Below are positions 1 through 64,000 of a DNA stretch of 64,000 nt, in pieces. A model generated the notes under the pieces. The model made no database searches. It had not been told where the DNA came from and worked only from the letters and a program-made list of their open reading frames with translations. The stretch's first letter is position 1; each line of letters starts with the position of its first letter. Source of the stretch: Caulobacter soli (GTDB lineage: Bacteria > Pseudomonadota > Alphaproteobacteria > Caulobacterales > Caulobacteraceae); the NCBI RefSeq assembly GCF_011045195.1, contig NZ_CP049199.1, positions 4,013,501-4,077,500 on the forward strand. Direction: 5' to 3'. A program made the position numbers and the translations under genes.

Positions 1-337
1 GCTTGCGATGTCCGACAACCACCAGGTCGGCCTTCACCTCGCGGGCGAAGTCGCTGATCTGCTGCGCGGGATCGCCCCGCACCAACCGGCCGACCGGCTT
101 GAAGCCCAGCTGCTCCAGCTTGGCCAAGCCGTCCTTGAGGATCGCGCGGTGGGTTTCCAGGTGCATGTCGGTCACGCCCGCCTGGAAACCCTCGACCAGC
201 GACACGCCGGAACTGTCGGCCACCACCGACAGCAGGAAGACCTCGGCGCCGCAGCGCTTGGCCAGCAGCGCGCCTTCGCGCAGCGTCGAGCGCCCGGCCA
301 CGGTGCTGTCGAAGGCCAGAACTATCCGCCGGTACAT
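1..337 (-). CDS. Universal stress protein (UspA family), partial
   Basis: The gene starts at the ATG at 337 and its 3' end runs off the window, leaving about 112 residues. The N-terminus (MYRRIVLAFDST) is the first beta strand of a Usp fold, with the Asp that normally contacts the nucleotide. The visible end (DLVVVGHRK) matches the Usp ATP-binding segment, normally completed by a G-x9-G(S/T) motif beyond the window. Usp proteins are cytosolic nucleotide-binding stress proteins. It is transcribed away from the mmsA-like gene, so 338-555 is a divergent promoter region. Family assignment is firm; the specific role is unknown. Confidence 0.85.
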   Translation of the reverse strand, partial: MYRRIVLAFDSTVAGRSTLREGALLAKRCGAEVFLLSVVADSSGVSLVEGFQAGVTDMHLETHRAILKDGLAKLEQLGFKPVGRLVRGDPAQQISDFAREVKADLVVVGHRK

Positions 338-555
338 GGTCTCTCCCAAACGGCGCGATTGGCGCCTGCAGGGGATCGCCGTTTCTTGGACCGATCACGC
401 CATTTCGGTCGGCGACCACGCAAGGGCGCGGGGGCAACTATCGCACCCGCGATGACCGCCGTCCCGCTATGGGAAGTTCCCTTGGCCTTTGCATAATTGG
501 CCGCCCTCTCGCGCAGTCGTCGCACGGGTTGTTCAGAACAAAAGACGAGGACCCA

Positions 556-2052
556 GTGCGGGCCATTGACCATTTCATAGCGGGCGCGACCGCGCCCGGC
601 GCTTCCGGCCGCTACGGCGACGTCTTCAACCCCAACACCGGGGAGGTGCAGGCGCGGGTGCAGCTGGCGACGGACGCGGAGCTGGATCTTGCGGTGCAGG
701 CCGCGGCGGCCGCGCAGATCGGCTGGGCGGCGACCAATCCCCAGCGCCGGGCGCGGGTGATGTTCGAGTTCAAGCGCCTGATCGAGCGCGACATGAATTC
801 GCTGGCCGAGATCCTGTCGTCCGAGCACGGCAAGGTCATCGCCGACTCCAAGGGCGACATCCAGCGCGGCCTGGAGGTGATCGAGTTCGCCTGCGGCATC
901 CCTCACATGCTGAAGGGCGAATATACCGACGGCGCCGGTCCGGGCATCGACGTCTATTCGATGCGCCAGCCCCTGGGCGTGGTCGCCGGCATCACCCCGT
1001 TCAACTTCCCGGCCATGATCCCGATGTGGATGTTCGGCATCGCCGTGGCCGTGGGCAACACCTTCATCCTCAAGCCCTCGGAGAAGGATCCGACCGTGCC
1101 GGTCAAGCTGGCCGAGCTGTTCATGGAGGCCGGAGCCCCGGCGGGCGTGCTCAACGTCGTGCACGGCGACAAGAGCACGGTCGACGCCATCTTGACCCAT
1201 CCGCTGATCAAGGCCGTCAGCTTCGTGGGATCGTCGGACATCGCCCACTACGTCTACCAGACCGGCACGGCCAACGGGAAACGCGTCCAGGCCATGGGCG
1301 GGGCCAAGAACCACGGCATCGTCCTGCCCGACGCCGATCTCGACCAGGTCGTGAAGGACCTCTCCGGCGCGGCCTTCGGCTCGGCCGGCGAGCGCTGCAT
1401 GGCCCTGCCGGTGGTGGTGCCCGTCGGCAAGAAGACCGCCGACGAACTGCGCGAGCGGATGATCGCCGAGATCGACAGCCTGAAGGTGGGGATCTCCACC
1501 GATCCGGCCGCCCACTACGGCCCGGTGGTCAGCGCCCAGCACAGGGCCAAGATCGCCGACTACATCCAGATCGGCGTCGACGAAGGCGCCGAACTGGTGG
1601 TCGACGGCCGCGACTTCAGCCTGCAGGGCTTCGAGAAGGGCTTCTTCATCGGCCCTTCGCTGTTCGACGGCGTCAAGAAGGGCATGAAGACCTACCACGA
1701 GGAGATCTTCGGCCCGGTGCTACAGATGGTCCGCACCGAAAGCTTCGACGAGGCCATCGCCCTGCCCAGCGAGCACCAGTACGGCAACGGCGTGGCGATC
1801 TTCACCCGCAACGGCCGCGCCGCTCGCGAGTTCGCCGCCCGCGTCAATGTCGGCATGGTCGGCATCAACGTGCCCATCCCCGTGCCGGTGGCCTATCACA
1901 GCTTCGGCGGCTGGAAGCGCTCGGGCTTTGGCGACACCAACCAGTACGGCGCCGAGGGCGTGCGCTTCTACACCAAGGTCAAGACCGTCACCGCCCGCTG
2001 GCCCGAAGGCGCCGTCGAGGACAACGCCTTCGTCATCCCGACGATGAAATGA
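556..2052 (+). CDS. mmsA: Methylmalonate-semialdehyde dehydrogenase (CoA-acylating)
   Basis: This is a 498-residue aldehyde dehydrogenase. I chose the GTG at 556 because it gives the family N-terminus (VRAIDHFIAG) and has GAGGA just upstream; the 29 extra codons back to 469 do not look like family sequence. Features seen are the cofactor loop GITPFNFPAMIPMWMF, the FVGSS turn, and the nucleophile Cys281 in GSAGERCMALP, typical of MMSDH. The C-terminal half has the family segments EEIFGPVLQ and HSFGGWKRS. The enzyme converts malonate or methylmalonate semialdehyde to acetyl- or propionyl-CoA in valine, inositol and beta-alanine breakdown. A strong hairpin follows the stop. Confidence 0.93.
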   Translation: MRAIDHFIAGATAPGASGRYGDVFNPNTGEVQARVQLATDAELDLAVQAAAAAQIGWAATNPQRRARVMFEFKRLIERDMNSLAEILSSEHGKVIADSKGDIQRGLEVIEFACGIPHMLKGEYTDGAGPGIDVYSMRQPLGVVAGITPFNFPAMIPMWMFGIAVAVGNTFILKPSEKDPTVPVKLAELFMEAGAPAGVLNVVHGDKSTVDAILTHPLIKAVSFVGSSDIAHYVYQTGTANGKRVQAMGGAKNHGIVLPDADLDQVVKDLSGAAFGSAGERCMALPVVVPVGKKTADELRERMIAEIDSLKVGISTDPAAHYGPVVSAQHRAKIADYIQIGVDEGAELVVDGRDFSLQGFEKGFFIGPSLFDGVKKGMKTYHEEIFGPVLQMVRTESFDEAIALPSEHQYGNGVAIFTRNGRAAREFAARVNVGMVGINVPIPVPVAYHSFGGWKRSGFGDTNQYGAEGVRFYTKVKTVTARWPEGAVEDNAFVIPTMK

Positions 2053-2095
2053 GCTCGGTGCGCCGCCCGACTCCCGGTGGCGGCGCCCAACTGGT

Positions 2096-2120
2096 GGTCC
2101 GGAGTCACAAGCTCCGGACC
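2096..2120 (+). terminator. Hairpin after the mmsA-like gene
   Basis: A perfect 9-bp stem (GGTCCGGAG / CTCCGGACC) with a 7-nt loop lies 44 nt past the stop codon. It is followed only by a short pyrimidine stretch (GCTCCTTT), so it is a weak intrinsic terminator or an mRNA 3'-end stabiliser. Confidence 0.6.
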
Positions 2121-2230
2121 GCTCCTTTCGAGACCGACGTGCTATCGATGACTAGCGGCCTGGCCGCACGGACTTCCCAGCGGCGCGCAGACGCCGCGTG
2201 AACAACGGCCACAACATAGGGAGTAACGCC

Positions 2231-2932
2231 ATGCTTTCCTCTCCCCTCGCGCCCTCGGCGACCCGCGACGCGGTCGTCACGGTCGACTACCGCGGCGACA
2301 TCGCCGTGGTGACCTTGGCCCGCCCCGCGGCCAAGGCGGCGGATCTGGCCGCCGCCATGCACGAGGCGGCCCACAGGCTGGTCGCCGAGAACCGGGCCGT
2401 GGCCCTGATCCTGACCGGCGCCGGCACCGTCTTCTGCGCACCCGAGGGCGACCCGGACGACGCCTTGGCCATGCCCGCCCTGCGCGAGGCCCTGCTGACC
2501 TTCCAGTCGCTGAACGTGCCCGTGGTGGCCGCCATCAACGGCGCGGCGATCGGCCTGGGTCTCGGCCTGGCCCTGGCCTGCGACATCGCCTTCGTCCGCC
2601 CGCGCGCGACGCTGAAGCCCTCGGGCCCGATCCACATGGGCGCCCTGTGGTTCCTGTCGCGCAAGCTGGGCCGCTCGCGCGCCACTGACCTGGTCATGGC
2701 CGGCCGCGCGATCACCGGCGCCGAGGCCAGCGAGCTGAATCTGGCCCAGGACTGCATCCACAAGCGCGATCCCGAGTTCCTGGAAGAGGTCGTGCGACGC
2801 ACGGCCGGCCTGCTGGAAGGCACCCGCGCCTCCCGCGCCGCCGCCCTGCAGCTGCTGCGTCACGCCGCCCTGCAAGGCCTGGCCGAGCACCTGGACGTGG
2901 AAGTCGCCGCCGCCCTGGCGGCCCGGGGCTGA
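2231..2932 (+). CDS. Enoyl-CoA hydratase/isomerase family protein
   Basis: Crotonase-fold protein of 233 residues. The ATG at 2231 has GGGAGT just upstream; the frame extends to a GTG at 2198 with no family sequence. Seen are the oxyanion-hole strand around ILTGAGTVFCAPEG and the helix NGAAIGLGLGLALACDIAF. The usual catalytic acidic residues are not obvious in the segment after the second oxyanion loop (GPIHMGALWFLSRKLG), so it may be an isomerase, thioesterase-like or degenerate member. It sits 21 nt before a GNAT gene on the same strand and probably shares its transcript. Confidence 0.8.
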   Translation: MLSSPLAPSATRDAVVTVDYRGDIAVVTLARPAAKAADLAAAMHEAAHRLVAENRAVALILTGAGTVFCAPEGDPDDALAMPALREALLTFQSLNVPVVAAINGAAIGLGLGLALACDIAFVRPRATLKPSGPIHMGALWFLSRKLGRSRATDLVMAGRAITGAEASELNLAQDCIHKRDPEFLEEVVRRTAGLLEGTRASRAAALQLLRHAALQGLAEHLDVEVAAALAARG

Positions 2933-2953
2933 CAGATCGAACGGGGGAAAGGC

Positions 2954-3544
2954 ATGGCTGAAGCCGATATGATCCAAGCCGAGCGCGACGACGTGCCGGC
3001 CATGGTCGCCTTGCTGGCCGCCGCCTTCGTCGACGATCCGCCGCTGGCCTGGATCCTGCCCGACCGCGCCGATCGTCAGAGCCGCCTGGCCACCTTCTTC
3101 GAGCCGATCATCAAGGGCACGATGCGCAACGGGCTGGCCCTGCGTTCACCGGGTGACGAGGCGGTGACGCTTTGGCGTTTGCCGGGCGGCATCCATCCGG
3201 GCTTCATCGAAACGCTGAGCGGCATGCCCGCCTTCGTCCGCGCTCTGGGCGACGGCGCCAAGCGGGCTCAGGTCCTGAGCCGCTCGCTACGCACCCGCGA
3301 ACCGGACTTTCCCTACCGGTACCTGCAATTCGCCGGCGTCGCGCCGGCGCTCAAGGGCAAGGGCTGGGGCGGACGAGCGGTCCGCGCGGGCCTGGCCCAG
3401 GCCCGCGCCGCCGGCGTGCCGGTCTATCTGGAGACCTCGAAGGCGGAGAACGTCGCGTTCTACCGCCATCTGGGCTTCAACGTCCTCCAGGAGTGGGACG
3501 TGCCCGAGGGCGGTCCGCACGTCTGGTCGATGCTGTGGCGGTGA
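2954..3544 (+). CDS. GNAT family N-acetyltransferase
   Basis: Cytosolic acetyltransferase of 196 residues. The acetyl-CoA pyrophosphate-binding motif appears as KGKGWGG (about residues 134-140), preceded by the strand RYLQFAGVAP and followed by VYLETSKAENVAFYRHLGF, the usual GNAT C-terminal beta-alpha unit. Such enzymes acetylate small amines, antibiotics or protein N-termini; the substrate cannot be read from the sequence. It starts 21 nt after the upstream crotonase gene and converges on a thiolase, with a large inverted repeat between them. Confidence 0.85.
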   Translation: MAEADMIQAERDDVPAMVALLAAAFVDDPPLAWILPDRADRQSRLATFFEPIIKGTMRNGLALRSPGDEAVTLWRLPGGIHPGFIETLSGMPAFVRALGDGAKRAQVLSRSLRTREPDFPYRYLQFAGVAPALKGKGWGGRAVRAGLAQARAAGVPVYLETSKAENVAFYRHLGFNVLQEWDVPEGGPHVWSMLWR

Positions 3545-3545
3545 C

Positions 3546-3684
3546 AAGATCCTCCCCCCGTGGGGGAGGCGGCCGAAGGCCGGTGGGGGGAGTAGTCGGA
3601 TCGTGGACACGGGTTATGGTCGTCCGCCGATCACTCCCCCCACCGTCGGCTTCGCCGACACCTCCCCCATAGGGGGAGGATCTT
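3546..3684. repeat. Long imperfect inverted repeat between convergent genes
   Basis: Two arms of about 50 nt (3546-3593 and 3633-3684) are near-perfect reverse complements, each containing a CTCCCCC...GGGGGAG sub-palindrome. They are separated by about 40 nt. The element fills the gap between convergent genes and its right end covers the thiolase stop codon at 3683. Its form is that of the dispersed intergenic palindromes common in Caulobacter-type genomes; it could fold as a bidirectional terminator. Confidence 0.8.
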
Positions 3685-4843
3685 ACAGCCGCTCGACGAT
3701 CGTCACATTGGCGATGCCGCCGCCTTCGCACATGGTCTGCAGGCCGTAGCGCCCGCCCCGCGCCTTCAGGGCGTGCAGCAGGGTCGACATCAGCTTGGCC
3801 CCGCTGGCGCCCAGGGGATGGCCCAGGGCGATCGCGCCGCCGTTGACGTTCAGCTTGTCGGGATCCGCGCCCAGCGCCTTCTGCCAGGCCATGGGGATCG
3901 AGGCGAAGGCTTCGTTGACCTCGAACAGGTCGATGTCTTCGAGCTTCATGCCGGCCCGCTCCAGGGCTCGGCGGGTCGCCGCGATCGGCTCTTCCAGCAT
4001 GATCACGGGGTCGCCGGCGGTGACCGTCAGGTTCACGATGCGAGCGATCGGCGTCAGGTTGAAGCGCTTCAGCGCCGCCTCGCTGACGATCAGCGCGCCC
4101 GAAGCGCCGTCGGTCATCTGACTGGCGTTGGCGGCGGTGATCGTGCCGCCCTCGACGATCGTCTTGACCCCGGCCATACCCTCCAGCGACGCCTCGAAGC
4201 GCACACCCTCGTCCTGGTCGAACACGCCCTCGACGGTGTGGACGGGAACGATCTCGTCCTTGAACGCGCCGGCCTTGATCGCCGCCGCCGCCTTCTGGTG
4301 GCTGGCCAGGGCGAAGCCGTCCATCTGCTCGCGGGTCAGGCCGTACTTGTCGGCGACCATCTGGGCGCCCTTGAACTGGCTGAACTCGCTGACGCCGTAG
4401 CGGTCCAGGATCTTCTTCGACCACGGCCCCTCGCCGACGCCCGCCTGGGCGTGCAGGGCGAAGTTGGAGCCCATCGGCACGCGGGTCATGCTCTCGGCCC
4501 CGGCCGCGATCACGATGTCCTGCGTGCCCGACATCACCGCCTGGGCGGCGAACTGGATGGCCTGCTGCGACGAGCCGCACTGGCGGTCGATCGTCACGGC
4601 CGGCACGCTGTCGGGCAAGGACGAGGCCAGCACCAGGTTGCGGCCGAAGGCGAAGGCCTGTTCGCCCGCCTGGGTCACGCAGCCGGCGATCACGTCCTCG
4701 ACCGCCGCCGGATCGATCCCGCTGCGCTCGACCAGGGCGTCGAGCACGGTCGCGCCCAGGTCGGCGGGATGGACGCCCGACAGCGCGCCCTTGCGCTTGC
4801 CGCCGGCGGTGCGGAGGGATTCGACGATATAGGCCTCAGCCAT
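3683..4843 (-). CDS. Acetyl-CoA acyltransferase (thiolase)
   Basis: Thiolase of 386 residues, starting at the ATG at 4843 (MAEAYIVESLRT). The acylated Cys89 lies in DRQCGSSQQA, His342 in GHPLGASGAK, and the second catalytic Cys372 in CEGGGIANV, so all catalytic residues are present. It performs the thiolytic step of beta-oxidation, or the reverse condensation, in the cytosol. The start is 2 nt after the stop of the upstream crotonase gene, so the two are translationally linked in the 8902-to-3683 catabolic operon. The chain-length or ring substrate cannot be determined. Confidence 0.92.
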   Translation of the reverse strand: MAEAYIVESLRTAGGKRKGALSGVHPADLGATVLDALVERSGIDPAAVEDVIAGCVTQAGEQAFAFGRNLVLASSLPDSVPAVTIDRQCGSSQQAIQFAAQAVMSGTQDIVIAAGAESMTRVPMGSNFALHAQAGVGEGPWSKKILDRYGVSEFSQFKGAQMVADKYGLTREQMDGFALASHQKAAAAIKAGAFKDEIVPVHTVEGVFDQDEGVRFEASLEGMAGVKTIVEGGTITAANASQMTDGASGALIVSEAALKRFNLTPIARIVNLTVTAGDPVIMLEEPIAATRRALERAGMKLEDIDLFEVNEAFASIPMAWQKALGADPDKLNVNGGAIALGHPLGASGAKLMSTLLHALKARGGRYGLQTMCEGGGIANVTIVERL

Positions 4844-4845
4844 GG

Positions 4846-5631
4846 TTACTTGCCTCCGGTGAAATCGGGCGCGCGTTTTTCGAGGAAGGCGGCGACGCCT
4901 TCCTTGCCTTCGGCCGTCCGCGCCAGGGCGGCGATGCCGCGACTTTCGGCGTCCAGCTGGGCTTCCAGCGAGGTGACGGCGCTGTCGAGCAGCAGCCGGC
5001 GCGTCACGGCGAGCGCCGGCGTCGCCGAGCGCGCCAAGTCCTGGGCGACCGTCATGGCCTCGGCCATCAGGTCGTCCTCGACGACCCGGGTGACCAGGCC
5101 CATGGCGGCGGCCTCCTCGGCCGTGACCCGCCTGTTGCGCAGGCACAGCTCCTGGGCGCGCCGCAGACCGATCAGGCGCGGCAGCAGCCAGGTGGCCCCA
5201 CCGTCCGGCGACAGGCCGATCGCGCCATAGGCCAGGGCGAACTGGGCGCGCGGACCGGCCAGGGCGACGTCGCCCAGAATGGCCAGGCCGACCCCGGCCC
5301 CGGCGGCCGAACCGTTGATCGCCGTGACCACCGGCTTGTTCATGCGCATCAGCCGCGCGACGGCGGCGTGGACGTAGACGGTGATCTCCTTGAGGAAGGC
5401 CGGCAACTGGTCGCCGGCCCCCGCGAAGGCGGCTACGTCGCCGCCCGCGCAGAACAGCTTGCCCGCCCCGGTCAGCACGACGCAGCGCACCGCGTCGTCC
5501 TCGTCGCAGGCGATCACCGCCTCCATCAGCGCCCGCGCCGTGGGCATGTCGAGGGCGTTGCCGACCTCGGGCCGATTGAGGGTGATCGTGGCGACGGCGC
5601 CGTCGCGCGCCAGGAGAACCGTGGCGGTCAT
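4846..5631 (-). CDS. Enoyl-CoA hydratase/isomerase
   Basis: Crotonase family protein of 261 residues. It shows NRPEVGNALDMP near the N-terminus, the first oxyanion strand VLTGAGKLFCAGGDVAAFAG, and the second at NGSAAGAGVGLAILGDVALAG. The segment LSPDGGATWLLPRLIGLRRA resembles the delta-isomerase/PaaG-like subgroup, which has Asp rather than Glu there. It therefore probably isomerises or hydrates an unsaturated acyl-CoA. It is 3 nt from the upstream SDR gene and 2 nt from the downstream thiolase, in one operon. Confidence 0.9.
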   Translation of the reverse strand: MTATVLLARDGAVATITLNRPEVGNALDMPTARALMEAVIACDEDDAVRCVVLTGAGKLFCAGGDVAAFAGAGDQLPAFLKEITVYVHAAVARLMRMNKPVVTAINGSAAGAGVGLAILGDVALAGPRAQFALAYGAIGLSPDGGATWLLPRLIGLRRAQELCLRNRRVTAEEAAAMGLVTRVVEDDLMAEAMTVAQDLARSATPALAVTRRLLLDSAVTSLEAQLDAESRGIAALARTAEGKEGVAAFLEKRAPDFTGGK

Positions 5632-5634
5632 GGC

Positions 5635-6396
5635 CTAGCGCGGCGCCATGCGGATCGCGCCATCCAGGCGGATGACCTCGCCGTTCAGCATCGGATTGGC
5701 GACGATCGCGCCGACCATCTGGGCGTACTCTTCCGGCTTGCCCAGGCGGCTGGGGTGCGGAACCTGCTGGCCCAGGGAGTCCTGCGCGGCCTGCGGCAGG
5801 CCCATCAGCATCGGGGTCAGGAAGATGCCCGGCGCGATGGTCACCACCCGGATGCGGTGCTGGGCGAGATCCCGGGCCGCCGTCAGGGTCAGGCCCACCA
5901 CCCCGCCCTTGGACGAGGCGTAGGCGGCTTGGCCGATCTGGCCGTCATAGGCGGCGACCGAGGCGGTGTTGACGATCACCCCGGCCTCCTCGCCCTCCAG
6001 GCCCGCCGCGACCACGCGGGCGGCGAACTTGGAGATCATGTTGAAGGTGCCGATCAGGTTGACCTCGATGGTCTTGCGATAGACGTCCAGCGAATGAGGC
6101 GAGCCGTCCTTGGCCACGACGCGGGCGGCCGGGGCGACACCGGCGCAGTTGACCAGCACGCGAGCGACGCCATGCGCCGCCTCGGCCGCATCGAAGCCGG
6201 CGATGGCGCTGGCCTCGTCGGCCACGTTGACCTTGACGAACAGGCCGCCGATGTCCTGGGCGGCGGCGACGCCGATCTCTTCGTTCAGGTCGAAGATCGT
6301 GACCTTCGCGCCCTGCGCCGCCAGCATCTTGGCCGTGGCGTTCCCCAGCCCCGAGGCGCCGCCGGTGACGATCGCGCCAATACCGTTCAAGTTCAT
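5635..6396 (-). CDS. SDR dehydrogenase, 3-hydroxyacyl-CoA dehydrogenase type (HSD10-like)
   Basis: Classical short-chain dehydrogenase of 253 residues, starting at the ATG at 6396 (MNLNGIGAIV) with AGGAC upstream; an ATG 24 nt earlier adds only a basic leader. The NAD-binding motif TGGASGLG is at residues 11-18, and the catalytic set Ser146, Tyr159, Lys163 sits in NTASVAAY and YASSKGG. Overall it resembles type-10 hydroxysteroid/3-hydroxy-2-methylbutyryl-CoA dehydrogenases. With the adjacent thiolase, crotonase and acyl-CoA dehydrogenase genes it would supply the second oxidation of a beta-oxidation spiral. Confidence 0.88.
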   Translation of the reverse strand: MNLNGIGAIVTGGASGLGNATAKMLAAQGAKVTIFDLNEEIGVAAAQDIGGLFVKVNVADEASAIAGFDAAEAAHGVARVLVNCAGVAPAARVVAKDGSPHSLDVYRKTIEVNLIGTFNMISKFAARVVAAGLEGEEAGVIVNTASVAAYDGQIGQAAYASSKGGVVGLTLTAARDLAQHRIRVVTIAPGIFLTPMLMGLPQAAQDSLGQQVPHPSRLGKPEEYAQMVGAIVANPMLNGEVIRLDGAIRMAPR

Positions 6397-6484
6397 CCGC
6401 TTCGTCCTTTTCCGCGCCATGGCGCGTCTTCCAAATCGTTGTGAAAGGCGACCGACCCGGCGGGTCGGCGACGCCGTCGAGCGA

Positions 6485-6519
6485 GGCGGTGAAATCGGAT
6501 CCCCATCGACTTCACCGCC
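6485..6519. repeat. 9-bp inverted repeat in an operon gap
   Basis: GGCGGTGAA (6485-6493) and its reverse complement TTCACCGCC (6511-6519) are separated by 17 nt in the 180-nt gap between the second thiolase and the SDR gene. It could be an operator, a weak terminator or an mRNA processing hairpin. There is no T-run. Confidence 0.4.
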
Positions 6520-6576
6520 GTCAGCCGACGCCTCCCGGCGTCACGTCCGGCCGAGCCCCCGCTCGACCGGAAGATT

Positions 6577-7764
6577 TCAGACCAGTTCCACCGCCATGGC
6601 CGTGGCCTCGCCGCCGCCGATGCACAGGCTGGCGACGCCGCGCTTCAGGCCGCGGTTCTCCAGCGCCCCCAGCAGGGTGGCCAGGATGCGCGCGCCGCTG
6701 GCGCCGATCGGGTGACCCAGGGCGGTCGCGCCGCCATTGACGTTGAGCTTGTCGTCGGGAATGCCCAGCTCGCGGGCGGCGATCATCGCCACCACCGCGA
6801 AGGCCTCGTTGACCTCGAACAGGTCGACGTCCTCGACGGTCCAGCCGATCTTCTCCATCAGCTTGCGCATCGCCGGCACCGGGGCCGTGGTGAACAGGCC
6901 CGGCTCGTGGGCGTGGCCTTCGTGGCCGACCACGCGGGCCACGACCTTCAGGCCCAACTTTTCGGCGACGCTGGCGCGGGTCATGACCAGGGCGGCGGCG
7001 CCGTCCGAGATCGACGAGGCGTTGGCGGCGGTGATCGTGCCGTCCTTGAGGAAGGCGGGCTTCAGAGTCGGGATCTTCTCGGGCTTGGCCTTACCGGGCT
7101 GCTCGTCGACCGAGACGGTGACCGGACCGCCGCGCGAGGCGACCGACACCGGGATGATCTCTCGCTCGAAAGCCCCGCTGGCGATGGCGGCGTTGGCGCG
7201 CTCCAGCGAGCGGATCGAATAGGCGTCCTGGTCCTCGCGGGTGAACTGGTACAGCTCGACGGCGTCCTCGGCGAAGGCGCCCATGGCCTTGCCGGGGGTG
7301 TAGGCGTCTTCCAGGCCGTCCATCATCATGGTGTCGATCACCACGCCGTGGCCGATGCGCGCGCCGGCGCGGTGCTTGGGCAGGGCGTAGGGGGCGTTGG
7401 TCATGCTCTCCATGCCGCCCGCCACGATCACGTCGGCGCTGCCCGAGGCCAGGGCGTCATAGGCCATGATCGCCGCTTCCATGCCCGAGCCGCACATCTT
7501 GTTGACCGTGGTGGCCCGGGTCGACTGCGACAGGCCCGCGCCCAGCGCCGCCTGGCGGGCCGGCGCCTGGCCAAGACCGGCGGGCAGCACGCAGCCCATA
7601 TAGATCCGCTCGACCGCGTCGGACGCCACGCCCGACCGCTCGACCGCCGCCTTGACGGCCGCCGCGCCGAGCTCGGTGGATTTCAGGCCCGAAAGGTCGC
7701 CCTGGAAGCCGCCCATCGGGGTGCGGGCATAGCCGGCGATGACGATGGGATCAGCGATGGACAT
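6577..7764 (-). CDS. Acetyl-CoA C-acetyltransferase (thiolase)
   Basis: Thiolase of 395 residues. The ATG at 7764 (MSIADPIVIA) is preceded by GAGGAG at good spacing; 7 earlier in-frame codons are unlikely. Catalytic residues are Cys91 in VNKMCGSGMEA, His351 in GHPIGASGAR and Cys381 in CIGGGEATA. It belongs to the biosynthetic/degradative acetoacetyl-CoA thiolase branch (AtoB/PhaA-like) more than to the long-chain FadA type. It lies 10 nt after the acyl-CoA dehydrogenase gene. A second thiolase in the same operon suggests two different chain lengths or branched products. Confidence 0.92.
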   Translation of the reverse strand: MSIADPIVIAGYARTPMGGFQGDLSGLKSTELGAAAVKAAVERSGVASDAVERIYMGCVLPAGLGQAPARQAALGAGLSQSTRATTVNKMCGSGMEAAIMAYDALASGSADVIVAGGMESMTNAPYALPKHRAGARIGHGVVIDTMMMDGLEDAYTPGKAMGAFAEDAVELYQFTREDQDAYSIRSLERANAAIASGAFEREIIPVSVASRGGPVTVSVDEQPGKAKPEKIPTLKPAFLKDGTITAANASSISDGAAALVMTRASVAEKLGLKVVARVVGHEGHAHEPGLFTTAPVPAMRKLMEKIGWTVEDVDLFEVNEAFAVVAMIAARELGIPDDKLNVNGGATALGHPIGASGARILATLLGALENRGLKRGVASLCIGGGEATAMAVELV

Positions 7765-7774
7765 GACGGTCTCC

Positions 7775-8902
7775 TCAAAGGGCACGGGCGATCACCATCC
7801 GCTGGATGTCGGACGTGCCCTCGTAAATCTGGCAGACGCGGACGTCGCGATAGATCTTCGCGAGCCCGTATTCCTCGAGATAGCCGTAGCCGCCCAGGGT
7901 CTGGATCGCGCCCGACACCACGGCTTCGGCGGTCTCGGAGGCGAACAGCTTGGCCATCGAGGCCTGGGTCAGGCAGGGCTCGCCCGCCTCCTTCAGCGCG
8001 GCGGCCGACAGCACGATCTGGCGCGCGGCTTCCAGGCGGGTGGCGAGGTCCGCCAGGCGGAAGCCCACGGCCTGGTGCTCGATGATCGGCTTGCCGAAGC
8101 TCTTGCGCTCCTTGGCGTAACCGACGGCGATCTCGAGCGCGCCCTGGGCCATGCCCACGCACTGGGCCGCGATGCCGATGCGCCCGACCTCCAGGTTCGA
8201 CAGGGCGATGCGATAGCCCTCGCCCTCGGCCCCCAGCATCAGGGCGTCTTCCAGGAACAGGTCGTCGAAGCGGATGGCGCAGGTGTCCGAAGCGGCCTGG
8301 CCCAGCTTGTGCTCGACCTTGTCGACCGAATAGCCGGCGCGGTCGGTGGGCACGAGGAAGGCCGACAGGCCCTTCTTGCCGGCGTCGGGGTCGGTGACCG
8401 CGAAGACGATGGCCAGGCCAGCGATATGGCCCGAGGTGATGAACTGCTTGGCGCCGTTCAGCCGCCAGCCGCCATCCACCCGGGTGGCGCGGGTGCGGAT
8501 GGCCGAGGCGTCGGACCCGGCGTCGGCCTCGGTCAGGGCGAAGGCGCCGATCATGCGGCCGGCGATCAGGTCAGGCAGGAAGCGGGCCTGCTGGTCCGGC
8601 GAGCCCAGGCGCTGCAAGGCCGAGACGATCAGGCTGTTCTGGATCGACAGGATCGTCGACAGCGCCCCGTCGCCCGCCGCGATCTCGATCAGCGCCAGGG
8701 CGTAAGAGACATAGTCCGCACCGGCGCCGCCGAATTCCTCGGGGGCGGTCATGCCCATCAGGCCCAGCCCGGCGACTTCCTCGAACAGGGCTTGCGGATA
8801 GGCGCCGGCCGCCTCGAACGCGGCGGCGTGCGGCCGAATGCGGTCCTGCGCGAACTCGCGCACCGCGTCCCGGATGGCCGATTGCGTCGCGGTGAGGATC
8901 AT
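7775..8902 (-). CDS. Acyl-CoA dehydrogenase
   Basis: FAD-dependent acyl-CoA dehydrogenase of 375 residues, the first gene of the minus-strand catabolic operon. Seen are the N-terminal helical domain, the FAD/substrate segment GAFALTEADAGSDASAIRT, the motif GAKQFITSGHIAGL, and the C-terminal catalytic-base region QIYEGTSDIQR with Glu361. It introduces the alpha-beta double bond in acyl-CoA and passes electrons to ETF. The position of the base matches short- and medium-chain enzymes. The start at 8902 is the only well-placed ATG. Confidence 0.93.
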   Translation of the reverse strand: MILTATQSAIRDAVREFAQDRIRPHAAAFEAAGAYPQALFEEVAGLGLMGMTAPEEFGGAGADYVSYALALIEIAAGDGALSTILSIQNSLIVSALQRLGSPDQQARFLPDLIAGRMIGAFALTEADAGSDASAIRTRATRVDGGWRLNGAKQFITSGHIAGLAIVFAVTDPDAGKKGLSAFLVPTDRAGYSVDKVEHKLGQAASDTCAIRFDDLFLEDALMLGAEGEGYRIALSNLEVGRIGIAAQCVGMAQGALEIAVGYAKERKSFGKPIIEHQAVGFRLADLATRLEAARQIVLSAAALKEAGEPCLTQASMAKLFASETAEAVVSGAIQTLGGYGYLEEYGLAKIYRDVRVCQIYEGTSDIQRMVIARAL

Positions 8903-8934
8903 GGAAACCCGAAAGTCTGAAATTTACTCAAGGG

Positions 8935-10100
<1,166 letters not shown>

Positions 10101-10101
<1 letters not shown>

Positions 10102-10877
10102 TGTCGTACGCCTTCCTCACGGTCGAGAAGATCGGCCGCATCACCACCGTCACCATCAACCGGCCCGACCGGCACAACGCGCTGAACGCCGAGGCCCAGG
10201 TCGAGCTGGCCCACGCCTTCGACGCTTTCGAGGCCGATGACGAGCAGTGGGTCGCCATCCTGACCGGTGCGGGCCCCAAGGCCTTCTGCGCGGGCCACGA
10301 CCTGATGTCGCCGATGCCGCAGAGCAGCGCCGACCTGCCGCCCTCAGGCTTTGGCGGGATCACCTCGCGCCTGGAGCTGACCAAGCCGGTGATCGCGGCC
10401 GTGAACGGCATCGCCATGGGCGGCGGTTTCGAGATCGCCCTGGCCTGCGACATCGTCGTGGCCGCCCAGAACGCCACCTTCGCCCTGCCCGAGGTCAAGG
10501 TCGGCCTGGCCGCCCTGGGCGGCGGCATCCTGCGCCTGCCGCGCGAGATCGGGCTGAAGCGCGCCATGGGGCTGATGCTGACCGGCCGCCGACTGACCGC
10601 CGCCGAAGGCCTGTCGCTGGGCTTCGTCAACGAGGTGGTCCAGAGCGACGCCCTGGCCGGCGCGATGCGCTGGGCCGAAGAGATCCTGGCCGCCAGCCCG
10701 ATGTCGGTGCGCGCCACCAAGCAGGCCGCTCTGCAAGGCCTGAGCGAACCGCTGGCCACGGCCCTGGAAGGCCAATGGTCCTATCCGGCCGTGCAGCGCA
10801 TGCTGAAGTCGGAGGACGCCGCCGAAGGCCCCGCCGCCTTCGCCGCCAAGCGCGCGCCGGAATGGAAGGGGCGATAG
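10101..10877 (+). CDS. Enoyl-CoA hydratase
   Basis: Crotonase of 258 residues, translationally coupled to the nitronate monooxygenase-type gene through TGATG. Seen are NRPDRHNALNAEAQ, the first oxyanion strand ILTGAGPKAFCAGHDL and the second NGIAMGGGFEIALACDIVV. The segment FALPEVKVGLAALGGGILRL carries the Glu usual in true hydratases. The C-terminal helices are complete (FAAKRAPEWKGR). It hydrates or isomerises an enoyl-CoA. It converges with the GST gene, 6 nt away, with no room for a separate terminator. Confidence 0.9.
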
Positions 10878-10883
10878 CGACCC

Positions 10884-11510
10884 CTAGGTCAGCTTCGGAG
10901 TCATCCCGGGATCGCCCTTGGCCATGGCGGCGCGATAGGCCGGTCGTTCGCCCACGCGCTGGAGGTAGGCCAGCAGGTTCGGACTGTCGGAGATGTCGCG
11001 CTCGACCGACAGGCGCATGGTGGTCAGGGGAAAGACCATCATGATGTCGGCCAGGGTGAACTGCGAGCCCGCGAACCAGGTCGCCTTTCCCAGATGCGCC
11101 TCGACCAGATCGAAGGCGATGTCGGCCCGCGACTTTCGCCCCGTCGCGCTGGGCGCCCCGAGCCGCGCCGCGATCACGTCCATCATCACCGCCGCCAGGA
11201 CCGAGGCGTTGGCGTAGTGGAACCAGAACAGATAGTCGGCGAAGTCAGGGTGTTCGGGCCCCAGGATCAGCCGGCCGTCGCCGTGACGCCGGGCGATGTA
11301 CTCGGCGATGGCCCCGGACTCCATCAGGACCAAGTCGCCATCCTGGATGATCGGCGCGGTGCCCACCGGGTGGAGCGCCTTGTAGGCCGGCGGCGCGGCG
11401 CCCGTCGGCTCGCGATCGTAGCGCACCAGATCGTAGGGAATCTCCAGCTCCTCGCAGAGCCAGACGATCCGCTCGGACTGGGACCTGCCCAGGTGATGGA
11501 CCTTCAGCAT
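10884..11510 (-). CDS. Glutathione S-transferase family protein
   Basis: GST of 208 residues. The N-terminal thioredoxin-like domain (about 1-80) shows HHLGRSQSERIVWLCEELEIPY, the cis-Pro turn PVGTAPIIQD, and MESGAIAEYIARR, which places the glutathione gamma-glutamyl contacts. The all-helical domain follows, with FTLADIMMVFPL in the usual N-capping position. The catalytic residue near the start is a Ser (GRSQSER), so it resembles Ser- or Cys-type bacterial GSTs. The following minus-strand gene block (reductase, ferredoxin) suggests detoxification or catabolic use. Confidence 0.88.
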   Translation of the reverse strand: MLKVHHLGRSQSERIVWLCEELEIPYDLVRYDREPTGAAPPAYKALHPVGTAPIIQDGDLVLMESGAIAEYIARRHGDGRLILGPEHPDFADYLFWFHYANASVLAAVMMDVIAARLGAPSATGRKSRADIAFDLVEAHLGKATWFAGSQFTLADIMMVFPLTTMRLSVERDISDSPNLLAYLQRVGERPAYRAAMAKGDPGMTPKLT

Positions 11511-11526
11511 GGCGGCTTCCTGTCGC

Positions 11527-12765
11527 TTAGCCGACCAGATCCTTGCCGACCAGATCCTTCAGCGGCGTCTCGGGGTCGGCCAGGCGCGCGGGATCGACCT
11601 TGGCGCCCTCGATCACCAGCTTGCGGCCCTGGACGTAGTCCTTGACCGCGTTGACGCAGTCGAGCGCGATGACCCGGCCGCCCTTCAGATAGAGGATCGA
11701 GAAGCTGCGGCTGGCCGTGTCGCCGCGCACCACGGTCTGGTCGAAGCCGATCGACAGCCCCACCGTCTGCAGCTTGATGTCGTACTGGTTGGACCAGAAC
11801 CAGGGCGTGGCGTCGTAGTCGGCTGGCGTTCCCAGGATCGCCTTGGCCGCCACCACCGCCTGGTCGTTGGCGTTCTGCACCGACTCCAGCCGCACCTGCG
11901 CGCCCTCGGCGTAGCGGTTGGCGTGGCGGGCGCAGTCGCCGATCGCGAAGACGTCCGGCAGGCTGGTGCGGCAATGGCTGTCGACCGCCAGGCCGTTGCC
12001 GCCCTCGGCGCCCGCCGCGACCAGCGGCTCGACCGCCGGGACGATGCCGATGCCGACGATCACCATCTGGGCGTCCAGCACCTCGCCGTCGGCCAGGCGC
12101 ACGCCGGTGACCTTGTCCTCGCCCAGCACGCGGTCCAGGCCCACGCCCAGCCGCACGTCGACGCCATGGGCGCGGTGCTCGGCCTCGATGAAGCGCGACA
12201 GGTCCTCGCCGGCCACCCGGGCCAGCACGCGATCCAGCGCCTCCAGCAGCACGACCTTCTTGCCGAACTTGGACAGCACGGCCGCGGCCTCCAGGCCGAT
12301 ATAGCCGCCGCCGATCACCACCGCGCGCTCGACATCCGGCAACTCGGCCATCATCCGGTCGGCGTCGGCGCGGGTGCGCACGGTGTGCACGCCCTTCAGG
12401 TGATGGGCGCCGGGCAGCTCGCGCGGCGCGCCGCCGGTGGCCCAGACCAAGTGCTTGTAGCCGATGACCTCGCCCGACGCCGTCGTCACGCTGTGCGCCG
12501 CGGCGTCGACCGACACCACCGTCGTGTCGAACTGGAAGCTGACTTCCCGCTCGGCCCAGAAGCTTTCCGGACGGATCAGCAGGCGCTCGAACGTCTTGTC
12601 GCCGGCCAGGTATTCCTTGGACAGCGGCGGGCGCTCGTAGGGCAGTTCCGGTTCGGCGCCGACCACCAGGATCCTGCCCTCGAACTTGCCCTGGCGCAGC
12701 GCGATCGCGCAGGCGGCTCCCGCGTGGCCCGCGCCGACAATCAAGACATCCGTATCGTTACGCAT
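11527..12765 (-). CDS. FAD/NAD(P)H ferredoxin (rubredoxin) reductase
   Basis: Two-dinucleotide-fold oxidoreductase of 412 residues. The FAD motif GAGHAG is at about residues 10-15, the ferredoxin-reductase loop [11 protein letters not shown] follows, the NAD motif is [16 protein letters not shown], and [11 protein letters not shown] closes the FAD site. This matches the BphA4/PuxA/rubredoxin-reductase group. It passes electrons from NAD(P)H to the small ferredoxin encoded 36 nt upstream and from there to an oxygenase. No P450 or Rieske oxygenase gene occurs in the window, so the terminal acceptor is elsewhere. Confidence 0.92.
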
Positions 12766-12801
12766 TCGACGGTCCCATGGTCTTCGCCGGCGTCTGGCGC
12801 C

Positions 12802-13119
12802 TTAGTCTTCTTCGGCGATCTGCACCTTCAGGCCGTCCAGCGCGTCGCTGAACCGCAGCTGGCACGACAGGCGCGAGCGGTCGTCGCGGTGCGGCGAGCT
12901 GTCGAGCAGGTCGTTCTCGTCTTCCGTCATCTTCGGCAGCTGGTCGGCGAAGGCCGGATCGACATGGACGTGGCAGGTGGCGCAGCTGCAGCAGCCGCCG
13001 CACAGGGCCAGCAGCTCGTCGAAGCCCGCGTCGCGGATCAGCTCCATGACCGACATCCCGGCCTGGCCCTCGATCTCGCTTTCCACGCCTTCACGGGTCA
13101 CGACGATCAGCTTTGGCAC
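12802..13119 (-). CDS. [2Fe-2S] ferredoxin, adrenodoxin/putidaredoxin type
   Basis: Ferredoxin of 105 residues. I chose the GTG at 13119 ([11 protein letters not shown]) because GGAGAG precedes it and it gives the usual length; the frame extends 24 codons upstream without family sequence. The cluster ligands follow C-x5-C-x2-C in [15 protein letters not shown], with the fourth Cys in RLSCQLRF. An acidic patch ([11 protein letters not shown]) fits the partner-docking helix. The adjacent reductase gene makes this a class I electron-transfer pair for a P450 or similar oxygenase. Confidence 0.93.
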
Positions 13120-13284
13120 GATGGAACTCTCCGAAATGAAGGCGGCCTCTGCGGGCCGTGAAAGCAGTACAAGCCTTGCCGAATGCACCAAGCCCGGCCC
13201 GCGAACAAGGCGACGAGGCCGGTTTCACGCCAGAACCGCCTTGCCGACGGTCAGATATCGCCGTGCCGTATAATCGCGCCGCGA

Positions 13285-13956
13285 TCAGACCCGGCCGGTG
13301 ACGGGCAGCAGCGCCCCGGTGACCGCCGACGCCTCCGGCGACAGCAGGAAGGCCACCACATTGGCCAGGGCCTGGGGCGTGACCCAGCGGTCGAACTCGG
13401 CGTCCGGCATGTCCTTCCGGTTGGCCTCGGTGTCGATGATGCTGGGCAGCACGGCGTTGACCCGCACGCCGGCGTCCTTCAGCTCCTCGGCCAGGGCCTC
13501 GGTCAGGCGCGCGACGCCGGCCTTGGAGGCGGCGTAGGCGCCCATGCCCATGGCCGCCTTGGTCGCGGCCGCCGCGCCGATATTGACGATCGAGCCCTTG
13601 GCGGCCAGCAGCAGCGGCGTCAGGGCGCGCGAGCTGACCAGGGTGGTCTTGACGTTCATCGCATAGAGCTTGTCCCAGGTGGCCAGGTCGCCGTCGCCGA
13701 TCGTCTCCCACCGGAAGCCGCCGGCGATGTTGACCAGGCCGTCCAGCCGGCCGAACCGCGACTCGATCTGGCCGGCGGCCGCCGTCATCGCCGCCTCGTC
13801 GGTCAGGTCGACGCCGCCGATCGCCAAGTCGGCGCCCTCGAACGGGCCTGGAGCAAGGTCGATCCCGACCACTTGCCATCCGGCTTGCTTGAGGACTTCG
13901 ACGGTCTTTCGGCCCAGCGCGCCCGCGGCGCCGGTGACCGCGACTGTGCGCGTCAT
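13285..13956 (-). CDS. SDR family oxidoreductase
   Basis: Short-chain dehydrogenase of 223 residues; the ATG at 13956 has AGGAG 6 nt upstream, while an ATG 21 nt earlier lacks a site. The cofactor motif is VTGAAGALG, the central strand is LVNIAGGF, and the catalytic segment is GAYAASKAG with Tyr and Lys present. The sequence SIVNIGAAAATKAA occupies the usual Ser position, where Gly/Ala replaces the expected Ser, so catalysis may be altered. Its substrate is unknown. It stands alone, 165 nt before the ferredoxin gene on the same strand. Confidence 0.83.
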   Translation of the reverse strand: MTRTVAVTGAAGALGRKTVEVLKQAGWQVVGIDLAPGPFEGADLAIGGVDLTDEAAMTAAAGQIESRFGRLDGLVNIAGGFRWETIGDGDLATWDKLYAMNVKTTLVSSRALTPLLLAAKGSIVNIGAAAATKAAMGMGAYAASKAGVARLTEALAEELKDAGVRVNAVLPSIIDTEANRKDMPDAEFDRWVTPQALANVVAFLLSPEASAVTGALLPVTGRV

Positions 13957-14204
13957 GTCTTGCTCCTGCTGTTCCATGTCGAGACCCTGGACGAACCTCG
14001 GCCCATATCCTTTCCGCGACGCTCAGGTCTGGGCCAAGCCCGAATATCGTCCGAACGTGAACCCGCAAATCTCATCGTCGCCGCGATGCCTTTGGCCAAG
14101 ACCGCCGCCGCTCTTGATACCCTCGGGTGAAATAATAGGAACAGAGACTAGCCCTTGGCCCTGCGGCGCCCAGCGCGACCGCCTGTTGAATATCGAGGAT
14201 GGCC

Positions 14205-14495
14205 ATGAAACCAGGAATGAAGCTTCTGAGCAGCGTCTGCGACACCGAGGTGATGGTGATCCGCGCCGGCGCCGGAACGGTCGAATGCGGCGGCTCGCCG
14301 ATGGTCGACAAACGCCCCGCCGAGCGCGGCGAGATCGATCCCGCCTTCGCCGCCGGCTCGCAGATCGGCAAGCGCTATGTCGACGCGGCCGGCACGGTCG
14401 AGTTCCTCTGCGTGAAGGCCGGCAAGGGGTCGATGTCGCTGGACGGCGTCGCGCTGCAGACCAAAGAAGCCAAGCCGCTACCCTCCTCCGACTGA
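14205..14495 (+). CDS. Small conserved-looking hypothetical protein beside an acyl-CoA ligase
   Basis: A soluble protein of 96 residues with no signal or membrane segment. Three in-frame ATGs (14199, 14205, 14217) lie close together; 14205 has GAGG at the best spacing. It carries Cys residues in SSVCDTEVMV, TVECGG and EFLCVKAGKG with several beta-prone segments. Composition and codon use are those of a real gene. I do not recognise the family. It ends 11 nt before the acyl-CoA ligase start, so a role linked to that enzyme or its CoA substrate is a reasonable guess only. Confidence 0.7.
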   Translation: MKPGMKLLSSVCDTEVMVIRAGAGTVECGGSPMVDKRPAERGEIDPAFAAGSQIGKRYVDAAGTVEFLCVKAGKGSMSLDGVALQTKEAKPLPSSD

Positions 14496-14506
14496 GTTTT
14501 CGCGTC

Positions 14507-15994
14507 ATGAACATCTCGCTGATCCTGCAGATGGCGGCCGACGCGGATCCCGACCGCATCGGTCTGGTCTGCGACGGACGACGCTGGTCCTACGCCGCGC
14601 TGCAACGCGCGGCCCTGGGCGCGGCGCGCGGCATCCGCGCCAGCGGCGCCAGCCACGTCGCCCTGCTGGACGAAAGCAGCGAGGCCGCGGCCATCGCCCT
14701 GTTCGGGGCCGCCATCGCTGGCGTGCCCTATGTGCCATTGAACTACCGCCTGGCCGATCCGGACCTGGCCGCCCTGCTGGGCCGCATCGCGCCGGCCTTC
14801 ATCATCGGCGACGTCGCGCGGGTCGAGCGCCTGAACCCTGGCGTCGGCCACGTGGTGCGCCCCCGCGCCGAGTTCGTCGCCCAGGCCGAGACGCAAGCCG
14901 ACGGGCCCGAACTCGAAGAGAGCGAAGAGACCGTCGCGGTCCAGCTGTTCACCAGCGGCACCACCGCCGCCCCCAAGGCCGCCGTGCTGCGCCACGCCAA
15001 CCTGCTGTCCTACATCCTGGGCACGGTCGAGTTCGCCTCGGCGCCGGAAGAGGACGCGGCCCTGGTCTGTGTGCCGCCCTACCACATCGCCGGCATCGCG
15101 GCCCTGCTCAGCTCGATCTACGCCCTGCGCCGCATCCTGCTGCTGCCCGCCTTCGATCCCGACGCCTGGCTCGACCTGGTGGCGGCCGAGGGCGCCAGCA
15201 ACGCGTTCGTCGTGCCGACCATGCTGTCGCGCATCATCGCGCGGATCGACGCGGGCGCCTCGGCCGATGTCGGCTCGTTGCGGGCCCTGGCCTATGGCGG
15301 CGGCCGCATGCCGCTGGAGCTGATCGAGCGCGCCCTGGACCTGTTCCCGGACTGCGGCTTCACCAACGCCTACGGCCTGACCGAAACCTCCTCGACCGTC
15401 GCCCTGCTGGGTCCGGACGAGCATCGCGCCGCCCACCGGGCCGCCGACGACACCGTGCGCGCCCGTCTGGCCTCGGTGGGCAAGCCGCTGCCGGCCATCG
15501 AGCTGGAAATCCGCGACGAGGACGGCAAGGTCCTTCCGACCGGCGAGCGCGGCGAGATCTATGTGCGCGGCGACCAGGTGTCGGGCGAGTACCGCGAGCG
15601 CAGCGCCTTGGACGCCGACGGCTGGTTCCCCACCCGCGACGCCGGCTGGCTGGACGCCGAGGGCTACCTGTTCCTGGCCGGCCGCGCCGACGACGTGATC
15701 GTGCGCGGTGGCGAGAACATCTCGCCCGGCGAGATCGAGGACGTGCTGCTGACCCATCCGGCCCTGGCCGACGCGGCGGCGGTGGCCGTGCCCTCGGTCG
15801 AGTGGGGCGAGACGGTCGGGGTCGCCCTGGCGGCGCGCGAAGGCCACGCCGCGCCCAGCGCCGACGAATTGCGCGTTCTGGTCCGCGAGCGCCTGCGCTC
15901 TTCCCGCGTGCCCGAGCACATCGTATTCGTCGACGCCCTGCCCTATAACGAAATGGGCAAGCTGCTGAGGCGCGAGGTACGCAAGCTCTTCTGA
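14507..15994 (+). CDS. Acyl-CoA ligase / AMP-forming synthetase
   Basis: ANL-superfamily adenylating enzyme of 495 residues starting at the ATG at 14507. It shows the AMP-binding P-loop LFTSGTTAAPKAAV, the A5 motif NAYGLTETSS, the A7/A8 hinge GWFPTRDAGWLDAEGYLFL and GRADDVIVRGGENISPGEIE, and the A10 lysine in NEMGKLLRR. It activates a carboxylic acid to its CoA thioester. The substrate is not readable from the sequence. The stop overlaps the likely start of the CoA-transferase gene (TCTGAA), so activation and CoA transfer are co-expressed. Confidence 0.92.
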   Translation: MNISLILQMAADADPDRIGLVCDGRRWSYAALQRAALGAARGIRASGASHVALLDESSEAAAIALFGAAIAGVPYVPLNYRLADPDLAALLGRIAPAFIIGDVARVERLNPGVGHVVRPRAEFVAQAETQADGPELEESEETVAVQLFTSGTTAAPKAAVLRHANLLSYILGTVEFASAPEEDAALVCVPPYHIAGIAALLSSIYALRRILLLPAFDPDAWLDLVAAEGASNAFVVPTMLSRIIARIDAGASADVGSLRALAYGGGRMPLELIERALDLFPDCGFTNAYGLTETSSTVALLGPDEHRAAHRAADDTVRARLASVGKPLPAIELEIRDEDGKVLPTGERGEIYVRGDQVSGEYRERSALDADGWFPTRDAGWLDAEGYLFLAGRADDVIVRGGENISPGEIEDVLLTHPALADAAAVAVPSVEWGETVGVALAAREGHAAPSADELRVLVRERLRSSRVPEHIVFVDALPYNEMGKLLRREVRKLF

Positions 15995-17187
15995 AACCCG
16001 GCGCTCTGGCCGCCCCCCCGATCCCGCTGACCGGCGTCGCGAACCTCTGGGTCGAGACGCTGGCGCGGGACATCGGCGGCGCGCGCCTCGCCGGGATCGA
16101 CGGCGCCACCCTGATCGGCGAGCGGGCGATGCTGGGCGGGTTCAAGATTCCGGGCGAGGTTTCGGCCGGTGGGGGATGCCGCCTCTACGCGGCGCGCGAC
16201 GGCGCGGTGGCGCTGAACCTGGCGCGGGCCAGCGACCGTGAGCTTTTGCCGGCGCTGTTCGAGACCGATACGCTGGACGCCAGCGATACGGACGCTATCG
16301 CGGCGCACATCGCCCAGCTCGACGCCGCCCCCCTGGTGGCGCGTGGCCGATTGATGGGCCTGGCCATCGCCGCCGAGCAGGAAGACAACGCGCCGGGTCC
16401 AGCTCGTGCGACACTGGTGGAGAGCGCTCCAGCGCCGCCGCCCACCCATCGCCCGAAAGTCCTGGATCTCTCCGCCCTGTGGGCCGGGCCGCTGGCCGGG
16501 CACCTGCTGTGGCTGGCCGGGGCCGAGGTGATCAAGGTCGAGAGCCGCACCCGTCCCGACGCCATGCGCGACGGCGACGACGCGCTGTTCGCCCGGCTCA
16601 ACCAGGGCAAGGCCAGCGTGGCGCTCGACTTCCGTTCGCCCGACGGCCGGCGCGCTCTGCTGGCCCTGATCGCCCGGGCCGACATCGTGATCGAGGCCGC
16701 GCGGCCCCGCGCCCTGGCGCAACTGGGGATCGACGCGAGCGAGCTGGTGCTGCGCAAGCCGGGGCAGGTCTGGGTGACCATCACCGGACATGGCGCCGAA
16801 GGTCCGACAGCGGATTGGATCGGGTTTGGCGACGACTGCGCGGTCGCGGGCGGGCTCAGCGCCGCGCTGCGGGACGCGAGCGGGCGAGGCGGCTTCGTCG
16901 GCGACGCCCTGGCCGATCCGCTGACGGGCGTCCAGACCGCCAAGGTCGCCTGGGAGGCCTGGCGCACGGGTCGGGGCGGTCGTTTCGGCCTGTCGATGCA
17001 CAGCGTGGCGGCGCGGGCCCTGGCCGAGGCGCGGGCCGCCGATCCGGTGGGCCTGACCGCCGAGCTCAAAGGCTGGAGCGACGCCGCCGGCAGCCCCTTC
17101 CCCGCCGTCCGCCGACGTGAGGCGCTCGCCCTCCCCGCCTGGGGTGCCGACACCGCTGCGTGCCTGGCGAACCTGCCGCCATGCTGA
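15991..17187 (+). CDS. CaiB/BaiF family CoA-transferase (class III), possible CTG start
   Basis: Class III CoA-transferase of up to 398 residues. The C-terminal half is clear: LDLSALWAGPLAGHLLWLAGAEVIKVES, NQGKASVALDF, LLALIARADIVIE and KPGQVWVTITGHG. The first usable ATG is at 16129, but the frame is open back to 15949, the codons from 15991 have strong G/C third positions, and the upstream peptide (IGERAMLGGF and before) looks like the family N-terminus. No ATG, GTG or TTG lies in that part; the CTG at 15991 overlaps the previous stop as CTGA. Either start is possible. It moves CoA between carboxylic acids. Confidence 0.82.
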   Translation: MKPGALAAPPIPLTGVANLWVETLARDIGGARLAGIDGATLIGERAMLGGFKIPGEVSAGGGCRLYAARDGAVALNLARASDRELLPALFETDTLDASDTDAIAAHIAQLDAAPLVARGRLMGLAIAAEQEDNAPGPARATLVESAPAPPPTHRPKVLDLSALWAGPLAGHLLWLAGAEVIKVESRTRPDAMRDGDDALFARLNQGKASVALDFRSPDGRRALLALIARADIVIEAARPRALAQLGIDASELVLRKPGQVWVTITGHGAEGPTADWIGFGDDCAVAGGLSAALRDASGRGGFVGDALADPLTGVQTAKVAWEAWRTGRGGRFGLSMHSVAARALAEARAADPVGLTAELKGWSDAAGSPFPAVRRREALALPAWGADTAACLANLPPC

Positions 17188-18578
17188 TCACCCGGGCGCA
17201 GCTGGAGGGCGGCGAGGTTGGCGACGTCCGGATCACGCGGGGGCAGGTGGCGTTGATCGGCGCGCTGACGCCGGAGCTTGGCGAGCGGGTGGTCGACGCG
17301 GCCGGCGGCCTGCTGCTGCCGGGCCTGCACGACCATCACATCCACGCCGCCGCCCTGGCCGCGTCCCTGACCTCGGTGCGCTGCGGCCCACCCGAGGTGG
17401 CCGACGCCGAGACCTTCGCCGACGCGCTGCGGGCGGCGCCCGGCGACGATTGGCTGCGCGGGACGGGCTATCACGAGAGCGTCGCCGGGATGCTCGACGC
17501 CCCGGCGCTGGATGCGATCATCGCCGACCGGCCCGTCCGGGTGCAGCATCGCGGGGGCCGGATGTGGTTCCTCAATTCGAGGGCGCTGGACCTCCTGCTG
17601 GCCGACCAAGCGCCGCCGCCCGGACTGCAACGCGAGGACGGCCGCTTCACCGGCCGCCTGTTCGACGAGGACGCCTGGATGAAGCGGACGCTGGGCGGTC
17701 GGCCGCCCGGCCTGGCGGCGGTGGGCGCGATCCTGGCGCGGGCCGGCGTTACCGGCCTGACCGACATGTCGCCCGCCAACGACGCGGTGATGGCCCGCCA
17801 CTTCGCCGCCCAGGGCGCCGACGGGTCGCTGCCCCAGCGCGTGCTGCTGGCCGGGCGGCTGGACCTGGCCGAAGCGGACATGACCCGCCTTGTCACCTTG
17901 GGTCCCGCCAAGCTGCACCTGCATGAGGCCGAACTGCCAGATTTCGACGAAGCCGTGGCCTTCATGCGGGACGCCCATGCGCGCGGTCGTGGCGTCGCCG
18001 TGCACTGCGCCACCGAGGTCGAGCTGGTGTTCACCCTGGCCGCCTTCGACGCGGCCGGCGTCCAGCCCGGCGACCGGATCGAGCACGCCTCGGTGGCTCC
18101 CGACACCGCCGTCGCCGAGATCGCCCGTCTGGGCCTGCCGGTCTGCAGCCAGCCGCATTTCATCGCCGAGCGCGGCGACATCTACCGCGCCGAAGTCGAA
18201 CCCGAGCTGCAGCCCCTGCTCTATCGCCTGGGCGCCTTCCGCGACGTGGGCGTGACCCTGGCGGGCGGTAGCGACGCCCCATTCGGGGGTCCCGATCCGT
18301 GGGCGGCGATGGCGGCGGCCGTGTCGCGACGCACCCGCGACGGCGCCCTGATCGGCGCGGCCGAGGCCCTGACGCCAGAAGAAGCGCTGGATCTCCATCT
18401 GCGCGCGCCCGAGGCGCTGGAGCGGCGGCGGCGGGTCGAGGTCGGCGCGCCGGCCGACCTGTGCCTGATCGACCGCCCCTGGGCGCGGGCTCGCCAGGCG
18501 CTAGAGGCGGTCCAGGTTCGCGCCGCCTGGGTCGATGGGCGGATGATCTTCGATGGCGTCGATCAGGCCCCAGCCTAA
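17181..18578 (+). CDS. Amidohydrolase family 3 metal-dependent hydrolase (YtcJ-like)
   Basis: Amidohydrolase of 465 residues starting at the ATG at 17181, which overlaps the CoA-transferase stop (ATGCTGA). The metal-binding HxH is His53/His55 in LHDHHIHAAAL. Later metal-site segments are KLHLHEAEL, AVHCATE, DRIEHASVAP and the Asp in GGSDAPFGGPDPW. The C-terminal small domain carries GAPADLCLIDRPW. It hydrolyses an amide, lactam or similar bond in the cytosol; the substrate is unknown. It is last in the ligase-transferase-hydrolase operon and its end overlaps the convergent crotonase gene by 78 nt. Confidence 0.88.
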   Translation: MLITRAQLEGGEVGDVRITRGQVALIGALTPELGERVVDAAGGLLLPGLHDHHIHAAALAASLTSVRCGPPEVADAETFADALRAAPGDDWLRGTGYHESVAGMLDAPALDAIIADRPVRVQHRGGRMWFLNSRALDLLLADQAPPPGLQREDGRFTGRLFDEDAWMKRTLGGRPPGLAAVGAILARAGVTGLTDMSPANDAVMARHFAAQGADGSLPQRVLLAGRLDLAEADMTRLVTLGPAKLHLHEAELPDFDEAVAFMRDAHARGRGVAVHCATEVELVFTLAAFDAAGVQPGDRIEHASVAPDTAVAEIARLGLPVCSQPHFIAERGDIYRAEVEPELQPLLYRLGAFRDVGVTLAGGSDAPFGGPDPWAAMAAAVSRRTRDGALIGAAEALTPEEALDLHLRAPEALERRRRVEVGAPADLCLIDRPWARARQALEAVQVRAAWVDGRMIFDGVDQAPA

Positions 18579-19331
18579 GGCCGTCGCGGCGTTGATCCGC
18601 CGGCCCGACAGCAACATCAGCGTCGCGCGGTGTCGTCCGATCCGCCGCGCCACCGACACGCAGCCGCCGGCCCCGGGGATCAGGCCCATGGCCAGCTCCG
18701 GCAGCTGGAACCAGGCCGAGGGCGAGGCGGTCACCCGCCCCGCGAACGCCGCGATCTCCAGCCCCGCTCCGACGCAGGCGCCTTGAACGTGAACGTCGAA
18801 GATCTCGGCGCGGCGCGACAGCGGGCGAGCGGGCAGCGTCTGCATCCGGATCGCGTGCGCCACGGCCGGATCGCGGGTGGTCCCGAACTCGTCGAGATCG
18901 CCGCCGATGCTGAAGCTGGGGCCGACCGAGCGCAGCTCGACCCGTGTGATGTCCGGATCGCTGGCCGCCACGGTGAAGGCTTCGTGGAGCCCGTCGCGCA
19001 TCGTCCGGTCGATCGCGTTGCGCGCCCAGGGGCGGTCCAGCACGATCCGCAACACGGCGTCGTCGCGGCTGATCAAGACGCGGCCGGGCGGAGACGGCTT
19101 GGGCTCACGCCCCGCCAACCAGGCGGCGTGTTCGGCGCCGACCTGCAGCGCACCGTAGGCTAAGGACTCCCGCGTCAAAGCCTCTTCGACGTCGACGCCT
19201 TCCAGGTCGAGCAGCAATCGGACCGCGACGGCGGCGGCGTTCGGATGGGCGAGAACCTGCCGCACCAGACCCTCCGCCGTGAACGGCGGCTCGATCTCGA
19301 TGTCGGTCAGCAGGTCGCCAAGATCCATCAC
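18501..19331 (-). CDS. Enoyl-CoA hydratase/isomerase-like protein with N-terminal extension
   Basis: A 276-residue protein starting at the GTG at 19331 or the next-codon ATG at 19328. About 85 residues precede the crotonase core, which begins at VLRIVLDRPWARNAID. The core has SVGPSFSIGGDLDEF, VQGACVGAGLEIAAF and LPELAMGLIPGAGG. The C-terminal helical region seems shortened, ending soon after LGWGLIDAIED. A longer N-terminus with a clipped C-terminus is unusual for the family. It is 16 nt downstream of the aldehyde dehydrogenase gene and overlaps the convergent amidohydrolase gene by 78 nt. Confidence 0.82.
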   Translation of the reverse strand: MMDLGDLLTDIEIEPPFTAEGLVRQVLAHPNAAAVAVRLLLDLEGVDVEEALTRESLAYGALQVGAEHAAWLAGREPKPSPPGRVLISRDDAVLRIVLDRPWARNAIDRTMRDGLHEAFTVAASDPDITRVELRSVGPSFSIGGDLDEFGTTRDPAVAHAIRMQTLPARPLSRRAEIFDVHVQGACVGAGLEIAAFAGRVTASPSAWFQLPELAMGLIPGAGGCVSVARRIGRHRATLMLLSGRRINAATALGWGLIDAIEDHPPIDPGGANLDRL

Positions 19332-19347
19332 GCCGCCCTTCAGGCGG

Positions 19348-20796
19348 CTAGAGGCCGCCCATGCACAGGTACTTCAGCTCGGTATAGTCCTCCAGGCCGT
19401 GGCGTGAGCCCTCGCGGCCCATGCCCGAGGACTTGACCCCGCCGAACGGCGCGACCTCGGTGGAGATCAGGCCGGTGTTGATGCCGACCATGCCCACCTC
19501 CATCGCCTCGGCCACCCGCCAGATCCGGCCGATATCGCGGGCGTAGAAGTAGCCGGCCAGGCCCACGTCGGTGTCGTTGGCCATGGCCAGGGCCTGTTCC
19601 TCGGTCTCGAACTCGAACAGGGCGGCGACCGGGCCGAAGGTCTCCTCGTGGGCGATCAGCATATCCGGGGTGGCGCCGCCGATGATCGTCGGCTCGAAGA
19701 ACCCTTGGCCCAGCGCATGGCGATGACCGCCGGTCACCAGGCGTCCACCGTGGCTCAGGGCGTCGGCGATATGCTCCTCGACCTTTTCGACGGCGGCCTG
19801 GTCGATCAACGGACCCAGGACGACGCCGGCCTCGGTGCCCGGACCGACCTTCAGCTTGGCCACCGCGGCGGCCAGCTTGGCCTCGAAGGTCGCGGCCACG
19901 TCCTTGTGGACCAGGATGCGGTTCACGCAGACGCAGGTCTGGCCGTTGTTGCGGTACTTCGAGGCGATCGCCCCCTCGACCGCCGCGTCCAGGTCGGCGT
20001 CGGGGAAGACGATGAACGGGGCGTTGCCGCCCAGTTCCATGGAGAGCTTCTTCATGGTCGGCGCGCACTGCGCCATCAGGGTCTTGCCCACCTCGGTCGA
20101 GCCGGTGAAGGAGAGCTTGGCGACCACGGGGCTGGCCGTCAGCGTTCCGCCGACCACCCGGGCCGCGCCCGTCACCACGTTCAGCACGCCCGCCGGAACG
20201 CCGGCCTGCTCGGCCAGGCGCGCCAGGGCCAGGGCCGTCAGCGGCGTCTGCGAGGCGGGCTTGGCCACGACGGTGCAGCCGGCCGCCAGGGCCGGCGCGA
20301 TCTTGCGGGTGACCATGGCCGCGGGGAAGTTCCAGGGCGTGATGGCCGCGACCACCCCGACGGGCTGGCGGATCACCACCAGGCGGCTGTCGGCCCGGTG
20401 GCTGGGGATCACCTCGCCGTAGACGCGCTTGGCCTCCTCGGCGAACCATTCGATGTAGGCGGCCGCATAGGCGATCTCGCCCTTGGCCTCGGCCAGGGGC
20501 TTGCCCTGCTCGCGGGTCAGGATCATCGCCAGGTCGTCGGTGGCGGCCGTAACCAGGTCGAACCAGCGACGCAGGACCTTGGCGCGCTCGCCGGCGGTCT
20601 TGGCTCGCCAGGCCGGCAGCGCCGCCTGGGCCGCGTCGATGGCGGACTGCACCTGGCCCGCGTCCAGGCTGGGCACCGAGGCCAGGATCTCGCCAGTCGC
20701 CGGATCGGTGACGGCGACGCTGGCCTCGCCGACCCACGCGCCTCCGATCCAGCATTGCTCGCGCAGAAGGTCCGGATCGTTCAGCTGGGGCCGCAT
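19348..20796 (-). CDS. gabD: NAD(P)-dependent succinate-semialdehyde-type dehydrogenase
   Basis: Aldehyde dehydrogenase of 482 residues, matching GabD length. The ATG at 20796 has AAAGGTGA upstream; 15 earlier codons are unlikely. It shows TPWNFPAAMVTRKIAPALAA, the turn FTGSTEVGKTL, the general base in MELGGNAPFIVF, and the nucleophile Cys in NNGQTCVCVNR, a GabD-like segment. It oxidises an omega-oxo acid such as succinate semialdehyde. The gene symbol is the best family match; the true aldehyde may be a pathway-specific semialdehyde. Confidence 0.88.
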   Translation of the reverse strand: MRPQLNDPDLLREQCWIGGAWVGEASVAVTDPATGEILASVPSLDAGQVQSAIDAAQAALPAWRAKTAGERAKVLRRWFDLVTAATDDLAMILTREQGKPLAEAKGEIAYAAAYIEWFAEEAKRVYGEVIPSHRADSRLVVIRQPVGVVAAITPWNFPAAMVTRKIAPALAAGCTVVAKPASQTPLTALALARLAEQAGVPAGVLNVVTGAARVVGGTLTASPVVAKLSFTGSTEVGKTLMAQCAPTMKKLSMELGGNAPFIVFPDADLDAAVEGAIASKYRNNGQTCVCVNRILVHKDVAATFEAKLAAAVAKLKVGPGTEAGVVLGPLIDQAAVEKVEEHIADALSHGGRLVTGGHRHALGQGFFEPTIIGGATPDMLIAHEETFGPVAALFEFETEEQALAMANDTDVGLAGYFYARDIGRIWRVAEAMEVGMVGINTGLISTEVAPFGGVKSSGMGREGSRHGLEDYTELKYLCMGGL

Positions 20797-20857
20797 CTTA
20801 AGATCACCTTTGGCAAGGCCGCGCGGGGCGACCGACATCATTCAGCAAGACAGAACC

Positions 20858-21691
20858 CTAGCGACGGGCGTTCGGATCCGGATCCCAGCGGGGCTCGCGC
20901 TTTTCGGCGAAGGCCTTGGGACCTTCCTCGAAATCGGGATGCGACCACTGTGATTTCAAGAGCTCCCAGCCATGGGTCGGCGCGGCGGGGTCGTTGAGCT
21001 CGGTGGCCAGCCAGATCGCCCGCTTGGTCAGCGCCATGGCCTGGGGCGAGTTGGCGCACATGGCTTTGGCCAAACTCTTGGCGCGGTCCAGGGCCTCGGC
21101 GGCGGTGGGCTCGAGCAGATCGATCATGCCCAGGGCGTAGGCCCGCTCGGCCGACATCCGATAGGACTTGCCCACGAGCCCCATCAGCAGGGCCGCGCCC
21201 AGGCCGGCCCGACGGGCGATACCGATCGACTCCAGGGCCGAGACCTGACCGACGCTGACATGGCTGTCCATGAACTGGGCGGTGGCGGAGGCGACGACGA
21301 TGTCGCTGTCGGCCACGAAGTGCAGGCCGCCGGCGTTGACCAGGCCGTTGACGCAACAGATCACCGGCCTGGTCACCGCGCACATGCGCGGCGAGAAGCG
21401 GTTGGCGGCGGCGTAGGGCTGGTTCTGCAGGCCGCCCACGCCGACTTCCAGCGCACCCACGTCGGCCCCGGTGCAGAAGTGCCGCTCGCCCGCGCCGGTC
21501 AGGATCACCGCCACGATGTCGCGATCCTCATTGACCCGCGCCCAGGCCGCCTCCAACGCCAGCAGCAGCGCCGGGTTCAGCGAATTGCCCTGGCCCGGCC
21601 GGTTCAGCGTCAGGATCGCGACTCCGTCCTCGACCTCGAAGATCAAAGGCTCGATCTGGGGCTCGGTCTGGCTTGCGGGCGACGAGGTCAT
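20858..21691 (-). CDS. Enoyl-CoA hydratase/isomerase
   Basis: Crotonase of 277 residues with a short polar N-terminal tail before FEVEDGVAILTLNRPGQGNSL. The oxyanion strands are ILTGAGERHFCTGADV and NGLVNAGGLHFVADSDIVV. The acid/base region is SVGQVSALESIGIARRAGLG, where a Glu is present. The C-terminus is complete (AFAEKREPRWDPD). It is transcribed divergently from the TetR gene at 21919, which is the obvious candidate regulator, and probably continues into the dehydrogenase gene 61 nt downstream. Confidence 0.9.
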   Translation of the reverse strand: MTSSPASQTEPQIEPLIFEVEDGVAILTLNRPGQGNSLNPALLLALEAAWARVNEDRDIVAVILTGAGERHFCTGADVGALEVGVGGLQNQPYAAANRFSPRMCAVTRPVICCVNGLVNAGGLHFVADSDIVVASATAQFMDSHVSVGQVSALESIGIARRAGLGAALLMGLVGKSYRMSAERAYALGMIDLLEPTAAEALDRAKSLAKAMCANSPQAMALTKRAIWLATELNDPAAPTHGWELLKSQWSHPDFEEGPKAFAEKREPRWDPDPNARR

Positions 21692-21918
21692 CGGTGAGCT
21701 CCTTCCGCTGGAGCCATATCCCAGCCGCGAGACCCAAACCTAGCCGAGGCCCCGCGACATCGCCACGGCGGTAGCTTGCTTTCCGGCGTCCCGGCGCATC
21801 GGCGGACCGATGATTGCGTGGATGCATCGCGCGCGGACGATCTGTAGGATTTCATTCCTTGGCGTGCGTCGGGTTTTGCCTTTGCATAGGCCGTCACCTC
21901 GGGAGTGAAGACATAGCA

Positions 21919-22539
21919 ATGCCCGCGTCGCCCTCATCGCCCTGGAAAACCGCCGACGACCGCCTCAAGGAGCGGGAAATCAAGCGCGAGGCCGTGCTGT
22001 TGGCGGCGGCCCGCGCCTTCAACGAGCGCGGCTTCCACAACACGGCGCTGGAGGACGTGGCGGCGGACCTCAAGGTCACCAAGCCCACGATCTACTATTA
22101 CGGAGAAAGCAAGGAGGCCTTGCTGGCGGCCTGCTATCGCCGCGCCCTGGACACCCTGGACGACGTCACCCGCCAGTCCGAGGGCGACGCCGCCGATGCG
22201 CGCACGCGCCTGCGGGTGCTGATCATCGCCTATGGCGAGGCCATCCTGTCGATCTACGGGCGCTGCCTGACCCGAGTGCCCGACAACAGCCTGTCGCCGC
22301 CGCTGCGCCAGGAGCTGCGGGCCATCAAGCGCACGGTCGACGATCGCATCCGGCGGGTGCTGGACGACGGCGCCCGTGACGGGACGCTGAAGCCCACCGA
22401 CACCAAGATGACCGCCTTCGCCATCGCCGGCGCGCTGAACGCCGCAGCGCTGTGGTTCGAGGAGACGGGCCCTTCCTCCGCCCAGCAGATCGGCGAGCAC
22501 TACGCCGACCTGTTCGTCGCGGCCTTGCAGCCGGCCTAG
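21919..22539 (+). CDS. TetR family transcriptional regulator
   Basis: TetR regulator of 206 residues, starting at the ATG at 21919; the frame runs upstream with no family sequence. The N-terminal HTH (about residues 25-65) reads AARAFNERGFHNTALEDVAADLKVT with the recognition part KPTIYYY and the following GESKEALL. The C-terminal domain is helical and would bind a ligand, plausibly an acyl-CoA. It is divergent from the crotonase/dehydrogenase pair, so autoregulation from 21692-21918 is likely. Confidence 0.92.
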   Translation: MPASPSSPWKTADDRLKEREIKREAVLLAAARAFNERGFHNTALEDVAADLKVTKPTIYYYGESKEALLAACYRRALDTLDDVTRQSEGDAADARTRLRVLIIAYGEAILSIYGRCLTRVPDNSLSPPLRQELRAIKRTVDDRIRRVLDDGARDGTLKPTDTKMTAFAIAGALNAAALWFEETGPSSAQQIGEHYADLFVAALQPA

Positions 22540-22550
22540 AGAGCGAAAAC

Positions 22551-22634
22551 CTCGTCCTTCGACAAGCTCAGGATGAGGTTTTCGACTGACGGGCCTCTGA
22601 CATAGTCCTCATCCTGAGCCTGTCGAAGGACGAG
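22551..22634. repeat. Dispersed intergenic inverted repeat pair
   Basis: A 27-nt element at 22551-22577 recurs in inverted orientation at 22608-22634 with one mismatch (CTTGTCGAAGGA against CCTGTCGAAGGA). The pair can form a long hairpin. It lies between convergent TetR genes, where it could act as a terminator. The motif is familiar from many alphaproteobacterial intergenic regions. Confidence 0.8.
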
Positions 22635-22671
22635 GACCAAGCACAGCGTCTGCACTCAGCTGCGCCCCTAC

Positions 22672-23295
22672 TCAGAGCGACAGATTGTGGATCGTCATCC
22701 GGATCGCCGACGCCAGGGCGGTCCGGTCCAGGTCCGGCTGGTTCACGGCCCTGAAGGTCAGTCCGTCGACCAGGATGCGCAGCAGGTCGCTGCGCGCCTC
22801 GAACTCCGCGTCGCTCCAGCCGGGCTTGCGGTCGCGGGCCAGGATCGCCCGGCACAGCGCCCGCTCCTGGGCGTCGGCAGCGCGAAGAATCTCGGCGATC
22901 TTCGGATTGCGGGCCGCCTCGGCCGCGACCTCCAGCACCAGGCCCGCCCGATAAGGGTCGAGCCGTTCGGCCAGCATCTGCGGCACATGGTCGGCGATCA
23001 GGTCGGCGGCCGAGCCGGGACGGCTCTGCAACTGGTCGAAGGTCTCGCGCAGCTCGGCCAGGTGCTGGTCGACGATGGCGGCGATGATCGCCTCCTTGTT
23101 GTCGAAGTAGCGGTAGATCTGGCCGACGCTCTGGCCCGCCGCCGCGGCGACATTGGCCATGCTGGCGCCGTGGAAGCCGGACTGGCGGAAACACTGGGCG
23201 GCGGCGTCGAGGATCTGCTGGCGACGCGACGTCCAGCGCGGAGACGGGGCGTCCTGCCCGCACGTCGCCTCGTCCGAAATCAGCGTCGCCGCCAT
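22672..23295 (-). CDS. TetR family transcriptional regulator
   Basis: TetR regulator of 207 residues. I chose the ATG at 23295 because GGGGAG stands at good spacing; in-frame ATGs at 23355 and 23367 have no site. The HTH shows RQQILDAAAQCFRQSGFHGASMANVAAAAG and SVGQIYRYFDNKEAIIAAI. The ligand domain is helical and ends with MTIHNLSL. It lies 104 nt from a small membrane-protein gene on the same strand. The effector and targets are unknown. Confidence 0.92.
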   Translation of the reverse strand: MAATLISDEATCGQDAPSPRWTSRRQQILDAAAQCFRQSGFHGASMANVAAAAGQSVGQIYRYFDNKEAIIAAIVDQHLAELRETFDQLQSRPGSAADLIADHVPQMLAERLDPYRAGLVLEVAAEAARNPKIAEILRAADAQERALCRAILARDRKPGWSDAEFEARSDLLRILVDGLTFRAVNQPDLDRTALASAIRMTIHNLSL

Positions 23296-23399
23296 GCCTC
23301 TCCGCTCCCCCGTGTTCTTGCGGATCAACTCGCCCGGCGAGAAGTCCTTACCCATCGGTAGGATCATTGTCGAAGCATCGCAAGTCCGGGAGCGGCGGA

Positions 23400-23846
23400 T
23401 CAGGTCTTGCGGGCCTTCCAGCGCCCCCAGCCGGCCTGGGCCACGCCCACCGCGAAGGCGGCCAGTTCGGCGTCGCTCCACAGGTAGTAGGTGGAAAAGA
23501 AGCTCCACTGGATCAGGGTCGCGTCCATGAGGAAGGCCACGTGGGTCAGCACGACCAGCAGCTGGAAGGCGGTCATGAACAGGATCCAGATCCGCGGCTC
23601 GACTGTGCACAGGCTGATCAGGATCAGCAGGTAGACGACGTCGACCGCGAAGATCCCCCACTGCATCCCGACCTCGTCGGGAGACTGGACGGCGGCCGAG
23701 ATGACCCAGGCGGCGACAGTAGCCACGGCCAGCCAGCGCTCCAGCCGTCGACCGATCAGCAAGGCCAGGCCGCAGATCGCCAGCATCACCAGGGCGGCGA
23801 TCTGGGTCGGCGCGATCGAGAAGAGGTCCTGGAAGAAATGAAACAT
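23400..23846 (-). CDS. Four-helix integral membrane protein, unknown function
   Basis: A 148-residue inner-membrane protein with about four hydrophobic segments: IAALVMLAICGLALLIG, WLAVATVAAWVISAA, VVYLLILISLCTVEP and ILFMTAFQLLVVLTHVAFL. A final amphipathic stretch ends in the basic tail RWKARKT. I see no catalytic motif and do not recognise the family. It is upstream of the TetR gene on the same strand and may be co-transcribed with it. Confidence 0.75.
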   Translation of the reverse strand: MFHFFQDLFSIAPTQIAALVMLAICGLALLIGRRLERWLAVATVAAWVISAAVQSPDEVGMQWGIFAVDVVYLLILISLCTVEPRIWILFMTAFQLLVVLTHVAFLMDATLIQWSFFSTYYLWSDAELAAFAVGVAQAGWGRWKARKT

Positions 23847-23976
23847 GCCGCCCCCGCGTCAGGGAGCGACATGTGTCTCACGAATCAACCCCAAGCCAAG
23901 GGTCCCACGCGACGGCGCCAGCTTCATCGCCCAGCCGTCCCTCCCCCGAAGGACGGCCGGGCGTCGGAGCGGCGGC

Positions 23977-24333
23977 TTAGGCGCTCTGGACTTCGCGCAG
24001 GTGGCCGGCGGGCTTGCCGGCCGGCGCGAGCTCGAGCGTGGCCTTGTCGCCGCCGCCCACCAGGGTGACGCGGCGCAGACCGACCTGGTCCTTGGCCTCG
24101 GCCAGGGCCTCGTGGGCGGCGATCAGCGAACGGCGGGCGTTGGCCATGCCCGAGGCGGCTTCCAGGACGCGGTCGACGGCCTGCTGGCCGACGCCGGCCC
24201 CCAGGCCCGCCTCGAGCCGCGCGCGCGGCATGGCGGCGATCAGGTCGCCCATCAGGGCCAAGGTGGTGTCCACGGCTTGTTCCGTGGTGAACAGTTGGCT
24301 CGCGAGTTGTTCGGCGACGATGCGGCGTTTCAT
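23977..24333 (-). CDS. Small helical hypothetical protein
   Basis: A 118-residue soluble protein starting MKRRIVAEQLASQLF, with three helical stretches (TTEQAVDTTLALMGDLIAAM, GQQAVDRVLEAASGM, SLIAAHEALAEAKDQVG) and a short beta/Pro-Gly tail. Codon use is that of a real gene. The pattern suggests a small helical bundle with no enzyme motif visible. The function is not recognised. It lies 86 nt downstream of a gene cluster on the same strand that includes an HTH protein. Confidence 0.7.
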   Translation of the reverse strand: MKRRIVAEQLASQLFTTEQAVDTTLALMGDLIAAMPRARLEAGLGAGVGQQAVDRVLEAASGMANARRSLIAAHEALAEAKDQVGLRRVTLVGGGDKATLELAPAGKPAGHLREVQSA

Positions 24334-24420
24334 GTGATTGGTATCCCCCGGGTGAGCGCCCTTGGGCGCAAGTTGACGATGGACGCCCGGCGCCCATCGT
24401 GGGGTTTCAGCCCATCGGGG

Positions 24421-25278
24421 TCAGCCGTGACGTAGAAGTTGGAAGAAATGGGCGACCTGTCGTGTCCCCAGCAGACCGCCGATCAGCAGGCTGCAGGCGG
24501 CGGCGATGGCCAGGACGACCAGCAGTCGGACGGCGGGGTTCAGGACATTGTCGTGCCCTCCTGCGCCCAGTTCTCGTGCCACTTCTCGTGGAAGGCTTCG
24601 TCCAGGACCGTGGCCGCGATGATCAGGATCTCGCGCAGCACCATTTCCGGCGGCTTCGGGTTGGCCTCCTTGCGCACCGCCGAGACCAGGTCGGTCACCA
24701 TCGGCGCCAGGTTCGCCGGCGCCAGGCTCGACAGCTGGCGTTCCAGTTCGCTCCACGCGAAGGCCGGCATCGGCTGACGGTTCAGCAACGGCGGCCAGTC
24801 GCGGTCGAAGGTCTCCACCGCCTGGCGAATCTGCAGCGCCTTGCGCACCAGAAGGCTCAGACGCGCCCCCGCCAGGCTGGTCACCTCGTTGTCGTTGGTC
24901 ACGCTCATGGTCACTGTCGTTGTCCGCCTCTTGGGGTGTCGAGACGGCAAAGGACGGTGTTGGTCGGGTCGGCGACAGTCCCATTGAGTCGCTGTGGGAT
25001 TCAGTCCCATAGCCGCCAGGGGACCGCGCGGAGGTCGACGGAGGCGCGGGCGTGACGTGTTCGTGAGCGGTCAGCACCCGGGCCGCGGCGCGGCGGCCGT
25101 TGACGCCCAGCTTGCGGCAGGCGCTCTCGACCAGGGCGTCGGCGCGGGACTTGGACACGCCCATCAAGGGCCCGATTTCCTTGGAGAGTCTGTGCTCCGC
25201 GACCCAGCGCAACGCTTCCCGTTCGCGCTGGGTGAGCAGCTCGATATTCGGCTCCGAAGGGTTCGAGGGCCTGTCCAT
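24421..25278 (-). CDS. LuxR-type HTH protein with C-terminal membrane helix; frame overlaps another gene
   Basis: The frame is open from the ATG at 25278 to the stop at 24421, 285 residues. Residues about 14-65 form a LuxR/sigma-4-type HTH ([52 protein letters not shown]). The last 40 residues hold a transmembrane helix ([19 protein letters not shown]) of the kind that ends membrane-anchored HTH regulators of this group. Between them lies a 170-residue linker rich in G, P and R, whose later part is the out-of-frame reading of the gene at 24540-24908. It is therefore either a true dual-coding gene or a gene interrupted by a later one. Confidence 0.55.
24540..24908 (-). CDS. Helical hypothetical protein, nested in the HTH-protein frame
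   Basis: A 122-residue protein starting [14 protein letters not shown] at 24908. A GTG 6 nt earlier is an alternative start. Third codon positions are almost all G or C across the whole frame, so this frame, and not the overlapping one, is under normal coding constraint. It is predicted mainly helical ([50 protein letters not shown]) and has no signal. The function is not recognised. Its stop (TCCTGA) overlaps a CTG from which the membrane-helix segment could also be translated. Confidence 0.75.
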   Translation of the reverse strand: MSVTNDNEVTSLAGARLSLLVRKALQIRQAVETFDRDWPPLLNRQPMPAFAWSELERQLSSLAPANLAPMVTDLVSAVRKEANPKPPEMVLREILIIAATVLDEAFHEKWHENWAQEGTTMS

Positions 25279-25397
25279 AACGCTTGATCGATCACTGCGT
25301 ACGCCCGACACGCCGCGTACGGTGCAAGAATGCATTGCAGCCAGCCGAGGCCAAGCCGATAGTTCCGAGATTGCCATTTCAGTTGGGGGCGCGGCTT

Positions 25398-25787
25398 TTG
25401 AATACGCCGACCGGTCCAGATCCTATCGACGTCGCGGTGGGGACCCGCATCCGGGTTCAACGCCGGCACATGAAAATCAGCCAGGACGATCTGGCCCAGG
25501 TTCTGGGCCTGACGTTCCAGCAGGTCCAAAAGTACGAGCGTGGCACCAATCGCGTCTCGGCCTCGATGCTGGTGCGCATCGCCGCCAAGCTGCAGACCAC
25601 GGTCGGCAGCCTGGTGGGCGAGGACGTGGTGGCCGAGCAGGACGTGGCCATGCTGACGGCGCTCTCGACGCCGGGCGCCATCGACCTGTTGCGGGCCTAC
25701 GGCCAGGCCACGCCGAAGGGCCGCAAGACCATCCTCAACGTCGCCAAGACGCTGGTCGAGCCGGACGAGACGGCGGACGTGGCTTAG
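25398..25787 (+). CDS. XRE family HTH transcriptional regulator
   Basis: A 129-residue DNA-binding protein. The TTG at 25398 gives [20 protein letters not shown], the usual N-terminus of this Caulobacter-type family, with a GGGGG stretch upstream; the frame before it is not family-like. The Cro/CI HTH is at about residues 14-70: [42 protein letters not shown]-terminal helical tail ([19 protein letters not shown]) follows. It is divergent from the HTH-membrane gene. Its stop overlaps the stop of the convergent CinA-like gene (CTTAG). Confidence 0.9.
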
Positions 25788-26551
25788 GCCGCGCCCGCGT
25801 CCAACCGCTCGATCCCCGCCACCCCGGCCTGGGTCAGCGACGCCACCAGCTCTTCGACCGCCGCGTCGACCTGCGCCGGATCGCGGCCGCGGATCACCAG
25901 GCTGGCGCCGTAGACGTCGGGCGGGGCGAAGAACGGATAGCTGCCGATCGACAGATCCGGATGGGCCTTGGCCACCGCTTCCAGCGGCGCGGCGATCGTG
26001 CCCTCGCCGGTGCCGGTGACCCGGACGGTCTTGCTGATCACCACCGCCCCGGTGCGCAGGCGCGGACCGACATCGTCGAGCATGCCGCGCATGATCGCCG
26101 GCACGCCCGCCAGCACGAAGACATTGCCGATCTGGAAGCCCGGCGGGCCCTGGACGGGGTTCTTCACCAGCGTGCCGCCCTCGGGCACGTGGGCCATGCG
26201 CCGACGCGCGGCGTTGGGCTCGCCCCAGCGTTCGCGCAGCATGGCCATGATCTCGGGATGCTCGGGGGCCGTCACCCCAAAGGCCTTGGCCACCGAATCG
26301 GCGGTGATGTCGTCGTGGGTGGGACCGATGCCGCCGGTGGTGACCACGTAGTCGTATCGGGTCCTCAGGGCGTTGACCGCGTCGATGATCTCCTGCTCGA
26401 CATCCGGCACGATCCGCACCTCGCAGACATCCACGCCGTAGGTGGCCAGATACTTGGCGATGGCGTTGAGGTTCACGTCCTGGGTGCGACCCGACAGGAT
26501 CTCGTCGCCGATGATCAGAACCGCCGCCGTCACGCGCTCGCTGGTCGTCAT
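25784..26551 (-). CDS. CinA-like molybdopterin-binding domain protein
   Basis: A 255-residue protein corresponding to the MoCF (MogA/MoeA-like) domain of competence/damage-inducible protein CinA, without the C-terminal PncC amidase domain. Motifs seen are [60 protein letters not shown] and IGSYPFF. In full CinA this domain has ADP-ribose pyrophosphatase activity; stand-alone versions are common in alphaproteobacteria. It is divergent from sfsA with only 51 nt between the starts. Confidence 0.88.
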
Positions 26552-26602
26552 CGTCTCGATCCCCTACAGGCTAACATCTCTGCCGTCCGACTTAAGGCCC
26601 CC

Positions 26603-27316
26603 ATGCTTCTCCCGCAACCGATGGCGCACGGCGTGATCGTCCAGCGCTACAAGCGCTTCTTCTGCGACCTGGTGCTCGACGACGGGCGCGAGGTGACGGC
26701 GCACTGTCCCAACTCCGGCGCCATGCTGGGCGTGAACCTACCGGGCCAGGGGGCGTGGGCGTCGTTCTCCGACGATCCCAAGCGCAAGCTGGCCTGGACG
26801 CTGCAGGTGGTCGAGGCCGCCGGGCCGGACGGCAAGGGGCTCGTGGGGGTCAACACCCACCTGCCCAACAAGCTGGTCGCCGAGGCCCTGGTGGGCGGGG
26901 TGATCCCGGAGCTGACCGGCTACGCCTCGATCCGCCCGGAGGTGAAATACGCCGCCGCCAGCCGCGTCGACTTCCTGCTGACCGATCCGGACCGCCCGCC
27001 CTGCTGGCTGGAGGTCAAGAACGTCCACCTGTCGCGCACCCCGCCGCTGGCCGAATTCCCCGACTGCAAGGCGGCCCGCTCGACCCGCCACCTGGAGGAC
27101 CTCGCCGCCCAGGTCCGCGAAGGCCACCGGGCCGTGGCCCTGTTCGTCGTCCAGCGCGAGGACTGCGACCGCTTCAAGGCCTGCGCCGACTTGGATCCGG
27201 CCTTCGCGGCGGGCCTGGAGCGCGCGGCGGACGCGGGGGTGGAGGTGCTGGTCTATCGATGTGCGATGGCGACAGGGGAAATCAGAATAGCAGACCGAAT
27301 TGCTTGGTCTCGCTAG
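26603..27316 (+). CDS. sfsA: SfsA family DNA/RNA nuclease
   Basis: SfsA of 237 residues, the standard length, starting at the ATG at 26603. The N-terminal OB-like part ([30 protein letters not shown]) and the nuclease-like core are present: ASRVDFLL with Asp, then [10 protein letters not shown] giving the E-x-K of the PD-(D/E)xK fold. The later segment [21 protein letters not shown] is typical. In E. coli SfsA was named for maltose-gene stimulation and binds DNA; its biological role is unsettled. Its stop overlaps the stop of the convergent gene. Confidence 0.93.
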
Positions 27317-28017
27317 GGAACCTCCGTCGATTTGACGAGCAGCTCTAATGCTTGGACTGGATCAGACAAAAAGTAGATTGCCGAAAAGCCACGCCCGTCG
27401 AAAACAGCCTCAGCCGCCACACGCACCTTCCCGCTGTTGAAGTCAGTGTCAGCCACCACGAGCAAGCGTACGTCATTTCCACAGGCCCTACGGTAGATTG
27501 GGACTCGATCCTCTTTGTGATCAATCGCCGCTTGGATCACGGCTGCGCCATCCTGCAGCACCCATCCTACTCGGTCGCCAACGACAAGCCACGCGGGGCG
27601 GAAGGACCGGTGAAGGGAAGTCTTACGCCCGGCTTTGTCCCGTAGCTCCAAACCCTCACCAATCGCAAACTCGCCTATTCTCAGCGCAAGTAGCCGACCA
27701 ACGAAATCATCGACCTCATCCAGTTGCAATCGATGCGTCAACTTCACGTCGATGGCTGGACCGCCAGCTGCTTCGAAACGCCTTCTTGCCTCTTGGAGGA
27801 CCTTTTGCGCGTCGCTCTCGCCACGCCGCACTTTCGACCCACTGGGCTGATAGTCCTGATGAGCCAGTGTGACCTCTAGGCCAAATCGAACACCCGCCTC
27901 TTCAACTATGAAATCGGGACTTTCCCCCTCAGTGATCACGCACCATTTAGCGCCCGATAGGTTCCTGAACCTGTCGAGATGAATCCGCTCAAGCAATTTG
28001 TCTTTGCGGCGAGCCAT
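27313..28017 (-). CDS. Hypothetical protein with possible PD-(D/E)xK-like core, atypical composition
   Basis: A 234-residue soluble protein with visibly lower GC and less third-position bias than its neighbours. Residues 31-50 read [20 protein letters not shown]: a P-D pair, then E-x-T where the nuclease fold usually has E-x-K, on alternating beta strands. Later strands include [15 protein letters not shown] and [12 protein letters not shown]. This suggests a restriction-endonuclease-like fold, possibly with altered metal chemistry, but I do not recognise the family. It sits alone between sfsA and map, as an acquired gene might. Confidence 0.7.
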
Positions 28018-28244
28018 GCGTCAAAGTGAACACGCCTGACGACTGACGCCAATGGTGGCCGTTGTGCATAGCTTCGCTTGTGACCTCATAGGCCCCCTCG
28101 ACACGCTCTCCCGAGGAGCTCACCACAGTCTACCCCGCGCCGACATTGAACTTCTGTGCTATCGTTGCGACATACGCCACGAAGACCACCTGTACATCGG
28201 CCTGTTCGTCCGCGAGCGCGCCGCCCGTTTGAGATAGAACCACC

Positions 28245-29075
28245 ATGACCCTTGAAGACACGGCCGAGATCGAAGCCGAGACCCGCACCGGCGCGATCAA
28301 GATCCACAAGCCCGCCGACTTCGAGGGCATGCGCCGCGCCGGCAAGCTGGCGGCCGAGTGCCTGGACATGTTGATCCCGCACGTCGTGCCAGGCGTGTCG
28401 TCCGACCACCTGGACACTCTGGCCCGCGAGTTCATCCTCGACCACGGCGCCCTGCCGGCCTGCCTGTTCTATCGCGGTTATCCCAAGACGGTCTGCATCT
28501 CGCGCAACCACGTGGTCTGCCACGGCATCCCCGGCGAGTGGGCGCTGCGCGAGGGCGACATCGTCAATATCGACGTGACCGTGATCGTCGACGGCTGGCA
28601 CGGCGATACCTCGCGGATGTATGGCGTCGGCGAGGTGGGCCCCCGCGCCCGCCGCCTGGTCGAGATCACCTACGAGGGCATGAAGCGCGGCCTGGACGCG
28701 GTGAAGCCGGGCGCGACCCTGGGCGACATCGGCTACGCCATCCAGTCGTATGTCGAGGCCCAGCGCTGCAGCGTGGTGCGCGACTTCTGCGGCCACGGCC
28801 TGGGCAAGGTGTTCCATGACGCCCCCAACATCCTGCACTTCGGCCGCCCCGGCCAGGGCGCGGTGCTGAAGCCGGGCATGTTCTTCACCGTCGAGCCGAT
28901 GGTGAACCTGGGCAAGCCAGCCGTGAAGGTGCTGGGCGACGGCTGGACGGCCGTGACCCGCGACAAGTCGCTGTCGGCCCAGTGCGAACACTCGATCGGC
29001 GTGACGGAAGACGGCTACGAGGTGTTCACCGCCTCGCCGACCGGCCTGTTCCAGCCGGCGATCCTGGGCGGCTGA
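28245..29075 (+). CDS. map: Type I methionine aminopeptidase
   Basis: A 276-residue MetAP that removes the initiator Met from new proteins. The five metal ligands are visible: Asp110 (NIDVT), Asp121 (GDTSRMY), His184 (GHGLG), Glu217 (VEPMV) and Glu248 (CEHSIG), with the substrate-contact His93 in VCHGIPG. A 22-residue polar N-terminal extension precedes IHKPADFEGMRRAGK. It is preceded by a 227-nt gene-free region and followed, 56 nt on, by the radC-like gene, a common pairing in this group. Confidence 0.96.
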   Translation: MTLEDTAEIEAETRTGAIKIHKPADFEGMRRAGKLAAECLDMLIPHVVPGVSSDHLDTLAREFILDHGALPACLFYRGYPKTVCISRNHVVCHGIPGEWALREGDIVNIDVTVIVDGWHGDTSRMYGVGEVGPRARRLVEITYEGMKRGLDAVKPGATLGDIGYAIQSYVEAQRCSVVRDFCGHGLGKVFHDAPNILHFGRPGQGAVLKPGMFFTVEPMVNLGKPAVKVLGDGWTAVTRDKSLSAQCEHSIGVTEDGYEVFTASPTGLFQPAILGG

Positions 29076-29131
29076 GACTGGACAACCTTCAATTGATCTG
29101 ACCTAATCCGCTCTCGCACTGCGGGGGCGCG

Positions 29132-29749
29132 ATGGTCAGCGGTCGATCACTCAAGGCGACGCCCGGCGTGGCGGAGGCCTCGCCGCCCGCCGCGCATCAG
29201 CTGGGCCACCGCGAGCGGCTGCGCGACCGGGCCAAGGCCGGGGGTCTTTCCGCCCTGCCCGACTACGAGTTGCTGGAGCTCTACCTCTTCCGCACCTTCG
29301 CGCGCGGCGACGTCAAGCCGATGGCCAAGGCGCTGCTGGCCCGGTTCGGCTCGTTCGGGGCGACGATCTCGGCCTCGATCGAGGAGCTGAAGACCGTGCC
29401 GGGCGTCGGCGAGAGCGCGGCGGTCGATCTGAAACTGCTGCACGAAGCCGCCCTGCGGGCCGGTCGCGACAAGATCGCCAAGCGGCCGGTGATCTCGTCC
29501 TGGACGGCGCTGCTGGGCTATGTCCGCGTCGCCCTGGCCAACGAGCCGCGCGAGCAGTTCCGCGTGCTGTTCCTGGACAACAAGAACCAGCTGATCGCCG
29601 ACGAAGTGATGAACCACGGCACCGTCGACCACGCTCCGGTCTATCCGCGCGAGGTGATGCGGCGGGCCCTGGAGCTGTCGAGCAGCAACATCATCCTGCT
29701 GCACAACCATTCCACTCTCAACCACAGGCATCCACGCCCGCCCATTTGA
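29132..29749 (+). pseudogene. radC: radC-like gene truncated at the HNH motif
   Basis: The reading frame is a normal RadC family protein for about 190 residues: HRERLRDRAKAGG, DYELLELYLFRTF, the helix-hairpin-helix TVPGVGESAAVDLKL, and the MPN/JAB+ core FRVLFLDNKNQLIADEVMNHG and SSSNIILLHNH. At LLHNH, where the family continues PSGDP and about 50 more residues, the sequence switches to STLNHRHPRPPI and stops. The Ser and Asp of the JAMM metal site are lost. The break falls near 29712 and is followed by lower-GC non-coding DNA, which suggests a deletion or excision junction. RadC function itself is poorly defined. Confidence 0.85.
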
Positions 29750-29768
29750 GGGCATGCCCATCGACGAT

Positions 29769-29791
29769 CAGGCATGAAAGCCTGCCTTTTT
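29769..29791 (+). terminator. Intrinsic terminator after the truncated radC
   Basis: CAGGC and GCCTG form a 5-bp stem with a 6-nt loop, followed after CC by five Ts. It is well placed to end map-radC transcription. The following 29792-29938 is A/T-richer than its surroundings and holds no gene I can support. Confidence 0.55.
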
Positions 29792-29938
29792 CCCTCGGCC
29801 TCAAGCGAGAATATTCACAGTCAAACGGCGGCACTCACAGAGCTAGCTGCCGAACATTGGGATTAACTCTAAGACAATTCATCTCTGACCAAGATTCGGC
29901 ACTAGAGAACGCTGGCGTTAGGCCGAATTCCGGACGTT

Positions 29939-30385
29939 CTAGAAAGACTTCCCCGGCGCAGTAGTCTTGCTCTCGGGCGCCGGCTCCAGCCCGATTGATA
30001 GGCGGACAGGCAGCAGCATGCCCTTGGGCGGCGCTTGCGACAGACGGTGGCCCACCAGCAGGGCCTGCAGGTCGGCGTTGGGCTCGGGATGGGCGAAGAG
30101 CGCGAAATCGACCTTGCTGATCACGCCCTGGCGATCGATCCAGACCAACAGCGGCAGTTGCAGGCGGCTGTCAGCCGCCGGTCTGGAGATCTGGTCCAGA
30201 TAGTCGCGCAGCCGCACGGCGGCCGGGTCTGACCTGCCGAGTTGATCGGTGATCGCCTGATTGACCAGACCGGCATAGGCCACCCAGGCGGCGGGCGCGG
30301 CCTGAGGCGACACCGGCCCCGCCAGGGTGGGCGTCGCGGGCGAGAGGCCGACGACCGCGGCGAGGGAGGCCAAAAGTCTGCGCAC
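29939..30385 (-). CDS. Periplasmic TonB-C-like protein, last gene of the adhesin locus
   Basis: A 148-residue exported protein starting at a GTG (30385) with a signal peptide (MRRLLASLAAVVGLSPATPTLA). The mature part has LPLLVWIDRQGVISKVDF, LVGHRLSQAPPKGMLLPVRLSI: the beta-alpha-beta pattern of a TonB C-terminal domain without the anchor helix or Pro-rich spacer. It resembles the C-terminal halves of the TonB gene at 46254 and the STN gene at 53367. It is 11 nt after the Skp-like gene. It may be a free periplasmic partner or decoy in the energy module; this is inference. Confidence 0.72.
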   Translation of the reverse strand: MRRLLASLAAVVGLSPATPTLAGPVSPQAAPAAWVAYAGLVNQAITDQLGRSDPAAVRLRDYLDQISRPAADSRLQLPLLVWIDRQGVISKVDFALFAHPEPNADLQALLVGHRLSQAPPKGMLLPVRLSIGLEPAPESKTTAPGKSF

Positions 30386-30396
30386 AGTAATAGCCT

Positions 30397-31005
30397 CTAG
30401 CGGGTCGCGGCTTGCGGCGCGGCCGGCAGGACCTCGCGATTGAAGCTGATGGTGGTCATCGTCGCATCCAGGCCCTTGACCACGTCGGCGGTCAAGTCGT
30501 TGGCCAGGTTGCCGCCGAGCACCGAGTTGCGGTCGACCAACAGGCCGCAGCCCTTGGCCTTGTAGGCCTGGGCGATCACTGGCTGGGCGGCGGTGGAGAT
30601 CTGGGCCAGGGCTTTCTCGCGGGTGGCCTCGATCTCGCGCGAGCGCTGCTGGGCCTTGGCCTGCATGGCCTGGACGCGCGGCGCCAGGGCCTGCTCCTTG
30701 GCCTGGCGCTGAGCCGGCGTCAGCTTGGCCTGCTCGGCCTGATAGGCCTTCAGGTCGACGTCCAGCGCCTTGCGGTCGGTCTCAACCTCGGCCTGGGCGT
30801 CCTGGGTCAGCTGCTGCAGGCGCGCGGAGGCGGCCGCCCCGACCTTGGCGTTGGCGAAGATCGCCTCGCGCGACAGCAGGCACACGCCGGGAACAGGGTT
30901 GCCGCCCAGCGGCTGGGCGGCGGGAGCCTGGGCCAGGGCCGGCGCCGCTGCGCTGGCGCACAGCAGGGCGACGAGCAGGGATTGGCGGATCATGACTTTA
31001 CGCAT
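30397..31005 (-). CDS. Skp/OmpH family periplasmic chaperone-like protein
   Basis: A 202-residue exported protein, with alternative starts at 31005 and 30993 and a signal peptide ending PALAQ. The mature part has VCLLSREAIFANAKVGAAAS at the Skp core strand position, then a long charged coiled coil (about 65-145; LTQDAQAEVETDRKALDVDL onwards) and a return strand with KGCGLLVDRNSVLGG, the usual OmpH layout. Skp holds unfolded outer-membrane or secreted proteins. Its place next to a 4000-residue secreted adhesin suggests a dedicated chaperone. Its start region overlaps the sapC-like stop. Confidence 0.85.
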   Translation of the reverse strand: MRKVMIRQSLLVALLCASAAAPALAQAPAAQPLGGNPVPGVCLLSREAIFANAKVGAAASARLQQLTQDAQAEVETDRKALDVDLKAYQAEQAKLTPAQRQAKEQALAPRVQAMQAKAQQRSREIEATREKALAQISTAAQPVIAQAYKAKGCGLLVDRNSVLGGNLANDLTADVVKGLDATMTTISFNREVLPAAPQAATR

Positions 31006-31807
31006 CCTCGGTCTTGGGCGCGACGGATTTGGCCATCGCCGGTCGGGGTTTGGCGGAGACTTTTGATAGCGCGGCGACGGCCGCCGCGCCGCTCTCGCGC
31101 GCCAGCAGGTCGGTGAAGCGCTCCAGCGAGGCCAGGTGGAAATGCACCAGGGCCAGCCAGCCCTTGCGGTGCCAGTCCAGCACCACCTCGTCGGGCAAGG
31201 CCGCGAACCGGGCCGGGTCGACGACCTGAAAGCCGCCTAGGCTCAGGGGCTGGCCGCCGGCCGGGCGGGCGTCGGCCTGCTGGGCGATCAGCAGGTCGTG
31301 CTCGACCAGGGCCGCGCCGAAGGCTCGGGCCTGCAGGTGCTGGGCATGGAACTCACCGCAGAAGGCCATGGCGCCCTCGGTCAGCGCCGAGGGCTTGCCG
31401 TCCTCGAACAGGGCAGCCCCGCCCTCCCCGCCCACGACGATCCGGTCGGACGCCATGTCGATCCCCAGAACCAGGTTGTCGCCACCGGCCTCGATGAACA
31501 CGAACGGATACCGGCGCACATAGGCGGGCGCATACATCCCCTCGGCCCAGCGCCCCTCGGCGACGAAGCGGTTGTCCGCGCCCAGGCCCAGGATGGCCAT
31601 GGGGAACGGCGTCTCGCCTTGCGAGAACACCACCGGATAGCCCCGAGCCGCCGAGGCAAACTCCACCAGGGTCAGCGGCGCGGCGTTGGTCTGGGCGGCG
31701 AAACCATAATCGCCGTCCTTCAGGCGTAGGGCCCCGTGGACCAGCGCGTTCAGCGGCTGGGGGTCCTGGTAGAACAGCGGCAAGGGCTGCCTGGCGAGAT
31801 CAGTCAC
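30998..31807 (-). CDS. SapC family protein
   Basis: A 269-residue protein starting at a GTG (31807) with GGAGA just upstream. It shows family segments FAAQTNAAPLTLVEFASAARGYPVVF, AILGLGADNRFVAEGRW, YVRRYPFVFIE and LVLGIDMAS. SapC was named from the Campylobacter S-layer locus but its biochemical role is unclear; related genes often stand beside TonB receptors and secreted-protein genes in Caulobacterales. There is no signal peptide, so it is probably cytosolic. It lies 36 nt downstream of tpsA and its stop overlaps the Skp-like start region. Confidence 0.88.
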   Translation of the reverse strand: MTDLARQPLPLFYQDPQPLNALVHGALRLKDGDYGFAAQTNAAPLTLVEFASAARGYPVVFSQGETPFPMAILGLGADNRFVAEGRWAEGMYAPAYVRRYPFVFIEAGGDNLVLGIDMASDRIVVGGEGGAALFEDGKPSALTEGAMAFCGEFHAQHLQARAFGAALVEHDLLIAQQADARPAGGQPLSLGGFQVVDPARFAALPDEVVLDWHRKGWLALVHFHLASLERFTDLLARESGAAAVAALSKVSAKPRPAMAKSVAPKTEDA

Positions 31808-31843
31808 GCAAATCTCCGTTACTTCAGCTTCAGGACCCGGCGC

Positions 31844-34800
31844 TCAGTTCGCCGGGCAGGCGTCGTTGGTGGACGGATCACAGGCATCGGCGCCGAGACC
31901 GAACCCGATGACCGACACCGTGATAGTCGACGGACGATCGTTGCGGCGACTTTGCTGCATCGCCTCAGCGACCTCCTGGACAGCACTGGCCGCCGCGCTT
32001 GAGGCATCTAGATTGCCGCCAACGTCCACCGCGTTGGTCGGCACGCCGATCGCCGCGCCCTCCACCTGGATGTTGTCGGCATTGGCCACGTATTGGGCCG
32101 CGACGATCAGGTTGCCCGCCACGCGGATACCGGCGTCGCCGGCGTCCACCGTGCCGCGTGGCGCGACCAGCGTGACCGTCGGAGACGGATCGCCCGCGGC
32201 TGCGGCGAAGGCCGCGATGCCGGCTCCCGACACCGCCGCGCCCGCGTCCACCCGACAGAAGAAGTCCGGTGTGCAGACAAAGCGGAGCGGCGCCTGCTCG
32301 GTCGAGGTCTTGGCCCCCTTGCCGGCGTTGACGTCGCCATTCGACGACCAGATCGTCATGTCGCCGCCGCGCTCGGTGAAGATCCGGCTCTGGGCCAGCA
32401 GCAGCGAGCGGTCGGAGAAGATATTCACCTCGCCTGCCTCCCAGGCCAGGACGCCCAGGGCCTGCGGGCCAACCAGCACCTTGCCGGCGCTGTCGACTAA
32501 GTAAGGCGGTGACGCCGTCGAGCCGACCAGGATCCGGCCGCCCGGCCCCATGATGTCGATATTGCCGCCCTGCTGGGTCTGGATCGTCGAGCCTCGGATA
32601 TCCAGATTGCCCGTCGAGACCAGGGTGGCCGCGCCGTTCGTCCCGCCTTCAAGGTTGTTCTTGGTGTAACCCAACGCCGAAGGGAACAGGGTCTCGATGG
32701 CCTGATAGCCCCGAGCGTACTTGTTGAAATTGGGGCTGTCGGGGTTGTTGTAGTCGGCGCCGGTGACGGCCAGCACCTTGAAGAACGCCTTCTCGATCAG
32801 CGCCTGGCGTTGAACCTGCGGCAGGGTCTGGAAGGCGGCCCAGGCCTGGTCAGCGGTCAGGTCCGGACGAACGCCCGCACCGCCGCCGCGCCTGTCCTGG
32901 TCGGCCTGATACTGCGAGACGGCGGCGATCAGGTCCGGGGTGAACGACGGCACGTCGTCGCTCGCCGCGTCCGGATCGAGATAGGCTGCGGCGAACGCGT
33001 CCCACGCCACGCCCGGGCCGGTGCCAAACAGCACCGAGATATCGGCCCCGCTGCGCCCGACCCAAGCGTTGTAGAGGTCACCCACGGACCGGATGCCGCC
33101 GTTGGGCTTGTTGCCGACAAGCGGGCCGATGTCGCGGCCCGCCTCGATGTCGAAGAAGCCCGGACCGCCAACCTCGATTAGCGGCACGGACACGTTCGAG
33201 GCGCCCCCGATCGGCGAGCTCGACAAGGGCGTGTTCACGATATCCCTGCCCGCGACGATGCTGGTCACGTCGCTGGCGTAAAGGTTCTGCCCCTGGAAGC
33301 TGAGATTGACGATGTCGCCGCCAGCGAAGATCTGCGCTGGCTTGGCTGCGACGATCGTCATCCCGTTGGTGCTGAAGCCGACAAACGGTCCGCTGGCGGC
33401 GATCGCTCCGTCGACGATGTCGCCCGTCAGGGCGTAGATACGAATTGGCTGGTAATCCCGCGAGTGAAGGCCAGCCTCATGGACGTCGAAGCGGGACCCT
33501 GAGCCATCGATCGAGTTCCAGATGGACTCGTAGCCTGGCGGATTGAGCGGCGACGGCAGGTAAGAGCTCGGCGCGTCGGACATGCCAAATTGCGCCGCCA
33601 GGCTCAGTTGGCCTGAAATGTCGTTCACAAACCGGATCCCACCGTTGGCCAGCAGCCGCAGGTCGCCCGTCGCGGACGGATAGAGCTCGCCCGGGCCGCC
33701 GACATAGAGATCACCGTTGAACGCCGTGACCGCCAGCGAAGCCGGCAGCAACCTGCCGTTCTTGGCGTTGTCGACGCTGTCGATGCTCTCGCTGATCACC
33801 GGAGAACCATAGCCAAACAGGGTGTGGGGCATGCGCAGGGTGTCGATGCGAGCGTCGCCGGACGTCGAGGACAGGTTGAGGCTCGAGCGCGCGCTGTAGC
33901 TCTGGCCGTCGGAGAACATCCGGCTGCCATCGGCGCTTTCAGGAAGATCGAGCCAGGAAGGGTTGTAGATGCCGCCGATATCCGCCGCGCCACGCGCCGA
34001 GACGGTCAGGACGGCGTCCTGCAGCGCCAGCAGGGTCGAGACCGGTGAAGAGGCGCCCAGGTTGGTCAGGGTGAAGGCCGATCCGATCGCGCCACCGGCG
34101 GTGATCCGCCCCTCGCCCTTGGAGACGAAATAGGCGCCGCCCAGGATGTCACCCGCGGCCTCGACCGAGAGATTGCCGCCGCCGACATAGGTCACGGTCT
34201 GGACGCCGGCCCCGTCGGTGGTCTTGTACCAGGTGGTGGGCAGCGAGACCGACAGTTCGCGGATGTCGCCGCCCGCCGTCACCGCGACATTGCCGCCAAC
34301 GCTCATCACCCCTTGGCCGAACGCCCCGAAATTGATCGACGACGCCTTGGCGAAGAAGAGATCGTCCAGCGGGTTGCCCGTCTCAAGCCACGGCCACCAG
34401 AACTGCGCGGCGTAGCGCCCGTTGCTGTCGTACACCTGCTGGGCGCCGGCGATGTCGCCGCCCGCGCGGATCGTGACGTCGCCGCCGGCCTCCGGGTGGA
34501 CCTCGCCGGTGACTAGCGTCGGGACGCCGATGAGGCTGGTGTTGAGGACGGAAAGCGCTTGATCGGGGTCCATGCCCGCGACCGGCCGGCCGGCGGTATA
34601 GATCGTGCCCGGCGCGATCGTGTCACGTAGCGCCACGTCACCGGCCGCGGCGATGTCGATGGCGCCGGTTCCGGTGCGGATCATCGTGCCGGACGTGACC
34701 GTGCCGCCGCCGTTGACCCAGCTGAGGTGGCCGTCGACCGCCACGTCGCCGCGCAAGCCGGCGGCCTCGACCGCCAGCGGATCAACGCCGTCCATGTCGG

Positions 34801-37800
34801 CGCCGGCCACCAGTCGGTAGGACGTGCTGGCGCCGCCCGCTAGCGTCGCGCTGGCCAGGGGCAGCGGATTAGCCTTGGTTCGCTGTGGCGAAGGCCCATT
34901 GGCGACGGGCGCCGCCGCCGAGATGATGTCGAGCGTGGTCGGCGGCGCCTGCAGTGGCAGGAAGTCGCTGGGAATCGCTGTGCCCGCGGTGAATATGTCG
35001 CTTATGATCTTGGCCAGGTACGGGCCATAGGCCCTGACATAGGCCGGATAGTCGTTCGCCGTGACCGGTGGAGGCGGCGGCGGATTGGAAGGATCGGGCG
35101 GGCCGATTCCGAAGAGGAACAGGGCGGCGTAGCCCATGCCGGTGGCTGCGGTGCCCGTAAAGTCGTTCGGGCTGTTCTGGAAATCCAGATACTGCTGGTA
35201 GAGGCCATAGTATTGCGCGATGGCCACCGGATCACCGACCAGACCGGTCGCCGGCCCGAACAGGTAGCTGGTGTCGCCGACATTGTTGATGACGTCGTTC
35301 TGAAGCGTCGTCCACACCGGATCCACGGTTGCAAGATCAGAGGTGGGGACCTCGCCGCCGGCGCCGGTGGCCACGGCATACTGCCAGAAGCCGTCGGAGA
35401 GGCTGGCGCGGACGTCCACGTCGCCCGAAGCCCGGATGGTCAGCAGCGCCGCTTCGGTCCCGTAGCGATAGGCCAGCGTCGTCGGATCGGTCCCGGCCCC
35501 GAGATTCCACGGCGTCAGCACCCGGACGTCGCCGCCGTTGATCGTCGGATCCGGGTTGCGCAGCTCCACACCCGGTCGAGCGTGGAAGTTGGCGATGCTT
35601 GCGAACCGGCCTTCGAAGCTGAAGCCGGGATTGCGGATGAAGCCCATCAGCGTACCCGGAACGGCCGCGTCCTCGTCGCCATCGACATAGCCGTAGAAGG
35701 TCTGGTGATCGGTGTTGGCCGTGGTGGGCGTGAAGACATATTTCGCCAGATAGTCCTTGAGCTGGGCCGCATCGGTCGGCGGTGGCAGGGCCACGCCATC
35801 CAGGTCCGTCCAGCTTCCAGCCACCATCTGACCGGCGGATTCGTACCAGCCGGCAGGATCGATGATCCCGTCGAAATACTTGGTCTTGTCGGGCTGGGCG
35901 TCGGCGGTGCTCCACACCGCATAGGCCTCCAGACCGACGTCGCGCGCGCCACGGATCGTCGCGCCGCCGTCGATGACGACATTGACGTCGCCGCCGACCA
36001 GCAGCGGGGCGCGGATCGCCACCGTGCCGCCCGACAGACCGCCGGCCAGGCCGCCCGAGACGTCGATCAGCGCGCCGTTGGCGATGGTGATCACGCCCGA
36101 GCCGGCCGCGTCGACCAGCTCATAGCCGTAGGTCGGATCGAGCGCGCCGCTGGCGATCCCGCTGGTGGCCAGCCGCACCGTGCCCCCGCGTTGCGCAGGG
36201 TCGGACCCGGTGGCGATCAGCGAACCGCTCAACGCCACACCGCCCTTGCCGCTGAGCGCGATCGCCCCGCCGGCCGGACCGGAGGCGTCGATCGTCCCAG
36301 CGACGCGAACTACGCCGCCGTCGGCGTCGGCCGTCAGGGCCACGCTCCGAGCGACCAGGGTCGCGCCAGCCGAGAGCGTCAGGTCGCCCGCGCGGCTGTG
36401 CACCGCGATCTGCTGGTTGACGCCGCTGGAGGCCAGGGTCACGGCCAGGGTGTCCAGGTCGACCGCCCCGCCGACGTCCAGGCCGAACGAGCCGCCGCGA
36501 TAGCCCTTGGCCGCTCCGCCCTTGATCACGCCGCTCAGGTCGGCGCTCTTGGTCGGCGCCGAGATCGTCAGCCCGCCGGCGTCGCCGCCGCCGGCCGCGC
36601 CGGAGACGTCGAGCAGCGCGCCCTGGGCCAACACGACGCCGCCCTGGTCGGCGCTCAACGCGATGTCCCCGCCCGCAGCGTAGGCCGTCACGTCACGGAA
36701 CGGCTTGGCCACGCCCGCGGCCCGCACTACCGCGCCGTCGCCAAGGATCAGGTCGCCCGACGTCGCGCGCAGCGTGACCTTGCCGGCCGGCGCGATGATC
36801 AGCGCGGTGTCGACCAACTCCCCGCCAGTGAAGCTCAGCGCCCCGCCGAAGCTGGTGCGGTCGATGGCCTGGCCCGCCCCGGCCGCCAGGGTCAGCAGGC
36901 CGGTGGTCACGACGGCGCTGTCGGCGCCGCTGTCGGCGGTGAACACTGGGGCGGTTATCGTCACGTCCAGGCTACCGAAGTCGAAGCTTCCCTTGCCCTG
37001 GCCGACAACGCCTTGGCTGGCCGTGGCGGTGACGGCGCCAAAGCCTTGCAGAGTCTTGGCCCCGACACCGAGGTCAAGCTCACCAGCCTCGAGCGTCAGC
37101 GCCCCGGAACCCGAGGCGAACGTCAGGTCGCCGGCGATGTCGTTGACCAGGGTCAGCTTGGGGGCGGTGATGGTCACCGAGCCGCCGTCGCTGGCGAACG
37201 CCCCCGCCCCCAGCGTCAGATCCTGACCGGTGGCCAGGGTCACGTCGCCATAGAAGCCCATGGTCGAGCGGCTGTGCAGACCCAGAGCGGCGATGTTGGC
37301 GAACCTGCCCAGCAGCGCCGCGTCGACCACCAACCCTCCAGGCGTGGCGCTCGACCCGGCTCCGACGAAGGCCACGGTGTTGGCGTTGATGTCCACCGCC
37401 TTGCCGGTGAACACCGCGCCGGGGGCCACCAGCAGGTCGCCGGTCGAGTCCAAGATCGTCGAGGCCCCGCCGTCTATCCTTGCCCCGCCCCGGATGTCGA
37501 GCAGGCCGGCCGAGGTTCCCGCCACGCCGTCCAGACCCGGCACGTTGGCGCGGATCACCGGAACCGCGCCGCCGTTTGAGACACGGACCAGGGCCCCGTC
37601 GCCGGTCGCACCGCCCTTGGCGCCGATCAACAGCGGCGTGGTGTCGGCCACGGCGATCGCGCCCTTGGCTGAAAGCACGCTGCCGTCCTCGATCAGCAGT
37701 CCGGTGGCGGCATTGGGATTGGTCGCGTCGGCCCGGGTGACCAGGATGATCTCCGGGCCGGTCAGGGCCGAGCCGGCGTCGTTGGACAGCACAACACTGC

Positions 37801-40800
37801 CAGCCGTGGCCTTGATCACCGTGCCGTCGCGGCTATCGGTGCGCGTGCCGCCGATCAGCAGGCTTTCGGCGCCCAGCCGAGACAGCGCCGTGGCGTCGAC
37901 CTGCAGGTAGCCGTCGCGGGCCTGGCCCGATCCGCCGAGAATTTGGATGTCTTGGGCGCTGATGTCGACGGCCGCGCCGCGGCCCTTGGCCGCCGCGCTC
38001 GCCTTCAACTGCCCGTCAAGGATCAGCGAACTGACCGCCGCCAACGCCAGGCGTCCGGCGTCGGCCGGGGTGCGCCCGGCCACGCCGCCATCATGGGCGG
38101 CCATGGCCGGAAAGTAGTCGTCGGCATGGGTGACGGTGTATTCGCTGTATTGTTTCCAGACCTCGGCCGATTGGACCAGGAAGCTGGTGGTCCGCGCGTC
38201 GCTCTTGCCGCTGATCCCGTCGACGAACCGGCCCGAGACGATCTGGCCGCCGTCGCGCTGGGTGACGTTGTCGCCGGAGACACTGTCGCTGGTCTGAGTC
38301 TGCTGCACCACCCGGAACGCGCCGGGCACGGTGGCATACTGGCCCGGCAGCAGGGTGTAGACCCCGTCCGGCAAGCCCTTGACGCCCGATAGGTAAACCG
38401 ACTTGCCGACCTCCGAGCCGGTGGACCCGAAGCTGGGATCGTAGGCGGCGATCGGCGGGGCGTAGCCGGGGATCACCGCATAGACCGGCCGACCGTCGGC
38501 GTAGAGCGGGACCTGCTGCGGCGTCGCGCCGGTCGAATAGACCGTGTTGACGGCGTTGAGCAGATCGCGCGAGCCGCCCGTGCCCGGCACGAACTCTTGG
38601 GCGTAGAGATCGCCGCCGCCCGACAGGTCCACCGTCGCGCCTTTGGCGAGGTTGACGTCGTCGCCGGCGATGCCGATGAACTTGGACGGCGCGCCGGCGA
38701 GGTTGGGCGAGGCGTAGAGCAGATCGCCGATGGCGATCCGCCAATCGGTGCCGTCGGTGGTCGTGCCATAGGGCAGCGCCCGGCCGTCGAGCGACACCGA
38801 GGTCAGGCTGCCGTCGCCCAGGGTCGCCGAACGGGTACGCACCAGCGGCAGGCCGCCGAACGCCTTGATCGTGTCGGCGTCGGTCGGATCGCCGACGCCC
38901 AGTTGGATCGTCCCCGACGGGGCGCGGATCACGCCGTCCTGGACGATGGTCTCGGCGTCGACCAGCAAGGCGCCGCCGACCGACAGCGGCGGAGCCGCCG
39001 CCTTGCCATTGCCCAGGAAGGTGATGCTCGCCCCCGCGTTTGGCGCCGACAGCACGAAGGCGTTGCCGGTCGCCGGATAGATCTGCGCGGCCTGGAAGAT
39101 CAGGTCGCCGCCGGTGACCAGCGTCCCCGGCAGGAATTGGGAATTGAGCAGGGCATAGCCCGCCGGCGTATAGAGTCGGATGTCGCCGTCCGCGACGAAG
39201 CGGGTGGTCTGGACGTTGCGGATGTTGAACCGCCCCGTCAGGTCGATCATGCCCGCGCGCACGTCCAGCACGCCGCCGCCCGGTGTCGCCCTCGGCGCAT
39301 AGGCTCCGCCTCGCGAACTGAACTCGCCCCCGAGCGCCACATAAGGCGCGGTGATCGAGACGTGGGTGTCGGTGGCGGCCGGCGTCGCGCTCGACGCGGG
39401 AACCGTCGTGGCGCCGTCCGGCAGCAGCACATAGTCGCGCGCGTTGGCCAGGATCGCCCGGTCCAGAGTCAGGTTCACGTCACCCGCGAAGGCCAAGGTC
39501 AATGGCGGCGCGGTGAACCCCGGGCCGCCGTCGCTGGTGGGATCGGAGCCGAGCACCAGCGTGTCGATCCCCGATCCGTCCAACCGGTCGACGGCGAAAC
39601 GCATGGTGTGGCCCGCGTTGAGCACACCGCCCGCCACGGCGCCGACCGGAACCATGTCGCCGTGAGCCTGCAGCAGGATCGCATCGGCCGAGAGGTAGTT
39701 TTCGCCGCCGCCACCGACGAACCCGGTCAGTTGCGCCAGGGTCAGCATGCCGCCCCGCCCCCGGTCCGCCCCGCCATGGGCGACCAGCGCGCCGTCGAAC
39801 AGCAGGCCGTTGGTGGCGCCCAGAGTGATCGCGCCCGCGTCGCTCCACACCGAGGTCGGCAAGTAGCGGACGCCATCCCGCCGCAGATCAAACGTGGCGC
39901 TGGCGCCCGAAACGTCGATGACGGCTCCCGTCTCGGCGACGACATAGCCGTTGATCGCGGTCAGCGACACCGAACCGCCATCCAGCACCCGCCCGTTGCG
40001 CGGCATGAACAGGCCGTCCGGACCGCGCGCCGGCTTGACCAGCGGATCGGTCAGCGCCACGCCCGAGACGTCCAGCGTCGCGTCCGCGCCCAACCAGACG
40101 CCATGGTCGTGATAGTAAGGGTCGGAGAATGAAAAGGCCGACTGTTCCTTGTCCAGCGTGATTGATCCGCCATGGGCGGTGATGTCGCCCAGCACCGTGA
40201 CGTGCCCCGGCGAGGCGATCCGGATGTCGGCGCCTGCGTCGGCGACGATCGAGGCCCCGGCCTCGACCAGCGCCGTGCCGGTCACCCCCGAATAGCTGGG
40301 CGCGAAGGGCAGGTTGCTAGTGAGGCTGCCCTGCCACTGCAGATAGTCGCCCGCCCGCAGCGAGAAGTCGGTCGGTTGGCGGTCGTAGGCGTCCGTCACG
40401 CCGAGGCTGGCATAGAGCCCCTGCGGATGGGCGGCGTCGGTCGCGTAGAGATTGGCGCCGGTCGGAGCATGCAGCAGCGCGGCGTAGTCGGGCAGGAAGT
40501 TGCGCTGGCTGACCCGCACCGTGGTCCCGGCCGCAATGGTCGCGTCATACGACGCGGAGATCTTGTAAGCGCCGAACCCCTGGCCTTCGAAATAGTCGGC
40601 GGGCAGGTAGAGTCCATAGTCCGGCACGTTCGCCGCGTCGCCGCCGATCTGGATCGCCGGCGCCTGGATCGACAGCGTGCCGCCGCCGGAGAAGCCGTAG
40701 CCCAGCAAGGTCGCGCCCAGCTCGACCTTGCCGTGGGTCGGTTGAACGCCGCCAAAACCATAGACCACGAAAGACGGCGGCGAAGACGCGGCCGAAGCGG

Positions 40801-43800
40801 GGAGACGGGCATAGGTCGCGATCGTGATGTCGCCGCCCTGCCCCGCCGGCGCGCCGCCCTTCATCAACAATTTTCCCGTCGTGCCGACGTAGCCGCCGCT
40901 CGACACGTCGATCACGCTGCCCTTCTCAAGGGTCACCGCGCCGGTCAGATCGTAGGTCGCGCCACCCGACAGCTCATACTGAATCATGACGCCAAAAGCC
41001 GGAGACAGAAAGACGTCGTTGCCAGTCACGGCGGTCGCCTGGATGGAAATGTCGCCGCCGTCGATGAAGTTATGACCCAGGCCATCAAAGACCCCGGTGT
41101 CGTTGACCCATTGGCCAGCGGCGCTGAGCTTGGCGTCGGCGCCGATCACGATGTCGCCTGGCTTGCGCTTCAGCCGATCGCCCGTAACGGCGTTAGCCGG
41201 AATCGCCAGCAGGAAGCGGTTGATCTGGCCCGTGGACGTCAGGTTGATGTGGCCGCCGGGCGCCGTCAGGTCGCCCAGTACGGTCAGGCCCGCGCCGCTG
41301 AGGCTGATCGTGCCGCCCGGCTGGACGGTGATCGCGGCGTCCCGCGCCAGGGTGATCGGATTGTTGATCCCGCTCACCAGCACATTGGTAAAGGCGCCGG
41401 CGTTGATGATGTCGGTCGATATGCCGCTGATGTGCAAGATGTTGGTCGGATCGTCGATCGCCTTGGCCAGCATCTCCGGCGTGCGGATCGACGTATCGAT
41501 CGTGAAGTCCGGCCCCAGCGCCTCCAGCGAGAAACCGTCCTTCGTCAGCAGATAACCCTGTCCGTAGGAGGAGATGGCGCTGCTGCTCAGCTGGTCGGAG
41601 AAAGCGATCTGGGCCAGTTTAAGGTTGCCCAGGTCCAGGGTGGCGCCCTTGGGCAGATCGCCGTCGGCGATCTGGTGGCGACCGATGATCGTCCGCCCAC
41701 TGATCGCGCCGTTCAGGATGGTGGTCCCGCCGCTGAACATCGCCAGCGTGCCGCCGTTCCCGCCCTCGACATAGTCGCTTTCGTAGCCGCCGTTCATCAG
41801 GCTGTTGGCGAACCGGTCGGTGACGCCCCAGCGACTGTGCTCCACCTCGGTGGCGCCGGCGAAGCCCACATAGGTCATCATCGGATCGGCAGTGGACGCG
41901 CTGTAGACCCGCCCGTCGGTCCCGATCAGTCGGCTGGTCTGCACCCGGCCGCCCAGGTAGTGCAGGAAGCCGCCGTCCACGTTCAGAGACGCGCCGCTCG
42001 CGATGATCAGGTCACCCGACGCCGCCAGGTTGATCGTCCCGCCGTTGACCAGCATGTCGTTGACGGTCCGCGGCTGATTCTGGGCGTAGCCCCCCGCCCC
42101 CACCACGGGTGAGCCGACCCAGGACAGGCCGTCGTCGCGCGTGCCGCTGTCGCGACCATCGACGGTGAACGGGCTCCTGTAGAGGATGCCGTCGCGCTGC
42201 AGCGGGCTGTCGGCCAACTCGTTCTGGCCGACGCGCGGGATGGTGACCAGGTTGTCCGACATGGCGTGCTGCACGTCGGCCAGGCCCGACACGTCCAGCA
42301 CAACGCCATGGTCGATCATGACCCGGCCGTGCACGCCGTCCCCATGGGCGTCGGTCAGATTGTCGATGTTGGGCGCCGTGACGTTCAAGGTGGCGCCCGG
42401 CATGTAGAGCGTGGAGTCCTGCTGGAACCAGACGGTGCCGCGGCTAGCGTTGATCGTGGCGGCGCCGGGCTTGAACGCCGCGTCGGCCGCGGCGCTGGAC
42501 GTGGTCGTCCCGCCCTTGGCGTCCGGCAGGATCGCCGTCAGCGATCCCGGGGCGAAGGTGATCGTCGAGTCGCTTAGACCCGGGTTAGAGGTACCGGCCG
42601 CTTTTTGGGCGGTCATGGTGATCGCGCCGGGCTGCTGGATGCTGGTAGTGGCCAGCACCACCCCGCCCTGCACAATATCGCTGCCCAGCAGCGTCACGCT
42701 GCCGCGCAGCGCCGCCACCACGCCGGTGTTGGTCAATTTCGGTTTGCTGTCGAGCACCCCGGTCACGGTCAGCTTGTCCACGTTACGACCATCGGTCCGC
42801 AGGCCGCCGGCCGCCGCCAGGATCGCCTGACCGCCGTTGGCCACGATGCTGCCGGCGTTGTTGATTTCGCGGGCGGCGAACAGCGAGAAACCCGCCTCCC
42901 CGGTCTCGATCTGCGCTCCGGCCTCGATCGTAATTGGCTTACTTGGCGGCGCGACACCATCAGGACCGGTATCGGGTGAGCCGAGCATCAACCCAAACTT
43001 GTAGTTGTCCAAAGGCGACAGCGCGGGACCCGCAAGGCCCTTTTCCAGGAACAGCTTATCGCTGGCGGCGATCGATGCGCGGTCGTTGGAGTCTTCGCCG
43101 AAGAACGCCAGCGAGCTGACTAGCAGGCTGTGGGTGTTGACCTGGGCCGTTCCGCTGAAGATCACGCCGTTTCGGTTGATGAGGTAGACGCTGCCCTCGG
43201 CGGTGATCTTGCCGGCGATGGTGGAGGGCTTGGCGTTGGGATCGTTGATGCGGTTGAGGACGACCCACTCGTTGGAGCCGTCCTTCTGGGCGCCGGCCGT
43301 CTGGTCGAAGTGGACGGTGGTGTCCTTGCCGACATTGAAGCTGTCCCAGGTGAGGATGGCCTTGGCGGCGGTCTGGTCGATCTCGACGGTGGTCCTGCCG
43401 TCGGCGCCGACCGTCTGAGTGGGCTGGTTGGCGTTCTGCCATAGGGTCGGGTCGATGCGGATGGCGCCGGCCGGGACCAGCCCGCCCGCTCCCAACCCGT
43501 TGGGGATGGTCGACGGCTTTGCGAGGGCGGCGGCGCGGGCGGCGGACTGGGCCTGGTTGGAGAGATCCAGGGCGTTGGCGACGCGGGCCTTCAGCGCGGT
43601 TTGGCGGGCCAGGGCCTGTTGGGCCATGGGCGGGATGGTGGTGACGGGGGCGCCAGTGGCTGGAGCGCCGGCGGAGACCGAACCGGTGGTCCCGCGCATC
43701 CCCGCGAGGGTCTGGGCGACGGCCGGGTGGGCGGCCAGCAGGGTGACCAGGCTGGCGCTGGCCAGCAGCAGGCGGCGCGAGTAAGCGGACTTGAACATGG

Positions 43801-43858
43801 GACGTTCCCGGTTGGGCGTGTGGGTGCGTTGGGCGGAGCGGAAGGCGCGCGACGTCAT
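31844..43858 (-). CDS. Giant filamentous haemagglutinin-type TPS adhesin (TpsA)
   Basis: A 4004-residue secreted protein. The ATG at 43858 overlaps the previous stop (ATGA); an ATG at 43798 gives a cleaner signal peptide (MFKSAYSRRLLLASASL... AVAQ). The TPS secretion domain is at about 145-255: TAAKAILTWDSFNVG, VVLNRINDPNAKPSTIAGKI, GSVYLINRNGVIFSG. The bulk is beta-helical repeat sequence (ITIEAGAQIETG, GGDIRELSVS, many G-x-[IV]-x-[IL] rungs). The C-terminal 500 residues look like the DUF3739 region (GNLDIRGSTIQTQQGGNIDI, GVLAWEAGEVNIFSD). The last 12 residues contain a C-x7-C pair. It would cross the outer membrane through the TpsB encoded upstream. Confidence 0.93.
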   Translation of the reverse strand: MTSRAFRSAQRTHTPNRERPMFKSAYSRRLLLASASLVTLLAAHPAVAQTLAGMRGTTGSVSAGAPATGAPVTTIPPMAQQALARQTALKARVANALDLSNQAQSAARAAALAKPSTIPNGLGAGGLVPAGAIRIDPTLWQNANQPTQTVGADGRTTVEIDQTAAKAILTWDSFNVGKDTTVHFDQTAGAQKDGSNEWVVLNRINDPNAKPSTIAGKITAEGSVYLINRNGVIFSGTAQVNTHSLLVSSLAFFGEDSNDRASIAASDKLFLEKGLAGPALSPLDNYKFGLMLGSPDTGPDGVAPPSKPITIEAGAQIETGEAGFSLFAAREINNAGSIVANGGQAILAAAGGLRTDGRNVDKLTVTGVLDSKPKLTNTGVVAALRGSVTLLGSDIVQGGVVLATTSIQQPGAITMTAQKAAGTSNPGLSDSTITFAPGSLTAILPDAKGGTTTSSAAADAAFKPGAATINASRGTVWFQQDSTLYMPGATLNVTAPNIDNLTDAHGDGVHGRVMIDHGVVLDVSGLADVQHAMSDNLVTIPRVGQNELADSPLQRDGILYRSPFTVDGRDSGTRDDGLSWVGSPVVGAGGYAQNQPRTVNDMLVNGGTINLAASGDLIIASGASLNVDGGFLHYLGGRVQTSRLIGTDGRVYSASTADPMMTYVGFAGATEVEHSRWGVTDRFANSLMNGGYESDYVEGGNGGTLAMFSGGTTILNGAISGRTIIGRHQIADGDLPKGATLDLGNLKLAQIAFSDQLSSSAISSYGQGYLLTKDGFSLEALGPDFTIDTSIRTPEMLAKAIDDPTNILHISGISTDIINAGAFTNVLVSGINNPITLARDAAITVQPGGTISLSGAGLTVLGDLTAPGGHINLTSTGQINRFLLAIPANAVTGDRLKRKPGDIVIGADAKLSAAGQWVNDTGVFDGLGHNFIDGGDISIQATAVTGNDVFLSPAFGVMIQYELSGGATYDLTGAVTLEKGSVIDVSSGGYVGTTGKLLMKGGAPAGQGGDITIATYARLPASAASSPPSFVVYGFGGVQPTHGKVELGATLLGYGFSGGGTLSIQAPAIQIGGDAANVPDYGLYLPADYFEGQGFGAYKISASYDATIAAGTTVRVSQRNFLPDYAALLHAPTGANLYATDAAHPQGLYASLGVTDAYDRQPTDFSLRAGDYLQWQGSLTSNLPFAPSYSGVTGTALVEAGASIVADAGADIRIASPGHVTVLGDITAHGGSITLDKEQSAFSFSDPYYHDHGVWLGADATLDVSGVALTDPLVKPARGPDGLFMPRNGRVLDGGSVSLTAINGYVVAETGAVIDVSGASATFDLRRDGVRYLPTSVWSDAGAITLGATNGLLFDGALVAHGGADRGRGGMLTLAQLTGFVGGGGENYLSADAILLQAHGDMVPVGAVAGGVLNAGHTMRFAVDRLDGSGIDTLVLGSDPTSDGGPGFTAPPLTLAFAGDVNLTLDRAILANARDYVLLPDGATTVPASSATPAATDTHVSITAPYVALGGEFSSRGGAYAPRATPGGGVLDVRAGMIDLTGRFNIRNVQTTRFVADGDIRLYTPAGYALLNSQFLPGTLVTGGDLIFQAAQIYPATGNAFVLSAPNAGASITFLGNGKAAAPPLSVGGALLVDAETIVQDGVIRAPSGTIQLGVGDPTDADTIKAFGGLPLVRTRSATLGDGSLTSVSLDGRALPYGTTTDGTDWRIAIGDLLYASPNLAGAPSKFIGIAGDDVNLAKGATVDLSGGGDLYAQEFVPGTGGSRDLLNAVNTVYSTGATPQQVPLYADGRPVYAVIPGYAPPIAAYDPSFGSTGSEVGKSVYLSGVKGLPDGVYTLLPGQYATVPGAFRVVQQTQTSDSVSGDNVTQRDGGQIVSGRFVDGISGKSDARTTSFLVQSAEVWKQYSEYTVTHADDYFPAMAAHDGGVAGRTPADAGRLALAAVSSLILDGQLKASAAAKGRGAAVDISAQDIQILGGSGQARDGYLQVDATALSRLGAESLLIGGTRTDSRDGTVIKATAGSVVLSNDAGSALTGPEIILVTRADATNPNAATGLLIEDGSVLSAKGAIAVADTTPLLIGAKGGATGDGALVRVSNGGAVPVIRANVPGLDGVAGTSAGLLDIRGGARIDGGASTILDSTGDLLVAPGAVFTGKAVDINANTVAFVGAGSSATPGGLVVDAALLGRFANIAALGLHSRSTMGFYGDVTLATGQDLTLGAGAFASDGGSVTITAPKLTLVNDIAGDLTFASGSGALTLEAGELDLGVGAKTLQGFGAVTATASQGVVGQGKGSFDFGSLDVTITAPVFTADSGADSAVVTTGLLTLAAGAGQAIDRTSFGGALSFTGGELVDTALIIAPAGKVTLRATSGDLILGDGAVVRAAGVAKPFRDVTAYAAGGDIALSADQGGVVLAQGALLDVSGAAGGGDAGGLTISAPTKSADLSGVIKGGAAKGYRGGSFGLDVGGAVDLDTLAVTLASSGVNQQIAVHSRAGDLTLSAGATLVARSVALTADADGGVVRVAGTIDASGPAGGAIALSGKGGVALSGSLIATGSDPAQRGGTVRLATSGIASGALDPTYGYELVDAAGSGVITIANGALIDVSGGLAGGLSGGTVAIRAPLLVGGDVNVVIDGGATIRGARDVGLEAYAVWSTADAQPDKTKYFDGIIDPAGWYESAGQMVAGSWTDLDGVALPPPTDAAQLKDYLAKYVFTPTTANTDHQTFYGYVDGDEDAAVPGTLMGFIRNPGFSFEGRFASIANFHARPGVELRNPDPTINGGDVRVLTPWNLGAGTDPTTLAYRYGTEAALLTIRASGDVDVRASLSDGFWQYAVATGAGGEVPTSDLATVDPVWTTLQNDVINNVGDTSYLFGPATGLVGDPVAIAQYYGLYQQYLDFQNSPNDFTGTAATGMGYAALFLFGIGPPDPSNPPPPPPVTANDYPAYVRAYGPYLAKIISDIFTAGTAIPSDFLPLQAPPTTLDIISAAAPVANGPSPQRTKANPLPLASATLAGGASTSYRLVAGADMDGVDPLAVEAAGLRGDVAVDGHLSWVNGGGTVTSGTMIRTGTGAIDIAAAGDVALRDTIAPGTIYTAGRPVAGMDPDQALSVLNTSLIGVPTLVTGEVHPEAGGDVTIRAGGDIAGAQQVYDSNGRYAAQFWWPWLETGNPLDDLFFAKASSINFGAFGQGVMSVGGNVAVTAGGDIRELSVSLPTTWYKTTDGAGVQTVTYVGGGNLSVEAAGDILGGAYFVSKGEGRITAGGAIGSAFTLTNLGASSPVSTLLALQDAVLTVSARGAADIGGIYNPSWLDLPESADGSRMFSDGQSYSARSSLNLSSTSGDARIDTLRMPHTLFGYGSPVISESIDSVDNAKNGRLLPASLAVTAFNGDLYVGGPGELYPSATGDLRLLANGGIRFVNDISGQLSLAAQFGMSDAPSSYLPSPLNPPGYESIWNSIDGSGSRFDVHEAGLHSRDYQPIRIYALTGDIVDGAIAASGPFVGFSTNGMTIVAAKPAQIFAGGDIVNLSFQGQNLYASDVTSIVAGRDIVNTPLSSSPIGGASNVSVPLIEVGGPGFFDIEAGRDIGPLVGNKPNGGIRSVGDLYNAWVGRSGADISVLFGTGPGVAWDAFAAAYLDPDAASDDVPSFTPDLIAAVSQYQADQDRRGGGAGVRPDLTADQAWAAFQTLPQVQRQALIEKAFFKVLAVTGADYNNPDSPNFNKYARGYQAIETLFPSALGYTKNNLEGGTNGAATLVSTGNLDIRGSTIQTQQGGNIDIMGPGGRILVGSTASPPYLVDSAGKVLVGPQALGVLAWEAGEVNIFSDRSLLLAQSRIFTERGGDMTIWSSNGDVNAGKGAKTSTEQAPLRFVCTPDFFCRVDAGAAVSGAGIAAFAAAAGDPSPTVTLVAPRGTVDAGDAGIRVAGNLIVAAQYVANADNIQVEGAAIGVPTNAVDVGGNLDASSAAASAVQEVAEAMQQSRRNDRPSTITVSVIGFGLGADACDPSTNDACPAN

Positions 43859-44280
43859 CGCGTCGGCCTTCCCGCGAGGATGGGGCTGGCGTTGGTGGCC
43901 GAGGTTGGCCGCCAGGGAGTGGCGGCGCGGCCGAGATTGGGACCCAGGCGCTGGGCGACGGCGGCTTGGCTGAAGGTTCCTACGCGGGTGGGGACGTCAG
44001 CCGAGACGGCGTCGCCTAGCGGGACGGGGGCGGCGGGCCTGGCGTGGGCGGCGGCGGCCTTGAGGGCCGCGCCGAGACAGGCGTAGTCGGCCGGGGCGCA
44101 GGCGGCGGGCCCCGCCCCGGCCCTGGCCGGCGGGGAGACGATCACCCCGTCGACCGGGGTGGGCTGGCTCTGAGCCTGGGCCGCCTGACCCAGGCTCAGA
44201 GCCAGCAGGCCTGGCAAGGCCCAGGTCAAAAGGGGTCCGTGACCCCGGTGGCCGCGGGTCGGGCCGGGCGGGTTTCTCAC
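43855..44280 (-). CDS. Small exported protein upstream of tpsA
   Basis: The frame runs to 44364, but the part before 44280 has poor codon use. The GTG at 44280 gives 141 residues with a signal peptide (GHGPLLTWALPGLLALSLG, cleavage after AQAQ). The mature part is Ala/Pro-rich with two Cys in ACAPADYACLGAALKAA and no family I recognise. Its TGA overlaps the tpsA ATG, so it is translationally coupled to the adhesin, like small helper or processing factors. A perfect 18-bp hairpin lies in its signal-peptide codons. Confidence 0.6.
   Translation of the reverse strand: MRNPPGPTRGHRGHGPLLTWALPGLLALSLGQAAQAQSQPTPVDGVIVSPPARAGAGPAACAPADYACLGAALKAAAAHARPAAPVPLGDAVSADVPTRVGTFSQAAVAQRLGPNLGRAATPWRPTSATNASPILAGRPTR
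44163..44206 (-). repeat. Perfect 18-bp inverted repeat in the adhesin operon
   Basis: The 18 nt at 44163-44180 (GCTGGCTCTGAGCCTGGG) are exactly repeated as reverse complement at 44189-44206, separated by 8 nt. The hairpin falls within the signal-peptide codons of the small exported protein, about 300 nt before tpsA. No T-run follows on either side, so it is more likely a processing, stabilising or attenuating element than a terminator. Confidence 0.75.
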
Positions 44281-44371
44281 GCCCCGACGGTCCGACCCGC
44301 GCTGAGGCCAGCGTGGGGTGTCATGCGCGCCCAAGGGGGAAGCGGGTAAGTGACGCATGACCACGTCGGCC

Positions 44372-46186
44372 TCAGAACTTGACGTTCAGGTCGACCTGCA
44401 TCAGGTCGATCTTGAACGGGGGACCGGAGATCTCCTGGGCGCTCATCCAGCGCGCGCCGACCGAGGTGTGGTGGCGCAGGCCGTAGGTTCCGGCCAAGCT
44501 CCAGCCCTCGGCGTTGGTCCCCCCTAGGTGGAAGTCGCTGTCGGTGAAGGCGTCCAGCAGGGCGTCGGGCTCGATGTGGCGGTAGGCCGCCTCCAGGCGC
44601 CAGTCGCCGCCCTCCTCGATCGCCGGGGCGCCAATGGCGGCCTTGACCATCCAGGCGACATCGCCGGACTTGAACACCGCCTTGCCGGCCGGGCAGACCC
44701 CGCCGGAGAGCTCCACCGAGCAGGTCTCGTTGTTGTTGGCGATCTGGCTGAGACCCGAGCTGGGATTGAACCCGCGGGCCAGGATGTCGGCGCGGTCATA
44801 GGCCAGGTTCTGGGCGTAGTGGGCGGTCAGGCTCAGCTGCAGGTCGTCGGCCAGGGCCCAGTCGATGGCCCCCGACACCGCCAGGACCCTAAACTTGCTG
44901 GCCAGGCCATAGTACTGCGGCGAGGCGGTGTTGGCCGGATCCACGGTGGTGATGTCGCGCAGGGCGAACAGGGTGTTGCCGCGCTGGGCGAAGCCTGGGC
45001 GGCTATAGTCGGTCAGGCAGTAGTCGGCGATGTTGGAGCAGGACGGCGACAGCGCGCCGGTGACGCCGGTGTAGTCGTAATAGGCCACATCCAGACTGGC
45101 CTTGATCGTGTCGGCAGCCTGCCAGGCCCCGCCGACCTGGCCGGCGAAGATCCACTTGTCCTTGTCGCTGTCGGTCTTGATCGAGGACAGAGCGGTCTTG
45201 GGGCCGTCGTCGGCGACATAGTCCAGCGGGAAGGCCCCGGCCGTGGCGAAGGCGCTGAACGCCGAGCCGATCTTGCGCTGATAGCTGCCGGCCACGCCGT
45301 CCAGGTTGACGTCGTCGTCCCAGACCAGCTCGCTCATCTGGAAGGGGTTGGCCATGCGGCCGACCAGGACGTGGGCGCCGTCGACCGGGCGATAGTCGAC
45401 ATAGGCGCGGTCCAGCCACAGGTCCTTGTCGCTGAAGTAGCCGCCCAGGGTCTGGTTGGTGGAGACGGGGTTGTTCTGCGCGCCGGTGGCGATGCGGATA
45501 TAGGCGGTGACCTGCGGATCGATGGCCGCCTCGATGCCGACCCGGGCGCGCAGGCGAAGATAGGTGCGGTCCTTGCGCGAGTTGAGGATGGCGGGGTTGT
45601 AGGGGTTGGTGGCCGGATCGGTGTTGTAGGGCGAGCCGGCGTTGATCGCCCCGATGTTGACGAAGTCCAGGGCGTTGCCGTTGTCGAAGAACCGGCCCTC
45701 GTAGCGGCCGCGCAGGTCGCCGGTGATCTTGATCCCGCGCACCCACTCCGGAACGGCTTCCGGGGCGACCAGGCCTTGGGTCTTGGCGTCGGCCAGGACT
45801 TCGGCGCGCACCTCGTCCTTGATCTGGTCGCGCACGAACTGGGGCACGTAGCGCACCGAGGTGCCCGGCTGGGCCGAGGCGGGCGAGACGGCGGCCACGG
45901 CGCTGGCGGCGCTGGCCTGGGCGGTCGTCGCGGCGGTGTTGGCGCTGGTGGCCGCCTGGGCCACGGCCTGGGCCTGGGCCGCCTCGGCTTGCGCCTGGGC
46001 GATCATCGCCTCGGCCTCGGCCGCGCCCAGCACCTTCTTCTTCACCAGGGCGCGGATCAGGTTGATGGTGGCGTTCTGCGAGGGCCCGGCATCCTGGGCA
46101 TGGGCGGCCGAAGCCAGGCCCGACAGGGCCGTGGCGCTCAGCAGGGCCAGGGCCAAGATGCGGCCGGCTTGAGTGGTGGAGGACAT
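44372..46186 (-). CDS. Putative outer-membrane porin with N-terminal coiled coil
   Basis: A 604-residue exported beta-barrel protein. I chose the ATG at 46186 (MSSTTQAGRILALALLSATA) with GGAAG upstream; earlier in-frame sequence is not coding-like. The signal peptide ends AAHAQ; residues about 30-105 are an Ala/Gln/Glu coiled coil (AEAEAMIAQAQAEAAQAQAV). The barrel starts at VRGIKITGDLRGRYEGRFFDN and ends in the C-terminal aromatic signature LMQVDLNVKF. It matches the putative-porin type seen with large exoproteins. The coiled coil could span the periplasm or bind peptidoglycan. It lies between tonB and the adhesin gene. Confidence 0.85.
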   Translation of the reverse strand: MSSTTQAGRILALALLSATALSGLASAAHAQDAGPSQNATINLIRALVKKKVLGAAEAEAMIAQAQAEAAQAQAVAQAATSANTAATTAQASAASAVAAVSPASAQPGTSVRYVPQFVRDQIKDEVRAEVLADAKTQGLVAPEAVPEWVRGIKITGDLRGRYEGRFFDNGNALDFVNIGAINAGSPYNTDPATNPYNPAILNSRKDRTYLRLRARVGIEAAIDPQVTAYIRIATGAQNNPVSTNQTLGGYFSDKDLWLDRAYVDYRPVDGAHVLVGRMANPFQMSELVWDDDVNLDGVAGSYQRKIGSAFSAFATAGAFPLDYVADDGPKTALSSIKTDSDKDKWIFAGQVGGAWQAADTIKASLDVAYYDYTGVTGALSPSCSNIADYCLTDYSRPGFAQRGNTLFALRDITTVDPANTASPQYYGLASKFRVLAVSGAIDWALADDLQLSLTAHYAQNLAYDRADILARGFNPSSGLSQIANNNETCSVELSGGVCPAGKAVFKSGDVAWMVKAAIGAPAIEEGGDWRLEAAYRHIEPDALLDAFTDSDFHLGGTNAEGWSLAGTYGLRHHTSVGARWMSAQEISGPPFKIDLMQVDLNVKF

Positions 46187-46253
46187 TGAAAGAGCTTCCC
46201 CTTGGTGGACGCAGGCGCGCCCGAACGTGACGAATGAGGGTGAGACGGACCGG

Positions 46254-46961
46254 CTAGCCGGCCCGGCGGATATCGAGGGACAGGGCCACGGGCATGGCCA
46301 CGGACGGATCGGGGGCGCGCACGGTGCGGCCGACCAGGGCGTCGCGGACGGCTTGAGCTCTCTCGGAGCCGTCGACCTCGACGCGGGCGATCTTGCCGGA
46401 GGGCTCGATCCACACCCGCACCTTGGCCCGCAGGGCCGAGGATCGCAGGGCCTTGTCGCTCTCCCAGGCGCGGCGGAACTCCCCTTCCAGATAGCTGGCG
46501 TAGGCGGCGCGGTTGAACCCGCCAAAGCCGCCGACCTTGCCGCCGCCGCGTGAGCCGGAGCCATCGCCGATGGCCAGGCCGTAGCTGGACGGACCCGCGC
46601 CCTCGCGGGCGGTCAGGGCGTCGGCGCCTGGCGTTGCTGGGGCCGACGGGGCCGGGGCGCTGGGCGGCGGCGGGGCGTCGGTGGGCTGCTCCAGGGGCGT
46701 GGGCTTGGGCTCGGGCGGCTTGACGTCCGGCTTGGGCGGCGGCGGCGGAACCGGCGGCGGCGGCGGCAGGACCACGCGGGTGGTCTTCATGTCGCTGCGG
46801 TGCTCGCTGACCGTGGCCCCGCGCAGCAGGGTCAGGGCCAGCAGGGCGGCCAGGACCGCGACCGCGATGGCCACGACCGCCCCGAAGCTCAGACCCGAGC
46901 GCCGACGGCGTGGGCCATCTTCAGGCTCCTGCGGCTCCAGATAGAAGGCGCTGGCGGCCAT
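46254..46961 (-). CDS. TonB family energy transducer
   Basis: A 235-residue inner-membrane protein starting at the ATG at 46961. One N-terminal transmembrane helix (about 24-46, FGAVVAIAVAVLAALLALTLL), a Pro-rich periplasmic spacer (about 66-110), a Gly-rich hinge, and a TonB C-terminal domain (AAYASYLEGEFRRAWESDKA, LRAKVRVWIEPSGKIARVEV). This is the full TonB layout. It starts 2 nt after the exbD stop, so the transducer and proton-channel genes form one translational unit dedicated to this secretion locus. Confidence 0.92.
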   Translation of the reverse strand: MAASAFYLEPQEPEDGPRRRRSGLSFGAVVAIAVAVLAALLALTLLRGATVSEHRSDMKTTRVVLPPPPPVPPPPPKPDVKPPEPKPTPLEQPTDAPPPPSAPAPSAPATPGADALTAREGAGPSSYGLAIGDGSGSRGGGKVGGFGGFNRAAYASYLEGEFRRAWESDKALRSSALRAKVRVWIEPSGKIARVEVDGSERAQAVRDALVGRTVRAPDPSVAMPVALSLDIRRAG

Positions 46962-46963
46962 GG

Positions 46964-47371
46964 TCAGGCCCCGCCGGGGGGCCGGGTGGCGGCCATGCCC
47001 AGGCTGCCGACCCCGACCTTGGAGCACAGGTCCAGGACCTGCATGATCTGGTCGTACTGCACGGCCCGGTCGCCGCGCAGGATGATCGGGGTGTCGGGGG
47101 CTGACGCGATGATGGTGCGCAGCTGGCCTTCCAGCTCGCTCATCGAGACGGGGACGGCGTCGATCGACACCGTGCCGTCATTGGCCACCGCGATCACCCG
47201 GGCCTTGGGGGCGTCCAGCACCTTGGCCGCCGAGGCGCTGGGCAGGTCGACCTTGATCCCCTGCACCGCCGCCGTGGTCAGCAGGATGAAGATGATCAGC
47301 AGCACGAAGGTCAGGTCGACCAGCGGGGTGATGTTGATCTCGTTATAGGGCTTCTTGCCTTGGATCTGCAT
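46964..47371 (-). CDS. exbD: ExbD/TolR family biopolymer transport protein
   Basis: A 135-residue protein with one N-terminal transmembrane helix (about 18-37) that carries the conserved proton-handling Asp19 in NEINITPLVDLTFVLL. The periplasmic domain shows VDLPSASAAKVLDA, VSIDAVPVSMSELEGQL and DTPIILRGDRAVQYDQIMQV, typical of ExbD. It works with ExbB to turn proton-motive force into motion of TonB. It lies 11 nt after the ExbB-like gene. Confidence 0.95.
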   Translation of the reverse strand: MQIQGKKPYNEINITPLVDLTFVLLIIFILLTTAAVQGIKVDLPSASAAKVLDAPKARVIAVANDGTVSIDAVPVSMSELEGQLRTIIASAPDTPIILRGDRAVQYDQIMQVLDLCSKVGVGSLGMAATRPPGGA

Positions 47372-47382
47372 GACGCCCTCCC

Positions 47383-49104
47383 CTACTCGGCCGCGTGGAT
47401 GGCGGTGGCTGGGACGTCCTGCCAGGTCTCGGCGATGCGCTTTTCCAGCTCGTCGACGAAGATCTGGTTGTCGGCGCCGATCTCCTCGATGCGGCTCAAG
47501 AGATAGTTGTAGCCAAACAGGCTGGGGATCGCGACGGCCAGACCCGCGACGGTGGCCAAGAGAGCCGCGGCGATGCCGGGCGCGATGGCGTTGATGTTGA
47601 CCTCGCCGGCCGCCGCGACGCTGGCGAAGGTGATCATCACCCCCAGCACCGTGCCCAGAAGACCGATGAACGGGCCGCCGGAGATGGCGATGGTCAGCAG
47701 CACCATGGACTTGTTGAGCTTCTGGGCCTCGCGCACTTGCCCAGCATCCAGGGCCGAGCGGATCGAGGCGATCGACTGGGCGCGCAGGGCAAAGCGCGAT
47801 CCCGAGGCCTTGCCCTCGGCCAGGCGCTTGGCCAGTTCCCGCTGGCCGATGCGGTAGAGAGTGGCGAGCGTCGAGGCTCGACCGCCGGCCGGCAGGTCGA
47901 CGAGACCCGCATGTTCGGAGCGCGCGGCGCTGGCCCGCTCGTAGGCGTCCAGGAAGTCGTCGTTGGCCCCGCCCACCCGGGCCAGCATCAGGCCCTTGGA
48001 GATCATCACCCAGACCGCCAGGGCCAGCATCACCGCCAGCACGCAGATCACCGCCCAGGCGTCGGGGGTCAGGGCCTTGAACAGGATGCCGAAGTAGTTG
48101 TGGCCGCCGCCGTCGGTCTGCTCGGCGGTGTCGAAGGTCGCCAGGCGCGCGCCCTGGCCTTCCGACGCCGCGGCCAGCTGGAAGGCCGCCTGCGGCAGGG
48201 CTGCGCCGGCGATGCGCAGCTCGTCGATCTCACCCGTGAAGCCTTGGCCCAGGGTGGCCGGACCGGCCGAGAGGGCCCCGGCCACCTCGCCGGCCGCCTG
48301 GCCGTTGAGGTACAGGCTGGTCCTGGTCCCGTCATTGACCAGGGCGACATGGGCCCAGGTCCCGGTCGGCAGGGCCGCCCCGGCGCTCTTGACGCCATTG
48401 GCCTGCGCGACCAGCGAGCCGGCCTCCGAGGCTAGGGAGAGACCCGGCAGGGCCAGCAGCTGGCCGTCGGAAGCCGGCTTGACCCAGAAGCTGACGCTGG
48501 CGGGGCCGCCGGTGAAGGCGCCGGCTGGGATCGCCACGCCGGCGGTTCCATCCAGGGTCAGGCCCTGGCCGATCAGGCCGGGGCCGCGGGTCTCCGCGCC
48601 CGAACCGTTCAGACCGTTCGACGTGGCGTCCTTGGGCGCGCCGGCCGCGTCGAAGTGCCAGACCAGCCTGTAGTCGGGGCCGAAGGTCCCGGCCACGTCG
48701 GCGCCGCCCTTCAGGTCCTTCTTCTCCTTGGCCCCATAGTAGGCGTAGATCGCCGCCGGGGCCCCGGGCTTGAGGCCCGAGACATCCACCCAGACCAGGG
48801 CCTGCTGCTCGGCGGGGTTCCAGGTCTCGATGTGGAAGGCCAGCGGGGTGCGGTCATCGCCGGCCACGAACCGCAGGTCCGAGCCGTCGGCCTTGACGTC
48901 GTCGAAGCTGAAGTTGCCGGTGTGCAGGCGGATCAGCACCGGGGCGCGGGCCACCTCGCCGGTGATCCCGGCGGCGCTGGCGTTGAGGTTGATCTTGGTG
49001 CGGTAGGCGTAATCGGGCTGCCACCAGGCCGCCGCCGGCGTGGCGATCGCGCCCACGGCGGCGACCGCCAGGGCCAGGCCCAACATCTTGGTCTTGGTCT
49101 TCAT
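47383..49104 (-). CDS. DUF2341-LamG-ExbB/MotA fusion (proton channel with exported N-terminal domains)
   Basis: A 573-residue multidomain protein starting at the ATG at 49104 with GAGGGG upstream. The signal peptide ends TPAAAWW; DUF2341 covers about 30-135 (WWQPDYAYRTKINLN, VWVDVSGLKPGAPAAIYAYY). A LamG/ConA-like beta sandwich covers about 145-310 (LVWHFDAAGAPKDATSNGLN, VSFWVKPASDGQLLALPGL, WAHVALVNDGTRTSLYLNG). A transmembrane helix at about 350-370 and the MotA/TolQ/ExbB domain at about 440-560 (GPFIGLLGTVLGVMITF, IAAALLATVAGLAVAIPSLF) complete it. The carbohydrate- or protein-binding modules face the periplasm while the C-terminus makes the channel with ExbD. Confidence 0.9.
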   Translation of the reverse strand: MKTKTKMLGLALAVAAVGAIATPAAAWWQPDYAYRTKINLNASAAGITGEVARAPVLIRLHTGNFSFDDVKADGSDLRFVAGDDRTPLAFHIETWNPAEQQALVWVDVSGLKPGAPAAIYAYYGAKEKKDLKGGADVAGTFGPDYRLVWHFDAAGAPKDATSNGLNGSGAETRGPGLIGQGLTLDGTAGVAIPAGAFTGGPASVSFWVKPASDGQLLALPGLSLASEAGSLVAQANGVKSAGAALPTGTWAHVALVNDGTRTSLYLNGQAAGEVAGALSAGPATLGQGFTGEIDELRIAGAALPQAAFQLAAASEGQGARLATFDTAEQTDGGGHNYFGILFKALTPDAWAVICVLAVMLALAVWVMISKGLMLARVGGANDDFLDAYERASAARSEHAGLVDLPAGGRASTLATLYRIGQRELAKRLAEGKASGSRFALRAQSIASIRSALDAGQVREAQKLNKSMVLLTIAISGGPFIGLLGTVLGVMITFASVAAAGEVNINAIAPGIAAALLATVAGLAVAIPSLFGYNYLLSRIEEIGADNQIFVDELEKRIAETWQDVPATAIHAAE

Positions 49105-49169
49105 CGTGTTACCCCTCGTCGTCTTGGAGGCCGCGCGCATGGGCGGCTTGGGCTCAAGGCCCTGGAAAG

Positions 49170-50795
49170 CTAGAAGTCTGTGGAAAGCCGAACGTGGATG
49201 CGGGTGTCGCCGACCTTGGTGGAGCCGGCGTCGTCAAAGGCGCTGGCGACATCCAGGTCCCCGGACACCCGGCCCAGCAGCTTGATCCGCAGGCCCACGC
49301 CCACGCCCAGGAGGCTCGTCTGGCGCTGCTGTTCGGGCAGCGGATCGATCAGCCACACTCGCGCCGCATCGACGAAGGCCAGGGCCCGCAGCTCATCCAG
49401 CATCCCGCCCTGGGCGATGACCGGCGAGCGCAGCTCCACCGAAGCCAGCAGCCCGTTGTCGCCGATCGCCTCGCTCTGCAGGAAGCCCCGCACCGAGCCT
49501 GCCCCGCCGGCGGCGAACTGCTCGTTGGAGATCAACGGCTCGGACGCCAGCTGGCCTTCCAGGTTCCCGTAGAGCTGCAGGCCCAGCGGCAGGTCGACCC
49601 GGTCGTTGATCCCGCCATGCACATAGGCAAAGCCCCCGGTGGCCCGGTAGCGCTTGAAGTCGAAGTCGTCGGGATTGCTGCCCAGGCTACGCAGGGCGAA
49701 CGTGGTCGACAGGTCAAAGCCCAGCTGGCTGCGATCGCGCGTCAGGGTCCCCGCCCAGCCCAGGCTGACCGGATAATAGGTGATCGGCGCCTTGGAGCTG
49801 ACCTGGCCAAAGCGGGTGTCTTCCTTGAAGTCCTTCCAGGCCAGCGACGCGGTCAGCCGCTGGTAGAGGCCGCTGGGGCCGCCGCTCAGCGTCCTGGTGA
49901 ACACCCCGGTCACCGACTGGCCATCGCCCAGCACATTGGTGTCGCCGACCGTGGCCACGTCGCTGTTGGACTTCAGGGCGGTGACGTCCAGGCGCAGGGC
50001 TTGGCTGAGCGGCAGGCCGTAGGAGGCGACATAGACCTCGCTGTCGTCGGGGCGCTCGGGGGCCACCGCGTAGAAGCCGGAGATCGAATGACCCCGCCCC
50101 CACAGGTCGTCATAGCGCAGGTTGGCCTGCAGGCGGCTTTGGGTGGTGCTCTGGCTATAGCGGTTGGAGACCTCCAGCCCGCCGTGCAGGGCCAGCTTGT
50201 CCTCGACATTGAGCGCGATGTCGACCGTGCCCGGCGCGGCCCCCGCCTTCAGCTCCGGGGTCACCTGGCGGTCGGCCGAGCGGCTGTTGAGCGCCACCAG
50301 CTCGCTGCTGAACTTGTTCAGATCCGGCACGCCGCCAGTAGCGGCCGACGGCAACGCCGCCGTCACCGTCTTGTCCGAGGTATGCCTGGCCCCCGTCACC
50401 GTCACCTGGCCGACTTTGGCCTCACTGACCGCCAGCCGCACCCGCCCGCCGACCACGTTCTGCTGCGGGATCTCCACGAACACGGTCTTCAGACCCCGCG
50501 CCTCGTAGACCTTCTGCAGCGCCGCCCGCGCCTTCTCCACATCGTCCAGCGTCTTGTCCGGACCCAGATACGGATACACCGCCGCCTCGATCTGCGGATC
50601 GGACAACACCGTGTTGCCCTCCACATAGTACTCGTTGATGTCCACGCGACGCGGGGCCGAGGCCTCCGACGCAGGACCCGCCGGCGCAGACCCCACCTCC
50701 TGAGCCAGGGCCGCAACCCCGCCCAGCGCGCTCAGGCCAGCGCCCAGCATCAACGCGCGCAGCACAGCGCCGCGCGTTCCTCGCCCGTTCGACAT
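49170..50795 (-). CDS. TpsB outer-membrane transporter (FhaC/ShlB/HecB family)
   Basis: A 541-residue exported protein. The signal peptide is followed by a POTRA domain (INEYYVEGNTVLSDPQIEAAV at about 53-75; then VFVEIPQQNVVGGRVRLAVSE) and a second POTRA-like part (GQVTVTGARHTSDKTV). The 16-strand barrel begins at about 200 (LALHGGLEVSNRYSQSTTQ). The conserved loop-6 motif appears as VRGF in AGGAGSVRGFLQSEA, and the C-terminal strand ends VRLSTDF. This is the pore for the giant TpsA encoded 5 kb downstream. It is the first gene of the operon after the 148-nt regulatory gap. Confidence 0.94.
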   Translation of the reverse strand: MSNGRGTRGAVLRALMLGAGLSALGGVAALAQEVGSAPAGPASEASAPRRVDINEYYVEGNTVLSDPQIEAAVYPYLGPDKTLDDVEKARAALQKVYEARGLKTVFVEIPQQNVVGGRVRLAVSEAKVGQVTVTGARHTSDKTVTAALPSAATGGVPDLNKFSSELVALNSRSADRQVTPELKAGAAPGTVDIALNVEDKLALHGGLEVSNRYSQSTTQSRLQANLRYDDLWGRGHSISGFYAVAPERPDDSEVYVASYGLPLSQALRLDVTALKSNSDVATVGDTNVLGDGQSVTGVFTRTLSGGPSGLYQRLTASLAWKDFKEDTRFGQVSSKAPITYYPVSLGWAGTLTRDRSQLGFDLSTTFALRSLGSNPDDFDFKRYRATGGFAYVHGGINDRVDLPLGLQLYGNLEGQLASEPLISNEQFAAGGAGSVRGFLQSEAIGDNGLLASVELRSPVIAQGGMLDELRALAFVDAARVWLIDPLPEQQRQTSLLGVGVGLRIKLLGRVSGDLDVASAFDDAGSTKVGDTRIHVRLSTDF

Positions 50796-50856
50796 AGGAA
50801 GACATCCCCCGACGGCGAACCCTCGCCATCAATCCAAGCTTATGCAGCGCCTGTAC

Positions 50857-50920
50857 TTATTGAATACTTAGACTCAATAAATATTAGCGTCTGACGAAAT
50901 CTCTACAGTCACCATGTGAC
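50857..50920 (-). promoter_or_regulatory. Operator/promoter region of the adhesin operon
   Basis: The 148-nt gap upstream of tpsB is strikingly A/T-rich. It contains TTATTGA (50857-50863) and TCAATAA (50874-50880), a perfect 7-bp inverted repeat with 10-nt spacing, and GTCAC-CAT-GTGAC (50908-50920). Read on the coding strand the latter contains ACTGTCAC, which recurs upstream of the sigma-factor gene. These are candidate sites for the AraC protein encoded just upstream or for the ECF sigma factor. Confidence 0.5.
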
Positions 50921-50943
50921 AGTATTTTAAAGCTTGGTCATTT

Positions 50944-51474
50944 TTACAAACCTTGCACTGACAAAGACTTACAAGGCATTACATCTAGACGAGCATCACC
51001 ATTATCTTGCAACGCAGGTTGCGGCGCCGATCCCGAAACCGCCCGGCGCCGCGTCGCCGTCATGCTCTCGCCAAACCGACGCCCATAGGCCCGGCTGAAC
51101 GACGCCGCCGACGCAAACCCCAGCGCCGCGACGATCTCGCCCTGCGACCGGGACTCCCGGTTGCTCGATAGCCACGACCGGGCTTGAAGCAGCTTCAGCT
51201 CCAGCACCAACCCGCCCAGGGTCAGCCCCGTGGCCGCCAGCACCGCTCGCCGCAACCGGCTCTCGCTCACCCCCAACGCACCGACGATCGCCGAAGCCCG
51301 CGGCTTCAGCCCAAGGTTGGCCAGCACGAAACGCCTGACCCGATCGACGATGTCTGAGGGCGCTTCGCCGAGCGAATAGGCGCGCGAACGCTCTCGCGAA
51401 CGCGAGCGTCGCACCTTCACGGCCTGCTCGCGCTCGGCCGCGAAGCTCTCTTGAAAGGTTGTGGCGATCAGCAC
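50944..51474 (-). CDS. AraC family transcriptional regulator
   Basis: A 176-residue regulator. The two-HTH AraC domain occupies about residues 55-145: SAIVGALGVSESRLRRAVLA for the first HTH and GEIVAALGFASAASFSRAYGRRFG for the second, followed by MTATRRRAVSG. The N-terminal 40 residues are basic and Arg/Ser-rich, with no cupin domain, so ligand sensing is absent or limited. The gene sits between the FecR-like gene and the tpsB promoter and is the likely local regulator of the adhesin operon. Confidence 0.88.
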   Translation of the reverse strand: MLIATTFQESFAAEREQAVKVRRSRSRERSRAYSLGEAPSDIVDRVRRFVLANLGLKPRASAIVGALGVSESRLRRAVLAATGLTLGGLVLELKLLQARSWLSSNRESRSQGEIVAALGFASAASFSRAYGRRFGESMTATRRRAVSGSAPQPALQDNGDARLDVMPCKSLSVQGL

Positions 51475-51538
51475 GTGGATGCCTCCTACGCACTAGTCGT
51501 CATCACGACCGGAAAGGCGAAACGCCTTCCAAAGATTT

Positions 51539-52528
51539 TTATCCGAGCAGCACGACCCCGCCGGGCAAGCCGGTCGCGTGGACGCCCGCGACTTCGCGGA
51601 TCTGCGCAACCGCGCGGTCTAGCCGCGCCAATTGGAAGGTGCCCGTGATGGGAAAGCGCGCCAAGGCGGCATTGGCCAGGACGATACGGCCCGGGCGATA
51701 GCGGTTGATTTCCTCGACAACTTCGCTGAGCGGCTGCCCACTGAAGACCAGCAGACCGCGCCGCCAAGCCTCAACGCGAACGGGATCAACCAGCGCCACG
51801 CGCCCGTCGCCCCTGGTGCCGAACGTCATCTGCCTCCCAGCCGAAAGTTCGGTTGCCCGCCGGCCGCGATCAAGGACCGAAACCTTGCCAGCCAGACAAG
51901 AAACACAGGTTGCATCGGCGACGAGGCGGACGACAAAACGTCCGTCGCGCCCCAGCACACGGCCGGCGGCCGTGCGAATGGCGATCGCATGATCGGGACG
52001 AGTCGCGTCGACGGCGATCTCTCCCTCGACCAGCGTGAAGCCAAAGGCCCCGACGTCGTCATAACGCGCGAGACTGGTGCGGGTGTTGAGCTCGACGGAG
52101 AGACCTTGCGCGACGGCGATCACGCGTCGCTCGCCAATACCCGTGCGATAGTCGGATCGCAACTCGGCCAGCGAAGGCCACAGATCAAGCGGCGGATGAG
52201 CCGCCATGACCACCACGCCGGCCGCCGAGGCGGCAATCGCTCCGCCTAGAAAGGCACGGCGCCCCAGGACGACACGCCGCGCAGACGTCGAAGGCTCGAT
52301 CGGAACGGTTTGCGCGGATCGAGCGATCTTCCTGGCGACCCCGACCAACCGTCGACGGAGCCTGACCGCGTCGCTCAGCGCTTCGGCGTTGGCGGGCGTA
52401 CGGGCGCGCCAACGCATCAATGCGTCAACCTCGTCCGAGGTCATCTCGCCAGACCGCAAGCGAAACGCCCAGGCTAACGCCTCCTCGGCGCGCACGCGCG
52501 TATCAAGGCTATCGTCGGAGCCGTTCAT
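51539..52528 (-). CDS. FecR family anti-sigma factor
   Basis: A 329-residue inner-membrane protein. The cytoplasmic part (about 1-85) has EEALAWAFRLRSGEMTSDEV and the WRARTPANAEAL segment, the sigma-binding DUF4880 type. A transmembrane helix is at about 92-110 (AFLGGAIAASAAGVVVMAA). The periplasmic FecR domain contains VAQGLSVELNTRTSLARY and FTLVEGEIAVDA, and the C-terminus ends in the STN-like repeat (GQPLSEVVEEINRYRPGRI). It would hold the adjacent ECF sigma factor until a periplasmic signal arrives, plausibly from the STN/TonB-like protein encoded upstream. Confidence 0.93.
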   Translation of the reverse strand: MNGSDDSLDTRVRAEEALAWAFRLRSGEMTSDEVDALMRWRARTPANAEALSDAVRLRRRLVGVARKIARSAQTVPIEPSTSARRVVLGRRAFLGGAIAASAAGVVVMAAHPPLDLWPSLAELRSDYRTGIGERRVIAVAQGLSVELNTRTSLARYDDVGAFGFTLVEGEIAVDATRPDHAIAIRTAAGRVLGRDGRFVVRLVADATCVSCLAGKVSVLDRGRRATELSAGRQMTFGTRGDGRVALVDPVRVEAWRRGLLVFSGQPLSEVVEEINRYRPGRIVLANAALARFPITGTFQLARLDRAVAQIREVAGVHATGLPGGVVLLG

Positions 52529-52571
52529 CCGATCGCCCTATCACGCCGCATGTATGTCGCCATCCATCCGC

Positions 52572-53147
52572 TCAATCTTCCGCCCCACTCTTTGACGTCA
52601 TGGACGAGCTGAAAGCGAAACCGATTACCTCAGTCCCGGCAAAGCGTCCGGCGATCTGATCGGTCGCCTTCTTCATCTCGATCTGGATCATGCGTATCGA
52701 AAGCCCATAACGGTCGGCCAGTTCGCGGTGGCTCGCGCCCTCGATTAGCGTAGCCAGCACCATGTCGCGCCGACGCTGCGGCATCTCGTCCAAGATCGCA
52801 CGCAACAGCCGTAGGTCCGAATGAAGCTCAGCGCTGTCGGCTGGGCCGAGTTGATCGTCGACGACGTCGAGCGCAGCTTCCAGCTTCTGGGCTTCAAGCA
52901 GGCTCAGCCGCCGACGTTCGGTCCGAATTCGGCTATTGGCGAGGTTCATCGCCATTCGGAACAGGTAGCTGCGCGGATTGCGGATATCTTCCACGTCGTC
53001 GCGTTCGCGGGTTAGCTGAAGGAAGGTGTCCTGCAACGCATCACCGGCCGCGTCCGCGGACCCAAGCCGGCGCGCCAGCCGACGCCGCAACTCCTCGTAG
53101 TCTTCGACGAACATCCGGCGCAGACCGGCCCAGTTCAACGTCACCAT
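52572..53147 (-). CDS. ECF RNA polymerase sigma factor (FecI-type)
   Basis: A 191-residue sigma factor. Region 2 is at about 13-75: FVEDYEELRRRLARRLG, DAAGDALQDTFLQLTRE, NPRSYLFRMAMNLANSR. Region 4 is at about 115-170: LDEMPQRRRDMVLATLIEG and SHRELADRYGLSIRMIQIEM. It is followed 43 nt later by fecR, the standard FecI-FecR arrangement. It should recognise promoters in this locus; the repeated ACTGTCAC is a candidate element. An upstream sigma-70-like promoter is listed separately. Confidence 0.94.
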   Translation of the reverse strand: MVTLNWAGLRRMFVEDYEELRRRLARRLGSADAAGDALQDTFLQLTRERDDVEDIRNPRSYLFRMAMNLANSRIRTERRRLSLLEAQKLEAALDVVDDQLGPADSAELHSDLRLLRAILDEMPQRRRDMVLATLIEGASHRELADRYGLSIRMIQIEMKKATDQIAGRFAGTEVIGFAFSSSMTSKSGAED

Positions 53148-53263
53148 GACTTATGCCCCCGCCTGGGGCGGCGACGAAACGCCGTCGACGAGGGAGCGGC
53201 CAGCGGGCCGAATTCGCCTCGAGCGCGGATCTCCAGCGGGATCTGTAAACTGCACGGGCGACG

Positions 53264-53292
53264 GATACAGGATCAGCAAGGCACACTGTCAA
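53264..53292 (-). promoter_or_regulatory. Putative sigma-70 promoter for the sigma factor-fecR genes
   Basis: Read on the minus strand, TTGACA (53292-53287) and TGTATC (53269-53264) are separated by exactly 17 nt, about 115 nt upstream of the sigma-factor start. Just upstream of it, two copies of CGTGACAG on the plus strand (53317-53324 and 53339-53346) are spaced 22 nt start to start, two helical turns, as expected for a regulator site. Confidence 0.5.
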
Positions 53293-53366
53293 GCCTTTGC
53301 CTCGAATAAGCTTTTTCGTGACAGACCGAAGCAGGTAACGTGACAGTTCGACAAAAGCACGCCACT

Positions 53367-54089
53367 TCAGATCGCCGAAACCGCGATCCGAATAGGTTGG
53401 GACAACCCCACCGGCGGCGACTTGATAACCATCGTCGCCAGAACCCGGCGGATGGCGGTATCGAGCCCCGGACGCCCGCTCGATCGCAGCAGGCGCGGCT
53501 GACGCACGCGACCTTCGCGATTGATCCAGATATCGATCTGCAGGTCGTAGATGCGGTCGGCGGTCTCCGGATCACGGGCCAGGGCCTGCTTCACCGCCAA
53601 TCGAACCGTGCGGGCGTAGTCGCCAAAATCCGCGTTCTGCGCCGCTTCGAGTGCGACCTCGACGTGCAGCGTATCGAGCGTCAGCGTCTCGGTCGGTCCA
53701 CCACCCGGTGCGGTAGATTCCAGCCCGTCGGCCCCGAGGGTCGCGCCCGAGCTCACCAGGGTGATATCCTGGGGGCCGGTGTAGTGGATGATGAGATCCG
53801 TCCCATCGACCAGCATGCGAAGCGCGGTCCGTGCGGTGAACAAACCAACTACTGGCGTCGAATGTCGCCCTTCGGCGAGGCGAGTGTCGCAGACGACCTG
53901 ATCCCCCGTCACCGCGCTGTAGGCCAGCAACGCCGAAGATAGCGATTGGGCTGGAATGTTGAACAGCATGACTTTAGCCGCAGAAGCTTCATGCGACGCG
54001 GCGTTCGTCCTCTCCGTCACGACGGCGCCAAGCGTCGGCGCCGTCGTGACGGCGAACAGGATCCGGACAACGCGACGGCGGTCGAACAT
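53367..54089 (-). CDS. Periplasmic STN-domain protein with TonB-C-like domain
   Basis: A 240-residue exported protein. The signal sequence is RILFAVTTAPTLGAVV. Residues about 42-112 form an STN domain (FNIPAQSLSSALLAYSAVTG, VVGLFTARTALRMLVDGTDL, HYTGPQDITLV) as found at the N-terminus of FecA-type receptors and secretins. After a linker, about 155-240 resembles a TonB C-terminal domain (LQIDIWINREGRVRQPRLL, ATMVIKSPPVGLSQPIRIAV). There is no beta barrel, so this is a free sensor linking TonB-like contacts to the FecR-type anti-sigma factor. It is the first gene of the locus. Confidence 0.85.
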   Translation of the reverse strand: MFDRRRVVRILFAVTTAPTLGAVVTERTNAASHEASAAKVMLFNIPAQSLSSALLAYSAVTGDQVVCDTRLAEGRHSTPVVGLFTARTALRMLVDGTDLIIHYTGPQDITLVSSGATLGADGLESTAPGGGPTETLTLDTLHVEVALEAAQNADFGDYARTVRLAVKQALARDPETADRIYDLQIDIWINREGRVRQPRLLRSSGRPGLDTAIRRVLATMVIKSPPVGLSQPIRIAVSAI

Positions 54090-54963
54090 GCCAAACTGCT
54101 AACCGATCCCGAGCTTCATGTCGCCGCGCGCCGGGCGGGTTCATTTCGTCACTTCAACCCAAAGAAGATCGACGAGTGTTTCTCGCGATGACGCTCATCC
54201 GACATTGGCGTCAGAACCTGACCTTCCAACGGTCGCCTAAGAGTCAGATTGAGACCAAACAAGCCGGGAGTCGGATCGCAATGCTGCAATCCATCTCTCC
54301 CACGATCCTGCGAACGGCGCGCATTTCTGCGCGTCTTAAGTTGGAACCCGGCACGTTCTAAGTTGGCACCACACTTCGTGTCGGGACAACTTAACGACGC
54401 TTAGACAACCCATTGAATTCAAAAGAAACGCTGGATCTCGCAATTTGAGGGCCGCAACCTAACGCTGGCCCTCGCGAACCCCACGGCAAGCTAACGCTGT
54501 CCCCAAAAGTCTAGCGTCCTATCCTGGAGCGTCTTTCTTTCAAACGACACGTGTTTTCCGACGGACGTCATAACGCAGGCGATCTGGCTCTACCCCGTTT
54601 CAGTTCGAGCTTAAGGGGCGTCCAAGAGCTACTTACTGAGCGTGGGATTGAGGCCAGTTATGAGACACTCACTATTGGACTAGGAAGTTTGGGCCGGTGA
54701 TCGCCTAACGCTCGAAGAGCCTCTGCCCAAACCCGCTGCCACGTTGGCGTCCGGTCTAATGGGTTTCGTGACCAAGCAGCCGTCGCAAAGCTTTTGCTCT
54801 CATGATTTTGTGAACGAAAGCGACGACATCTAAAGAACAGGATGCGTGGCCTACTCCCCACTCGCCTCAATGCGCCGCGCCTGGCCCGGCAGAGCGGGAT
54901 TCAATATTGAACCAACAACGCCCGACGCACACCGAACTGTCGATTGCCATACGACCTATCAAG
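54090..54963. other. Gene-poor intergenic region, about 870 nt
   Basis: No convincing coding frame occurs here. GC is lower and third-position bias is absent. I see repeated short CTAACGCT motifs (for example near 54461, 54490 and 54706) and a weak 8-bp inverted repeat TTAAGTTG/CAACTTAA (54336-54343, 54387-54394). It may be decayed sequence between the adhesin and RHS loci. Confidence 0.6.
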
Positions 54964-55275
54964 TTACCAATTTATCAGCCCGGCAGTAGGAAAACCTAAT
55001 TTTCCCCTATCTATAGACCCACTCCAACTCAGCCTTCCACTTTTATATTCTTCAGTAGTGTATAGTTTATTTCCAATTATTATTAAAGCACCAACTAATG
55101 CATTTATGGAATCAATACCCGCCCCATATCCTTCCACATTTTTACCCAAACCATTTATTTTAAAGCGACACAGATAATCGCCAAAAGACCCCACATCTTC
55201 AACGGGTGAAAATATTTCCACCTGAACTGCATCAACTTCGTCAAGCTGAAGCACACGTCGCATTATAATTTCCAT
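54964..55275 (-). CDS. Small protein after the RHS gene, possible immunity protein
   Basis: A 103-residue soluble protein starting at the ATG at 55275 (MEIIMRRVLQLDEVDAVQVE), 14 nt after the RHS stop. Its composition is A/T-rich, unlike its neighbours but typical of polymorphic-toxin immunity genes. Segments VEIFSPVEDVGSFGDYLCRF, KINGLGKNVEGYGAGIDS and INALVGALIIIGNKLY resemble small DUF6968-type immunity-like proteins, though I am not certain. Position directly after an RHS C-terminus is the main argument for the immunity role. Confidence 0.65.
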   Translation of the reverse strand: MEIIMRRVLQLDEVDAVQVEIFSPVEDVGSFGDYLCRFKINGLGKNVEGYGAGIDSINALVGALIIIGNKLYTTEEYKSGRLSWSGSIDRGKLGFPTAGLINW

Positions 55276-55289
55276 GTCGTTCAATCCCT

Positions 55290-58200
55290 CTAGTTTGCTG
55301 CCGCGGCAGCGAGCCCCCCGACACCAATTGCAGTCGCTGCGGCCGCTCCGCACGGCTCCAACACCACGCACGCCCCAATCGCCACGCCAGCACCCACCAC
55401 CACGGCGCCACGGGCAACTTGCTTTGCAGTAGGAAGAGGGATGTTGACATGGGGAACAGAAAGAGAAGTCACCAGGGGCGGCAAGGGCCTGTTGTTGCGT
55501 CGAGCCCAGTCCCTCTCCTGAGCACTAGCGTAACAGGCAGCCCTGAGAGCGGCCGGCTTAAGCCCGCGACAAACGTTCATTTCAATTTTCAGTTCTGTAT
55601 CAAAATCATCGTCATCATCAGACGGCCCCTCGGGCGTCGGCCTAAGCGGGCTGATAGTTTTGAAGCGCGAGATGGAAACGATGCTGCGCCCTGGCCGCGC
55701 GTCATATTCATTGCGCCCCATTGGCCGCCAGCCAGGCGTGCCGCCGGCCGTTACATTGGTCGGATCAGCCTCGCAAATCGTCCATGCACATCCCCGCAAG
55801 CCGCTTGGATCATTAAAATTCAGCGGATCGTTGTGAACATAGGCATACCAATTGAGGCCGTCGCCATAGCCTGCGGGGTCGGTTTGTAGAAACCGCCCCA
55901 AGGCCGGGGAATAGGCCCGGGCCTTGTAATGGTAGACCCCGGCCTCCGGCAGCCAGATCTGACCGGTGTACTGGAACCGTCCAAGATTGGGCGCTGGCGG
56001 CGCATTGCCGTATTCGTCGTAGATATTCGTCTTGATCACCCCGCCAGCGGCGTTGGCCACCGAAACGATCGAGCCTTGGGGGTCAGCCGACAGATAGCGT
56101 AGATCGCCAAGGCCAGCCCCTTCGTACCAGAGTGCAGGCGCGTCCATTCCCACGCCCGGCACGTAGCGGCGCAGCACGGCGCCATTGGCGTATTCGGCCA
56201 CCAAGTCCGAGCCCGAATACAGGAAGTTGGTCGTCACCCCGCTCGCCGTCACCTGCCAAAGACGGCCGGCCGGCTCATAAACCAGCGCCGCGCCCGACGA
56301 GGTGCTGATCAGGTTATTAAGCGCGTCATAGCCATAGGTCGTGCCGCCCTGGACTGACATGTTGCCGCGAAGGTCGTAGCTCACGGTATCCGTTGTCCCA
56401 CTGACTACTGTGGCCAGTTGGTTTAGGCCGTTGATGGTGTAGGTCTTGTTGGCCTGCGCCTGGCCCCATTCATAGAGTGCGTTGCTGGCCGTACGGCTCT
56501 TGACTTGGCCGGCGGCGCTGTAGGTGAAGTTCCAAACGATATCCTGGGCCGTACCAGCGGGGTCGTGAGCCAGGGCGCTAAGGCGAGAAGCGGCGTCATA
56601 GGCTCGCCAGGTGTCGACAGCCGGCGCGCCATGGCCGAGCCAGGAATGGCCAAGACGGCCTAGATCGTCATAGCCGTAGGCCGCCACCGGCGTAACGCCA
56701 TTCTCATAGATGCCGACGACCTCGCCGACGCTGTCGCGCGGATAGGCGACGAAGAAGCCATCGGGCCAGGTCATCCGAATACGGTTGCCCGCCAGGTCAT
56801 ACTGGTAGGACATCGCCAGACCGTTTGTGGTCTCGCTGGTCATCCGGCCTAGGGGATCGAAGCTGGAGGAGGCTGTTCCGCCGGCGTAGGACGTCAACGT
56901 GCGCCGGCCGAGATTGTCATAGCCGTAGGCCTCGCCGCGCAGCCCGTTTTGGGCGCGGTTCAGCGCGTCATAGGTGAACGTCAGCGACGTCCCGTCGCGT
57001 CGCCGCCAAGTGGTTAGATTGCCTGCCGCGTCATAACCGTAAGCGTCATAATCGCTGGTCGAGCTGCCCCCGCCCGAAGCGTTGGGATAACGCACAGAGG
57101 CCTGTCGATCGAAGCCATCATACCCGTAGGTCGTCAGATTGCCTTTGCCGTCGGCGACCGTCGCCATCTTGCCGTTAGGCGTATAGGTGATGAGCTTCTC
57201 GATCCTCTGTGAACTGGTCAGATAGCCAGTCACGACGTCGACCACCTGACCGACGATGTCATATTCGGTGACAGTGATCCGGTCCGGCCCGTCGGTGCCG
57301 GCGGTGCCCAGACTACAGGCCGAGGCAGGCGGCGCGCCGAACGTGGCGGGGTTCATCCGCTGGGTCGAGCAACGCATACGCCCTAGGGCGTCATACTCAT
57401 ACTGGGCGAGGGTCTGGATCGCGCCCTGACCGATGGTCCGCTCGGCGATCTTTCGCCCAAGGCCGTCATAGTCAGCGGTGTTGGTGCTAAGCGCCGAAAA
57501 CGCCGCCCAATCGGTGTCCGAAGGGCTGGTGACCACGCCCTGCTCCGTCGATAGAACCGCGCTGTCCGCCCGGTAGGTCGTTCGGGTCGCGCGGTACTTC
57601 AGCGGCCCGGCGCCATCCGGATCGGGGCCTATGGTTCCGACGACCCGCCGCGCGGCGTCATAGCGATAGCGCGTCACGTCGTTCGCGCCCGGCAGGGGAC
57701 CGTCGACGGAAACCTGGTTGCCGACGGCGTCATAGGCCACCGTCGTGGTCGCCGACAGCGAACCGTCGCCCGCGGCGACCGTCGTGGAGACGGGCAACAG
57801 GCTGTGCGGGGCCCCCTGACCGCCATAGGTGATCGTGGTGCGCGTCTCGTCCGCCGTGCCGATGCAGGACGCGGTCGTGTTGCAGATCGACGTCCCCGTC
57901 AGCTTGTAGACCGGCGTGGCCGATTGGACGACAGCGCCCGAGGCGTCCTTGTACCAGGCGTAGAGGGGCGTGTAGCTGTAACGCGTCTGGGGCCGAACGC
58001 CGTTGGCGGCGGCCGGGGCCGTCACCGTGAGCACGCCGCCGTGGTTGGGGTCGTAGGTATAGTCGGTCTGATGACCCAGGGCGTCGCGCGTCCAGAGCGG
58101 CTTGTTGCAGATCTTGGGATTGTCGCAGCCCCCGTCGTAGCCGGCGGTGATCGTGGTGGCGCTCAAGCCCGAGTTAGGCTTCGGAATCCGAGTGACCTGA

Positions 58201-59429
58201 TAGACATTGCCGCGGCCATCATAGGCGTATTGCGTGGCGTCGCCTTCAGGGTTCGTGATTTGCGTGACGCGATTATAGGTGTCGTAGGTATAGGTGGTCG
58301 TGCGGTTCAGGGCGTCTGTGTCGGACAGCAGAATCTTGTTCAAAGAGTCCATAACCACGACGCGGGTATGCTGCAGCGGATCCTTGATGGTCGCCGTGCG
58401 AATGTAGGTGTTGTTGGCGGTGACGGTGACATAGTCATAGGCCCATAAACCGCCCGGCGTCGTGACATCGGCGTGCGCGGTCCGCGCCACGGCGTCCGAC
58501 GTTTGCGAGACCCTCACATAGTCTACCTCGGCCCCAAGGAGGCGGTAGCCTATGCTGGGGGTCACGCCCGAAGAAGACGGATATGTCCTCACCGAGGCCG
58601 AACGACCTGCCGAGTCGGTAGAGATCGTGGCGGAGTAGGTCGCTCCGTCACCACCCGTGGAATAGGTCACCGTCGGCCAAGCAACGGACGTCGAGCAGGT
58701 GTCTGGAACCGGTGCGCAATAGTCGACGGCGTTGTTGATCATGTGGACGGCGGTTGCGCCTAGCCTCCCGCCCGGTGGATAATCGACTTTGTACTCATAT
58801 CCATAGTTACTTACGACGGACAGCAATCGCTTCTTGGCGTAATTCGCGCAACTACCGTCTTCCGGATCCACCTGCCCGCAAAAATAATCTACCTGATAAG
58901 TATAGATTAATCTTTCACCGTTCGGCCAGACAACGTCGTCCAGATAGGCCGTCCCAATGGTGGCGCGACGCGTGTAGTGCGCCACTGCTCCGCTACCGGT
59001 TACGTAGTAATATTCACTTGTATTCGGCATGCCCCCAAGAACACCGTAGGACAATCGACCGCCAGTGGGCTCTTTCGGCACAAACTCGTACGTGTTCGGT
59101 ACTGGTTTGAACGTCTCTGAATTACCATTGAGCGATACGGTCGTAACACCATCCAAATCGACAGAGATACTACCCTGCAAGACACTCACGCCGTTGGCGT
59201 CTTGGTTCGTCAACGCCCCTTCACCCGACTTTCCCACCGAAGCCGAGGCTCTCGACATCCTGATGGCGCCCGTCATCAGGTCCACGCCGTTCTCGTCGAC
59301 GAGACTGCGCACCGGAGGCTGCAGTTCATCCTGAGCCGTCGCCACGCCAGGAACGCCAGCCCAGATACAAACCAGCATCGTCGCCATGGCGAATAGCTGA
59401 GACCAACGCGAAAGCATCGGATTTTTCAC
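55290..59429 (-). CDS. Secreted RHS/YD-repeat protein
   Basis: A 1379-residue exported protein. The GTG at 59429 has GAGG upstream and gives a signal peptide (LFAMATMLVCIWAGVPGVA). About 35 YD/RHS repeats fill residues 170-1130 (TTTYTYDTYNRVTQITNPEG, YGYDAAGNL, FDPLGRMTSET). The RHS core follows (LSADPQGSIVSVANAAGGVI, YHYKARAYSPALGRFLQTDP, DPLNFNDPSGLRG). After this boundary about 165 variable residues remain, including an acidic stretch and a hydrophobic Gly/Ala-rich end (VARGAVVVGAGVAIGACVV). That tail may be a membrane-active toxin or a truncated one. Sec export rather than T6SS delivery is indicated. It is 14 nt downstream of the Ig-like gene. Confidence 0.9.
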   Translation of the reverse strand: MKNPMLSRWSQLFAMATMLVCIWAGVPGVATAQDELQPPVRSLVDENGVDLMTGAIRMSRASASVGKSGEGALTNQDANGVSVLQGSISVDLDGVTTVSLNGNSETFKPVPNTYEFVPKEPTGGRLSYGVLGGMPNTSEYYYVTGSGAVAHYTRRATIGTAYLDDVVWPNGERLIYTYQVDYFCGQVDPEDGSCANYAKKRLLSVVSNYGYEYKVDYPPGGRLGATAVHMINNAVDYCAPVPDTCSTSVAWPTVTYSTGGDGATYSATISTDSAGRSASVRTYPSSSGVTPSIGYRLLGAEVDYVRVSQTSDAVARTAHADVTTPGGLWAYDYVTVTANNTYIRTATIKDPLQHTRVVVMDSLNKILLSDTDALNRTTTYTYDTYNRVTQITNPEGDATQYAYDGRGNVYQVTRIPKPNSGLSATTITAGYDGGCDNPKICNKPLWTRDALGHQTDYTYDPNHGGVLTVTAPAAANGVRPQTRYSYTPLYAWYKDASGAVVQSATPVYKLTGTSICNTTASCIGTADETRTTITYGGQGAPHSLLPVSTTVAAGDGSLSATTTVAYDAVGNQVSVDGPLPGANDVTRYRYDAARRVVGTIGPDPDGAGPLKYRATRTTYRADSAVLSTEQGVVTSPSDTDWAAFSALSTNTADYDGLGRKIAERTIGQGAIQTLAQYEYDALGRMRCSTQRMNPATFGAPPASACSLGTAGTDGPDRITVTEYDIVGQVVDVVTGYLTSSQRIEKLITYTPNGKMATVADGKGNLTTYGYDGFDRQASVRYPNASGGGSSTSDYDAYGYDAAGNLTTWRRRDGTSLTFTYDALNRAQNGLRGEAYGYDNLGRRTLTSYAGGTASSSFDPLGRMTSETTNGLAMSYQYDLAGNRIRMTWPDGFFVAYPRDSVGEVVGIYENGVTPVAAYGYDDLGRLGHSWLGHGAPAVDTWRAYDAASRLSALAHDPAGTAQDIVWNFTYSAAGQVKSRTASNALYEWGQAQANKTYTINGLNQLATVVSGTTDTVSYDLRGNMSVQGGTTYGYDALNNLISTSSGAALVYEPAGRLWQVTASGVTTNFLYSGSDLVAEYANGAVLRRYVPGVGMDAPALWYEGAGLGDLRYLSADPQGSIVSVANAAGGVIKTNIYDEYGNAPPAPNLGRFQYTGQIWLPEAGVYHYKARAYSPALGRFLQTDPAGYGDGLNWYAYVHNDPLNFNDPSGLRGCAWTICEADPTNVTAGGTPGWRPMGRNEYDARPGRSIVSISRFKTISPLRPTPEGPSDDDDDFDTELKIEMNVCRGLKPAALRAACYASAQERDWARRNNRPLPPLVTSLSVPHVNIPLPTAKQVARGAVVVGAGVAIGACVVLEPCGAAAATAIGVGGLAAAAAN

Positions 59430-59443
59430 GGTCGAGCCTCGCA

Positions 59444-61000
59444 CTAGTGATCCCAATATTCAGTTTCGACGAAGATACTGATCGTCGAGGACGCAACGCC
59501 GCCATGGCCGTTGCTGACGGTGTAGGTGACGGTCACGGTCTTGCTGAGCTTCGTGGCCACGACAGGGGCGTTGAACTGCACCTGGGTTCCGCCGGCGGTC
59601 ACCGAGGCGGTGCCGCCGCCGCTGACGCTGACGCCGGTGATGGTCAGCGGATAGCCGTTCGGATCGCTGTCATTGGCCAGCGGAGCCACGAACACCGTCT
59701 GATGCGAATAGACGTCCGCAGTGTCCGGGTTCAGCACCGGCGCCGGCGCGCCGGCGACGGACACCGCCACCGAGCCCGCAGCACTGGTTCCACCTGGACC
59801 AGTGGCGTTGAACGCAAAGCTGTCGGTTCCGAAATAGCCGCTCGCCGGATAGTAGGTGACCGTCGTGCCGCTCAAGCCCAATGAACCGTGAGCCGGCGCG
59901 ACCGGGAAGCCGATGCTGGAATAGATCCCAGATACGGGCAGGGCTACCGCGCCGCTACCGTTGTAGGATGAGGCCAGCGACGTGTTGCCCACGATCGGCG
60001 CGGGAGGATTGGCGACGCTGACCGAAACGACACCCACGCCGCTGGTCCCGCCAGGTCCCGTGGCGTTGTAAGTAAAGCTGTCCGCGCCATAGTAACCGGC
60101 CACTGGAATGTAGGTGACGGTCGCGCCGCTCAAACTTGCCGAGCCGTGGGCCGGAGCGGTAAGAAGAGCGATGCTGGTGTAGGGACCACCAACCGGCAGA
60201 GTCACTGCGCCGCTACCGTTGTAGGACGAACTCAGCGACGCATTGGGAGCCGTCGGCGCGGGGTACGACGGAACAACCGTGACGGACATTGTCCGGACCG
60301 GCGAGTTGCCGAACGGGCTGGCGCCGTGAAAGGTGAAGCTGTCGGGCCCGCTGTAGCCAGCCTGTGGGGTGTAGACAGACTGATTGCCGACATTGATGAC
60401 ATAGGTCGGCGCAGAGAGCGAACCATGCGCGGGCGAGGTGTCGATCGCCGCTAGAGCATAGTCGCCGCCGACGGGATAGGTGAACGTGATCGGCGTGTTG
60501 TAGTTGACCGAGATCGACCCGTTGTTGGCGACCGGCGGCGCGCCGTTTCCAATGGTGACGCTGATCGTGCGCGTCGGCGACGGGCCGCCCGGACCAACGG
60601 CGTGATAGGTAAAGCTGTCAGCACCGTAGTTGGGCCAGACCGCCGTATAGGTCAGGGTCGTACCCGAGATCGCGACCGTGCCCTTGGCGGGATTGCTGTC
60701 AATCACCAATCCCGTGACCACGCCTGAGGTCGAGGGGGTGATGCTGGCGGTGCTGTTGTAGGCGACGCTGAGCGTTCCATCGGCCGCGGTCGGCGCATCG
60801 TCTACGGCGAGCGCGGTCCGGTTGCCCGCCGCATCGTAGGCGTACGTCACCGTCTTGTTCGACCGAACGACGGTCTTGACCTGCCCCTGTGGGTCATAGG
60901 TGTAGGTTGTCGTTACCTGGGCCGACGACATGACCGGCATGCTCGCGGCGGCAAGCAAGGCCAAAGCGATCGCCACGCGCGACCGCACCATAAAAGCCAC
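59444..61000 (-). CDS. Secreted Ig-like repeat protein with N-terminal YD motifs
   Basis: A 518-residue exported protein; starts at 61000 or 60991 are possible. After the signal peptide (IALALLAAASMPVMSSAQ) come two YD motifs (TYTYDPQGQVKTVV, TYAYDAAGNRTAL), then five tandem bacterial Ig/cadherin-like domains of about 85 residues (SVAYNSTASITPSTSG, YNTPITFTYPVGGDYALAAI, NGSGAVTLPVGGPYTSIALL, NGSGAVALPVSGIYSSIGF, and NDSDPNGYPLTITGVSVSGG). Domains three and four are near-copies, so recent duplication is likely. It is probably a surface or matrix protein made together with the RHS protein, sharing the YD signature. Confidence 0.85.
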   Translation of the reverse strand: MAFMVRSRVAIALALLAAASMPVMSSAQVTTTYTYDPQGQVKTVVRSNKTVTYAYDAAGNRTALAVDDAPTAADGTLSVAYNSTASITPSTSGVVTGLVIDSNPAKGTVAISGTTLTYTAVWPNYGADSFTYHAVGPGGPSPTRTISVTIGNGAPPVANNGSISVNYNTPITFTYPVGGDYALAAIDTSPAHGSLSAPTYVINVGNQSVYTPQAGYSGPDSFTFHGASPFGNSPVRTMSVTVVPSYPAPTAPNASLSSSYNGSGAVTLPVGGPYTSIALLTAPAHGSASLSGATVTYIPVAGYYGADSFTYNATGPGGTSGVGVVSVSVANPPAPIVGNTSLASSYNGSGAVALPVSGIYSSIGFPVAPAHGSLGLSGTTVTYYPASGYFGTDSFAFNATGPGGTSAAGSVAVSVAGAPAPVLNPDTADVYSHQTVFVAPLANDSDPNGYPLTITGVSVSGGGTASVTAGGTQVQFNAPVVATKLSKTVTVTYTVSNGHGGVASSTISIFVETEYWDH

Positions 61001-61093
61001 TGAACGCCCCCACCCAAGCCCCGACCAAGCTTGACCTTATGGTGGCTTTTTGACCCATGCAACCAAGGGGCGTTAAAATTTATGCGATAGTTC

Positions 61094-62302
61094 TCAGTTC
61101 AGCGCAGCCTGCCCTAGCTCGGTCACGCCAGACAGCAATCCGGCCATCATCAAGCCGATCAGCCCGCCAAGCAGGACGATCAGGACCGGTCCCAACAGTC
61201 GTGCGGCCGCCTCGATATCGCGCACCGCGGCGTCCTCCTCCAATTTGCCGGAACGCTGCAGCATCCGCCCCAGGGCCCCTGCCGACTCCCCCACCGAGAC
61301 CAGCCGCACGATGGTTGGCGGAAAGCCCTTTACGGCCTGTAGGGCCTGGGACAGCGACACGCCCTGACGCACCTGCTGCAGCACGATCCGCAGGCGGGTC
61401 TTGGCCAGGTCCGAGCGCACGCCGCGAATGGCCAGCCGCAGGGCGTCGCTCATCGGCGCGCCAGCCGTCAGCATCGAACCCAGCGAGATCGCGAAGCCCC
61501 CAAACGCCAGGGCGCAGGTTGTGCGCCGCCAGGGCCCCGCGAGCCAGAGACGGTCGAGGGGCCGGGCCAGCAGTCCGGCTCGACTAAGGATCAGCGTCAG
61601 GACGATCACGCCGCCAAGACCGCCGGCGAAGACGAAGCCCTGCTCGCGCAACAGGCGGCTGGCCGCCAGCAATCCCGACAGGATCGGCGCCCTGCCCTCG
61701 CCGCCTTCGCTGACCAGCGGCTCCAGCGACGGCACGACGGCCAGCAGGATCACGCCGGCCGCCGCCAGGGTGCTGATCAGCACGAACAGCGGATAGGCCA
61801 GGGCGCCGACCAACTGTTGGCGCAGCTTGATGGCCGCCTCCAGCATCTCCCCGGCCCGGCGCAGCGCCTGGGGCAGATCGCCGGACGCCTCGCCCGCCGC
61901 GACCAGGGCCGCCACGAAGCCGTGCCGGGGCGCCAGGGTGCGGGCGAAGGCCGCGTCGAGCGCCTCACCGGCGCTGATGTCCTGCAGCAGGCGGCGGCAG
62001 GCGTTGGCGACGCGCGAGCCCTGGGCCCGGGAGAGCAGGACGTTGAGCGCCGAGCGCATGTCGGCGCCGGCTTCCAGAAGGTCCGCCAGGCTGAGCAGGA
62101 CCTCGGCGCTTTCCCGGTCCCCGAGGCCGGGGTCGCCGCCGCCGCGGACCTGAGCCGCCGCCGGCCGCAGCTTGAGCGGCGACAAGCCCTGGCGGCGCAG
62201 GCGCTCGAAGGCGGCCTGCTCGCTGGGTCCCTGCACCTGGCCGCGCACGCGCTTGCCGTCGGCCCCCAGCGCCACATAGGCGAAGGTCTGGCCGTCAGTC
62301 AT
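61094..62302 (-). CDS. gspF: Type II secretion / type IV pilus platform protein GspF/PilC
   Basis: A 402-residue inner-membrane protein. Two T2SSF domains are visible: about 65-190 (VLLSLADLLEAGADMRSALN, VAAGEASGDLPQALRRAGEM) and about 265-390 (ISLGSMLTAGAPMSDALRLA, VSVGESAGALGRMLQRSGKL). Transmembrane helices include VGALAYPLFVLISTLAAAGV and LGPVLIVLLGGLIGLMMAGL. The start overlaps the gspE stop by 8 nt, so the ATPase and platform are coupled. The long N-terminal part matches GspF more than FliF-like proteins. Confidence 0.93.
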   Translation of the reverse strand: MTDGQTFAYVALGADGKRVRGQVQGPSEQAAFERLRRQGLSPLKLRPAAAQVRGGGDPGLGDRESAEVLLSLADLLEAGADMRSALNVLLSRAQGSRVANACRRLLQDISAGEALDAAFARTLAPRHGFVAALVAAGEASGDLPQALRRAGEMLEAAIKLRQQLVGALAYPLFVLISTLAAAGVILLAVVPSLEPLVSEGGEGRAPILSGLLAASRLLREQGFVFAGGLGGVIVLTLILSRAGLLARPLDRLWLAGPWRRTTCALAFGGFAISLGSMLTAGAPMSDALRLAIRGVRSDLAKTRLRIVLQQVRQGVSLSQALQAVKGFPPTIVRLVSVGESAGALGRMLQRSGKLEEDAAVRDIEAAARLLGPVLIVLLGGLIGLMMAGLLSGVTELGQAALN

Positions 62303-63989
62303 GGACCGCGCCCATCACTTCCTCCAGCGTGGTCTCGCCGCGCATCGCCTTGTCCAGGCCGTCGGCGGCCATGCTGGCCAGGCCCAAATGGCGGGCCAGG
62401 CGTCCGATCTCGGCGGCCGACTGACGATCGGCGATGGCCCTGAGCAGGGCCTCGTCGGTCAGGAAGGCCTCGGCGATCGGCACGCGCCCACGGAAGCCGG
62501 CCCCCTTGCAGGCCGGACACCCCTGGGCGCGGAAGATCCGCATCGGCGCGGCCAGGCCTTGGTTGGCGACGAAGCCCAGCTCGGCCTCGGTCGGCGCCGT
62601 CGTCTCCCGGCAGTGCGGACACAGACGCCGCACCAACCGCTGGGCCACCGCGCCCCGGAACGCCGCCGCCAGCTGATACGGCTCCACGCCCATGTCCAGC
62701 AGACGAGGCAACACCGCCAGGGCGTCGTTGGCGTGGATCGAGGCCAGGACCAGATGGCCGGTCATGGCCGCCTGGATGGCCACGGCCGCCGTCTCCGGAT
62801 CGCGAATTTCCCCCACCAGGATGACATCCGGGTCCTGGCGCAGGAACGAGCGCAGGGCGGCGGCGAAGGTCAGGCCCAGTTGCGGGGCGACCTGGGTCTG
62901 GGAGACGTGATCGAAATGGTATTCGACCGGGTCCTCGGCGCTCAACACCTTCTTGGGCGAGCCGGTGAAGGTTTCCAGCAGGGCGTAGAGCGTGGTCGTC
63001 TTGCCGCTGCCGGTGGGGCCGGTGACCAGGAAGATGCCGTGCGGCGCGCGGCCGGCCTGGCGCAGCACCTCGGTCACGTCCCGCGCCAGGCCCAGGCCGT
63101 CGAGTTCGAGCGGGACAGCGCTGCGGTCGAGAATCCGCAGCACGGCGGCCTCGCCGAACACCGTCGGGGCCGTGGCCACCCGGACATCGACCGACTTGCC
63201 GCCGATCACGAACGAGGTGCGCCCGTCCTGCGGCAGGCGTCGTTCGCCCAGGTTGAGGTTGGCGATCACCTTGATCCGCGACACCGCCGGCGCGGCCATG
63301 TCGGCGGCCACCACACGGTAGTCGACCATCCGCCCGTCCACCCGCAGTCGGACGCGCAGGTCGTGGCGGCGGGGTTCGAAATGGATGTCGGACGCGCCCA
63401 GGGCGATGGCCTCCTCGAACGCTTCGGCCACCAGACGCGCGCCGCCGCCCTCTACCGCGCCATCCGAAACTTGGTCGATCTCGCGGGCCAGGCGACGCTC
63501 GTCCACCGCCTCAGCCGGCGCGGCGCCCTCGGGGCCGTGGCGCTCATCGAAAGCTCGCCGCCACTCGGCGGGACGCGCGGCCAGCACGCTGACCGGACGA
63601 TTGGCCGCGAAGACGAGGCCGGCCAGAGCCTCGTCGTCCAAGGGATCGCAGGCGGCACAGACCAGGGCCGGGCCGCTCGCGTCGATCGGCAACAGGCGGG
63701 CGCGGCGTAGGAAGTCGGTGGTGACGCCCAGGCTGGCGATCTCGACGGTCACGGGTTGGCGACGCGGCTCCCAGATCTCGCAACCCGCCGCCTGGGCGTA
63801 GGCGTTGGTCAGATCCTCGTCCGACAGCACGCCCAGCTGGTTCAGCACCTGCTCGACCGGCTGGCCCGTGCGCACGGCGACCAGTTCGGCCCGGGACAGG
63901 GCGGCGGTCTCGACAAGGTCGCGCTCGATCAGGTCCTCGAGCAGGCGCGCGCGCGCCTCGGCGCGCGAAGGGCTACGGACCGGCGTCAT
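62295..63989 (-). CDS. gspE: Type II secretion / type IV pilus assembly ATPase GspE/PilB
   Basis: A 564-residue hexameric ATPase. The N-terminal N1 domain is at about 30-145. Walker A is GPTGSGKT (324-331), the Asp box is at VLSAEDPVEY, Walker B is DPDVILVGEIRD (about 386-397), and the His box is ASIHAND. A zinc-binding C-x2-C pair occurs twice (CPHC 457-460 and CPAC 491-494), as in GspE/PilB. It drives pseudopilus assembly with GspF. Whether this is T2SS or pilus cannot be decided, as the rest of the operon is outside the window. Confidence 0.95.
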   Translation of the reverse strand: MTPVRSPSRAEARARLLEDLIERDLVETAALSRAELVAVRTGQPVEQVLNQLGVLSDEDLTNAYAQAAGCEIWEPRRQPVTVEIASLGVTTDFLRRARLLPIDASGPALVCAACDPLDDEALAGLVFAANRPVSVLAARPAEWRRAFDERHGPEGAAPAEAVDERRLAREIDQVSDGAVEGGGARLVAEAFEEAIALGASDIHFEPRRHDLRVRLRVDGRMVDYRVVAADMAAPAVSRIKVIANLNLGERRLPQDGRTSFVIGGKSVDVRVATAPTVFGEAAVLRILDRSAVPLELDGLGLARDVTEVLRQAGRAPHGIFLVTGPTGSGKTTTLYALLETFTGSPKKVLSAEDPVEYHFDHVSQTQVAPQLGLTFAAALRSFLRQDPDVILVGEIRDPETAAVAIQAAMTGHLVLASIHANDALAVLPRLLDMGVEPYQLAAAFRGAVAQRLVRRLCPHCRETTAPTEAELGFVANQGLAAPMRIFRAQGCPACKGAGFRGRVPIAEAFLTDEALLRAIADRQSAAEIGRLARHLGLASMAADGLDKAMRGETTLEEVMGAVHD

Positions 63990-64000
63990 GGGATCAGGTC

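Follow-up and report, generated by a model that had tools for sequence, protein, structure and literature searches.

Type V secretion is held to need no energy at the outer membrane, and classical two-partner secretion (TPS) is not known to have a dedicated ExbBD-TonB motor. The described system closest to the locus analysed here is PUMA3/Pdt of Pseudomonas aeruginosa, encoded by vreAIR, pdtA and pdtB-exbB2-exbD2-tonB4-PA0696 (PMC2729926, PMC4971064, PMC7035377) and controlled by sigma-VreI and PhoB; an association of TPS with ExbBD in other bacteria was already noted in 2009, in a paper that also outlines cell-surface signalling systems (PMC2729926). The arrangement as a whole is not new. HasR, a partner in such signalling, has a TonB of its own, HasB (PMC3602595). 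A 2020 paper terms the Pdt motor uncharacterised; the literature searched yielded no test of the effect of the motor on the release, retention or retraction of TpsA, and no mention of DUF3739 (PF12545).

A module of this type lies in the window, a stretch of 64,000 nucleotides of the Caulobacter soli genome (Table 1). An earlier note on this DNA had listed STN/TonB-like, ECF, FecR, AraC, TpsB, ExbB, ExbD, TonB, porin, TpsA, SapC and Skp-like genes, and ORF checks and Pfam searches found them all in place on the minus strand. Two gene starts are probably to be revised, that of the porin to 46186 (604 aa) instead of 46564 and that of TonB to 46961, and the "TonB-C-like" label given to the 148-aa protein lacks Pfam support, no Pfam family being matched by this ORF or by the 169-aa exported one. 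No type II secretion gene occurs among the window ORFs scanned.

Table 1. The TPS-motor module of Caulobacter soli: features, positions in the window and basis of assignment.
Feature	Position	Strand	Basis or remark
VreA-like periplasmic protein, 240 aa	53367..54089	-	PF13103 (TonB_2) 28.7 bits; STN by family profile
VreA linker, TonB-box-like stretch LTLDTLHVEV	53655..53684	-	resembles HasR TonB box ALALDSLTVLG; pattern set post hoc
ECF sigma factor, VreI-like	52572..53147	-	PF04542 (Sigma70_r2), PF08281 (Sigma70_r4_2)
FecR-type anti-sigma factor, VreR-like	51539..52528	-	PF04773 (FecR), PF16220 (DUF4880)
AraC-type regulator	50944..51474	-	PF12833 (HTH_18) 56.9 bits
TpsB outer-membrane transporter with POTRA	49170..50795	-	PF03865 (ShlB) 69.4 bits, PF08479 (POTRA_2) 55.9 bits
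ExbB fusion, 585 aa: periplasmic DUF2341 and LamG (ConA-like), then MotA/TolQ/ExbB proton channel	47383..49140	-	PF10102, PF13385 (Laminin_G_3), PF01618
ExbB Ala525, site of E. coli Glu176	47566..47568	-	sequence comparison
ExbD	46964..47371	-	PF02472 97.6 bits; conserved Asp is residue 19 (Asp25 of E. coli)
TonB: membrane segment, proline-rich stretch, C-terminal domain	46254..46961	-	PF13103 17.1 bits, below cut-off 22; sequence; start probable
Porin_5 porin, PA0696-like, 604 aa: N-terminal helices and beta-barrel	44372..46186	-	Porin_5 586 bits; start probable
Small exported protein, 169 aa	43855..44364	-	no Pfam family
TpsA, 4004 aa, giant filamentous-haemagglutinin type	31844..43858	-	PF05860 (TPS) 74.4 bits, PF12545
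DUF3739 domain of TpsA, residues 3831-3941	32036..32368	-	PF12545 108.2 bits
TpsA C-terminal strand motif PSTITVSVIGFG, then Cys pair	31898..31933	-	low-confidence flexible tail after helix
SapC-family protein, accessory	30998..31807	-	PF07277
OmpH/Skp-type periplasmic chaperone, accessory	30397..31005	-	PF03938
148-aa exported protein	29939..30385	-	no Pfam match; TonB-C-like only by eye and loose iterative profiles

The locus shares with PUMA3/Pdt a barrel-less VreA (STN plus TonB/TolA-type C-terminus) beside an ECF sigma factor and a FecR-type anti-sigma factor, the order TpsB-ExbB-ExbD-TonB-porin and a giant TpsA; the STN of the window VreA is recognised by the family profile only, Pfam reporting none at an E value of 0.01. 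The same gene order is met in Pseudomonas relatives (e.g., L107, L121 and L122), and the P. aeruginosa proteins P0216-P0218, members of the filamentous haemagglutinin family with 4177 aa that we take to be PdtA, carry PF12545. Unlike PUMA3/Pdt, the window module is one compact run that includes the AraC, SapC, OmpH and 148-aa proteins, and it is present four times in the Caulobacter soli genome, once with an STN domain fused to TpsA. Its N-terminal TPS domain in TpsA and a TpsB made of POTRA and a ShlB-type barrel place it in type Vb secretion, together with HMW1A/HMW1B, HxuA/HxuB and FhaB/FhaC.

A dedicated ExbB-ExbD-TonB motor is linked to DUF3739-class TPS across phyla, from Sphingomonadaceae to Verrucomicrobia. 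Profile searches found DUF3739 in 10 of 249 Pseudomonadota genomes; DUF2341 is present in nine of these ten and in no other of the 249, and the tenth (G230) has an ExbB truncated where a contig ends, next to the porin. Porin_5 above 390 bits marks the same ten genomes, weak matches of at most 108 bits in three others (G145, G198, G232) being set aside, and Fisher tests of DUF3739 against DUF2341 and Porin_5 give 1e-15 and 5e-18, respectively, over 249 genomes that are not independent of each other. Among 318 Alphaproteobacteria, DUF3739 occurs in five, all with DUF2341; four further genomes with DUF2341 matches of 24 to 41 bits, in frames between 459 and 1873 aa long, were presumed to encode other proteins and not counted. 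In both samples, every genome with this class of TPS has a motor of its own. Approached from the motor, 80 named ExbB loci of Proteobacteria and Verrucomicrobia, scored with our own profiles, contain TpsA or TpsB in 74 cases, ExbD in 78, TonB in 75 and a porin in 71; the six without TpsA or TpsB are two contigs shorter than 5 kb and four of good length (L072, L079, L129, L135). The many-genome check of TpsB, DUF2341-ExbB, ExbD, TonB and DUF3739 proposed in the earlier note finds a recurrent linkage, TpsB itself being far commoner (114/249 genomes), and the suspicion that the synteny might be peculiar to Caulobacter soli, one of the two outcomes that by that note would defeat its idea, is dispelled by a module widespread in other genomes and loci. 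One genome (G520) has at least nine DUF3739 matches versus one DUF2341 match; copy numbers are lower bounds, since for some genomes the scoring covered no more than a fraction of the first-look candidates (14 of 40 for DUF3739 in G520). The three motor-less TpsB of Caulobacter soli have no DUF3739 match nearby, and the tail motif is missing from a TpsA-like frame of 1033 aa next to one of these.

That Porin_5 is linked to DUF3739 as tightly as the motor lends weight to an alternative that we consider unlikely, though the foremost of those weighed, in which TpsA binds a nutrient on the cell surface, the porin imports the product and the Ton motor energises uptake via the porin or other receptors. 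HxuA-HxuB-HxuC indeed combines TPS with a TonB-dependent receptor (PMC5422565), and the P. aeruginosa regulon is described as induced by phosphate starvation (PMC7035377, PMC4971064). However, the window porin is modelled as an OmpM/OmpF-like barrel with N-terminal helices, in which Pfam reports no plug domain, and no TonB-dependent receptor was found among the locus proteins scanned, while a relative (L031, in G248) has one behind FecR. Porins of the OmpM attachment type are composed of a barrel, a coiled coil and a peptidoglycan-binding SLH domain; OmpM1 of Veillonella (8bys, 8bym) is the best structural match of the window porin, at a sequence identity of 18%, and Pfam reports no SLH domain for the latter. 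This match to an outer-membrane attachment porin, and an ExbB profile that scores best against TolQ, would suit the least probable of the readings, in which motor and porin, acting like Tol-Pal, make the envelope stiffer or set its spacing near the exit site of TpsB and leave TpsA untouched; among the 249 genomes, however, DUF2341 and strong Porin_5 are confined to those with a DUF3739 TpsA, which is not the distribution of a general envelope system.

The reading that we prefer, with a rough probability of just under one half (0.47), is that in TPS of the PUMA3/Pdt type an anchored TpsA has its periplasmic end worked on by the motor, either directly or via VreA, and that FecR reads this end. 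Gene content, linkage, fusion, complementarity and motif conservation are observed; each contact and the direction of work we infer. TpsB would export the DUF3739 TpsA, whose C-terminal tail would remain periplasmic at the end of export, and ExbB (DUF2341-LamG), ExbD and TonB would use the proton gradient to act on it. In the direct route, most plainly in the clade with TpsA-STN fusions, TonB would grasp a strand of the tail; in the indirect one it would work through VreA, a protein that combines STN, a HasR-like stretch of the TonB-box kind and a TonB-like domain. The work done would likely come last, once translocation is over, and consist in keeping hold of the anchored fibre, putting it under tension or letting it go. 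In loci that have sigma and FecR genes, the STN domain, either as part of VreA or fused to TpsA, could signal to FecR whether a fibre is engaged; expression would then be driven by the sigma factor, as with TonB-dependent transducers.

The window ExbB keeps Thr497 and Thr530, equivalent to Thr148 and Thr181 of E. coli, and the ExbD aspartate is present in all 121 matches readable by pattern. At the position of Glu176, which is called essential in E. coli (PMC8599685), 96 of 105 parsed ORFs have Ala, 7 Gly, 2 Ser and none Glu (11 of the 116 sequences could not be parsed and a few loci were counted twice); this absence is a new observation, and with it the motor may be weak or differ in its working.

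Classical cell-surface signalling needs Ton energy, and a motor that does nothing but energise the VreA-FecR-sigma pathway is therefore a conceivable, if very improbable, explanation of the module. VreA is composed of an STN domain, a linker with a HasR-type TonB-box-like stretch and a TonB/TolA-type C-terminal domain, with no beta-barrel; its family profile matches the signalling domains of HasR, FpvA, FecA and PupB. The likeness to FecA/FpvA/HasR signalling extends to an STN adjoining a TonB-box stretch and to FecR with an ECF sigma factor, but whereas an importer bears its STN at the N-terminus, in these loci the domain belongs to a soluble protein or forms the C-terminal end of a giant that is exported. 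In keeping with a signalling role, and equally with the reading that we prefer, the HasR-like box is found in 18 of 21 VreA beside a motor versus 1 of 16 beside TpsA alone, as scored with a pattern which, like that of the TpsA tail, was devised after seeing the sequences. Against it, the motor persists without sigma and FecR genes, a new observation: among 12 non-fused Sphingomonadaceae loci, four have the motor but neither these genes nor VreA in the stretch fetched, as have two further loci (G146:C4 and G019), and ECF and FecR are adjacent in at least 11 of the 80 named loci, a lower bound because the flanks span only 10 kb. Of the proposal in the earlier note that motor and signalling are both wired to the exporter, the motor part stands and FecI-FecR control, rejected as a core part, becomes an optional addition. 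In P. aeruginosa, deletion of vreA is reported to leave the pdtA/phdA promoters (PMC4971064) and virulence (PMC7035377) unaffected, which speaks against our preferred reading. In favour of that reading, all seven TpsA of G520 for which upstream sequence exists are accompanied by a VreA-ECF-FecR set of their own.

In one clade, STN is fused to TpsA and VreA is absent from the loci, a new observation; no report of a TpsA-STN fusion was found in the literature searched. In the second locus of the Caulobacter soli genome, STN lies at the TpsA C-terminus (PF07660, 33.1 bits, over the cut-off), while Pfam gives none for the window's own TpsA. PF07660 is given for 38 of 120 TpsA relatives among the matches listed, some of those counted without it carrying STN-like ends below Pfam's call. 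VreA is present in none of eight fused loci (seven genomes), all of which have ECF and FecR, and in all eight non-fused loci with ECF and/or FecR; upstream stretches were obtained for 19 of 33 rows, the remainder being interrupted, lying where a contig ends or omitted for economy. As the fused TpsAs are related, this exclusivity may reflect one or few events. For one fused case (G540, L232), the TpsA frame is broken and the stretch fetched shows no motor. The fusion is a concrete physical link between an exported protein and FecR signalling, and it leads to a more tentative proposal, that DUF3739 TpsAs are exported fibres doubling as TonB-engaged transducers, with a periplasmic end, a Glu176-less motor and an STN domain signalling to FecR. 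If true, type Vb secretion would have a branch powered by protons, in which the end-plate of FecA (STN and TonB box) serves a second time, now as the C-terminal end of a protein that is being exported.

DUF3739 TpsAs share a conserved C-terminal strand motif, also new, which lies beyond the beta-helix in a region modelled as flexible; it resembles a TonB box in the fused clade, and in other TpsAs does so weakly or not at all. Among the matches listed, it is present in strict form in 95 and in relaxed form in 114 of 120 TpsA. Scored with a TonB-box profile built from 23 of 30 receptors (six had no readable box in the chosen frame and one was a duplicate), it is among the best-scoring 1% of spans for 26 of 32 TpsA with PF07660 versus 15 of 64 without; the scoring covered 96 TpsA, 25 of the 120 listed having been left out for want of the strict motif. 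The tail of the window's own TpsA does not stand out as a TonB box, 18% of spans scoring equally well. Such a tail offers a peptide-sized target that would make the role of exbB2-exbD2-tonB4 testable. It could equally be a TpsB-docking anchor, and an unlikely reading too is that the motif, with its Cys pair where present, fixes TpsA within the pore of TpsB, as happens with HMW1 and HxuA, while the motor has some other task. A Cys pair ends the window tail and, by eye, 8 of 23 distant C-termini, but the other 15 have the strand region with no Cys pair, and an anchor leaves the linked motor and porin unexplained. FhaC and CdiB have an N-terminal plug helix, H1. The TpsB profile matches both proteins; the N-terminal linker of TpsB is short and, from rough linker lengths, leaves little space for such a helix, so that the pore could be sealed by the end of a TpsA lodged in it.

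The gene list of the earlier note is borne out on the minus strand of the window, G000:C1:4013501-4077500, where Pfam backs most genes. For the first of them, read as STN/TonB-like, the TonB-type C-terminal domain is confirmed; Pfam reports no STN in this VreA-like protein at E 0.01, yet the profile of its family (alignment A3, the window protein and ten relatives) supports one, with E values of 1e-16 to 1e-11 against the HasR, FpvA, FecA and PupB signalling domains. The locus is real and conserved; it belongs to the PUMA3/Pdt kind and adds new features to it. In Pseudomonas aeruginosa, this kind comprises vreA-vreI-vreR, pdtA, phdA, pdtB-exbB2-exbD2-tonB4 and the putative porin gene PA0696, and exbB2-exbD2-tonB4 was described in 2020 as a still uncharacterised putative TonB system (PMC7035377). 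VreA was modelled as an STN plus a TolA-like domain devoid of barrel; the same 2009 report tied PUMA3 clusters of other bacteria, among them R. palustris and Janthinobacterium, where they are repeated, to two-partner secretion (TPS), ExbBD and PA0696, and found wild-type virulence for tpsA, tpsB, tonB-homologue and PA0696 transposon mutants in zebrafish embryos (PMC2729926). PF12545 matches P. aeruginosa entries of the filamentous haemagglutinin family, P0216 to P0218, which we read, from size and family, as PdtA.

The co-occurrence search proposed in the earlier note places the TPS-motor linkage in many genomes, so that it is not peculiar to C. soli, and the module is widespread. Across 249 sampled Pseudomonadota genomes, the transporter TpsB occurs in 114 and the TpsA domain DUF3739 in 10; DUF2341, fused to ExbB in this system, is found in nine of these 10 and in none of the other genomes, and Porin_5 matches above 390 bits fall in exactly the same 10, with weak matches in three more. 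In the tenth (G230), ExbB is truncated where its 3,770-base contig begins; ExbD and the porin lie on the same contig. Five of 318 Alphaproteobacteria have DUF3739, and DUF2341 accompanies it in each; weak DUF2341 matches in other frames turn up in four more genomes. This system accounts for 14 of 61 ExbD match rows from ten genomes. Eighty named ExbB loci (retained from 341 that the ExbB alignment confirmed; Alpha-, Beta- and Gammaproteobacteria and Verrucomicrobia) were searched with our own profiles, which found TpsA or TpsB in 74, ExbD in 78, TonB in 75 and the porin in 71; ECF and FecR lie side by side in at least 11, since no more than 10 kb of flank was covered. In G219, ExbB-ExbD-TonB lie on another contig than TpsB, porin and TpsA, with both parts kept (G219:C17 and G219:C29; loci L038 and L039). 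Four ExbB loci of the same subfamily (L072, L079, L129 and L135) have neither TpsA nor TpsB within the fetched stretch and may reveal another use of the motor.

The module is also repeated within the C. soli genome (5.68 Mb, 105 TonB-dependent receptor plug matches), where a profile search returned five DUF3739 and four DUF2341 matches. All four DUF2341-ExbB genes adjoin a TpsB and have a full-length DUF3739 TpsA at most 20 kb away; three more TpsB genes are without a DUF2341-ExbB or DUF3739 TpsA neighbour. The fifth DUF3739 match belongs to a remnant-like copy, beside which neither TpsB nor motor was found in the fetched 17 kb.

Neighbouring and comparable features, with coordinates within the named sequence
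Feature	Sequence	Coordinates	Strand	Remarks
Remnant-like copy	L024 (G000:C1:4095000-4112000)	6140-10001		796-aa frame with DUF3739 and tail, adjoining VreA-like gene and SapC; ~25 kb past the window
ECF-FecR and receptor	L031 (G248)	3-2900		ECF-FecR behind porin, then ordinary STN-plug-barrel TonB-dependent receptor
RHS-repeat protein	Window	55290-61000	minus	1388 aa; adjoins TPS locus
518-aa frame	Window	55290-61000	minus	Big_9/cadherin-like and RHS repeats; adjoins TPS locus
DUF6968 gene	Window	54964-55371		Adjoins TPS locus

The fusion of STN to TpsA is a new feature. In the second locus of C. soli, TpsA carries DUF3739, the tail motif described below and a terminal STN over the Pfam cut-off, and PF07660 was found on 38 of the best 120 of 146 relatives of its C-terminus. 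In the family of genome G146, taken to be Sphingomonadaceae (DUF3739 in 25 of 337 genomes), upstream stretches were read for 19 of 33 rows, and the C. soli locus was added. All eight fused loci, from seven genomes, have ECF and FecR, with no VreA-type frame on that strand up to 2.5 kb away; eight of the 12 non-fused loci have ECF and/or FecR plus a VreA-type frame, and in the other four, which keep TpsB, ExbB, ExbD, porin and TpsA, the stretch that was fetched shows neither sigma factor nor FecR nor VreA. Pfam places both STN and TonB_2 over its cut-off in L234 and L244 and both under it in L233; in the fused locus of G540 the TpsA frame is broken, and the sequence fetched there shows no motor. 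The FecR-talking domain thus comes from either VreA or TpsA, an exclusivity that may reflect few evolutionary events because the fused TpsAs are kin, and the motor, kept in the four loci whose fetched stretch shows no signalling genes, is independent of that domain. The earlier note had wired both motor and cell-surface signalling to the exporter: the motor belongs to the constant set (TpsA, TpsB, motor and porin), and signalling is an add-on, sigma factor and FecR falling outside the core. In L097 (Stenotrophomonas), the place equivalent to that of the L031 receptor is taken by a frame with an STN, truncated where the locus ends and outside the Pfam scan.

Glu176 of ExbB is reported as essential with unclear function (PMC8599685). 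Its place is taken by Ala, Gly or Ser in 105 of 105 parsed ORFs of this system (11 of 116 were unparsed), Thr148 and Thr181 are kept, and the ExbD Asp is present in all 121 hits readable by pattern. Glu176 is also absent from the Sphingobium SYK-6 ExbB3, a putative member of this subfamily whose deletion caused no growth defect (PMC8599685). Genome-wide searches for DUF3739 and DUF2341 in G520 (loci L142-L158) gave at least nine giant DUF3739 matches and a single DUF2341-ExbB match, inside a VreA-ECF-FecR-TpsB-ExbB-TonB-porin cluster, and each of the seven TpsAs having upstream sequence carries its own VreA-ECF-FecR; it looks as if one motor were common to all fibres, with a separate sensor per fibre.

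Behind DUF3739, a strand motif, PS(I/L/V)IxVxV(L/T)G(Y/F)G, occurs in strict form in 95 and in relaxed form in 114 of 120 listed TpsAs, the remaining six holding variants as judged by eye; an alignment of 24 C-termini of distant loci shows it in looser yet recognisable form. The model of the window TpsA C-terminus shows a confident beta-helix, a helix at 193-215 and the motif within a low-confidence tail, as would suit a peptide folding on binding. By a TonB-box profile built from 23 receptors of C. soli, 26 of 32 TpsAs with PF07660, but only 15 of 64 without, have the motif in their top 1% of spans; the window's own tail is unremarkable, 18% of spans scoring as well. By a rough estimate from 27 sequences, TpsBs of this class have 7 to 49 residues (median 25) ahead of the first POTRA, leaving scant room for the plug helix, and a resident TpsA end may therefore close the pore. 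Alternatively, the tail motif, with its Cys pair where present, would be a C-terminal anchor locking TpsA in the TpsB pore, the motor serving something else; the Cys pair, counted by eye in 8 of 23 distant C-termini, led us to raise this alternative slightly, though it stays unlikely, and to lower the best explanation from 0.5. The latter, favoured by the constant set together with the short TpsB N-termini and put at roughly 0.47, is that the dedicated motor acts on the periplasmic end of the anchored TpsA. It would do so after translocation; we infer the contact and the direction of work. An energised step in TPS export is plausible.

HasB, a dedicated TonB, binds the TonB box of HasR within a 21-residue peptide (PMC3602595). 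By a pattern composed after the sequences were viewed (background 2.25% per 60-residue piece), a HasR-box-like stretch is found in the linker after STN in 1 of 16 VreAs beside TpsA alone, seven of the 16 coming from one genome, and in 18 of 21 adjoining a TpsB-motor cluster; a narrower pattern gives 8 of 38.
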